Assembly: GCA_028288125.1 (NCBI GenBank)
Contig: JAQBOH010000003.1
Span: forward strand, 1-47,807
Source: Mucilaginibacter sp.
Lineage (GTDB): Bacteria > Bacteroidota > Bacteroidia > Sphingobacteriales > Sphingobacteriaceae
Reading direction: 5' to 3'
Length of the DNA: 47,807 bases
In this document: piece by piece, positions 1 to 47,807 of the stretch
Layout: each line of letters begins with the position of its first letter
How positions within the stretch are numbered: the stretch's first letter is position 1
Translations under genes and position numbers: made by a program
The notes under the pieces: generated by a model
What the model saw: only the letters and a program-made list of their open reading frames with translations
Told to the model about the DNA's origin: nothing
The model's database searches: none

Positions 1-370
1 CATAGTTTTTGTCAAAAGCCGGCTTCATAGGTACCACTTTTTCCAACTCGGGCTTAATGGCATTTAACAGGCCCGGCTCCAGCACTTTCGCCTTCATGGC
101 CGCCTCATAAACGTTATCCGAGTACACATCCCAGCCGCCAAAAACAATATCATTTAAATCGGCCAGCGGCACAAAATCTTTCACTTTAGGATAGCGGTTT
201 TCTGTACGTTTGCCCAGGCGGATACTTCCCATCTGCGTAAGCGAACCTATCGGCTGCGATATTCCTTTTTTTACGGCTTCTACTCCTGCAATAAGGGTAG
301 TAGCTACTGCGCCCAATCCCGGAATTAATATTCCAAGCTTTCCTTCGGCCGGTTCAATATTGGTTTTCAT
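1..370 (-). CDS. inositol-3-phosphate synthase (myo-inositol-1-phosphate synthase), N-terminal part, truncated by window edge
   Basis: Own reverse-strand translation from ATG at 370: MKTNIEPAEGKLGILIPGLGAVATTLIAGVEAVKKGISQPIGSLTQMGSIRLGKRTENRYPKVKDFVPLADLNDIVFGGWDVYSDNVYEAA...; N-terminal dinucleotide-binding segment and 'DIVFGGWD' typical of MIPS. Confidence 0.85.
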   Translation of the reverse strand, partial: MKTNIEPAEGKLGILIPGLGAVATTLIAGVEAVKKGISQPIGSLTQMGSIRLGKRTENRYPKVKDFVPLADLNDIVFGGWDVYSDNVYEAAMKAKVLEPGLLNAIKPELEKVVPMKPAFDKNY

Positions 371-403
371 CAATTGTGGTTATAACGTTGTATATTTTTA
401 TAG

Positions 404-1386
404 TTAGATCCATTTGTTTAACCGGTACCAGTTAAGCGTTTCGGTTAAACCCGATTGCAGGTTATGCCCGGGAGAAAAGCCCAGATCAGCTTTAGCTTCC
501 CTGATAGAACAATACCAGTTAACAGCTATTAACTCGCTTAGTTTTTCAATATTCAGGATGGCAGCCCGGTTGCTCAAATAACAGTATTTTTCGGATAGAT
601 ATGCTATAAATTTTACAAAGTTTACAGGCAGATGAAATTTAAGCGTTTTTTGGTTTAAGATTGCTTTGGTAAGATTGCCCAGTTCGTAACGGCCGTAGTA
701 GTTACCGTCAGATAAATTATAGGTCTTGTGATTTCCCGCATACAGCGCTTTAATGGCCGCCTTAGCTAAATCAGCTACATATAAAAAACTAAAATGTTGC
801 GCAGAGCTGCCAATGTAAGGCTCAATTCCCTTTGATACCTGCTTGAAAAAAATAAAGATACCACGGTCGCGCGGACCATATACACCGGTTGGCCTTAATA
901 TCGTATAGTTTAACGCGGGAAATGCTTTTAAATTTTCTTCGCCCAGCAGCTTACTCCTGCCGTAAGCGGTAATGGGGCGGGGAGGAGCGGACTCAGTTAT
1001 TACCCCCTCCAACGTGTTTAACGGGCCGACTGCGGCCAGGCTGCTTATTAAAACAAATTTTTTCAGTTGGATACCGCTTTGCTGAACAGCTAAGGCGAGG
1101 TTATGCGTATATCCGGCGTTTACCTCATCGTATTCCGTTTGTGATCGGGCGGCGGTGATGCCGGCGGCATGTATGATATAATCATATTGCCTTTCGCGGA
1201 TATCTCTTTTCAGCGATGCCACGTCATTGAAGTCGGAATAAACATATTGGATATTTAAACCTTTCAGGTGATCCGTTTTGCTGCTTTTTCTAACAGCGGC
1301 AAATACTTCAAGGTTGTTTTTTAAAGCTTCTTCAATTAAGTGGTACCCTACAAATCCGCTTGCACCGGTTATCAGTACCTTCTCTT

Positions 1387-1390
<4 letters not shown>
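404..1390 (-). CDS. NAD-dependent epimerase/dehydratase (extended SDR), candidate ceramide/3-ketosphinganine-pathway reductase
   Basis: GASGFVGYHL Rossmann motif, YGRSK active-site motif; overlaps the upstream gene by 4 nt. Confidence 0.85.
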
Positions 1391-3710
<2,320 letters not shown>

Positions 3711-3913
3711 TTAACCCTGCTTAAATTTTTTGTAAAAATACCATGAATTCGCTAAAAACTCATTATTTAGGTGTAATTTTTTTAAATTACTTAAAAAGCG
3801 AACCCATTCTCAACCGGCAAATTAATTAAATTTTTTATTTATTCGGCGACACAAATTTGCATTTTTTTAAGAAAAGTGAAAAAAGCACGTGAAATAATGT
3901 GGTTTTATCTTCG

Positions 3914-3944
3914 TTGCGTAAAAATTTTGTGGTTTATATTTTTG
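3914..3944 (+). promoter_or_regulatory. putative Bacteroidota housekeeping promoter (-33 TTG, N20, -7 TATTTTTG) for the efflux operon
   Basis: TTG at 3914-3916 and TATTTTTG at 3937-3944 match the TTTG/TAnnTTTG consensus; ~105 nt upstream of the likely start at 4049. Confidence 0.4.
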
Positions 3945-4048
3945 TAGTTATAAAATGTAAGATATTCGCACTCTCTTATCAATATGGCGAAAGTTTTTAC
4001 CAACCAATGCCCAAAATATACGTTGTAAGATGTACGATAATCCTGCCC

Positions 4049-5374
4049 ATGAAAAAATTTACTTATCTGCTGCTTTTTATATTAACACTCATTTTGCCTT
4101 CGGTTCTTTTTGCGCAAACAAGCCGCGATACCGTTGTAACGTTAAAGCAATGTATCGATTTTGCGTTGCGCAATCAGCCTGTAGTGAGACAGGCCTCGAT
4201 TGATCAGCAAATTAATGAAAGAGATATTCGTATCAGCCTTGCAGGATGGCTGCCGCAATTAAATTCGTCCGGGCAGTACCAGTATTATTTTAAAGGCAGC
4301 CCGGTAGCCACTACCGGCGGGGCCGCGTTACCGAACGGTACCAATCTTAGTAACTTTTCTACACTGGGGTTGCAGGCAAGCCAGGTGATATATAATAACG
4401 ATGTACTGCAGGCGGCTAAAGCAGCTAAATATTCCCGCCAGTATTATAAGGACAATGTTTTTAGCAGCCAGGTTAATGTTGTATCTGATGTGAGCAAAGC
4501 GTTCTTTGATGTCCTGCTTTCGCAAAAGCAGCTTGATATTTTAAACGAAGACATCACCAGGCTCCAGCGGAGTTTAAAAGACGCATATAGCAGGTACCAG
4601 GCAGGCGTATCCGACAAAACCGATTATAAACAAGCCACTATATCGTTAAACAATTCTTTGTCGTCGCGTAAGCAAACCGCCGAGGCTATTAACAGCAAGA
4701 TCGCCTATCTGAAACAGATAATGGGTATCAACCGCGACCATAATTTGGTCCTTTCTTACGATTCAACCCGATTTGAAAAGGAAACCTATATCGATACCAA
4801 CCAAAAGCTGGATGTAAACAACCGTATAGAATACCGGTTGCTCGAAACACAAAAAAACCTCAGGGATGTGAGCGTAAATTATTACAAATGGGGATTTCTG
4901 CCATCCGTATCCGCGTTTGGGAACTATAATTTGATCTATCTAAGCGACCGGTTCTCAAATCTTTACAATACATCCTACCCAAATGCCTATGCCGGACTTT
5001 CGCTGGCATTACCTATTTTCCAGGGAACGAAGCGGCTGCAAAACTTAAGCAGAGCCAGGCTCGAAGTGGATCGCGCTAATCTTGACATCGAAAACTCGGC
5101 TAACACCATCAATACGGAGTACGTACAGGCGCTGGCGGGCTATAAAAGCAATTATACCAGCTGGCTGTTGGTTAAACAAAATGTCGACCTTGCGAAGGAT
5201 GTTTATAAAGTGGTAAGCCTGCAATACCGCGAGGGTATAAAAACTTATCTGGATGTCATCGTATCGCAATCCGACCTGCGGACAGCGGAATTAAATTATT
5301 ATAATTCATTATTCCAGTTATTATCCAGCAAAATAGATTTGGAAAAATCGCTGGGTATTCTTAGCGTACAATAA
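4049..5374 (+). CDS. TolC family outer membrane efflux protein
   Basis: ORF opens at 3899, but a signal peptide MKKFTYLLLFILTLILPSVLFAQ starts at 4049; repeated long helical segments and TolC-type ending. Confidence 0.9.
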   Translation: MKKFTYLLLFILTLILPSVLFAQTSRDTVVTLKQCIDFALRNQPVVRQASIDQQINERDIRISLAGWLPQLNSSGQYQYYFKGSPVATTGGAALPNGTNLSNFSTLGLQASQVIYNNDVLQAAKAAKYSRQYYKDNVFSSQVNVVSDVSKAFFDVLLSQKQLDILNEDITRLQRSLKDAYSRYQAGVSDKTDYKQATISLNNSLSSRKQTAEAINSKIAYLKQIMGINRDHNLVLSYDSTRFEKETYIDTNQKLDVNNRIEYRLLETQKNLRDVSVNYYKWGFLPSVSAFGNYNLIYLSDRFSNLYNTSYPNAYAGLSLALPIFQGTKRLQNLSRARLEVDRANLDIENSANTINTEYVQALAGYKSNYTSWLLVKQNVDLAKDVYKVVSLQYREGIKTYLDVIVSQSDLRTAELNYYNSLFQLLSSKIDLEKSLGILSVQ

Positions 5375-5382
5375 AAACAAAT

Positions 5383-6555
5383 ATGAAGACAAGAAATATA
5401 CTTTGGCTGTCGCCGTTTATCGGGTTAATATGGTCGTCGTGCCATCAGCAAACCAAGCAAAATACGGTACTGCCGCCAACGCCTGTAAACATTACCGAGG
5501 CTAAAGTTGCCAACGCGGTTTATTATGATAAGTACCAGGGGACTGTTGTGGCTTTAAATACCGTTGAATTACGCAGCGAAGTCACCGGTTTTATAACCGG
5601 TATATTTTTTAAAGAGGGCGAGATAGTGCCAAAAGGCAAACCGCTTTATGAGATTGACCGGCGTAAATACCAGGCTGCCTACAGCCAGGCAATGGCTAAC
5701 CTGGCAAGCGCCAATGCTAACCTGGTAAAGGCACAAAAAGATGTTGACCGGTATAATATGCTGTTAAAAAACGATGCTGTGGCACGCCAAACTGTCGACC
5801 AGGCTGTTGCGGCTTATGAAACCAGTAAAAGCCAGGTTGCCGTTGCAAAAGCGGGCGTGTTGTCGGCTAAAACCGACCTCTCATATTCAATCATTACCGC
5901 GCCGTTTACCGGCCGCATAGGCATTTCGCAGGTTAAGCTTGGCGCGCAGGTTTCGCCGGGATCAACGTTGTTAAATACCATTTCGAGCGAACACCCGATA
6001 GGGGTTGATGTGGTTGTTAATGAAGATGATATCGACCGTTTTTATAAGCTGCAAAAAAGCAGCACCGACTCAACCTTTAAATTACAAACATCCGATGGGA
6101 ACGAATACAATAAGCCGGGCAAGGTTTTAGCTATCGACCGCGGCGTAGCCAGTCAAACCGGGACGATAAAAGTAAGGATACAATTTCCTAATGACAACGA
6201 TATGCTTAAAGACGGAATGAGCTGCGTATTGAACGTGTTAAACAATGAATCGGGCAACCGTATCCAGATCCCTTCCAAAGCCGTTACCGAGCAAATGGGC
6301 GAGTTCTTTGTTTTCACCGCACAAGATACAGTCGCTAAACAGCGCAAGGTAACACTTGGCCCAAGGGTAGGGACAAATATCGTTATTATGAATGGGCTGC
6401 AGCCGGGCGATAAGGTTATTACCGATGGTTTCCAGCGTTTGCGCGACGGCGGAAAAATAACGCTTGGCAATCCTGCAGGACAGAGCGCCCCGGGCGATAA
6501 AAGTTCGTCTTCACCGGCAGGCGGCCCTCCGAAACAACCCGGCCAGGCAAAATAA
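5383..6555 (+). CDS. RND efflux transporter periplasmic adaptor subunit (MFP)
   Basis: Lipoyl/barrel-sandwich motifs (VELRSEVTGFITGIFFKEGEIVPKGKPLYEID, ITAPFTGRIGISQVKLGAQVSPG); lipoprotein-like N-terminus with Cys. Confidence 0.93.
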   Translation: MKTRNILWLSPFIGLIWSSCHQQTKQNTVLPPTPVNITEAKVANAVYYDKYQGTVVALNTVELRSEVTGFITGIFFKEGEIVPKGKPLYEIDRRKYQAAYSQAMANLASANANLVKAQKDVDRYNMLLKNDAVARQTVDQAVAAYETSKSQVAVAKAGVLSAKTDLSYSIITAPFTGRIGISQVKLGAQVSPGSTLLNTISSEHPIGVDVVVNEDDIDRFYKLQKSSTDSTFKLQTSDGNEYNKPGKVLAIDRGVASQTGTIKVRIQFPNDNDMLKDGMSCVLNVLNNESGNRIQIPSKAVTEQMGEFFVFTAQDTVAKQRKVTLGPRVGTNIVIMNGLQPGDKVITDGFQRLRDGGKITLGNPAGQSAPGDKSSSSPAGGPPKQPGQAK

Positions 6556-6575
6556 CAGATTAAAATTATGAAAGA

Positions 6576-9500
6576 ATGATCGCAGAGACCTTTATACGCA
6601 GACCCGTTACCGCTATTGTTATTTCGGTAGTTATAGTGGTAGTTGGTATTTTAGCTATAACCTCATTGCCCATCGGGCAATACCCCGAAATTACGCCGCC
6701 CACGGTTAATATAACCGGCACTTATACAGGCGCCGACGCGCTTACTGTTGAGCAAACCGTTGCCACGCCGGTTGAAGTGCAGGTTAACGGTACGCCGGGA
6801 ATGACTTATTTGCAAAGCAACAGCACCAGTAACGGTCAAATGAGCATGACTGCGAATTTTGAGGTGGGTACAGACATAAATATTGCCGCGCTTGATGTTC
6901 AAAACCGCGTGGGTATTGCCACACCAACCCTGCCGCAGGAAGTGCAGCGTTTGGGTTTAACGGTACGGAAACGTAACCCAAGCATATTGATGCTGGTGGC
7001 TATATATGCGCCTAAAGGATCACATAATGTAACCTTCCTTGATAACTATACCAACGTTTTTGTCCGCGACGCGTTATTGCGGGCAAAAGGAGTGGGAGAC
7101 GTTTTTACCCGCGCGGATGACTTTAGCATGCGTATCTGGCTAAAGCCGGATAAACTGGCGGCTCTTGGGATGAGCGCTTCTGACGTTACAAGCGCATTGC
7201 AGGAACAAAACGCCCAGATAGATGCCGGTTCTGTTGGCTCAACTCCCCAGAAAAAAGAGCAGGCTTTTGAATATACTGTATTGGTAAAAGGCCGTTTAAC
7301 CGAACCTTCGGAATTTGGAAATATCATTGTGAAAACAATACCCGGAACCGGCGCTACTGTACATTTGAAAGATGTTGCCCGGGTTGAATTGGGCAAATTT
7401 AATTATGCCGGAAATTCATTCGTTGATGGCAAAAGGTCTTCATACCTGCTTATTTACCAGGCGCCTAACAGCAACGCGCTCGAAACGGCGGACAACGTAT
7501 ATGCTACCATGGAACAGCTTAAAAAAAGCTTTCCCGAGGATATTGATTACGTAGTGCCTTTTGAATCGATAACCGTTGTGCAGGTTTCGGTTCATGAAGT
7601 GGTGATCACTTTACTCATCGCGTTATGCCTGGTTATCGTGGTGGTTTTTTTGTTTTTACAAAGCTGGCGCAGCACGCTTATCCCGGTGCTGGCTATTCCG
7701 GTATCTATTATCGGCACATTTATATTCTTTATACCGCTCCACTTTACCATCAATACTTTAACGCTGTTTGGCTTCGTACTGGCCATTGGTATTGTCGTGG
7801 ATGACGCCATCGTGGTGGTTGAGGCTGTGCAGCATTATATTGATGAGCAGGGCATGTCGGCAAAGGATGCTACAATACATGCCATGCGCGACATCTCGGC
7901 GCCGGTTATAGCAATAGCGCTTATCCTGGCCGCGGTGTTTGTTCCGGTGGGTTTTATACCGGGCATAGTAGGAAGGCTTTACCAGCAATTTGCCATCACC
8001 ATTGCGATATCGGTACTTATATCGGCATTTGTGGCTCTTTCTTTAACACCGGCGTTGTGTTCATTAATGCTTAAGCCGCATAAGCCCGATAAAAAATCAA
8101 AGGGCCTGGATAAGTTCTTTTTCGTATTTAACGAATGGTTTGAACGCGTTACCGGTAAATATCGAAACGGGGTTCATCGCGGTATAAAAAATTCTAAATT
8201 CGTTATTATCATACTCGTTTGTGTTATCGCCGGTACTATACTTCTGTTTAAAACCAAGCCGACCGGTTTTATCCCGACAGAAGATGACGGCCGTATTTAT
8301 GTGACTTATGATTTGCCCGAAGCTTCGTCAACCCAGCGTACCGTTGAGGTGCTTCACCAGATAATGCGGTCGCTTGATAGTATTCCGGAAATATATCATT
8401 ATGCCGCCCTTGGCGGACTGAACGCCGTAAGTTTTGCAAGTAAATCAAATAGCGCTACCATATTTTGCCAGCTACGGCCATGGGACCAGCGGGAGAAGAA
8501 ATCGCAGCAAATATTTGGCGTAATTGCGCGGATACAAAAAAAGCTGGCCAGGTTTAAAGAGGCAAACATTGTTGTTATTGCACCACCCGCTATACCCGGG
8601 TTAGGCAGTTCGGCAGGCTTTACTTTTATTCTAGAGGAAAAACAGGCAGGCGGCGACATTAAAAACTTTGAAAAGGTATTGCAAACCTTTATAGCCGCCG
8701 CAAATAAACGACCCGAGATCGGCAAAGCATTTTCGTTTTTTACGGCCCGTACCCCAGCCTATGAATTGACAATTGACAGGGAAAAAGCCAAAAAACTTGG
8801 TGTGGCTATATCTGATATAAGCTCGGCCCTGCAAACGTACATGGGCAGTGCATTTATCAACGACTTTACCATTTACGGACGAAACTTTCACGTAGTGGCA
8901 CAGGCCGATACCAATTATCGCACCAATATTCAAAACATCGGGCAGTACTTCGTGCGCAACCAGGCCGGGGCAATGGTGCCGCTAAGTACGCTAACATCCT
9001 ATAAAATGATTGAGAATGCGCCGTTAATATCTCACTTTAACTTATTCCGGTCATCCGAAATTGATGGTACCTCGGCGCCCGGTTATAGCAGCGGCGATGC
9101 GATTAAGGCTTTACAAGAAGTGGCTGCCCAAACGCTGCCGCAGGGGTTCGGTTATGAGTTTGCCGGTCTTAGCCGCGAGGAAATCATATCGGGCTCGAAA
9201 ACAGTATATATTTTTATGCTATCAATTGGGTTTGTATTTCTTTTCCTTGCAGCATTGTATGAAAGCTGGTCAGTACCGTTTTCGGTGATCCTTGCCGTGC
9301 CGCTTGGGGCTTTTGGCGCGATATTGTTTTTAACGTTCAACCCCAGCCTTGATGATAATATTTACGCCCAGATCGGTTTAATTACCCTGATCGGGTTAGC
9401 GGCGAAGAACGCCATATTAATTGTTGAATTTGCCAAAGAGCGCGTGGATAGGGGAATGGAGCTGGAAAAAGCAACCCTCGAAGCGGTGAGGCTGCGTTTG

Positions 9501-9755
9501 CGGCCTATCATCATGACCTCGATGGCATTTATCCTGGGCGTATTGCCGCTGGTATTCGCGTCGGGCGCAGGTGCGCAGGCCAGGCAAACCATCGGCTGGA
9601 CCGTATTTGGAGGGATGTTGACCGCTACCTCGCTGGCCGTATTTATTGTGCCGGTTTTATTTTATACCATTACCCGCTTTGCCTACGGAAAAAGAAAGCT
9701 GGCCGAACTGGAGAAGGATTATAAACCCGACCCTGACCACGACCCGCAAGCATAG
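6576..9755 (+). CDS. RND (HAE1/AcrB-type) efflux transporter inner-membrane subunit
   Basis: 1059 aa; MIAETFIRRPVTAIVISVVIVVVGILAITSLPIGQYPEITPP, GIVVDDAIVVVEAV, LAAKNAILIVEFAKE. Confidence 0.96.
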   Translation: MIAETFIRRPVTAIVISVVIVVVGILAITSLPIGQYPEITPPTVNITGTYTGADALTVEQTVATPVEVQVNGTPGMTYLQSNSTSNGQMSMTANFEVGTDINIAALDVQNRVGIATPTLPQEVQRLGLTVRKRNPSILMLVAIYAPKGSHNVTFLDNYTNVFVRDALLRAKGVGDVFTRADDFSMRIWLKPDKLAALGMSASDVTSALQEQNAQIDAGSVGSTPQKKEQAFEYTVLVKGRLTEPSEFGNIIVKTIPGTGATVHLKDVARVELGKFNYAGNSFVDGKRSSYLLIYQAPNSNALETADNVYATMEQLKKSFPEDIDYVVPFESITVVQVSVHEVVITLLIALCLVIVVVFLFLQSWRSTLIPVLAIPVSIIGTFIFFIPLHFTINTLTLFGFVLAIGIVVDDAIVVVEAVQHYIDEQGMSAKDATIHAMRDISAPVIAIALILAAVFVPVGFIPGIVGRLYQQFAITIAISVLISAFVALSLTPALCSLMLKPHKPDKKSKGLDKFFFVFNEWFERVTGKYRNGVHRGIKNSKFVIIILVCVIAGTILLFKTKPTGFIPTEDDGRIYVTYDLPEASSTQRTVEVLHQIMRSLDSIPEIYHYAALGGLNAVSFASKSNSATIFCQLRPWDQREKKSQQIFGVIARIQKKLARFKEANIVVIAPPAIPGLGSSAGFTFILEEKQAGGDIKNFEKVLQTFIAAANKRPEIGKAFSFFTARTPAYELTIDREKAKKLGVAISDISSALQTYMGSAFINDFTIYGRNFHVVAQADTNYRTNIQNIGQYFVRNQAGAMVPLSTLTSYKMIENAPLISHFNLFRSSEIDGTSAPGYSSGDAIKALQEVAAQTLPQGFGYEFAGLSREEIISGSKTVYIFMLSIGFVFLFLAALYESWSVPFSVILAVPLGAFGAILFLTFNPSLDDNIYAQIGLITLIGLAAKNAILIVEFAKERVDRGMELEKATLEAVRLRLRPIIMTSMAFILGVLPLVFASGAGAQARQTIGWTVFGGMLTATSLAVFIVPVLFYTITRFAYGKRKLAELEKDYKPDPDHDPQA

Positions 9756-9787
9756 TCCGACGACGCTTTTTGCCGTTTATATCATAT

Positions 9788-9835
9788 AAATTCAGCTCAA
9801 ATAGGATCCACATCTGTTTGAGCTGAATTTTTTTT
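9788..9835 (+). terminator. intrinsic terminator downstream of RND operon
   Basis: Perfect 14-bp arms aaattcagctcaaa (9788-9801) / tttgagctgaattt (9817-9830) followed by T-run. Confidence 0.85.
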
Positions 9836-10064
9836 GAGGAAAAATTCCTTAGTTTTTTAAATCATTCCAGCCCCTCTATGCTTTCCTCAAAACTACTATG
9901 AGTATCAGTCTTTAAGCTATTAACAATTGTTAAAAAGCTGGGAATAAATGCGATTTTATGAGCGCTTTTTGACGGAAAAACGGCCAAAAATGACACAAAT
10001 GGCAAAGTATTTGTGAACTTATAGTTAATCTATTTAATTATAAATCTACAAAAAACAACAATTT

Positions 10065-10601
10065 ATGAAAAAGTCATCAAAGTTAATAACAGTAGCATTA
10101 AGCGCGGCAGCGTTGTTTTTTGCCGGCAATGTAAAGGCCCAGACGACAAAAGCCACAGACGACAGCAAGTTGCGGCTGGGTATAGGTGTTGAGGCTGGCA
10201 TTCCTACAGGCAATGCTCACAATGTTTCAGATTTTGAGTTAGGCGGTACTGCCCGTTTACAGTATGACGCGGACAAGAGTTTTGCTATTACTCTTACGTC
10301 CGGGTACTACAATATGTTCGGCAAGGACATACCGGGAACAAATGTGAAGTATCAAAGCCTTGGCATAGTGCCATTAAAAGCGGGTATAAAAGCGTTTTTT
10401 GCATCAGACCTATATTTTGGCGCCGAAGCCGGTGCCGGTTTTGAAACAAACAGCGGGGGCGGCACTAAGTTTATTGTGTCGCCGGCGTTAGGTTTTGCCA
10501 ACAAAACCTGGGATGTAGGCGTACGATACGAAAATTTCTCTGGTCAGGGCAATAACTACGGCCTGGTTGGTTTGCGTTTAGCCTATGCCTTTGGATTGTA
10601 A
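10065..10601 (+). CDS. small outer membrane beta-barrel protein
   Basis: Signal peptide MKKSSKLITVALSAAALFFAGNVKAQ; alternating amphipathic strands; terminal ..GLRLAYAFGL. Confidence 0.8.
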   Translation: MKKSSKLITVALSAAALFFAGNVKAQTTKATDDSKLRLGIGVEAGIPTGNAHNVSDFELGGTARLQYDADKSFAITLTSGYYNMFGKDIPGTNVKYQSLGIVPLKAGIKAFFASDLYFGAEAGAGFETNSGGGTKFIVSPALGFANKTWDVGVRYENFSGQGNNYGLVGLRLAYAFGL

Positions 10602-10619
10602 TTGGTGATCAGGAGTTAG

Positions 10620-10670
10620 AGATTGGAGATTAGGTATTATCGAAACAAGAAACTAATCTCCAATCTTTTA
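10620..10670. terminator. terminator hairpin
   Basis: agattggagattag (10620-10633) / ctaatctccaatct (10653-10666), perfect 14-bp inverted repeat followed by ttta. Confidence 0.7.
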
Positions 10671-10874
10671 TTTATTGATTAGTCCGGGAAGTGCGGAAGA
10701 ACTGTATCTGACGTTTCGGTTAAAATAACTTAAATTATATGTAAGAGGCTAATATAATGCCTAACCACCGGCGGAAGAAAGCATTAAGAGCGGAAAAATG
10801 GGGTAAGAATTAAGGTAGCTTTCATTCAAAATTTATCAGGAAACTTTATAAAAGCAGTGACAGTATTTTGTCAG

Positions 10875-10964
10875 TGTATCTGTTGTATCTGTTGTATCTC
10901 TTGTATCTCTTGTATCTGCTGTATCTGCTGTATCCGTTGTATCTCTTGTATCTGCTGTATCTCT
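10875..10964. repeat. 9-bp tandem repeat, 10 contiguous units of TGTATCTNY-type (TGTATCTGT/CT/GC)
   Basis: Units read directly: tgtatctgt x2, tgtatctct x2, tgtatctgc x2, tgtatccgt, tgtatctct, tgtatctgc, tgtatctct. Confidence 0.95.
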
Positions 10965-11026
10965 CTCATAAAATAATACAGTTGAGTTGCAGGAGATTTT
11001 ACTTAAAACTTTCAATCCACAACTTG

Positions 11027-12391
11027 CTACGCCCCGGGCGCGCCAAACTGCAGGATGAATGCCGAGCCGATGCCGCTGGTAGATTGTACCTGTATGTTGC
11101 CCTTGTGCAGCAGCATAATTTGCTTGCACAAGCTTAACCCGATGCCGCTGCCGGCCTTGCGCGTGCTGAAAAAGGGGATAAAAATTTTGTCGAGCAGCTC
11201 GGGCGCCATGCCCATACCGTTGTCGGCCACTTTTACCAGCGTTTTATTGTTAGCCTGTACTTCGGCGGTGAGGGTGATGCGTGGCTCGTCGCGTTCTTTT
11301 ACGGCTTCAACGGCGTTTACCAGCAGGTTGATCATTACCTGCTCAAGCAGGTTCAAATCGGCCTCGATGGCCAGGGTAGGGTCGCGCAGGATGATCTCGA
11401 GCTCGATATGCTTTTTTTCGAATGTGGGCCGCATCAAACTGTTCAGCGTTTCGAACAGGTTGCGCACCAGTATTTTGGTGAGATCGAGCCTGGTTACCTT
11501 GTTGAGACTGCGGTAGCTCTCGGTAAATTTGAGCAGGCCTTCGCTGCGCCGTTTTATGGTATCGATGCCGAGCTCCAAATCCTCCAGCTGGCTGCTTACC
11601 GGGCTATTTTTGATCTCGGGGCTTTGCAGCCGGTTTTTCAATGTATCCGCCAGCGACGAGATGGGCGCTACTGAGTTCATAATTTCGTGCGTCATCACGT
11701 TCAGCAGTTTTTGCCAGGCTTTCGATTCGGTTTCGTCGAGCGCCTCGCTTACGTTCTGGAAAGCGACGAGCTTGTAAATTTTTTCGTCGCTGCGCAGCAT
11801 GCTGGCGGTCACCAATATTTTAACCAGCTGCTGGTTACGTGTAATGGTGATGATCTTGGCATCGCCGGGTTTAAGCTTGATGATCTCGTTATACAAGCCC
11901 TCTTCGCGCTTTTCGAGCGAATGGATGGTTTTTAAATACGGCACGCCGATGAGCTTTTTGAAGGCTTCGTTGATCCAGCCCGTTTCGCCATTTTCCTGCT
12001 CGTATGACAGTATGCCGGTGTCAACCAGCTCCAGTATTTTTTGCAGGTAGTGGTATTGTGTTTCGCGCTCGCGGCTGATGAGTTTGAACGTGGTGTTGAT
12101 TTCGTTAAAACCTTTACGAAGCGGCTTTAGCTCGGTAGGGGCCTTCCGCACATCAAAGTGCCGCGAAAAATCACGGTAATGGATTGACTCGACAAACTGG
12201 CTCACCTCGTCCTGGGCTTTTTTTTGAAAGCGTATCAGATCGATCACCTCGAACACACACAGCGGAACGGTCACGACTAGAAATAAAATGTAATCGCGTG
12301 CAGTGAGCACCAACGCCGATGTTACGGTGAGCGTAGCAAACAAGATGAGTACACGCAGCACCAGCCGCCATTCGTATCGCTTAAATATCAT
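11027..12391 (-). CDS. NtrY-like sensor histidine kinase
   Basis: N-terminal TM segments, H-box LLNVMTHEIMNSVAPISSLADTLKNRL, N-box NLLVNAVEAVKE, G-boxes VADNGMGM and GSGIGLSLCKQIM; overlaps the response regulator by 11 nt. Confidence 0.93.
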   Translation of the reverse strand: MIFKRYEWRLVLRVLILFATLTVTSALVLTARDYILFLVVTVPLCVFEVIDLIRFQKKAQDEVSQFVESIHYRDFSRHFDVRKAPTELKPLRKGFNEINTTFKLISRERETQYHYLQKILELVDTGILSYEQENGETGWINEAFKKLIGVPYLKTIHSLEKREEGLYNEIIKLKPGDAKIITITRNQQLVKILVTASMLRSDEKIYKLVAFQNVSEALDETESKAWQKLLNVMTHEIMNSVAPISSLADTLKNRLQSPEIKNSPVSSQLEDLELGIDTIKRRSEGLLKFTESYRSLNKVTRLDLTKILVRNLFETLNSLMRPTFEKKHIELEIILRDPTLAIEADLNLLEQVMINLLVNAVEAVKERDEPRITLTAEVQANNKTLVKVADNGMGMAPELLDKIFIPFFSTRKAGSGIGLSLCKQIMLLHKGNIQVQSTSGIGSAFILQFGAPGA

Positions 12392-13757
12392 ATTTGCTCA
12401 GTCTGCGGTATAGCGCGGTACGGGTTAGTCCGAGTTCCTTAGCGGCCCGGGTGATATTGCCGTTATGCTTATCGATTACGCGTAAAATGGCATTTTTTTC
12501 CATCAGGCTCAATGGAATATTGTCGTCGTGGGCAACAATGTCCTGCGCGGTTTCTAAGATGGAGAATATGAGGTCGTCGGCGCGGAGGACGGATTCATCT
12601 GCCATAATAACCGCGCGTTCAATGGTATATTGGAGCTCGCGTACGTTGCCCGGATAATTGTAAGATTTTAATTTTTGGATGGCCGCCAGGTCAAAGTCCA
12701 TTGCCGTTTTTAAATATTTGGCGGCATACAGCTTCGCAAAGTGGCGGGCCAGTATCACGATATCCTCATTACGCTTGCGCAGCGGTGGCATATTGATTTC
12801 TACCGTGTTAATGCGGTAGATCAAGTCCTTGCGGAAACGGTTTTCGTTGGCTAATTCAGGCAATGGCAAATTGGTGGCGCATATCAGGCGGATGTCAATA
12901 TCCAACGCCTTATTGGTGCCCAGGCGGGTTACCTGCCGGTTTTGCAAAACGGTTAGCAATTTGGCCTGCTGCTGTAATGATATATTGCCAATTTCGTCCA
13001 GGAACAGTGTACCCCCATGTGCGTCCTCGAACCGCCCGGAGCGGTCTTCGCGGGCATCAGTATACGCGCCTTTTTTGTGACCGAAAAGCTCGCTTTCAAA
13101 CAGCGTGTCCGTCAAAGCGCCAACGTCAACTTTTATAAATGGCTGGTCAGCCCGCAATGAGCGTTCGTGAATGGCTTTGGCCATCAAGTCCTTACCAGTG
13201 CCGTTCTCGCCCAGCAGCAGGATGTTGGCATCGGTAGGGGCAATCTTATTTACTTTATAAAAAATATCCTGCATCACATCCGATTCGCCCAGGATCGATT
13301 TTTCGCCGGCCACGCTTTTTACCGAGGCTTTATTGGATTTTACGCCTTCCTTTTTATCCAGCAGTTCTTTTATGGTTTCAATCAGCCGCTCGTTATGCCA
13401 TGGTTTTACAATGAAGTCGTTAGCGCCTTCCTTTAACGAGCGTACTGCCAGGTCGATGTCGCCGTACGCTGTAATCATGATCACGCATACTTCCGGCTTC
13501 CATTCCTTGATCTTGCGCAGCCAGTACAAACCTTCGTTGCCGGTGTTAATGGCGCTGTTGAAGTTCATATCCAGCAATACCATGTCAACCTGGTTACGCT
13601 GCAGCAGCCAGTTTACGTTTTCGGGATTTTTTTCGGTTATCACTTCGTGCGCTTCTGTTTTAAGCAAAAGCTTAACAGCGGTAAGCACGTCCGGGTCGTC
13701 GTCAACAATTAAAACAGTCGCTTTTTTAAGTATCATTCTTTGTTGGTCATTGATCAA
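12381..13757 (-). CDS. NtrC-family sigma54-dependent response regulator (REC-AAA+-Fis); true start may be 13736
   Basis: REC domain (VLIVDDDPDVLTAV), Walker A GENGTGKD, ESELFGHKKGAYTDAREDRSGRFE, GGTLFLDEIGN, C-terminal HTH NITRAAKELGLTRTALYRRLSKY. Confidence 0.95.
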   Translation of the reverse strand: MINDQQRMILKKATVLIVDDDPDVLTAVKLLLKTEAHEVITEKNPENVNWLLQRNQVDMVLLDMNFNSAINTGNEGLYWLRKIKEWKPEVCVIMITAYGDIDLAVRSLKEGANDFIVKPWHNERLIETIKELLDKKEGVKSNKASVKSVAGEKSILGESDVMQDIFYKVNKIAPTDANILLLGENGTGKDLMAKAIHERSLRADQPFIKVDVGALTDTLFESELFGHKKGAYTDAREDRSGRFEDAHGGTLFLDEIGNISLQQQAKLLTVLQNRQVTRLGTNKALDIDIRLICATNLPLPELANENRFRKDLIYRINTVEINMPPLRKRNEDIVILARHFAKLYAAKYLKTAMDFDLAAIQKLKSYNYPGNVRELQYTIERAVIMADESVLRADDLIFSILETAQDIVAHDDNIPLSLMEKNAILRVIDKHNGNITRAAKELGLTRTALYRRLSKYDI

Positions 13758-14014
13758 TAGTCATTAGGGTATTAGCCATTAGAGATTGCACCGCTGGTAA
13801 AATTGCAAATTTAAATGAGCAGGGATGAGCCTATTTCTTATTGTATCTGCAATTTTAATGCTAAAAGCCGAATCAGCAATAAATATGAATAATAAATCAC
13901 TATTATTATGCATCCGCTATAAATACCATCCTATAAATCAATGAACTAGTGAACGGAAGTCTAATTAGCGAATTTTAATGCGCAATGATGAATGCCCAAT
14001 GACCAATATTGCAT

Positions 14015-14053
14015 TGTATCATAACCGGACACCTGATGTAACAGAAGCGAACG
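14015..14053 (+). promoter_or_regulatory. paired 17-bp activator-site candidate A (UAS)
   Basis: TGTATCATAACCGGACA (14015-14031) and TGTAACAGAAGCGAACG (14037-14053), 22 bp apart; same layout at 30177 and 43024. Confidence 0.6.
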
Positions 14054-14105
14054 CCTCAAAAGGATATTTGAAGTTTAAGATGCTGAAAAACAGGCGTTTA
14101 ATTTG

Positions 14106-14120
14106 TGGCATATCTTTTTA
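14106..14120 (+). promoter_or_regulatory. sigma54 -24-like element A (TGGCATATCTTTTTA)
   Basis: TGGCAT 91 bp downstream of the UAS start; canonical -12 GC not evident. Confidence 0.4.
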
Positions 14121-14165
14121 TAACCAACAGCATAATCATCAAAAACTAAACTATAAAAAACTACT

Positions 14166-15419
14166 GTGGACAGAGTAATTGAAAAAAAGACCTGGAATAC
14201 CAAAAGACTATTAACTATCGCCGGCGTAACGGGCATTATTTTGCTGATTGCCGGGAGCATTTATTTTACATCGGGCAAAAGCAAGCTGGACGTGAATACC
14301 GAACGCCTGACTGTAAGTGAAATTAAGAAAGGACCTTTCCAGGAGTTTATCCCGGTTAACGGTGTGGTGATGCCGCTTACTACCATTTATCTCGACGCAT
14401 CCGATGGCGGTCGTGTTGAACAAAAATATGTTGAGGACGGCGCCCGCCTGAAAAAAGGCGATCCGATTATCAGGTTATCGAATACCGACCTCGAGCTGAG
14501 TCTTGCTAACGAAGAAACCGCCGTATATGCCAATCAAACGCAAATGCAGATATCGCATAACCAGGCGCAGCAGAATACCATTACCAAGCTGAACAACATG
14601 GCCGATGTTGATATCGCTTTTAAAGAAGCCGAACGTCTTTACAAGCTGGATAAAGAACTTTACAGTAAAAAAGCCATTGGTTTGCAGGATTACCAGTCGG
14701 CTCAAAACCAATACCAGTACCAGTTGAGCCGCAAAAAATTGGCCAGCCAGATATTATCGCAGGATACGGCCGTAGTTAAACAGCAGGAAAGGCAAACCAA
14801 AGAGCAGTTCGCCCAAATGAAAAACACCCTCGACCTATTGCGCAAAAAAGTAAGCGATCTTACCGTAAGAGCGCCTATTGACGGGCAGCTGACCTCGTTT
14901 GACGCTGAAATCGGACAAAATAAAACAAAAGGGGAACATTTGGGACAAATCGACGTCTTATCAGGCTTTAAGGTAAGAGTGAGCGTGGAGGAGCATTATA
15001 TCTCGCGCGTTTTTACCGGCTTAAAAGGCGATTTTCAATTTGCTGATAAAACCTATCGCCTGGTCATAAAAAAAGTGTTTACGCAGGTGGTAAACGGCCA
15101 GTTCCAGGTGGATATGGCTTTTGTAGGGCCTACGCCGTCTGGCATAAGGAAAGGCCAAACCCTACAGGTGCGCCTAGCCTTGAGCGACGAAACAACTGCA
15201 TTACTGTTGCCTAAGGGCGGATTTTACCAGCAAACTGGCGGTAACTGGATATTTAAGGTAAGTGACGATGGAAAAAAAGCCTACAAGGTGGATATACAGA
15301 TCAACCGCCAGAGCCCTGATTATTATGAGCTGATGTCGGGATTAAAAGAAGGAGATAAAGTGATCACCTCCAGTTATGAAACCTATGGTGACATACAGGA
15401 GCTGGTGCTGAAGAAGTGA
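14166..15419 (+). CDS. HlyD/MacA-like periplasmic adaptor subunit (GTG start as called)
   Basis: Single N-terminal TM, barrel-sandwich (GRVEQKYVEDGARLKKGDPIIRLSN ... VRAPIDGQLTSFDAEIGQNKTKGEHLGQI), coiled-coil region. Confidence 0.88.
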   Translation: MDRVIEKKTWNTKRLLTIAGVTGIILLIAGSIYFTSGKSKLDVNTERLTVSEIKKGPFQEFIPVNGVVMPLTTIYLDASDGGRVEQKYVEDGARLKKGDPIIRLSNTDLELSLANEETAVYANQTQMQISHNQAQQNTITKLNNMADVDIAFKEAERLYKLDKELYSKKAIGLQDYQSAQNQYQYQLSRKKLASQILSQDTAVVKQQERQTKEQFAQMKNTLDLLRKKVSDLTVRAPIDGQLTSFDAEIGQNKTKGEHLGQIDVLSGFKVRVSVEEHYISRVFTGLKGDFQFADKTYRLVIKKVFTQVVNGQFQVDMAFVGPTPSGIRKGQTLQVRLALSDETTALLLPKGGFYQQTGGNWIFKVSDDGKKAYKVDIQINRQSPDYYELMSGLKEGDKVITSSYETYGDIQELVLKK

Positions 15420-15570
15420 CAGAAGTGAGAGGCAAGAAAACAAGAGTCAAGAACCAAGACCAAAAATAAGCCATGAACTATGAACCATCAACTAACAATC
15501 TATACAATTAATTAACTTAAACTATAAATCAATCTTCACCGGGATGATCCGGCAAGATTAGGAGGCGAAA

Positions 15571-16248
15571 ATGATAAAAATTACAGATCTCGAAAAGTTT
15601 TACCGTACCGAAGAGGTAGAAACCATTGCTTTAAATAAGCTGTCTATCGAAGTTAAAAAGGGCGAGTTTGTGGCCATTATGGGCCCCTCGGGCTGCGGCA
15701 AATCAACATTGCTCAACATCCTGGGCATGCTGGATGATCCGGACAGCGGAAGCTACGTTTTCAACGGCGTTGAAGTAGCGCATTTTACGGAGCGCAAACG
15801 CGCTGATCTGCGCAAGCATAATATCGGCTTCGTATTCCAGAGCTTTAACCTTATCGACGAGCTTACCGTATTTGAAAACGTGGAGCTGCCGTTGATCTAT
15901 ACCGGCGTACCATCTGCCGAGCGGGTAAAAAGAGTTGAAGAGGTGCTTGATAAAATGCAGATCATGCACCGTCGCAATCACTATCCGCAGCAATTGTCGG
16001 GTGGTCAGCAACAGCGTGTAGCAATATCAAGGGCCGTGGTGAATAAACCAAAGCTGATACTGGCGGATGAGCCTACGGGTAACCTCGACAGCAGCAACGG
16101 TAACGAAGTTATGGAATTACTGACCGACCTGAACGAACAGGGAACAACCATTATTATGGTGACACACTCCGAGCATGATGCCCGTTACAGTCACCGCATC
16201 ATCCGTTTACTGGATGGGCAAACAGTGGTTGAGAATATTATGATTTAG
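15571..16248 (+). CDS. ABC transporter ATP-binding protein, LolD/MacB-NBD type
   Basis: Walker A GPSGCGKST, signature LSGGQQQRVAISRA, Walker B LILADEPTGNLD, switch His MVTHSEHD. Confidence 0.96.
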   Translation: MIKITDLEKFYRTEEVETIALNKLSIEVKKGEFVAIMGPSGCGKSTLLNILGMLDDPDSGSYVFNGVEVAHFTERKRADLRKHNIGFVFQSFNLIDELTVFENVELPLIYTGVPSAERVKRVEEVLDKMQIMHRRNHYPQQLSGGQQQRVAISRAVVNKPKLILADEPTGNLDSSNGNEVMELLTDLNEQGTTIIMVTHSEHDARYSHRIIRLLDGQTVVENIMI

Positions 16249-16256
16249 TTTTAAGT

Positions 16257-16282
16257 CTTGAGTCCGGAGTCTCAAGTTTTTT
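16257..16282 (+). terminator. intrinsic terminator/attenuator after ATPase gene
   Basis: cttgag (16257-16262) / ctcaag (16271-16276) followed by tttttt. Confidence 0.5.
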
Positions 16283-16342
16283 AACATAAGCTGATTAGGC
16301 CGCTTTAAAGAAAGTTTATTAGTTAAGTAGTTAATGCCTCCG

Positions 16343-16370
16343 CTAACCTCCTCCCGAACGGAGGGGTTAG
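16343..16370. repeat. GC-rich intergenic hairpin
   Basis: ctaacctcctcccgaacggaggggttag, near-perfect inverted repeat. Confidence 0.7.
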
Positions 16371-16401
16371 CTTGAGTGTTGCCTGATTTATTAAATCCGA
16401 A

Positions 16402-16419
16402 TCCCGATAGCTATCGGGA
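16402..16419. repeat. 18-bp perfect palindrome TCCCGATAGCTATCGGGA
   Basis: Directly read; intergenic. Confidence 0.85.
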
Positions 16420-16464
16420 CGGAAAAGTCCGGAAGATACATTCTGCAACTAATGATCAAACAAA

Positions 16465-18888
16465 ATGATAAAGGACTTTATTAAAACCGCTTTTCGTACG
16501 CTCCTGAAAAACAAGGGATTTACTGCCATTAACGTATTAGGACTGGCATTGGGACTGGCCACTTGTATGCTCATCGTTTTTTATGTGATAGATGAGTTGA
16601 GCTATGACAAGTTCAATACCAAAACTGATAGAATATACCGCGTTAACAGTGATATAAAATTTGGAGGTAGTGAAGGTTCGTTTGCTGTTACACCTGCTCC
16701 GTTAGCTGTCGCCTTTTTAAGTGAGCTTCCCGAGGTGAAACAAGTTGCACGGTTTAGATCGTGGGGCGGTTTCCAGGTAAAAAAAGGAAATCAAAACCTT
16801 AGAGAGCATAAGGTGGTATATGCTGATGCTTCAATTTTTGACATATTTACTTTTCCGATGATTGCCGGTGATCCGAAAACTGCATTAAAGGATCCGCGCA
16901 CGGTGGTTATTAATGAGAGTACCGCAAAAAAATATTTTAATACTACCAACGTTATTGGAAAAACATTAACTCTGAATGATAGCCTGCTTTATAAGGTAAC
17001 CGGCGTTATAAAAGACATTCCTAAACAGGCACATTTCAATTACGATTTTTTCCTTTCCATGCAATCTCTGCCGGAAAGCAAGGAAAACAGCTGGGTGAGC
17101 AATAATTTTAACACGTATATCCTGCTAAAAAAGGGTGCATCTCAAAAATCGATGGAAGCTAAACTTCCAAAAATTGTGCGCGCACATGTCGGCCCCCAAT
17201 TGCAGGCCGTTATTCATAAAAGTCTCGATGACGTTGAAAAGGGCGGCGACTATATCCGGCTTAATCTTACCCCGTTAAATGATATTCATCTTCATTCAAA
17301 CCGAGTGGCTGAACTCAATAATAATGGCAATATCCAATATGTGTATATCTTTTCGGCCATTGCGCTGTTTATATTACTGATTGCTTGTGTAAACTTCATG
17401 AACCTGTCAACAGCGCGCTCATCAAACCGGGCCCGCGAGGTTGGCGTACGAAAGGTACTGGGTTCGCCACGTAAATTTTTAATAGCCCAGTTTTTGTCAG
17501 AATCCATCCTGGTTACCTTTGTCGCTACGGTCATCGCCGTTTTAGCCGCTTGGGTTCTACTGCCATTATTTAATCAAATGTCCGGAAAGGAGTTGATGTT
17601 TACTCCGGGTACATTTGTATGGCTGGCCCCTGTGCTTATTGCTCTTGTAGTTGTGATCGGTTGCCTCGCCGGCTCCTATCCGGCTTTGTTTCTATCGGCT
17701 TTTCAGCCGATAGACGTGCTTAAAGGAAAATTATCTTCTGGATTTAAAGCCGGATGGTTACGCAACTTCCTGGTTGTCTTTCAGTTTTCTATTTCAATTT
17801 TTCTTATCGTCGGCACGTTGGTTATTTATAACCAGCTTAAATATATCCAGCACAAAGATCTGGGTTATAAACGCAACCAGGTGCTTATTGTCCACAATGT
17901 TTACGCTATAGGCAAACAAACAAAAATATTTAAACAGGAGATTGAAAAATTTCCAAACGTGGTAAGCGCCACTTTGACTGGTTTTCTTCCTACCGAAGGT
18001 AATGGGAATAGCACAACCTTTTTCCAAGACCACACCATGGATTCAAAAAAAGCGCTCTCGACTCAGCTATGGTCAGTCGATGAAAAATACATACCAACGC
18101 TGGGGATGAAAATGATTTCGGGACGGAATTTTTCTAAAGATATGTCCACCGATTCTGCGGCGGTGATCATAAACGAAACCGCAGCTAAGAAACTCGCCAT
18201 GGCTGATGTCTTAAATAAGGTGCTGTATTACCCGGCCGACCGCTATGGAAAAGTTATTAAACCAGTGCATATTATTGGTGTGGTTAAGGATTTTAATTTC
18301 AATTCATTGCGTGAAAATATTACACCTGTGATATTAACATATGGCGATGACTGGGGCGCTGTTGGCATTAAAATAAAAACAGCAAACGTTGCGGCGCTGA
18401 TAGACCAGATAAAAGATAAATGGAAAGCATTAGCACCCGGCCAGCAATTCGATTACTCTTTTATGGATGCGGACTTTGACGCAGCCTACCGTACAGAGCA
18501 GCGTATGGGTACAATTTTCATCACGTTTACCACATTGGCCATTATCATCGCCTGTTTAGGCCTGTTTGGTTTAGCGGCATACGCGGCCGAGCAGCGCGTT
18601 AAAGAAATAGGCATCCGTAAAGTATTGGGGGCCAATGTTTCAAAAATTGTAGCCATGCTTTCATATGATTTTATAAAGCTGGTGCTGATCTCAATTGTGA
18701 TCGCTTCGCCAATTGCCTGGTGGGCTATGCAAAAATGGCTACAGGATTTTGCTTACCGGCAAAATATACAATGGTGGGTATTTGCATTAGCGGGCATTGG
18801 AGCGGTTGTAATCGCTTTTGTGACCATAAGTTTTCAATCGATAAAAGCGGCGCTGTCTAACCCGGTGAATAGTTTGAGAAGCGAATAG
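16465..18888 (+). CDS. ABC transporter permease 1 (MacB_PCD/FtsX duplicated type, no NBD)
   Basis: 807 aa; NLSTARSSNRAREVGVRKVLGS and AAYAAEQRVKEIGIRKVLGA in two halves; ends NPVNSLRSE. Confidence 0.93.
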   Translation: MIKDFIKTAFRTLLKNKGFTAINVLGLALGLATCMLIVFYVIDELSYDKFNTKTDRIYRVNSDIKFGGSEGSFAVTPAPLAVAFLSELPEVKQVARFRSWGGFQVKKGNQNLREHKVVYADASIFDIFTFPMIAGDPKTALKDPRTVVINESTAKKYFNTTNVIGKTLTLNDSLLYKVTGVIKDIPKQAHFNYDFFLSMQSLPESKENSWVSNNFNTYILLKKGASQKSMEAKLPKIVRAHVGPQLQAVIHKSLDDVEKGGDYIRLNLTPLNDIHLHSNRVAELNNNGNIQYVYIFSAIALFILLIACVNFMNLSTARSSNRAREVGVRKVLGSPRKFLIAQFLSESILVTFVATVIAVLAAWVLLPLFNQMSGKELMFTPGTFVWLAPVLIALVVVIGCLAGSYPALFLSAFQPIDVLKGKLSSGFKAGWLRNFLVVFQFSISIFLIVGTLVIYNQLKYIQHKDLGYKRNQVLIVHNVYAIGKQTKIFKQEIEKFPNVVSATLTGFLPTEGNGNSTTFFQDHTMDSKKALSTQLWSVDEKYIPTLGMKMISGRNFSKDMSTDSAAVIINETAAKKLAMADVLNKVLYYPADRYGKVIKPVHIIGVVKDFNFNSLRENITPVILTYGDDWGAVGIKIKTANVAALIDQIKDKWKALAPGQQFDYSFMDADFDAAYRTEQRMGTIFITFTTLAIIIACLGLFGLAAYAAEQRVKEIGIRKVLGANVSKIVAMLSYDFIKLVLISIVIASPIAWWAMQKWLQDFAYRQNIQWWVFALAGIGAVVIAFVTISFQSIKAALSNPVNSLRSE

Positions 18889-19006
18889 GAGCTATTACTA
18901 AGCAATAGGTGTAATAAATTACGCCAATGCAGATCGGAATGCAACTTATTTCTCAAATCGGTAGTCTAGTATAAAAAATCCAATGATCGTACTAAAATCT
19001 TGACTC

Positions 19007-21379
19007 ATGTTAAAAAACTACTTGAAAATAACCTGGAGGAATTTACGCAGGCATAAAGCATTTTCGTTAATAAATATCTCTGGCCTGGCGATTGGTATGG
19101 CCAGTTCGGCGCTTATATTATTATGGATACAGAACGAGGTAAGCTACGACCAGTTCCACGCAAAAAAGGATCGCCTGTATTCGGTTTACAACCGTTCTGT
19201 TTTTGATGGCAAGCTTTGGTGCTGGAATACTACGCCTAAGGTAATGGCTAAAACCCTCAAACAGGATTACCCGCAAATTGAAGAGGTGGCCCGCACGAGC
19301 AACAATAATTTCTTGTTTACTATTAACGATAAGCACCTGAATGTCCCCGGCTACTTTACCGATCCCGGATTTCTGACCATGTTTAGCTTTCCGCTGGTTA
19401 GCGGAAATAAAAATACCGCGTTAAATAATATCAAAGACATTGTTATCACCCAAAAGTTAGCTAAAAAACTGTTTGGAAATGACAATGCGATGGGTAAAAC
19501 TATAAAAATTGATAGCAACGCTTATTTTACGGTATCAGCTGTTATGCAGGATCTGCCGAACAATACCCAGTTTAAATTTGAATACTTGATGCCTTGGTCG
19601 TACCTGAAGAAAATTGGCGGGGATGATACTGGGTGGGGTAATAATTCTATACAAACCTGGGCGCTGCTAAAACCGGGCGTTACCGAGGCCGAAGCCAATA
19701 AAAGTATTGTAAACATAACCAGGTCACATTCCGAAATAAAAGATATCGACGTTTTTGTACACCCGTCCGGTAAATGGAGATTGTATTCTAAGTTTGACCA
19801 GAAAGGAAAAATTTCGGGCGGGCGTATTGAAACCATCAGGATATTTTCGATGATAGCCGCATTTATCCTTATCATAGCCTGTATCAACTTTATGAATTTA
19901 AGCACGGCCCGGAGTGAAAAACGTGCAAGGGAAGTGGGTATCCGTAAAGTGGTAGGCGCCTTAAGAGGCTCCTTGATATCCCAGTTTTTAGGCGAATCTA
20001 TTTTTATCGCGCTGATAGCCGGCTTGATCGCTATTGTGATTGTACAGCTTAGTTTATCCGGATTTAACCGGCTAACAGATAAGCAACTGTATATACCGTA
20101 TAGCAGTCCCTGGTTTTGGTTTACGGCACTTTCATTTATTTTGTTTACCGGGCTAATTTCAGGTAGTTACCCTGCGCTTTACCTGTCTTCATTCCGGCCG
20201 GTCAGCGTATTGAAAGGTACTTTCAAAGCCGTCAATGCATTAATTACGCCACGCAAATTACTGGTAGTAGTGCAATTTACATTTGCCGTGGTTTTGATTG
20301 TTTGCACCATAATCATTCGCCAGCAATTGCAATATGCACAGGACCGCGAAACCGGTTATAAAAAAGATAACCTGGTATATGTGATGATGACCGGCAATGT
20401 CGAAAAGCAATACGCACTGATAAAAAATGATTTGCTGGCCAGTGGTGCGGCCGCCGCGGTAAGTAAAACGAGCGCCCCGATTACCCAGGGCTGGAGTGAT
20501 AGCTGGGATTTTATTTGGGACGGTAAGGACATGAGTAAGAAAATAGACTTTAATATGTTCAATACCGATGGCGACCTCGTGAAAACCATGGGACTTAAGC
20601 TTATTGCAGGTCGTGATATCGACGTTAAAACTTACCCGACTGATTCAGTGGCGATGATTTTGAATGAAACCGCGGTGAAGACTATGGGATTTAAAAACCC
20701 GGTCGGCCAAATCATTAAGCGACCAAATGATGCTACGCATTTTACCAACTGGCATGTAATAGGAGTAGTTAAAGATTTTATCCTTCAATCACCATACGAA
20801 CCTGTGAAGGCAATGATCATACAGGGTCCTAAATCGTGGTTCAACGTGATTCATTTTAAATTGAATGGCGCCCACACAACCGCCGAGAATTTAAAACTGG
20901 CAGAAAAAGTATTTAAAAAATATAACCCTGATTATCCTTTTGAATACAACTTCATTGATCAGGATTACGCTAAAAAATTTGGCGATGAGCAACGCATAGG
21001 CACACTGGCCAGCCTGTTTGCCGGTCTTACTATTATTATATCTTGCCTGGGCTTATTTGGTTTGGCGGCTTATATGGCCCAAAACCGTATAAAGGAAATA
21101 GGTGTGCGCAAGGTTTTAGGCGCATCGGTGGCAGGCGTCACTACCTTGTTATCTAAAGACTTTTTAAAGTTGGTAATGATCGCGTTCGCTATCGCTATGC
21201 CCATTGCCTGGTGGGCCATGTATAAATGGTTGCAGGGATATTCCTACCGTATTTCAATAAGTATATGGGTATTTGTCCTTGCAGCTTTGATCACAATTAT
21301 CATATCATTAATAACCGTAAGTTTCCAGGCAATTAAAGCTGCGTTGGCTAACCCGGTGAAAAGTTTGAGAAGCGAGTAG
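19007..21379 (+). CDS. ABC transporter permease 2 (MacB_PCD/FtsX type)
   Basis: 790 aa; NLSTARSEKRAREVGIRKVVGA, AAYMAQNRIKEIGVRKVLGA; ends NPVKSLRSE. Confidence 0.93.
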   Translation: MLKNYLKITWRNLRRHKAFSLINISGLAIGMASSALILLWIQNEVSYDQFHAKKDRLYSVYNRSVFDGKLWCWNTTPKVMAKTLKQDYPQIEEVARTSNNNFLFTINDKHLNVPGYFTDPGFLTMFSFPLVSGNKNTALNNIKDIVITQKLAKKLFGNDNAMGKTIKIDSNAYFTVSAVMQDLPNNTQFKFEYLMPWSYLKKIGGDDTGWGNNSIQTWALLKPGVTEAEANKSIVNITRSHSEIKDIDVFVHPSGKWRLYSKFDQKGKISGGRIETIRIFSMIAAFILIIACINFMNLSTARSEKRAREVGIRKVVGALRGSLISQFLGESIFIALIAGLIAIVIVQLSLSGFNRLTDKQLYIPYSSPWFWFTALSFILFTGLISGSYPALYLSSFRPVSVLKGTFKAVNALITPRKLLVVVQFTFAVVLIVCTIIIRQQLQYAQDRETGYKKDNLVYVMMTGNVEKQYALIKNDLLASGAAAAVSKTSAPITQGWSDSWDFIWDGKDMSKKIDFNMFNTDGDLVKTMGLKLIAGRDIDVKTYPTDSVAMILNETAVKTMGFKNPVGQIIKRPNDATHFTNWHVIGVVKDFILQSPYEPVKAMIIQGPKSWFNVIHFKLNGAHTTAENLKLAEKVFKKYNPDYPFEYNFIDQDYAKKFGDEQRIGTLASLFAGLTIIISCLGLFGLAAYMAQNRIKEIGVRKVLGASVAGVTTLLSKDFLKLVMIAFAIAMPIAWWAMYKWLQGYSYRISISIWVFVLAALITIIISLITVSFQAIKAALANPVKSLRSE

Positions 21380-21411
21380 GGGAAGTTTGCAGTTAGGGTA
21401 AAAATTGACTA

Positions 21412-23850
21412 GTGAAAAATAACATGATACAAAACTACATCAAAACAGCCTATCGATCGCTGTTAAAAAACAAGGGTTTTACGATCTTAAATGTTTTAGG
21501 ACTTTCGTTAGGACTTGCCAGTTGCCTGCTCATTATATTTTATGTGGCTGATGAGATAAGCTACGACCGCTACAATACCAAAGCCGATAGGATATATCGC
21601 GTAAATGAAGACCTGAAGCTTGGCGAAAATAATGTTCTTTATGCAGTATGTATGCCTCCTTTGGCGCAAGCGCTAAAAAATGATTTTCCCTATGTAGAAA
21701 ATACGGTAAGAATAAAAAATGCTGGTTCAATGCATGTTAAAAGGGGAATAACAAATATCCTTGAAACTAAAATTGCGTTAGCCGACCCCTCGCTGTTTAA
21801 TGTATTTACCCTGCCTATGATCAATGGGAGCCCGGCAACAGCCCTGGCAGAGCCAAACAGCGTGGTAATAACCGAAAGCATTTCAAAGAAATACTTTAAA
21901 CGCACCAATGTTGTAGGTGAAACATTAAAGTTTAATGATACCTGGTATAAAGTCGCCGGCGTAATCAAGGATATACCAGTGCAATCGCATTTTAACTTCG
22001 ATTTTTTTATCTCAATGTCTTCTTATCCTGATAGCAGGTCGACCGAATGGCTAAGAAGTGATTATAACACTTATGTTTTATTTAAAGATGCGGCAGATCA
22101 TAAAAAGCTTGAAGCAGCTTTACCTGCTTTTTTAAACAGACACAGCGGGCAGCAAATGCAGTCACAATTAAAAATGAGTATGGCCGTTTTTGAAAAAGGC
22201 GGAAGTTTTTTCAGATTAAATTTAACGCCGCTAACTGATATCCACCTCAAATCAAATCGAACAGGTGAACTGGGACCGAATGGCACAGTTCAATATGTAT
22301 ACATTTTTTCGGCTATTGCCCTGTTTATCCTGTTAATCGCCTGCGTTAATTTTATGAATCTTTCAACCGCCCGCTCCTCAAACAGGGCGCGGGAAGTTGG
22401 CGTGCGCAAAGTGCTTGGTTCTGCCCGCAAACATCTGATAACCCAGTTCCTGACAGAATCAATAATGGTGACTTTTGTTGCTACTATTATAGCTTTGTTT
22501 TCCACAGTAGTATTGCTACCGGCATTTAATCAACTTTCAGGCAAGGATTTATCTATTTCATCACAAACGCTTACATGGCTTGTTCCGGCATTATTATTTA
22601 TTGTTTTATTTGTTGGGGCAATGGCGGGTTCATACCCTGCCTTTTATCTTTCCTCATTTCAACCAATTGACGTACTAAAAGGCAAATTATCTGCAGGTTT
22701 TAAGGGCGGTGGATTGAGGAACTTTTTGGTTGTTCTGCAATTTTCCATATCCATTTTCCTTATCATAGGCACACTGGTTATTTACAACCAACTAAATTAT
22801 ATCCAAACCAAAAATTTGGGGTATAACCGTAATCAGGTTTTAATAGTTCAAAACACTTTTGAATTAAATAACCAGGCCAGGGTTTTCAAGCAAGAGATTA
22901 AACAATTACCAGGAGTAATAAACGCAACACTAACAGGTTTTCTACCAACATCTAACTGGAAGAATACCTCTATATTTTTTAAGGATGCCGCTTTTGACCA
23001 AAAGAAGGCATTATTCCCTCAAACATGGGAAGTCGACGAAGATTATATCAAAACACTGGACATGAAAATGACTTCGGGCCGCAATTTTTCAAGCCAAATG
23101 CTAACAGATTCATCCGGTATTATCATTAATGAATCTGCTTCGAACTTTTTGGGACTTAAATATCCGTTAAATAAACCGTTGTACAGATCAAACGGTGGTA
23201 AACAGGACATATCCAACTCAAAGGAGTATCATATTATAGGTGTTGTTAAGGATTTTAATTTTAGTTCCCTGCGGGATGTAATTAGCCCGGTGGTATTGGT
23301 ATTGGCTCAAAATAAAGGCGCGTTAAGTGTGCGGGTAAATACAACCAACCTGCCTTTTCTGCTATCTCAAATTAAAGAAAGATGGAAGGCGCTTTCACCC
23401 AACGTACAAATGAATTTTTCTTTTATGGATCAGGACTTTGACGCTTCATATCGTACCGAACAGCGAGTGGGGAAAATATTCATTGTATTTACCTCATTGG
23501 CAATAATAATTGCCTGCCTGGGTTTGTTTGGCCTTGCCGCATATGCTGCCGAACAACGTACAAAGGAAATCGGGATACGGAAAATATTGGGTGCAAGCAT
23601 ATCTGCTATCGCCGCTATGCTTTCTTTTGATTTTATAAAGCTGGTATTTATCGCCATTCTTATTTCATTGCCTGCAGGATGGTTTTTGATGAATAAATGG
23701 CTGCAGGATTTTGCATACCGGCAAAATATACAATGGTGGGTATTCGCGGTAGCAGGTTTTGGAGCAATTATGATCGCTTTCGTCACTATAAGTTTTCAAT
23801 CCATAAAAGCGGCTTTGAGTAACCCTGTGAACAGTTTGAGGAGCGAGTGA
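21412..23850 (+). CDS. ABC transporter permease 3 (MacB_PCD/FtsX type); possible downstream start at 21424
   Basis: 812 aa; close to permease 1; ends NPVNSLRSE. Confidence 0.93.
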   Translation: MKNNMIQNYIKTAYRSLLKNKGFTILNVLGLSLGLASCLLIIFYVADEISYDRYNTKADRIYRVNEDLKLGENNVLYAVCMPPLAQALKNDFPYVENTVRIKNAGSMHVKRGITNILETKIALADPSLFNVFTLPMINGSPATALAEPNSVVITESISKKYFKRTNVVGETLKFNDTWYKVAGVIKDIPVQSHFNFDFFISMSSYPDSRSTEWLRSDYNTYVLFKDAADHKKLEAALPAFLNRHSGQQMQSQLKMSMAVFEKGGSFFRLNLTPLTDIHLKSNRTGELGPNGTVQYVYIFSAIALFILLIACVNFMNLSTARSSNRAREVGVRKVLGSARKHLITQFLTESIMVTFVATIIALFSTVVLLPAFNQLSGKDLSISSQTLTWLVPALLFIVLFVGAMAGSYPAFYLSSFQPIDVLKGKLSAGFKGGGLRNFLVVLQFSISIFLIIGTLVIYNQLNYIQTKNLGYNRNQVLIVQNTFELNNQARVFKQEIKQLPGVINATLTGFLPTSNWKNTSIFFKDAAFDQKKALFPQTWEVDEDYIKTLDMKMTSGRNFSSQMLTDSSGIIINESASNFLGLKYPLNKPLYRSNGGKQDISNSKEYHIIGVVKDFNFSSLRDVISPVVLVLAQNKGALSVRVNTTNLPFLLSQIKERWKALSPNVQMNFSFMDQDFDASYRTEQRVGKIFIVFTSLAIIIACLGLFGLAAYAAEQRTKEIGIRKILGASISAIAAMLSFDFIKLVFIAILISLPAGWFLMNKWLQDFAYRQNIQWWVFAVAGFGAIMIAFVTISFQSIKAALSNPVNSLRSE

Positions 23851-23911
23851 GGCAGTTGACAGTAGCAGTTTGCAGTTATAAGAAAAATCATATATAGTGA
23901 AGAAGTTTAAA

Positions 23912-23944
23912 TCAATAATTCACTAAATCACTAATTCAATAATT
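23912..23944 (+). repeat. AT-rich pre-start intergenic repeat (tcaataattcactaaatcactaattcaataatt)
   Basis: Similar strings at 26368, 32782, 37854 and 43201, each just upstream of a permease start. Confidence 0.75.
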
Positions 23945-23951
23945 AAAACTC

Positions 23952-26318
23952 ATGATGTTCAACTACATAAAAATCGCCTGGCGCAACCTTACAAAGCAAA
24001 AGTTGTATAGCCTTATCAACATTTCGGGACTGGCTGTTGGGCTGGCCGTTTGCATGATGATAATGATGTACGTGGTTCATGAAATGAGCTACGACCGCTT
24101 TCATAAAAATGCCGATCACATATTTATTCCCAATGTCCCGATGAGCTATGCCTCCGGACCGTTGATCAAACAAAATCAGCCGCTTGTTGAAGCTTATATG
24201 CGCACGTTGCCTTATTTTAACGAGAACCCGGTAATTGTAACTGATCCGTCGTCACCCGCAAAGAAGTTTACTGAAGATAAATTATTATTTGCCGATCCCG
24301 CTTTCTTTAACTTCTTCTCCTTTAAACTACTGTCAGGGTCGGCAAGCGATGTGCTGAGCAAGCCATTTACTGTTGTTTTATCAAGAGACATGGCTAAAAA
24401 ATATTTTGGCACACAGGACCCGATTGGCAAAACCTTAGTTATTAAAACCGATAGCGCTTATACCTACCAAGTTACCGGGGTTGCGGAAAATGTGCCATCA
24501 AACTCATCTATCACTTTTAGTTTTGTTACCTCATGCCGAAGCCTGCTGGCGATGAAACAAGCCCCCAGGTATGGTGTTGGCTCACAGCAAATGACCTACG
24601 GAGCCTTTAATATTTATCTGCAGGTAAAACAAGCAGGTGATACTGCAAGGCTGGTCAAAGGCATAGCAATGACGGCAAAAAAAAATAAGGTTTTTGATGA
24701 AATTAAATTTTCTCTTACAGCGCTGCCCGATACCCATTTGAAAAGCGGCTTCGGCGATTCCTCGAACATAAAATATCTTAAAATATTCCCCCTTGTTGCC
24801 GTTTTGATTTTATTACTGGCCCTGGTAAATTATATGAGCCTTTCAACAGCCAGAGCTACGTTGAGGGCAAAAGAGGTAGGTGTCCGTAAAGTGTCAGGCG
24901 CAAGCCGTAAAACAATAGCAACCCAGTTTTATGTGGAATCGGCATTGTTCACGATTTTATCATTTGGGCTGGGTTACTTGCTATGCTATCTAATCACGCC
25001 CTGGTTTCTAAATATCATACAACTTAAAATCGATAATTCGTTTTTTTATAGTCCGATTGTGTTAATCTTTTTGTTTGGCTTATTAGTTATAACTACTTTA
25101 ATTGCAGGTAGTTATCCGTCATTGATTTTGTCACGATTTAACCCGGTTGTAACGTTAAAGGGCAAAATGAGTAAACAGGCCGGTGGTATTACGGTGCGCA
25201 AAGTATTTACCACTCTTCAGTTCACCATATCGGTAGGATTGATCATTTGCGGCATCATTATCGACCGCCAACTATACTATTTCAAGCATACGGACACGGG
25301 TATCAATAAGGATAATGTGATAATGATACCGATAGCAAACAGCATCGGTGAAAATTACCCTGCATTTAAGCATGATGTACAGTCGCTCGGCGGCATAAGC
25401 AATGTTGCAACATCACACTATTCCATGTTTAAAGGCTATGATATGTTCAATGTGAACGGAAAAACAAAGGATGAAAAAGTTTTTGTAGTATCTGTTATTG
25501 CAAATTCGCAATTTATTACAACGCTGGGTTTAAAATGGAAATATGCTCCCGCCCCCGGTACCGAGCTTGCATTCCGTAAAAATATGATCATAAATGAAGC
25601 TGCAATAGCGCAATTGCACCTTCCGGTAAATCCCATAGGCTCTTTTATAAAAATTGGTGATGAACGAATAGAAATAGCGGGCGTTTTAAAAAACTTCAAC
25701 TTTACGTCACTGGAATATGCAATCAGGCCAATGGCCCTCTCCATTGTTAATGACACCAGCACTTATTATAAAAAACTTGGTTGCAACCTATTTGCTAAAA
25801 TTGGGTCGTATACTAATATACCAACATTAATAAGCGCCATGCAAGGTCTGTATAAAAAATATGATAAGGACACGCCATTCGATTACACTTTTATGGACGA
25901 TGCCTTTAACGCCCAATACAAAGCCGAAGACAGGCTTGCCTCCATATTCAGCATATTTACCTATATAACGATTATCCTTGCTGCGTTGGGTTTGTTTGGC
26001 CTGGCCGCATTTACTATTGAGCAGCGTACAAAAGAAATTGGCATTCGCAAAGTTTTGGGAGCAAGCGTAGCTTCTATCAACGCGTTATTGTCACAGGATT
26101 TTTTAAAGCTGGTTTTACTTGCAATAGTTATTGCGTCGCCGATAGCCTGGTGGGCCATGCATAACTGGCTGCAGGGCTTTGCCTATAGGATAACCATTTC
26201 GTGGTGGGTATTTGCAGCAGCAGGTTTTGTTGCGATTATAACGTCGGTTATTACGGTAAGCTATCACGCGATCCGGGCGGCAATTGCCAACCCGGTAGAA
26301 AGTTTGAGAAGCGAATAA
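23952..26318 (+). CDS. ABC transporter permease 4 (MacB_PCD/FtsX type)
   Basis: 788 aa; SLSTARATLRAKEVGVRKVSGA, FTIEQRTKEIGIRKVLGA; ends NPVESLRSE. Confidence 0.93.
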   Translation: MMFNYIKIAWRNLTKQKLYSLINISGLAVGLAVCMMIMMYVVHEMSYDRFHKNADHIFIPNVPMSYASGPLIKQNQPLVEAYMRTLPYFNENPVIVTDPSSPAKKFTEDKLLFADPAFFNFFSFKLLSGSASDVLSKPFTVVLSRDMAKKYFGTQDPIGKTLVIKTDSAYTYQVTGVAENVPSNSSITFSFVTSCRSLLAMKQAPRYGVGSQQMTYGAFNIYLQVKQAGDTARLVKGIAMTAKKNKVFDEIKFSLTALPDTHLKSGFGDSSNIKYLKIFPLVAVLILLLALVNYMSLSTARATLRAKEVGVRKVSGASRKTIATQFYVESALFTILSFGLGYLLCYLITPWFLNIIQLKIDNSFFYSPIVLIFLFGLLVITTLIAGSYPSLILSRFNPVVTLKGKMSKQAGGITVRKVFTTLQFTISVGLIICGIIIDRQLYYFKHTDTGINKDNVIMIPIANSIGENYPAFKHDVQSLGGISNVATSHYSMFKGYDMFNVNGKTKDEKVFVVSVIANSQFITTLGLKWKYAPAPGTELAFRKNMIINEAAIAQLHLPVNPIGSFIKIGDERIEIAGVLKNFNFTSLEYAIRPMALSIVNDTSTYYKKLGCNLFAKIGSYTNIPTLISAMQGLYKKYDKDTPFDYTFMDDAFNAQYKAEDRLASIFSIFTYITIILAALGLFGLAAFTIEQRTKEIGIRKVLGASVASINALLSQDFLKLVLLAIVIASPIAWWAMHNWLQGFAYRITISWWVFAAAGFVAIITSVITVSYHAIRAAIANPVESLRSE

Positions 26319-26366
26319 GCCCCACCTTAAAAAGTCTCCCCAACCGGGGGAGATTTAGAGGGGGCT
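26318..26366. repeat. intergenic hairpin repeat (agccccacc..gtctccccaaccgggggagat..agagggggct)
   Basis: Nested inverted repeat with inner tctcccc/gggggaga and outer agcccc/ggggct arms. Confidence 0.7.
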
Positions 26367-26391
26367 GAACTAATTCAATAATTGATTTATC

Positions 26392-28782
26392 ATGATAAAA
26401 AACTATTTCAAAATCGCCTGGCGGAACTTAAAGAAGAACCGGCTGTATGCATTTATAAATATTACAGGCTTAACCGTTGGCATAGTTAGCTGCCTGTTGA
26501 TCGGTATTTATATCAAGCACGAAATAAGCTATAACCGTTTTAACGAAAACGCAGATAGGATTGTACGTGTAACAATGGATTACGGGCATGCCGAAGCCCC
26601 CTGGAAGACGGCTGTAACCGGCACCAAAGTTGGCCCGCAGTTTAAACGGACATTTCCCGGTATAGCGGATTTTGTAAGGCTTGAAAAACGGTCGGACATC
26701 ATCAGCTATAACAATCGTGTTTTTAAGGAAAGCAACATTCTGTATGCCGACCCTTCATTCTTAAAAATGTTCTCGTTTAAATTATTAAAAGGGGACAGGA
26801 TCACGGTGTTAGATGACCCCGATAAAATCATTATCACGCAAAGTATAGCTAAAAAATATTTTGATAACGATGACCCGATTGGCAAAACCTTAAAGTTTAG
26901 TGATAAAAGCTATATGGTAGCCGGCATTGCCGCAGATGCACCTACCAATTCGCAGATCAGGTTTGAGTTTGTTGTACCCTTTAATAATCTATCCGCTGCC
27001 AAAAGGGCCGAAGAATGGTTGTCGGCCAATTATATTACGTACCTGCTGCTTAACGATAAAGCTGATATTCAGCCGTTGCAAAAGCAGATAATGAATTATA
27101 TGACCGGCGTATGTAAAAATGAAATGAAACTGTCTGGCGGTCAGTACCTGACGTATTATTTAGAGCCGTTAACCGGTGTTCACCTGCATTCAAATCTTTC
27201 GGACGGATTAGAGCCAAATGGCAGCATTACCTATATCTATATCATGCTTGTTGTTGCTGTATTGATCCTGGTTATTGCCTGTGTTAATTATGTAAATCTT
27301 TCTATTGCGCAATCGGCAGGCCGGGGCGCCGAAATTGGCATCCGTAAGGTTATGGGGGCCGCCAAACACCAGCTATTCAGGCAGTTTATAGGCGAATCAC
27401 TTTTCGTGACGATTATTGCCGCAGTCATCGCTTTCGGACTGGCATTTTTGTTATTGCCGCTGTTTAACCAGGTATCGGGCAAACAACTCCAATTTAATAT
27501 TTTGCTCGACCCGGTGATTATCCTTGGTTTGACCGTGTTAGGAATTACTATTGGTTTAGCGGCCGGTGCTTACCCTGCTTTATTATTATCCAACGTTAAA
27601 TTAGCTAAGATTTTAAAGTCAGGTTTTTCATTTACCTCCAGGCAAAATGTACGCAGGTCGCTCATCATTTTCCAGTTTATCATTTCAATTTTCCTGATCG
27701 TAACAACCGTGGTTATCCTTCAGCAGTTATCCTATATTCGCAATAAGGACATTGGCTATAATAAAAGTAACGTGGTTGTTTTGCCGGTAAGTTATAAAAT
27801 GCTGCCACAGGTTGCCGCCCTAAAAAAGGCTGTCGGCAGTCTTCCCGGAGTGGAAGGTGTTGCAACCGCAAACAGTGAACCTGTAAATGTTGGGTGGGGC
27901 GATGCGATCCAAACAGCCAACGGTAAGGACATTTCAGTAAACGCCCTGCCAATGGACGAGGATTTTATTAAAACCATGCAAATAAAAATTATTGCAGGTA
28001 CTGACTATAACCAAACCGATGTTTTACAAATTGACACAACCAACCAGAGGAAAAATTTCCGTTTTTCTTTTATGCTCAACGAGTCGGCCGCCGGCGCGTT
28101 GGGATGGACGCCGGGGCAAGCCATTGGAAAAGAAATAAAAAAAGGCGGTACTCAGGGGCGGATAAAAGCGGTTGTAAAGGATTTTAATTTCAAATCGTTT
28201 CATGACCCGATAGGCCCGCTGCTGATATTTTTGGATCACTTTCAAACCCAGGATATGTTTGTGCGGATAAACGGGAACAATACAGCGTCAATTATACCGG
28301 CCTTAGAAAAAATATGGAAAGAGCGTTTCCCCGGAAGGCCGTTTGAATATAAATTTTTGGATGAAGATTATGACGCCTTGTACCGCACCGAACAACGCAC
28401 CGCCGGGGTTTTTACAACGTTTTCTATTTTAGCAATTCTGCTTGCTTGCCTTGGATTGTTTGCTATTACGGCTTACGCGGTTGTACAGCGTACCAAAGAG
28501 ATAGGTATTAGAAAGGTGCTTGGCGCGAATGTTTCGGGCATTATCCTGCTTATCTCTAAAGACTTTTTATACCTGGTAATTATTGCTGCGGCGATAGCTT
28601 CGCCGATTGCGTGGTACGTATCCAACAAATGGCTGCAGGATTTCGCCTATCGTATACATATTCACTGGTGGATATTCGCTGGCGCGGGCGCTGCTGCGTT
28701 GATTGTAGCCGGTGTTACGGTAAGTATCCAGGCGCTTAAGGCTGCATCGGTAAACCCCGTAAAAAGTTTGAAGAGCGAATAA
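26392..28782 (+). CDS. ABC transporter permease 5 (MacB_PCD/FtsX type)
   Basis: 796 aa; QSAGRGAEIGIRKVMGA, VVQRTKEIGIRKVLGA; ends NPVKSLKSE. Confidence 0.93.
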   Translation: MIKNYFKIAWRNLKKNRLYAFINITGLTVGIVSCLLIGIYIKHEISYNRFNENADRIVRVTMDYGHAEAPWKTAVTGTKVGPQFKRTFPGIADFVRLEKRSDIISYNNRVFKESNILYADPSFLKMFSFKLLKGDRITVLDDPDKIIITQSIAKKYFDNDDPIGKTLKFSDKSYMVAGIAADAPTNSQIRFEFVVPFNNLSAAKRAEEWLSANYITYLLLNDKADIQPLQKQIMNYMTGVCKNEMKLSGGQYLTYYLEPLTGVHLHSNLSDGLEPNGSITYIYIMLVVAVLILVIACVNYVNLSIAQSAGRGAEIGIRKVMGAAKHQLFRQFIGESLFVTIIAAVIAFGLAFLLLPLFNQVSGKQLQFNILLDPVIILGLTVLGITIGLAAGAYPALLLSNVKLAKILKSGFSFTSRQNVRRSLIIFQFIISIFLIVTTVVILQQLSYIRNKDIGYNKSNVVVLPVSYKMLPQVAALKKAVGSLPGVEGVATANSEPVNVGWGDAIQTANGKDISVNALPMDEDFIKTMQIKIIAGTDYNQTDVLQIDTTNQRKNFRFSFMLNESAAGALGWTPGQAIGKEIKKGGTQGRIKAVVKDFNFKSFHDPIGPLLIFLDHFQTQDMFVRINGNNTASIIPALEKIWKERFPGRPFEYKFLDEDYDALYRTEQRTAGVFTTFSILAILLACLGLFAITAYAVVQRTKEIGIRKVLGANVSGIILLISKDFLYLVIIAAAIASPIAWYVSNKWLQDFAYRIHIHWWIFAGAGAAALIVAGVTVSIQALKAASVNPVKSLKSE

Positions 28783-28788
28783 GTTATA

Positions 28789-28859
28789 GTGGCAGTAGTA
28801 GTACGTAGTAGCAGTTTTTGTATATAAATTTTAAAATCCCCGCTACTACGTACTGCCAC
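28789..28859. repeat. imperfect inverted repeat between permease 5 and the DUF4097-like gene
   Basis: gtggcagtagtagtacgtagtagc (28789-28812) vs gctactacgtactgccac (28842-28859). Confidence 0.7.
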
Positions 28860-28951
28860 TGCTACTCGCATACTGCACTCATTAAAATAATTACCATACG
28901 TGCAACATGTTTCGTACCAACCGGGTCTATTAGTAAAACAATGAGAAAGAT

Positions 28952-30004
28952 ATGAAAACTTACCTTTTACTATTAGTATTTGCCTGCCAGGGTTATTTAG
29001 CTTTGGGGCAGGATTGGAATAAAACACCTTATGAAACCAAATCATTAGCCAACGACGATATACGCGACGTATTTGTGAACACGTCGGGTGCGAGTATAAG
29101 TGTAAGCGGCGCGGCGGGTGAAGCCGCGAGGGTGGAGGTATTTGTACATGGAAACAATAACCAGGAACTAACCCGCGAAGAAATAAAAAAACGCCTGGAT
29201 GAAGATTATATATTACAGGTTTCGGTAAGCGGGCACGAAGTTCACGCTACCGCGAAAAGGAAGCACGACGGTATGGGCTTTAACGTGAACCTTAACTGGA
29301 GACGGCAATTGAGCATATCTTTCAAAGTATTTGTTCCGCGGCAGGTGGCCACTCATTTGGGCACCAGTGGGGGCAGTATTCATGTGGATAATCTGTCTGG
29401 AAATGAAAATTTATCTACCAGTGGCGGCAGTTTGCATGTTGACCATTTAACCGGCGTTATAAAAGGAGAAACATCGGGCGGCAGTATTGAGGTATCCAAC
29501 TCGGGCGATAATATCAACCTCGAAACCAGCGGCGGCAGCATTCGCGCCACTAATTGCAACGGCAAAATAAAATTGGAGACATCGGGCGGCTCCCTGCATC
29601 TGGAAGGTTTAAAAGGTTCCATTAGGGCTAACACCAGCGGTGGCAGCGTACAGGCCAGCGATATCGACGGCGAATTGGTTACCGGTACTTCGGGAGGCAG
29701 CATGAACTTAACACAACTGTCATGCAGCCTTGAAGCGTCCACCAGTGGCGGCAGCATGAATGTGGAAATGAACCATGTGGGCAAATATGTAAAGCTTGAT
29801 GTAAGCGGCGGAAATGTAAACCTAAAATTACCTTTAAAGCAGGGCCTGGACCTGAACATGTCAGCAAACAGGATAAATAACCCATTTAATATAAGCGGTT
29901 TTTCAGGTGAATGGGATAAAACCCATGTTAAAGGAAGTGTCAACGGCGGAGGGGCGCCGGTAAACGTTGATGCCAGCGGGCATTTGGAGATTAGTTTTAA
30001 TTAA
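28952..30004 (+). CDS. secreted DUF4097-like beta-strand repeat protein with TSGGS repeats
   Basis: Signal peptide MKTYLLLLVFACQGYLALGQ; eight TSGGS motifs at exact 18-residue spacing. Confidence 0.88.
   Translation: MKTYLLLLVFACQGYLALGQDWNKTPYETKSLANDDIRDVFVNTSGASISVSGAAGEAARVEVFVHGNNNQELTREEIKKRLDEDYILQVSVSGHEVHATAKRKHDGMGFNVNLNWRRQLSISFKVFVPRQVATHLGTSGGSIHVDNLSGNENLSTSGGSLHVDHLTGVIKGETSGGSIEVSNSGDNINLETSGGSIRATNCNGKIKLETSGGSLHLEGLKGSIRANTSGGSVQASDIDGELVTGTSGGSMNLTQLSCSLEASTSGGSMNVEMNHVGKYVKLDVSGGNVNLKLPLKQGLDLNMSANRINNPFNISGFSGEWDKTHVKGSVNGGGAPVNVDASGHLEISFN
29363..29800 (+). repeat. 54-bp (18-aa) protein-level tandem repeat, 8 TSGGS units plus a degenerate VSGGN unit downstream
   Basis: TSGGS codons begin at 29363 and recur every 54 nt to 29741; codon usage differs between units. 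Confidence 0.9.
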
Positions 30005-30032
30005 GGTTTAGAAATAGTTTTATTAATGAGCT

Positions 30033-30070
30033 AAGCGGCCCTGGTGTGATTAACATCAGGGCCGCTTTTA
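30033..30070 (+). terminator. intrinsic terminator after the DUF4097-like gene
   Basis: aagcggccctg (30033-30043) / cagggccgctt (30057-30067) followed by tta. Confidence 0.75.
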
Positions 30071-30176
30071 TATAATGGAAATATTCATCGTTCAAATCTA
30101 AAACGGCGAATCCTTCTTGAACACCATTGAAAATAAACAAAAGTGAAAAATTGTAAATCCGAATTAAAAAGCGGAC

Positions 30177-30215
30177 TGTATCATAAACGAACACAGGGTG
30201 TTACGCTTGCGAACA
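30177..30215 (+). promoter_or_regulatory. paired 17-bp activator-site candidate B (UAS)
   Basis: TGTATCATAAACGAACA (30177-30193) and TGTTACGCTTGCGAACA (30199-30215), 22-bp spacing. Confidence 0.6.
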
Positions 30216-30267
30216 GTTGTAATTATATATAAAATGTAATTGATTGAATAACAGCTGTTTATTTAAT

Positions 30268-30282
30268 TGGTATGTATTTTAA
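30268..30282 (+). promoter_or_regulatory. sigma54 -24-like element B (TGGTATGTATTTTAA)
   Basis: 91 bp downstream of UAS start; TGGTATGTATTTTA identical to site C. Confidence 0.4.
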
Positions 30283-30307
30283 ACCTATCGTAAAAAAATA
30301 GTCCGGC

Positions 30308-32731
30308 ATGATCAAAAACTTTATCATTACAGCATGGCGAAACCTTAAAGGCAACAAGGTATTTTCATTTATCAATATTTTTGGCTTGTCGGTAGGGCTT
30401 ACCTGCTGCATGCTGATAGGTGCCTATTTATACCAGGAACTAACTTATGATACTTATCCGGCGCAAGCCAGGCAGCTTTACAGGGTGGCCCTGCACTCAA
30501 ACGGAGATAATGCCGCGGCCGATTTTCCGAGTGTCGACATAGCTGTGGGGCAGGGGATAAAAAGCGCGTTTCCCGAAGTGCTTGCCAGCACCCGCTTAAC
30601 CAATTTGGGGAATGTATTTGTCAAATACGGGAATAACCAGTTTAAGGAAAATAAAGTTGTGCTTATTGATTCAAATTTCTTCAAGCTATTTTCTATCCCG
30701 CTGGCTGAAGGAGACATTAAAACAGCCCTTAACGAACCCAAAACCATTGTCATAACAAAAGCGTTCGAAAAGAAATATTTTGGCGGTTTACCGGCCCTTG
30801 GTAAAGCGCTGAAAGTGGGAAACGACCTCGTAAAAGTGACCGGCGTTATCGATAAGATCCCGGATAATTCGCATTTTCATGCCGATGCTTTTATGAGCAT
30901 GGTAACCTTTGTTACCCCCCGGGCAAAGCAAACCTGGAGCAACGTCGGCTACTTTACTTATCTTTTACTAAATAAAAACGCCGACCCAAAAAAACTGGAA
31001 GCCCGGTTTCCGCAGCTGGTTGCTAAATTTGTGGTGCCCGAGATACAGCATGATATGGGCGTGAGTGTCGCAGAAGCACAGAAATCTGTTAACTCATTTT
31101 TATTTTTTTTACAGCCGATCACCGATATTCATTTACATTCGGCGAGCAAATACGAATTTGAATCGAATGGCGATATCCATTACGTATATATCTTCGGCGC
31201 CCTTGCCGCATTTATTTTGTTACTTGCCTGTATCAATTTTACCAACCTCTCAACCGCCAGCGCGGCTAAACGAGCGAAGGAAATAGGCATCCGGAAAGTA
31301 CTGGGATCAGCGAAAAATAAACTGGTATCGCAATTTCTTATCGAATCGGTTATGCTTACGCTTTTGGCTACGCTGTTTGCCATGGGCCTGGTTTACCTCT
31401 TACTGCCATATTTTAATGATCTGTCGGGCAAACAGATAACTATCGGCTTCTTTTTAACCTACAGGGTTGTATTATTTGAAATTGCTTTAACATTGTTTGT
31501 TGGCCTAATAGCCGGTATTTACCCGGCGTTTTTTTTGTCTTCCTTCCAGATCATTTCGATTTTAAAAGGCAACACCGGGACAGAACCGGCAAATCGCGGC
31601 GGGCTGCGGAGCAGCCTCATCGTTTTTCAGTTCGGCATATCAACAGCACTGATCATTGCTACTTTTATCGTCTACCAGCAGCTTTATTTTATGCAAAATA
31701 AAAAACTTGGGTACGATAAAAACCAGGTGCTTGTGATAAATGATACCAATACCCTCGGCAATAATATCGATGCATTTAAACAGCAGCTTTTGAATGACAA
31801 CCGGGTGGTTAATGCAACCATATCCGACAATGTACCAGGTTACAATAACATGGGTGGTACGGAGATTTATGCCAGTTACATTGCCAATAAAGGCACCCGA
31901 ACCCAGCTGCAGACCGGTATTTACTGGATCCAAAACTCGTACATTCCGACACTGGGCATGCAGCTTGCAAAAGGGAGGAACTTCTATCCGTCAGCTCCCG
32001 CAGATTCGGCGTCGGCTATCATTAATGAGACAGCCGTTCGCGACCTGGGTTTCGGCAATACCGATCCGTTAGGTAAAACAATTATACGATCGGGACAGCG
32101 CCACTATACCATAGTTGGCGTGGTAAAGGATTTTCACTATACATCGGCAAAGCAAAAGATCGCCCCATTAATGATGCTGGCATCGAACAACAGCAAAGGC
32201 TCCATAATCGTAAGGATAAAAACTGCGGACGTACATCATTTGATCAGTGATATTAAAACCCAATGGAATACCTACCATGTAGGCGCGCCATTCAGCTATT
32301 CCTTCCTCGACGAGCAATTTGCGACGCTATATAATTCAGAGCAGCGTACAGGTCAAATATTTACCACCTTTTCGGTTATAGCCGTCATTATCGCCTGCCT
32401 TGGTCTATTCGGCCTTGCAGCATATATGATACGGCAGCGGGTTAAAGAAATTGGTATCCGGAAGGTGTTGGGCGCTTCTGCCGGAAGCATTACCGTCATG
32501 TTATCAAAAGAATTTTTAAAGCTGATCATTATCGCTTCGCTCGTCGCATTCCCGGTAACCTGGTACGCGATGAACAAATGGCTGCAGGATTTTGCCTATC
32601 GGATAACCATTGAGTGGTGGGTGTTTCTAGCGGCAGGATGTATTGCCCTTCTGGTTGCAGCTTTAACTATAAGTTTTCAATCTATTAAAGCAGCGTTGGC
32701 AAATCCCGTGAAGAGCCTTAGGAGTGAGTAA
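30308..32731 (+). CDS. ABC transporter permease 6 (MacB_PCD/FtsX type)
   Basis: 807 aa; NLSTASAAKRAKEIGIRKVLGS, MIRQRVKEIGIRKVLGA; ends NPVKSLRSE. Confidence 0.93.
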   Translation: MIKNFIITAWRNLKGNKVFSFINIFGLSVGLTCCMLIGAYLYQELTYDTYPAQARQLYRVALHSNGDNAAADFPSVDIAVGQGIKSAFPEVLASTRLTNLGNVFVKYGNNQFKENKVVLIDSNFFKLFSIPLAEGDIKTALNEPKTIVITKAFEKKYFGGLPALGKALKVGNDLVKVTGVIDKIPDNSHFHADAFMSMVTFVTPRAKQTWSNVGYFTYLLLNKNADPKKLEARFPQLVAKFVVPEIQHDMGVSVAEAQKSVNSFLFFLQPITDIHLHSASKYEFESNGDIHYVYIFGALAAFILLLACINFTNLSTASAAKRAKEIGIRKVLGSAKNKLVSQFLIESVMLTLLATLFAMGLVYLLLPYFNDLSGKQITIGFFLTYRVVLFEIALTLFVGLIAGIYPAFFLSSFQIISILKGNTGTEPANRGGLRSSLIVFQFGISTALIIATFIVYQQLYFMQNKKLGYDKNQVLVINDTNTLGNNIDAFKQQLLNDNRVVNATISDNVPGYNNMGGTEIYASYIANKGTRTQLQTGIYWIQNSYIPTLGMQLAKGRNFYPSAPADSASAIINETAVRDLGFGNTDPLGKTIIRSGQRHYTIVGVVKDFHYTSAKQKIAPLMMLASNNSKGSIIVRIKTADVHHLISDIKTQWNTYHVGAPFSYSFLDEQFATLYNSEQRTGQIFTTFSVIAVIIACLGLFGLAAYMIRQRVKEIGIRKVLGASAGSITVMLSKEFLKLIIIASLVAFPVTWYAMNKWLQDFAYRITIEWWVFLAAGCIALLVAALTISFQSIKAALANPVKSLRSE

Positions 32732-32781
32732 GAAAAGTAGGCAGTGTGCAGTAGCAGTCGGCTGTTGATATGAAAATATAT

Positions 32782-32812
32782 AATTCAATAATTCACTAAA
32801 TCAATAATTGAT
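32782..32812 (+). repeat. AT-rich pre-start intergenic repeat (aattcaataattcactaaatcaataattgat)
   Basis: Same family as 23912. Confidence 0.7.
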
Positions 32813-32818
32813 AAGGTC

Positions 32819-35248
32819 ATGATAAAAAATTACCTGAGGAGCGCCATTCGAAACATCAAACGGCACCCGTTTATTTCATTCATCAATATATTCGGTTTAA
32901 CAGTGGGTTTAACCTGCTGCCTGCTTATTTTGGCCTATATCATTAACGAGCGCAGTTATGATAAATCCTACAAAAACGCCAACGATATTTATAGGGTAAC
33001 GCGGATATTCTATTCGGGCCCCAATGTAGAGAGTTTGCATTTGAGCGCGGTAGCACCGCCATTTGGCCCTTTACTGCAAAATGCATTTTCTGATATTAAA
33101 AAAGTAACGCGTGTACTGCCAAATGGCACCACACCATTGCGGTATAAGGATAAGCTGTTTAATGAAAATAGCGCCGTTTTTGCCGATGAAAACTTCTTTG
33201 ACTTTTTCAGCTTGCCTGTTATAAAAGGAGATGCGCATAAGGCGCTTCTCGACCCTTATACCGTTATGATGACTGAAGCGGTCGCCAAAAAATATTTTGG
33301 CGATGCCGACCCAATAAATAAAACCGTGCTGCTTGACAATAACAAGCACGAATTTAAGGTGACAGGCATTTTTAAGCCATTTCCGGCTAACTCACACATG
33401 CATCCCGACATTTTAATGTCGTTCAATACATTAAAGGACCCTGTTATTTATGGCGAAAAACAGTTACAGACCAATTACGGCAACAATTCTTTTTATACCT
33501 ACCTGCTTTTTCCGAATGGCTATAATGTAAGCAGGATCGAAGGCCAGCTGCCCGATTTCCTGGATAAATACGTTCACTTTCCGGGAATGCCAGGGAATAT
33601 AAAAACCCACCAGGTAACCAAACTTACCATACAAAAACTAACCGATATCCACCTGCGCTCGCACCTGGATGTTGAGATAGAAGGGAACGGAGATATTATC
33701 CGCGTTTATATCTTTTCGGCCATTGCTTTATTTATCCTGCTGATCGCGTGTATCAACTATATGAACTTGTCCACCGCGCGTTCAGCCTTAAGGGCAAAAG
33801 AAATAGGCATCAGAAAGGTAATGGGTGCGCAGCGTAAAGCGATCATTGCCCAATTTTTAAGCGAATCGGTGTTGATCACCATGGTTTCGCTGTTGCTTGC
33901 CGTGATATTGACGGTTTCTGTACTGCCTTTTATCAATTATTTATCAAACCAGGCTTTATCAGTCGGCAGTTTGCTGCAATGGCGCATTTTGTTATCGCTG
34001 CTTGCTCTTCCGTTTGTGGTGGGCATCATAAGCGGTATATACCCGGCTTTATTTATGTCGTCGTTTTTGCCGGTAAAAGTGTTAAAAGGCATGCTTAAGG
34101 TGGGGTCGGGCAACCTTTCATTCAGGAAAGTCCTGGTTGTATTGCAGTTTTCAATATCGATCATTTTAATCATAGCCACCACGGTGGTTTACCGGCAATT
34201 GCAGTATGTACAGAGCAAATCGCTGGGCTTTAATAAGGATTTTGTTTTAACAACACAATATACACGTTTATTGAACAAGCAATATGAGGCTTTTAAGAGC
34301 GACGTAATGAAAAACGGTGCTATAAAAGATATAGGCAGGTCGTCGCGTATTCCAACCGGACGGTTACTTGACGACCAGAACGCCAAAGTGTTGCAGGGCG
34401 GCTCAATGCAGCCCATCAAGGTGGATTTGAAGTATATTACAACCGACTATGGTTTTATACCAACCTATGGCATGCAGATAGCTGCCGGCAGGAATTTCTC
34501 AAAGGAGTTTCCAACCGATACAACCAATTATATCATCAATGAAGCGGCAGTACGCGCGCTCGGCTGGAAAACGCCGCAAAATGCATTAGATAAAGATATT
34601 GCCTATGGAGACATCAAAGGAAAGGTAATCGGCGTGGTTAAAGATTTTCATTTTGAATCGCTGCATCAAAAGATCATTCCTTTATTATTTCAACTACCCG
34701 GCCGAGGCTTTTATAACCGATTATCGGTAAAGATCGACGGGCGCAATGTACAGTCGGCTATCAGCACCATTCAAACTACCTGGCAAAAATACTTGCCCGA
34801 AACACCTTTTGATTTTACCTTCCTGGACACAAAATTTAACCATCTGTACCAAAGCGAGCAGGAGCAGGGCAGGCTGTTTACCATATTCTCGTGCATCGCT
34901 ATCTTTATAGCCTGCCTGGGTTTATTTGGCCTGTCGGCGTTTACAATCACTCAAAGGGTTAAGGAAATTGGCGTGCGTAAAGTGCTTGGCGCGAGTATTC
35001 CACAAATTGTTACCGAACTGTCTAAAGATTTTATGAAGCTGGTTTTGATAGCGGCTATTATCGCCTTCCCGATAGCATGGTATTCGATGAACAGCTGGTT
35101 GGTTAATTTTGCCTTTCATGTGGGCATCGGCTGGTGGGTATTTATAATGGCGGGCGTTATTGCGCTGGTCATTGCCTTTATGACGATAAGTTTCCAGTCA
35201 ATTAAGGCAGCATTGGCAAACCCGGTGGACAGTTTACGTTCTGAGTGA
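32819..35248 (+). CDS. ABC transporter permease 7 (MacB_PCD/FtsX type)
   Basis: 809 aa; NLSTARSALRAKEIGIRKVMGA, TITQRVKEIGVRKVLGA; ends NPVDSLRSE. Confidence 0.93.
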   Translation: MIKNYLRSAIRNIKRHPFISFINIFGLTVGLTCCLLILAYIINERSYDKSYKNANDIYRVTRIFYSGPNVESLHLSAVAPPFGPLLQNAFSDIKKVTRVLPNGTTPLRYKDKLFNENSAVFADENFFDFFSLPVIKGDAHKALLDPYTVMMTEAVAKKYFGDADPINKTVLLDNNKHEFKVTGIFKPFPANSHMHPDILMSFNTLKDPVIYGEKQLQTNYGNNSFYTYLLFPNGYNVSRIEGQLPDFLDKYVHFPGMPGNIKTHQVTKLTIQKLTDIHLRSHLDVEIEGNGDIIRVYIFSAIALFILLIACINYMNLSTARSALRAKEIGIRKVMGAQRKAIIAQFLSESVLITMVSLLLAVILTVSVLPFINYLSNQALSVGSLLQWRILLSLLALPFVVGIISGIYPALFMSSFLPVKVLKGMLKVGSGNLSFRKVLVVLQFSISIILIIATTVVYRQLQYVQSKSLGFNKDFVLTTQYTRLLNKQYEAFKSDVMKNGAIKDIGRSSRIPTGRLLDDQNAKVLQGGSMQPIKVDLKYITTDYGFIPTYGMQIAAGRNFSKEFPTDTTNYIINEAAVRALGWKTPQNALDKDIAYGDIKGKVIGVVKDFHFESLHQKIIPLLFQLPGRGFYNRLSVKIDGRNVQSAISTIQTTWQKYLPETPFDFTFLDTKFNHLYQSEQEQGRLFTIFSCIAIFIACLGLFGLSAFTITQRVKEIGVRKVLGASIPQIVTELSKDFMKLVLIAAIIAFPIAWYSMNSWLVNFAFHVGIGWWVFIMAGVIALVIAFMTISFQSIKAALANPVDSLRSE

Positions 35249-35309
35249 TTAGAGATTAGTTTTATCCAGAAAAAATGACTAACAAGACAATGACCAATGA
35301 CCAAATAAA

Positions 35310-37778
35310 ATGATAAAAAACTACTTCAAAATCGCATTACGGGGCTTTTGGAAACATAAGCTGTTTACGCTGATCAATATTATCGGCTTATCAATCGGTA
35401 TCAGCGCCGCGCTGGTAATTTACCTCATCGTTCACTTTGATTTTACTTTTGATAAATTTCATAAGGACAGCGACCGGATATACCGGGTAGTGAGCATTTT
35501 TTCCTTCCAGGGTGAAAAAGGATACAACAGCGGAATATGCGGCCCATTACCACAAGCTGTTAAAAACCAGGTAACGGGGATTGAAGTTGCGGCGCCATTC
35601 TATACCTTGTACGGTCCGAATGTATTTATTCCGGGCAAGGGGAATGTTCCGGTTAGATTTAAAAGCCAGGATAATATAGTTCTTGCCAGTCCCGAGTATT
35701 TTAAAATATTCAATTATAAATGGCTAGCCGGTTCTCCAAAAAATGCGCTGAGTGCGCCTAACCAGGTAGTGTTAACATCTGAACAGGCAAAAAAATATTT
35801 CTCATCATTGCACTATAGTCAAATGATCGGCAAAATAGTCGCTTACGATACGATAAAGACAACCGTAACAGGGATTGTTCAGTCATTCACAGACAATACT
35901 GATTTCACGTTTCACGATTTTATATCTTATAGCACAGGCGTTGTTAATAACGATTTAAAAGGTCAGCTACAACTCACCGAATGGGAAAGCACCAATTCAG
36001 CATCGCAACTTTTTATAAAGTTATCGCCTTCAGCAAACGCAGCGCACGTTGAAAAGCAACTAAATGATATTCTTAAAAGGAATAGCCCGCCGAAGCCTGA
36101 AAGCAAAGGCAATACCCATAGATTTAGTTTACAGCCGTTAAACGACTTACATTTTAATGAGCATTATGGAAATTTCGACAATGATCGCGTGGCCAGTAAA
36201 ACCACATTATATGGGTTACTTATCATAGCTTTATTTCTGTTGCTGTTAGGCTGTATTAATTTTATTAATTTAACTACCGCGCAGGCTACACAAAGGGCAA
36301 AGGAAATTGGTATCCGCAAGACAATGGGAAGTAGCCGTATGCAGCTGGTGGTGCAATTTTTAAGTGAAACATTTTTGATAACGTTGATAGCCGTTATTAT
36401 CTCGGCGGCATTAGCGCCTGTAATTTTAAAGCTTTTTGCTGATTTTGTGCCGGCTGGTATTAAGGCAAATATCTTTTCACAACTCAGCCTGATAATATTT
36501 CTATTGTTATTAACTATCATAGTCAGCCTCTTATCCGGGTTTTATCCTGCGGTGATGTTGTCAGGATATAAACCGGCTATGGTACTTAAAAACCAGGCTG
36601 CATCAAACAGCAGTAAAACGCGAAATGCGTGGCTGCGTAAATCATTAACGGTTACTCAATTTATCATCGCCCAATTCTTCATCATGGCAACTGTATTGGT
36701 GAGTAAGCAAATTTATTATGCATTGCATAAAGATATGGGCTTTAAAAAAGACGCTATAGTTATTATAAATTCTCCGTGGAAAAACCGGACGGCCAGCAAA
36801 AACCAAGTGTTTTTAAATAAGTTGCGTTCTATGCCGCGGGTTGATATGGTTAGCGTTGGCAATGCGCCCCCATCGTCCGGGAATACGAACTCAACCATCG
36901 TTACTTATAAGGATGGCAAGAAGGAAGTTAAAACCGAGGTGTTCCTGAAATTTGGGGATGAAAATTATATCCCGCTATATAAAATCAAGTTAACCGCAGG
37001 GCGTAGCCTGCAGCCTGGCGATACGTCAAAATCGGTAGTGATAAATACAACGTATGCAAAAATACTCGGTTTCAAATCGCCGAACGATGCTGTCGGCAAG
37101 ATGCTCAATAATTTTAACGGAACAAAAAATTTAAAAATTGTAGGGGTGGTCGCTGATTTTCATCAGAAATCGTTGCATGACCCTATTAAACCACTGGCCA
37201 TATTCACCAGCACCAATAACTACCAAACCGGTACGTTCCACATCTCGCTAAAACCGCAAACCGCCGGTGGTGATGAATGGAAAACCGCATTGGCAGCAAT
37301 TGGAAGATCATGGAAGGAAATATATCCTGACGACGACTTTGAATATCATTTTTTCGACGAAACAATAGCTAAGTTTTATGAAACCGAGCAGCATACTTCA
37401 ACACTATTAACCTGGGCCACGGGCTTATCAATATTTATTAGCTGCCTGGGTTTATTAGGGTTAGCCATTTATACAACCAACCAGCGCACTAAGGAAATTG
37501 GTGTGCGCAAGGTGCTGGGCGCAACAGTGGCGCAAATTGTTAAGTTGCTTTCAACCGAGCTGGTGTTGCTTATCATCCTGGCGTTTTTGATCGTTACGCC
37601 ATTAGCTTGGTGGGCCATGAACAAATGGATGCAGGGCTTTGCCGACCGCACACCCATAAGCTGGTGGATATTCGCTGCCAGCGGCGCTGGAATGTTGTTG
37701 GCCGCGGTGTTTACATCGGGCTTTCAAACGGTTAAGGCGGCTATCGCTAACCCAGTAAAAAGTTTAAGGAGCGAGTAG
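35310..37778 (+). CDS. ABC transporter permease 8 (MacB_PCD/FtsX type)
   Basis: 822 aa; NLTTAQATQRAKEIGIRKTMGS, TTNQRTKEIGVRKVLGA; ends NPVKSLRSE. Confidence 0.93.
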   Translation: MIKNYFKIALRGFWKHKLFTLINIIGLSIGISAALVIYLIVHFDFTFDKFHKDSDRIYRVVSIFSFQGEKGYNSGICGPLPQAVKNQVTGIEVAAPFYTLYGPNVFIPGKGNVPVRFKSQDNIVLASPEYFKIFNYKWLAGSPKNALSAPNQVVLTSEQAKKYFSSLHYSQMIGKIVAYDTIKTTVTGIVQSFTDNTDFTFHDFISYSTGVVNNDLKGQLQLTEWESTNSASQLFIKLSPSANAAHVEKQLNDILKRNSPPKPESKGNTHRFSLQPLNDLHFNEHYGNFDNDRVASKTTLYGLLIIALFLLLLGCINFINLTTAQATQRAKEIGIRKTMGSSRMQLVVQFLSETFLITLIAVIISAALAPVILKLFADFVPAGIKANIFSQLSLIIFLLLLTIIVSLLSGFYPAVMLSGYKPAMVLKNQAASNSSKTRNAWLRKSLTVTQFIIAQFFIMATVLVSKQIYYALHKDMGFKKDAIVIINSPWKNRTASKNQVFLNKLRSMPRVDMVSVGNAPPSSGNTNSTIVTYKDGKKEVKTEVFLKFGDENYIPLYKIKLTAGRSLQPGDTSKSVVINTTYAKILGFKSPNDAVGKMLNNFNGTKNLKIVGVVADFHQKSLHDPIKPLAIFTSTNNYQTGTFHISLKPQTAGGDEWKTALAAIGRSWKEIYPDDDFEYHFFDETIAKFYETEQHTSTLLTWATGLSIFISCLGLLGLAIYTTNQRTKEIGVRKVLGATVAQIVKLLSTELVLLIILAFLIVTPLAWWAMNKWMQGFADRTPISWWIFAASGAGMLLAAVFTSGFQTVKAAIANPVKSLRSE

Positions 37779-37853
37779 AACAGTTTGCAGTAGCAGTTGG
37801 CAATTTTTCACAGCAGACAGAAGCTACCTAATAATTAATAACGAAGAACCAAG

Positions 37854-37881
37854 TCAATAATTCACTAAATCACTAATTGAT
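37854..37881 (+). repeat. AT-rich pre-start intergenic repeat (tcaataattcactaaatcactaattgat)
   Basis: Same family as 23912. Confidence 0.7.
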
Positions 37882-37889
37882 TTACCAGC

Positions 37890-40403
37890 ATGATAAAAAT
37901 CAACCTAAAACTCGCAATCCGGAATATTTTCCGGAACAAATTGTACTCTGCAATAAACATTATCGGTTTAAGTGTAGCGAGCGCATTTTGCATACTAGTT
38001 TATTTGTATGTGAAAAACGAGCAGTCGTTCGATTCCTTTCACCAAGATCTGAGCCGGTTATACCGGGTTGAGCAGAGCGATATTTTTGGTTCTACTTCGT
38101 CGCGCATAAAACTTAAAAAAAACTTTTTTTCTTTTTTATCGCATGATGCGGGGCAGTTAAATATGATACAAACGCCCACTATTTTGGCTGTTGACCTTAA
38201 AAGAAATTTTCCTGAAATAGAAAATGCAATCAGGTTTGAAGGTTTGGGTGCCGAGACGATCCGGGTAGGGAATAAAAGTTTTAAAGAGCAGGATAATAAC
38301 CTTACTTACGCCGACGCTGATTTCTTTAAGGTATTCAATTATCCATTAATTGAAGGTAACGCCAATACGGTGCTGCAGGGCCGGAACCAGGCTGTTATCA
38401 GTGAAAAGCTGGCGTTGAAATATTTTGGAAAAATTAACGCGGTCGGCAAGGTTTTCACAATGCCTAATGAACTCAATCGCCCGCCGGTAACCGTTAGCGG
38501 CGTGTTCAAGGATTTCCCGGCTAACTCCAGCTTTCAATTTGATATGATTATCCCCATCGAATCAAACCCTGATTATAAGGACAATTTAGCCCGCGGTACA
38601 AATTCCTTCAGCGATCCGTTGGTCATAAAACTGAAAAAAAGGACAAATGTAAATCGGTTCCAGCAAAAACTCAGCACTTTTGCTGCGGGCTATTTTCAGG
38701 ATTTGATCAACTCGATGAAAAAGCATGACCCGAAGAAAAAATATGCCGGCATGAATTTGTATTTACGCCCATTCAACCAGGCGCATTATAACCAGTCTCC
38801 CGGCTGGAACCATTTTACCGATCTGAATAGTATTTACCAGTTGGTTTGCATAACGGCTATTATATTGTTTATTGCCTGTTTAAATTATATCCTTCTCACT
38901 TTAACAAATACCGTTTCGCGCTCCCAGGATGTAGGTATCCGGAAAACGATCGGCGCCGAAAGATATAGGATCATTTTTCAATATTATACGGAAACCCAGC
39001 TGCTGGCCTGCACGTCGGTACTGATAGGATACCTTATTGCGGTAATATGTTTGCCTCTTTTAAATGGCATCACCAATACCGATATTAACTTATCCGGTTT
39101 TTCAAACGGTGCAGTTTTCCTGTTCCTCCTGTTGTTTTCTGTGGTTTTAGGTTTGCTGGCCGGTATTTATCCTGCGCTGGCCATGTCGGGATTAAAGCCG
39201 CTTAATATCATGCGTAGTTTTTCGGCATACAAGCTAAGTCCGTTCTTGTCGAAATTTTTGGTGGTTCTACAATTTTCTATATGTACCATCCTGGTTATAT
39301 CCACCCTAGTTATTAACAAACAACTCCATTATATTAACCAGACCGACATGGGCTTTAATAAGGATCAGGTGCTTATTATACGATCGCCGTATGGATGGGC
39401 CGATAAACAAAATCCTAAAGTTTTAAAGGAAAGGCTCATTAACTATGCAGCCACCGAACCGGGCGTCCAGGATATTACAAGCGTAAGCATTGTTTATGGC
39501 GGGTACAACAACAACGCTTTTTTTATCAACGGAGAAAAGGTAATGCTCCAGGCGCTTGACATCGACTATAACTATTTCTCCTTCTTAAAGATACCTATCA
39601 TTAAAGGCAGGAGTTTTTCAAAAGATGTGGCTACTGATACGGCCAAATTAAATCTTCCCGGACTGAGAACGGCACAAACCTTTTCGCTGGCATCAAGGGC
39701 TATAGTTGTTAATGAAACATTATATAATATGCTCGGAAGACCAAAGCTGGACGAAGTTAACAGGCAAATGGGCGGCCCCATTATTGGTGTTTGCAGGGAC
39801 TATCATTCGGAAGATCTCACGAAGAAAATACAGCCCGCTTATCATACCGTCGAAAAATATGGGCCGTTTAGTTTTTGGCTGAAGATAAGAGCGGGCCAAA
39901 GCCTGCCTGCCGAAATAGAAAAGATAAGGGCCAGGTGGAATATCTTAACAAACTCCGCTCCGCTGGACTATACGTTTCTCGACCAGGAGGTTGCTAAAAA
40001 TTACGTGGAATACCAGCGGTGGATGAAAACTATCACAGTGTCCTGTATTATTGCCATACTGATAGCCTGCCTTGGCTTATTTGGATTATCGGGGCTAGCT
40101 ACTATCAACCGCACAAAGGAGATTGGTATCCGGAAGGTTTTAGGCGCATCGATATCCAATTTGTTTATAATGCTCAACCGCGGTACACTTATCCTGGCCG
40201 CCGGTGCATTTTTTATAGCTGTCCCGTTAGGCTACTACCTGGTGCACCAGTGGCTCGACAACTTTGCCTATCGTATTAAACCCGATTGGATATTATTTGT
40301 AACGGCGGGAGCAATAGCCATGCTTACGGCGATTATCGCTGTTAGTTATCATACCATTAAAGCGGCGGTGGCAAACCCGGTGAATAGCCTCAGAAGTGAG
40401 TAG
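37890..40403 (+). CDS. ABC transporter permease 9 (divergent MacB_PCD/FtsX type)
   Basis: 837 aa; TNTVSRSQDVGIRKTIGA, LATINRTKEIGIRKVLGA; ends NPVNSLRSE. Confidence 0.92.
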   Translation: MIKINLKLAIRNIFRNKLYSAINIIGLSVASAFCILVYLYVKNEQSFDSFHQDLSRLYRVEQSDIFGSTSSRIKLKKNFFSFLSHDAGQLNMIQTPTILAVDLKRNFPEIENAIRFEGLGAETIRVGNKSFKEQDNNLTYADADFFKVFNYPLIEGNANTVLQGRNQAVISEKLALKYFGKINAVGKVFTMPNELNRPPVTVSGVFKDFPANSSFQFDMIIPIESNPDYKDNLARGTNSFSDPLVIKLKKRTNVNRFQQKLSTFAAGYFQDLINSMKKHDPKKKYAGMNLYLRPFNQAHYNQSPGWNHFTDLNSIYQLVCITAIILFIACLNYILLTLTNTVSRSQDVGIRKTIGAERYRIIFQYYTETQLLACTSVLIGYLIAVICLPLLNGITNTDINLSGFSNGAVFLFLLLFSVVLGLLAGIYPALAMSGLKPLNIMRSFSAYKLSPFLSKFLVVLQFSICTILVISTLVINKQLHYINQTDMGFNKDQVLIIRSPYGWADKQNPKVLKERLINYAATEPGVQDITSVSIVYGGYNNNAFFINGEKVMLQALDIDYNYFSFLKIPIIKGRSFSKDVATDTAKLNLPGLRTAQTFSLASRAIVVNETLYNMLGRPKLDEVNRQMGGPIIGVCRDYHSEDLTKKIQPAYHTVEKYGPFSFWLKIRAGQSLPAEIEKIRARWNILTNSAPLDYTFLDQEVAKNYVEYQRWMKTITVSCIIAILIACLGLFGLSGLATINRTKEIGIRKVLGASISNLFIMLNRGTLILAAGAFFIAVPLGYYLVHQWLDNFAYRIKPDWILFVTAGAIAMLTAIIAVSYHTIKAAVANPVNSLRSE

Positions 40404-40408
40404 AAACC

Positions 40409-40513
40409 TCACCCAACCCTCTCCAAAGGAGAGGGCTTTAAAAAGGGATGGGTTATAATTTATATAATTTAAGGAAGCCCCTCTCCTTTGGAGAGGGATT
40501 TAGGGTGAGGCTA
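40409..40513. repeat. long intergenic inverted repeat (cctcacccaaccctctccaaaggagaggg ... cctctcctttggagagggatttagggtgagg)
   Basis: Two arms are near reverse complements; each arm also contains its own ctctcc-aaagg-agag dyad. Confidence 0.85.
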
Positions 40514-40541
40514 ATGACACAGTGACAAATAATCAAATAAC

Positions 40542-42935
40542 ATGATAAAAAACTATATAAAAGTTGCCTGGCGCAGTTTAACGCGGCAAAAGCTTTACAG
40601 CCTGATCAACATATCGGGGCTTGCCATTGGCCTGGCTGTTTGTATGCTGATTATGCTTTATGTAGCACATGAGCTGAGCTACGATAAATTTCACGCAAAT
40701 GCCAAACGAATATTTGCCTTAAATGAACATGTTAAAATGGGTACCCAGGAAATTAACATGGCTTATACGAGCTATGCCAGCGGCCCCATAATAAAGCAAA
40801 GCACACCCGGCGTGGCCGGTTATATGCGTACACGGAAACCATTTAAAGACATAGTAATTGAAAGCCCTATATTGGCAAATGCCAAATTTTCGGAAAGCAA
40901 AATGTTTTTTGCCGATGCTGATTTCTTTAGTTTTTTCTCGTTCAAATTGCTGTCTGGCGGTGCGTCAAATGTGCTCAGCCAACCATTTTCGCTGGTCATT
41001 ACGCGGGATATGGCTAAAAAGTATTTCGGTAACGAAAATCCCATAGGTAAAACGCTGAAAATTAAAACTGAGGACACATACCAGTATACAGTAACAGGTA
41101 TTGCCGAAAATGTGCCTTCAAATTCCAGTATCGACTTTAATTTCATGGCATCAAACGCAAGCCTGAAGTTGATGCGCGAAGCCAGGCCCTTTCTTGAATC
41201 GCAGCTTGTTCAAGGCGGTGCATTCACCACTTACCTGCTTTTAAAGCATCCCCAGGATTCCTCGTCGGTGCAACGCGCGGTTCAATCATTCATAAAAGGT
41301 AAACCGGGCCCAAAAGATGACAAGTTTCAGCTTATTCCGTTAACGGATATGCATCTTAATACCAGCAGCGACTTCTCAAATACCAAATACCTTAAAATAT
41401 TCCCGCTTGTGGCGGGTTTGATATTGCTGCTGGCATTGGTTAATTATATGAGCCTGTCAACCGCCCGCTCCACTTTAAGGGCTAAAGAAGTAGGTGTGCG
41501 GAAAGTCAACGGGGCGAGCCGGATTTCCTTAGCCACGCAGTTTTACATCGAGTCAACTCTTTTTACTTGTTTATCCTTTATACTCGGGTACATGCTGTGC
41601 TATCTTTTTAAACCCTGGTTTTTAAATATCCTGGAGTTAAAAATCGATACGTCATTTTTGTATAGCGCCCCGGTACTTTTGATCTTATCTGGTTTACTAA
41701 TAATAACCATTGTAATTGCAGGCAGCTATCCTTCTGTAGTTCTGTCGGCCTTTAAGCCGGCAATTACCCTTAAGGGAAAGATGAGCAAACAAACGGGAGG
41801 TGTTACTGTCCGTAAAGTATTTACCACTTTCCAGTTTGCCATTTCGGTAGGATTGATCATTTGCGGGATAATAATCGACCGTCAACTATACTATTTCAGG
41901 CACACCGATACAGGTGTTAACCGCGAAAACATAGTGATGATACCCATCAGCAATAGCTTCGGAAAAAACTATCAAAGTTTTAAACATGATGTTTTAGCCA
42001 TAGCGGGCGTAAGCCAGGCAGCCACATCTCATTACCCGATGTACAAAGGATATGATATGTTTTTCCTGCACGATAAAGTAAAAAAGGAGGAGATGGCTAT
42101 GCCGATACTGACCGTGGATAAAGCATTTATTCCCACCCTGAATATTACTTGGAAAATACCGCCCGTATCCGAGGATATTATTGCTATGCCGGACAAAGTA
42201 GTGATCAACGAAATGGCCATATCAAAATTGGGTTTACCGGCCAACCCAATTGGGAAAATTGTTGACTTCGGTGGCAAACAACAATACAAGGTAGCAGGGG
42301 TTACCAAAAACTTTAATTTCAGTTCACTGCAAAGTACCGTAGGCCCGCTATGTTTATTTATAGCGAAGGACACCGTTACCGACTGGGGCGTATCCGGTGG
42401 ATGCCTTTTTGCCAAAATAAAACCGCATGCTAATTTACCGACTATAATTTCGGCCATCCAGGTCAGCTATAAGAAATACGACCAGGAAACACCGTTTAGC
42501 TATACATTTATGGATGATGCATTTAATGCGCAATACAAAGCGGAAAATAAGCTGGCGTCTATATTCACCCTGTTCACAGGGATAACTATTTTACTGGCTA
42601 CGCTAGGCTTATTTGGCCTTGCCGCCTTTACGATAGAGCAGCGCACAAAAGAAATTGGTATACGCAAAATACTGGGAGCGAGCCTGTCGGCCTTGGCAAC
42701 TTTGTTGTCCGGAGATTTTTTAAAGCTGGTACTGCTTGCCATCTTTGTTGCATCGCCATTTGCCTGGTGGGCGATGCACAACTGGCTGCAGGGTTTTGCT
42801 TACCGGATAACCATACAGTGGTGGATGTTTGTTTCGGCCGGTGTTTTGGCCGTTTTGGTGGCGGTAATAACGATTAGCTATCACGCTATAAAGGCAGCTA
42901 TAGCTAATCCGGTTGATAGTTTGAGAAACGAGTAA
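40542..42935 (+). CDS. ABC transporter permease 10 (MacB_PCD/FtsX type)
   Basis: 797 aa; SLSTARSTLRAKEVGVRKVNGA, FTIEQRTKEIGIRKILGA; ends NPVDSLRNE; closest to permease 4. Confidence 0.93.
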   Translation: MIKNYIKVAWRSLTRQKLYSLINISGLAIGLAVCMLIMLYVAHELSYDKFHANAKRIFALNEHVKMGTQEINMAYTSYASGPIIKQSTPGVAGYMRTRKPFKDIVIESPILANAKFSESKMFFADADFFSFFSFKLLSGGASNVLSQPFSLVITRDMAKKYFGNENPIGKTLKIKTEDTYQYTVTGIAENVPSNSSIDFNFMASNASLKLMREARPFLESQLVQGGAFTTYLLLKHPQDSSSVQRAVQSFIKGKPGPKDDKFQLIPLTDMHLNTSSDFSNTKYLKIFPLVAGLILLLALVNYMSLSTARSTLRAKEVGVRKVNGASRISLATQFYIESTLFTCLSFILGYMLCYLFKPWFLNILELKIDTSFLYSAPVLLILSGLLIITIVIAGSYPSVVLSAFKPAITLKGKMSKQTGGVTVRKVFTTFQFAISVGLIICGIIIDRQLYYFRHTDTGVNRENIVMIPISNSFGKNYQSFKHDVLAIAGVSQAATSHYPMYKGYDMFFLHDKVKKEEMAMPILTVDKAFIPTLNITWKIPPVSEDIIAMPDKVVINEMAISKLGLPANPIGKIVDFGGKQQYKVAGVTKNFNFSSLQSTVGPLCLFIAKDTVTDWGVSGGCLFAKIKPHANLPTIISAIQVSYKKYDQETPFSYTFMDDAFNAQYKAENKLASIFTLFTGITILLATLGLFGLAAFTIEQRTKEIGIRKILGASLSALATLLSGDFLKLVLLAIFVASPFAWWAMHNWLQGFAYRITIQWWMFVSAGVLAVLVAVITISYHAIKAAIANPVDSLRNE

Positions 42936-42948
42936 AGAAGAGTGGACG

Positions 42949-43012
42949 GTTTGCAGTAGCAGTTGGCAGTTTACAAAGGTAAAACACAAACTGCCAGCTG
43001 AAAACTGCAAAC
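42949..43012. terminator. imperfect hairpin built from GCAGT-type intergenic repeat
   Basis: gtttgcagtagcagttggcagttt (42949-42972) vs aaactgccagctgaaaactgcaaac (42988-43012). Confidence 0.6.
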
Positions 43013-43023
43013 TTTCTTCAAAC

Positions 43024-43062
43024 TGTATCATAACCGGACATATACTGTCACGCTTACGAACA
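43024..43062 (+). promoter_or_regulatory. paired 17-bp activator-site candidate C (UAS)
   Basis: TGTATCATAACCGGACA (43024-43040; identical to site A) and TGTCACGCTTACGAACA (43046-43062), 22-bp spacing. Confidence 0.6.
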
Positions 43063-43116
43063 TGTTCGTACAATAAATTTATATATAACTTTTTGATTAT
43101 TAATACTTTAATTGTT

Positions 43117-43131
43117 TGGTATGTATTTTAG
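43117..43131 (+). promoter_or_regulatory. sigma54 -24-like element C (TGGTATGTATTTTAG)
   Basis: 93 bp downstream of UAS start. Confidence 0.4.
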
Positions 43132-43200
43132 ATAGACGTAGTTAGATGCTTATGAAACAGGTTAACTGAGTTGCCAATCGCAATAACAGTTGAGTATAAA

Positions 43201-43236
43201 TCGCTAATTCACTTAAATCACTAATTCAATAATTGA
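43201..43236 (+). repeat. AT-rich pre-start intergenic repeat (tcgctaattcacttaaatcactaattcaataattga)
   Basis: Same family as 23912. Confidence 0.7.
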
Positions 43237-43243
43237 GTCGCTC

Positions 43244-45607
43244 ATGATAAGGAATTACTTTAAAACCACTTTGCGCAGCCTGTTAAAAAACAGGTCGTAC
43301 AGCTTTTTAAATATCGCGGGTTTGGCAATTGGCATTACCTGCGCGTCGCTGATATTTTTATGGGTGCAGGACGAAATGACCTTCAATCATAATTTTAAAA
43401 AGCGCGATAACCTGTACACCATTTGGGAAAACCAAACTTACGAAGGCAAAATATCCACCTTTCGTGCAACGCCGGGGCCAATGGCGAAAGTGCTCACTGC
43501 CGAGATACCCGGCATAAAGCGAGTGGCAAGAATGGATGGCGGTGGCACCCGATTGTTTTCCCTGGGCGACAAAACCATAAATGAGGCTGGTAATTATGCT
43601 GATCCCGAAATATTTCCGATGCTCGACCTGCCTTTTATCAAAGGCAGCGGCGCCAATGCCTTTAGGCAATTACACTCGGTGGTGATCAATGAAACCATGG
43701 CAAAGAAGTTTTTTGGCGACGCCGATCCGATGGGAAAGTCGTTAAGGATAAATAACGAACAGGATTATACAGTTACCGGCGTATTTAAAGACCTGCCTAA
43801 AAATTCCACTATGCAGTTTCAATGGCTGGCGCCTATGGCAAATATAGATCATAAACAATTCTGGATGGATATTTGGGGCGCCAACTGGGCCCGCACATAT
43901 GTGGAACTGGAGCCGTCGGCAAATTTAAAAGCCATAAACCAAAAGCTGAGCCATTATATCGCGTCAAAAACCAAAAAAACCAATACTACGGTTTGTTTCC
44001 TGTTTTCGATGAACGACTGGAACCTGCATAGCAACTTCATCGACGGCAAAATGAATGGCGGTAGGATACTATATGTAAAGATCTTTTCATTTATCGCCTG
44101 GATCATCCTGTTAATAGCCTGCATCAATTTCATGAACCTTTCAACCGCACGGTCGGAGCAGCGGGCAAAAGAAGTCGGCGTACGCAAGGTGATGGGTGCC
44201 GGGAAAGGAAAACTAATAAGCCAGTTTATAAGTGAGGCGATCATTATGTCGTTTATTGCAGCCCTGGCGGCTCTCGGGTTAATTTATTTAACAATGCCCT
44301 CGTTCAATAATCTCGTCCAAAAGGATTTGACTGTTGATATTTTTTCCGTTTTGCACTTGTTGTATTTGATTGCAATTAGCCTTGTAACCGGTTTGCTTGC
44401 AGGTAGTTATCCGGCATTTTATCTGTCGTCGTTTAACCCGATAGCGGTACTAAAAAATATAAAAATAAAATCCCGTTCCGGGTCAGGCTTCATCAGGCAG
44501 AGCTTGGTAGTCATCCAGTTTTCTGTTTCGATTATCCTTATTATCGGCACCGTAATTATCTACCAGCAAATTCAGCATGTAAAAAACCGGCGATTGGGTT
44601 ACAATAAAAACAACCTGGTTTATGTGATCCTGCAAGGAAAGCAGGCTGAACATTTTACAAGCATTTATAACGACCTGAAACAGTCGCGAGTAGTAGAGAA
44701 CGCCGCATTGAGCGACAATCCTGTATTACAGATAGGGAATAATACCGACAATTATTCCTGGGATGGCAAGGATGCCACGAAGAACCCACTGATCAGCTGG
44801 CAAAATGTAAGCCCCCAATTTATTTCAACCATGGGCATGAAGCTGGCCGAAGGCAGGGATTTTCACGCGCAATCTTCAATCGATAGCAGCAATGTCATCA
44901 TCAATGAAGCATTGGCCAAACAATTAGGCAAGCAAGGCAGGGTAGGCGCGATTATCCGGGAAGATGGGAAAAAACCGCTCGTCATAACTGGTATTGTGAA
45001 AGATTATTTATATAACGACATGTACGGTGCAGCGGCACCGCTTTTATTATACAACCGCCCGGCAAATGCGAGTGTTTTAAGCATCAGGTTTAAGCCAGGC
45101 GTAAATATGCAGGATGCACTGATTAAGGCAGGCGGCATTGTAAAAACCGATGCTCCCGGTTATGCTTTTGATTACCAGTTTATTGACCAGGACTTTGACC
45201 AATTATTTAAAACAGAAACACTAACGGGTCAGCTTGCCGGCATTTTTGCGTCGCTTGCGATATTTATATCATGCCTCGGGTTGTTTGGGCTGGCCGCGTA
45301 CACCGCAGAGCGAAGGATAAAGGAAATAGGCATACGCAAAGTGCTGGGCGCGTCGGTATATGGACTAGCGGGACTACTCTCGAAGGATTTTCTGAAGCTT
45401 GTGACAATATCATGTGTGCTGGCATTTCCAGCTGCATGGTGGGCAGTAAACAACTGGCTGCAAAGCTACCAATATCGCATTGTGGTGCAGTGGTGGGTAT
45501 TTGTAGTGGCGGGTTTCATGTCGCTGTTTATCGCTTTAGCTACCGTGAGTTTTCAGGCCATAAAGGCCGCGCTGATGAACCCGGTGAAGAGTTTGAGAAG
45601 CGAGTGA
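43244..45607 (+). CDS. ABC transporter permease 11 (MacB_PCD/FtsX type)
   Basis: 787 aa; NLSTARSEQRAKEVGVRKVMGA, TAERRIKEIGIRKVLGA; ends NPVKSLRSE. Confidence 0.93.
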   Translation: MIRNYFKTTLRSLLKNRSYSFLNIAGLAIGITCASLIFLWVQDEMTFNHNFKKRDNLYTIWENQTYEGKISTFRATPGPMAKVLTAEIPGIKRVARMDGGGTRLFSLGDKTINEAGNYADPEIFPMLDLPFIKGSGANAFRQLHSVVINETMAKKFFGDADPMGKSLRINNEQDYTVTGVFKDLPKNSTMQFQWLAPMANIDHKQFWMDIWGANWARTYVELEPSANLKAINQKLSHYIASKTKKTNTTVCFLFSMNDWNLHSNFIDGKMNGGRILYVKIFSFIAWIILLIACINFMNLSTARSEQRAKEVGVRKVMGAGKGKLISQFISEAIIMSFIAALAALGLIYLTMPSFNNLVQKDLTVDIFSVLHLLYLIAISLVTGLLAGSYPAFYLSSFNPIAVLKNIKIKSRSGSGFIRQSLVVIQFSVSIILIIGTVIIYQQIQHVKNRRLGYNKNNLVYVILQGKQAEHFTSIYNDLKQSRVVENAALSDNPVLQIGNNTDNYSWDGKDATKNPLISWQNVSPQFISTMGMKLAEGRDFHAQSSIDSSNVIINEALAKQLGKQGRVGAIIREDGKKPLVITGIVKDYLYNDMYGAAAPLLLYNRPANASVLSIRFKPGVNMQDALIKAGGIVKTDAPGYAFDYQFIDQDFDQLFKTETLTGQLAGIFASLAIFISCLGLFGLAAYTAERRIKEIGIRKVLGASVYGLAGLLSKDFLKLVTISCVLAFPAAWWAVNNWLQSYQYRIVVQWWVFVVAGFMSLFIALATVSFQAIKAALMNPVKSLRSE

Positions 45608-45711
45608 ATAGTCATTGGTCAATAGTCATTTTTAAAAATGCAATATGATAGCTGACCGATGATCAAATAACACCAATGGGCCAATGACACAATGACTAAT
45701 GACCAAATAAA

Positions 45712-47807
45712 ATGATAAAAAATTATCTAAAGATCGCATGGCGCAATGTGGTAAGCAATAAGGTTTACAGCGCAATCAACATTTTGGGCCTGGCGGCCGG
45801 TATGGCTGTGGCTTTGATTATTGCTTTATGGGTATTTAATGAATACTCGTATGATAAATTTCTGCCGAATTATAAGCAGTTATACCAGATTGAGTTGAAT
45901 TTTAGCAGTCAGCATGACGGTGAGCATACGCAAACACCTTTAGCTCTTCCGTTGGTCGATGTGCTTCGAAAGGAAATTCCGGGTATCCGATATGTTGCTG
46001 AAGCGGATTTTATTGGCTGGATGAACCACAACCTTTTGGTTGGGAATAAAAAACTATACCTCGGTGGCGGGGCAACGCATTCCGATTTTTTTAAGATATT
46101 TCAATATCCTTTTGTTAAAGGGAATGCGAGATCAGCCTTAACTGAGACATATTCTATCGTGCTCACCGAATCAACTGCTAAAGCACTATTTGGAAATGCT
46201 GACCCGATGAATAAATTCATACGTATTGATAATAACCAAACACTGAAAGTTACAGGCGTTCTGAAAGACATCCCTAAAAATGCCACCTTACAATTCGGTT
46301 ACCTGACGCCTTTCAGCTTTAAGGAACTTACGGAAGACTGGATGAAGGGCGCACGTACGATGTGGACAAATAATTCGTTTACCGCCTATGTTGAGCTGCA
46401 GCCGGGAGTGACCAAGGAACAAATAGCGCCTAAAATTATCAATATCGTTTACCAGAAAAGCCCGCAAATGCGTGCGGGGCATCCGAAAGTGATCCTGCAC
46501 GCCGTAAAGGACTGGCACCTGTATTCTGAATTTAAAAACGGGAAGGAGGCAGGGGGATTTATTGACTATGTGAAGATGTTCAGCATCATTGGTATATTGG
46601 TGCTTATCATTGCCTGTATCAACTTTATGAACCTGTCGACCGCGCGCTCCGAAAAACGGGCGAGGGAAGTTGGTGTAAGAAAAGCCATCGGCTCACAGCG
46701 TAAGGACCTTATATTTCAATTCTTAACCGAATCGATCCTGATCACAATTATTGCCTTTTTATTTTCGATCATTTTTACACAACTGGCATTACCATATTTC
46801 AATACGCTTATCGGAAGTGCTATAACCATTCCATATGCGAACCCTTTGTTTTGGATCATCATGATCCTTTATATTGTGGCTACAGGGCTGTTAGCAGGGA
46901 GCCGTCCGGCTTTTTACCTTTCATCATTCAATCCTGTAAAAGTTTTAAAGGGGGCCGTCCAGGTTGGCAAAGCAGCGGCATTGCCAAGAAAAATATTAGT
47001 TGTGCTTCAGTTTAGCTGTTCAATCGCATTAATAATCAGCACCGTAATTGTTTACCAGCAAATACAGCACGCTAAGGACAGGCCGACAGGCTATAGTGCT
47101 AACAGGCTGATGATGACTGATATGAGCGGCGACCTGAGAACACATTACGATGCGTTGAAAAATGATCTTTTGGCTTCAGGAATAGTTGAGAATGTAGCGG
47201 CCGCGTCAAGCCCGGTAACTCAAATTTACAGTCACCTGTCGCTTGATAAATGGCCGGGCAAAGCCACCGGCGAGGAATCGGTGAATATTGGCGGGATATG
47301 GGTATCTGACAGCTATTTTAAAACAATGGGAATGACCATGAAAGAGGGCCACGATTTTTCGACCAACATGAAGGCAGATTCCTTGAATGTTATTCTCAAC
47401 GAGGCCGCTATCAAACGTATCGGGTTAAAAAACCCGGTAAACCAGCTAATAACATGGAATGGCAATAACAAGCCGGTCCGGATAATCGGCGTGGTGAAAG
47501 ATGCGCTAATGGAATCGCCCTTTACGCCCGTTGCCCCGGCAATTTTTGCCCATGCACCCGGCGGCAACAGTATTATGTACCGTTTAAGGCCAAATGTGGG
47601 TACGCATGATGCCATTGTAAAACTTACTAAAATATTTGATACCTATAATCCCGCGTATCCATATAGCTATCAGTTTGTTGACGAGGAATATAATTCCAAG
47701 TTTCACCTGGAAGCGCTTGTTGGTAAACTTGCAGGCGTTTTTGCGGGGTTAGCCATTTTTATCTCCTGCCTCGGTTTGTTTGGTTTGGAGGCATACGTTG
47801 CTGAGCA
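45712..47807 (+). CDS. ABC transporter permease 12 (MacB_PCD/FtsX type), C-terminus truncated by window edge
   Basis: Own translation from ATG 45712: MIKNYLKIAWRNVVSNKVYSAINILGLAAGMAVALIIALWVFNEYSYDKF... to ...FISCLGLFGLEAYVAEQ; absent from ORF track because no stop in window. Confidence 0.92.
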   Translation, partial: MIKNYLKIAWRNVVSNKVYSAINILGLAAGMAVALIIALWVFNEYSYDKFLPNYKQLYQIELNFSSQHDGEHTQTPLALPLVDVLRKEIPGIRYVAEADFIGWMNHNLLVGNKKLYLGGGATHSDFFKIFQYPFVKGNARSALTETYSIVLTESTAKALFGNADPMNKFIRIDNNQTLKVTGVLKDIPKNATLQFGYLTPFSFKELTEDWMKGARTMWTNNSFTAYVELQPGVTKEQIAPKIINIVYQKSPQMRAGHPKVILHAVKDWHLYSEFKNGKEAGGFIDYVKMFSIIGILVLIIACINFMNLSTARSEKRAREVGVRKAIGSQRKDLIFQFLTESILITIIAFLFSIIFTQLALPYFNTLIGSAITIPYANPLFWIIMILYIVATGLLAGSRPAFYLSSFNPVKVLKGAVQVGKAAALPRKILVVLQFSCSIALIISTVIVYQQIQHAKDRPTGYSANRLMMTDMSGDLRTHYDALKNDLLASGIVENVAAASSPVTQIYSHLSLDKWPGKATGEESVNIGGIWVSDSYFKTMGMTMKEGHDFSTNMKADSLNVILNEAAIKRIGLKNPVNQLITWNGNNKPVRIIGVVKDALMESPFTPVAPAIFAHAPGGNSIMYRLRPNVGTHDAIVKLTKIFDTYNPAYPYSYQFVDEEYNSKFHLEALVGKLAGVFAGLAIFISCLGLFGLEAYVAE

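Follow-up and report, generated by a model that had tools for sequence, protein, structure and literature searches.

Paired boxes upstream of a multi-permease exporter array in Mucilaginibacter point to a predicted regulon of a variant NtrC/sigma54 type

The window analysed here, a stretch of 47,807 nucleotides of Mucilaginibacter sp. DNA, carries three copies of a paired 17-bp box within an array of ABC transporter genes, each pair being followed by a TGGYAT element. We propose, with a probability of roughly 0.87, that the boxes are upstream activating sites of the NtrC-type response regulator encoded at 12381-13757, and that TGGYAT-N4-TT(T/G) is a sigma54 promoter activated by this same regulator. 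The parts of this reading, which comes from sequence comparison, differ in strength: at the level of sequence, the regulon is nearly certain, the neighbouring regulator very likely binds the boxes, and the promoters are likely to be sigma54-dependent, with two atypical features, the activator loop and the -12 element. One two-component switch would thus probably turn on the whole pump set together.

The boxes and promoters of the window are as follows:

14015..14053, + strand: paired enhancer boxes of site A, with A1 at 14015-14031 (TGTATCATAACCGGACA) and A2 at 14037-14053 (TGTAACAGAAGCGAACG); direct reading and genome pattern search, PWM 53.7 bits
14106..14119, + strand: predicted sigma54-type promoter A (TGGCATATCTTTTT), TGGCAT at 14106; 99-site alignment
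30177..30215, + strand: paired enhancer boxes of site B, with B1 at 30177-30193 (TGTATCATAAACGAACA) and B2 at 30199-30215 (TGTTACGCTTGCGAACA); direct reading and genome pattern search, PWM 50.9 bits
30268..30281, + strand: predicted sigma54-type promoter B (TGGTATGTATTTTA), TGGTAT at 30268; direct reading and site alignment
43024..43062, + strand: paired enhancer boxes of site C, with C1 at 43024-43040 (same sequence as A1) and C2 at 43046-43062 (TGTCACGCTTACGAACA); direct reading and genome pattern search, PWM 46.9 bits
43117..43130, + strand: predicted sigma54-type promoter C (TGGTATGTATTTTA), TGGTAT at 43117; direct reading and site alignment

Box 2 starts 22 bp after box 1 in all three sites, and TGGYAT lies 91, 91 and 93 bp from box 1 at sites A, B and C, respectively. 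A preliminary description of this DNA had given the same coordinates and distances and the identity of A1 and C1, and all of these proved exact on re-reading. The two dyads are in helical phase and oriented toward the promoter, as in NtrC-type enhancers. Scanned with a 39-bp PWM, the window scores high at sites A, B and C only (47-54 bits), the next-best position falling below -9, and 1.5 Mb of Markov-random DNA, searched on both strands, yielded no score reaching 8 bits. A distinct RND efflux operon adjoining the array (OMF, HlyD and AcrB genes, 3899-9755) has no paired boxes (Pfam, PWM scan). Directly 3' of box 2 there is an inverted extra half-site, at 43063-43070 in the window (ACGAACATGTTCGTA) and as TATTCGTA or TATCGTAC in relatives; in the site alignment, it accompanies many permease-type sites and is absent from adaptor-type sites. 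It may be a third site for binding, modulating strength.

The draft genome is a MAG of 3.42 Mb, about 80% complete, in which the window is contig C28. Allowing up to three mismatches, we found exactly four matches to the pair in the whole draft and none to the reversed control pattern. The three sites first described are thus all real but an undercount: the fourth, on a separate contig (C159:3380), sits before an ABC ATPase gene followed by a gene for a TolC-like outer-membrane factor. The search was extended to 60 relatives, comprising 36 Mucilaginibacter congeners and 24 genomes from other families of the class. Paired sites occur in 30 of the 36 congeners, with one to six per genome, and in none of the 24 genomes from other families; reversed controls gave no match in any of the 60. 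Among 101 distinct sites, 99 have TGG(C/T)A at 89-93 bp from box 1 (91 bp in 43 cases, 93 in 30, 92 in 18, 90 in seven and 89 in one), the two exceptions being TGGTAG and TGGAAT, near 93 bp. Since TGG(C/T)A was outside the search pattern, its presence is an independent check; some box positions were fixed by the pattern, so that conservation there is partly imposed, and the sites of the genus are related by descent and hence not independent. We also considered that the motif might be common at non-promoter sites: it is rare and promoter-bound.

The presumed binder of the boxes and its kinase are encoded beside the array:

11027..12391, - strand: sensor histidine kinase, its gene overlapping that of the regulator; PF02518 HATPase_c, H-box THEIMNSVAPI
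12381..13757, - strand: NtrC-type response regulator, presumed binder of the boxes; PF00072, PF00158, PF25601 and PF02954, loop GAYTDA

The regulator has the NtrC-family architecture, with a receiver, an AAA+ sigma54 activator domain (PF00158) and a Fis-type HTH. It falls below the cut-offs of the NCBIfam models AtoC, ZraR and PEP_resp_reg, and the kinase is closest to AtoS, far below cut-off. The regulator's loop is GAYTDA rather than GAFTGA, which passages of PMC12316311 describe as invariant in sigma54 EBPs. The loops of three further activators encoded in the genome are GSFTGA, GSFTSA and GSYTGA (other activators are on C164, C111, C68 and C155). Many congeners also encode a second NtrC-type paralog of about 42% identity (e.g. 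G020:C22:175101-176450).

A contig scan with the regulator gave 80 loci, from Mucilaginibacter, Arcticibacter, Chitinophagaceae, Pedobacter, Solitalea and Hymenobacteraceae, and nearly all of these homologs have the loop GA(F/Y)TDA. The divergent gene encodes an adaptor at 57 loci, a permease at eight and an ATPase at two. At least 59 of the 80 loci have a TGTATC-type pair, 21-22 bp apart and with TGG mostly 90-93 bp off, whereas Markov-random DNA searched for this pair as a control gave no match. In the homologs from Chitinophagaceae, Arcticibacter, Pedobacter and Solitalea, the pair lies within the divergent intergenic region. Some ten loci of Pontibacter/Rufibacter type (Hymenobacteraceae) have the boxes GTGCGAAATCGCAC and GCGCGATTTTGCAC, spaced by about 22 bp, with TGGCA(T/C) following at about 91 bp; here, the box sequence is altered and the geometry is retained.

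How well does the promoter element agree with sigma54? Canonical sigma54 promoters read TGGCAC-N5-TTGC and follow the GG-N10-GC rule. Alignment of 99 sites shows an invariant TGG and an invariant A two bases further on; TT occupies offsets 10-11 in 98, and the base after TT is mostly T or G. The -24 element, TGG(C/T)A(C/T), matches that of a sigma54 promoter, but TT is one bp closer than canonical in those 98 sites and GC stands at the canonical -12 offset in only one of the 99. The consensus given for Bacteroidia in passages of PMC12316311 is TGGCAC-N5-7-TTGCT, outside of which N4 spacing falls. In the intergenic DNA of the 80 regulator loci, TGGCAY-N4-TTGC occurs ten times, mostly at these promoters, and the N5 form does not occur.

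It is conceivable, then, that the activator works from the boxes while another sigma factor, for example the Bacteroidota housekeeping sigma, reads the promoter, TGGYAT being a different element. The missing -12 GC, the shifted TT and the unusual loop would fit such a scheme, as would the counts in Mucilaginibacter genomes, where canonical TGGCAYR-N4-TTGCW shows no excess over its reversed control. We consider it unlikely, because the -24 element matches and keeps a fixed distance to the enhancer, because several Chitinophagaceae have a near-consensus TGGCACG-N3-TTGC, and some Hymenobacteraceae a TGCA at canonical distance, in the same promoter position, and because RpoN is retained: as expected of a sigma54 regulon, it is found in 36 of 37 genus genomes, including all four that lack the regulator. 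We therefore keep the sigma54 reading and, given the absence of both GAFTGA and the -12 GC, file the regulon as a variant of the NtrC/sigma54 type. The sigma54/NtrC assignment first made from the paired boxes and the TGG element is supported in this form, its -12 half not being canonical.

Two ideas about spacing were dropped. Genome-wide counts (about 216 matches to TGGCAYR-N3-TTGCW against 71 to its reverse; 114 against 93 for N4) had suggested that short spacing is general in Bacteroidia; among the fetched matches of a class-wide sample, however, 16 of 40 with canonical spacing were intergenic and only 1 of 40 with the shorter one, so that the N3 excess is coding sequence. Outside this regulon, the spacing that stands before genes in the class is generally the canonical one. 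A tie between the GAFTDA loop and short spacing is likewise unsupported, since Hymenobacteraceae pair GAFTDA with a -12 element at the canonical offset.

Could the boxes be bound by another regulator, the adjacent NtrC-type gene being a bystander? The genome contains at least four other convincing sigma54-activator genes, and gene adjacency alone is not binding. The distribution of the sites makes this quite improbable. Homologs of the regulator assign the draft genome to Mucilaginibacter, with 97% identity to MAG RYN_320. Of 37 genus genomes, 33 contain an ortholog (79-100% identity). The four genomes without it, three near complete and with RpoN (G007, G024 and G030) and one 58% complete (G009), have neither paired sites nor an adaptor ortholog; this joint absence of regulator, sites and adaptor suggests that the exporter system comes and goes as a whole. 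Three genomes have the regulator and no site at three mismatches: G002 and G034 present a diverged or 21-bp-spaced pair under relaxed criteria, and in G012, an incomplete assembly, the regulator is only a fragment. Moreover, the site lies in the regulator's own divergent intergenic region at about 60-70 of the 80 loci, in several families. The earlier proposal that the regulator at 12381-13757 drives the modules of the array is thus strengthened by a rare, promoter-bound motif that co-occurs with the regulator, by the same geometry at homologs in other families and by the presence of RpoN.

The genes behind the sites are of few kinds. The first gene, starting 4-225 bp downstream of TGG, encodes a MacB/FtsX permease at 51 of the 101 sites, an HlyD adaptor at 29, an ABC ATPase at 20 and, in one relative, a toastrack homolog with its own paired site; an unrelated first gene follows none of the 101. 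Diverged sites (three mismatches) at L093, L097, L105, L112 and L127 (G010, G004, G018, G033 and G032, respectively) are followed by single permeases or a toastrack gene. Where coordinates allow a judgement, these sites lie outside the main cluster, and they probably belong to the regulon as satellites. Among the genome's own four sites, identity is 59-100% in boxes and promoter but 22-52% in the 100 bp before them, in the stretch from box to TGG and in that downstream; with such flanks, recent copying is not the cause of the shared boxes. Although the permeases are paralogous and stand in a repetitive array, we reject the notion that the boxes are functionless relics of segments copied during tandem duplication of the array, already largely refuted by conserved boxes and TGG between unrelated flanks, by sites before non-homologous genes (adaptor, ATPase, permease, toastrack) and by a geometry kept between families.

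In the window, the array comprises:

14166..15419, + strand: HlyD/MacA-like periplasmic adaptor, first gene of unit A; PF13437, RND_mfp above cut-off, DarC-like below cut-off
15571..16248, + strand: ABC ATPase of MacB/LolD/DarD type; PF00005, DarD 302 bits, below the cut-off of 375
16465..28782, + strand: five MacB_PCD/FtsX permeases of unit A, ORFs 16465-18888, 19007-21379, 21412-23850, 23952-26318 (assigned by position and size only) and 26392-28782; PF12704 and PF02687 in the four scanned
28952..30004, + strand: toastrack protein (DUF4097/LiaG-like); PF13349, LiaG below cut-off
30308..42935, + strand: five permeases of unit B, ORFs 30308-32731, 32819-35248, 35310-37778, 37890-40403 and 40542-42935; ORF list, Pfam on the first and last
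43244..47807, + strand: unit C, permease 43244-45607 and a next permease from 45712, cut by the contig end; Pfam, ORF reading

The permeases, of about 790-840 aa, lack PF00005 and the ATPases are separate genes, unlike a MacB-type fusion; the permease at 30308 scores 327 bits against TIGR03434 ADOP, below the cut-off of 622. Adaptor, ATPase, MacB_PCD/FtsX permease and TolC-like OMF, the component set of the MacAB-TolC type, are all found under paired sites. The regulon first described, an adaptor/ATPase unit and two permease units, stands but is larger, with an additional ATPase and TolC unit, as many as six sites in one genome and several genera. The last permease is cut at 47807 and C159 (L135, 1-9664) starts inside an open frame, possibly a permease, so that the array runs past the contig end; this frame is followed by genes for a permease, an ATPase, TolC, a beta-barrel protein and a GH9 cellulase. 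The contig of the window and C159 may adjoin.

The standard mechanism of the NtrC family involves phosphotransfer, an oligomer on paired enhancers and looping to the sigma54 polymerase. Here, histidine kinase 11027-12391 would phosphorylate the regulator, which would assemble on both dyads, on one face of the DNA, about 87 and 109 bp upstream of the expected start. DNA looping would bring it to the sigma54-RNA polymerase held at TGGYAT, for ATP-driven remodelling. Four units would be co-induced (adaptor, ATPase, five permeases and toastrack; five permeases; at least two permeases; the C159 ATPase and TolC), and their products would jointly make up a complete adaptor-ATPase-permease-TolC exporter, rich in permeases. 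The MacAB-like and toastrack/LiaG-like content leads us to guess at cell-envelope or antimicrobial-peptide stress as the inducing signal.

This system resembles the two-component sigma54 regulons of the NtrC family (AtoC/ZraR type), with their receiver, AAA+ and Fis-type HTH domains, kinase partner gene, paired dyads of about 17 bp, two helical turns apart and about 90-110 bp upstream of the expected start, and -24 element. It differs from them in its GA(F/Y)TDA loop, in its -12 element, with TT one bp closer and GC missing, and in its target, a multi-permease exporter. Its components are those of MacA-MacB-TolC, the DarBCD darobactin exporters and ADOP (adaptor, ATPase, MacB_PCD and FtsX permease, TolC-like channel); unlike in these systems, about a dozen permeases share few ATPase and adaptor genes, and the array proteins score below the curated cut-offs of the DarB/C/D and ADOP models. 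In the literature on this regulon or on sigma54 spacing in Bacteroidota, we found only PMC12316311 to be directly relevant. Its passages report in silico sigma54 promoters before COG0577/FtsX-like ABC permeases in Bacteroidia, with COG enrichment at the class level, which our sites resemble; the same passages, however, name no activator, enhancer sequence or array structure. As far as the literature searched shows, the specific activator, the enhancer, its geometry, the conservation in several families and the modular array are new.

We tentatively suggest, at slightly less than even odds, that the GA(F/Y)TDA activator family drives a sigma54 promoter subtype in Sphingobacteriales and Chitinophagales, with -24 and -12 elements one bp closer and no -12 GC. 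If so, an ancient exporter regulon would provide a natural exception to the GG-N10-GC rule. The system also offers a natural test case for the strictness of sigma54 promoter spacing and of the GAFTGA loop. The multi-permease FtsX/MacB arrays of Bacteroidota are poorly understood; a predicted regulator and binding site can now be named for them. The adaptor, the ATPases, TolC and about a dozen permeases look like one regulon, and the 39-bp signature provides a searchable means of finding all parts of the system.
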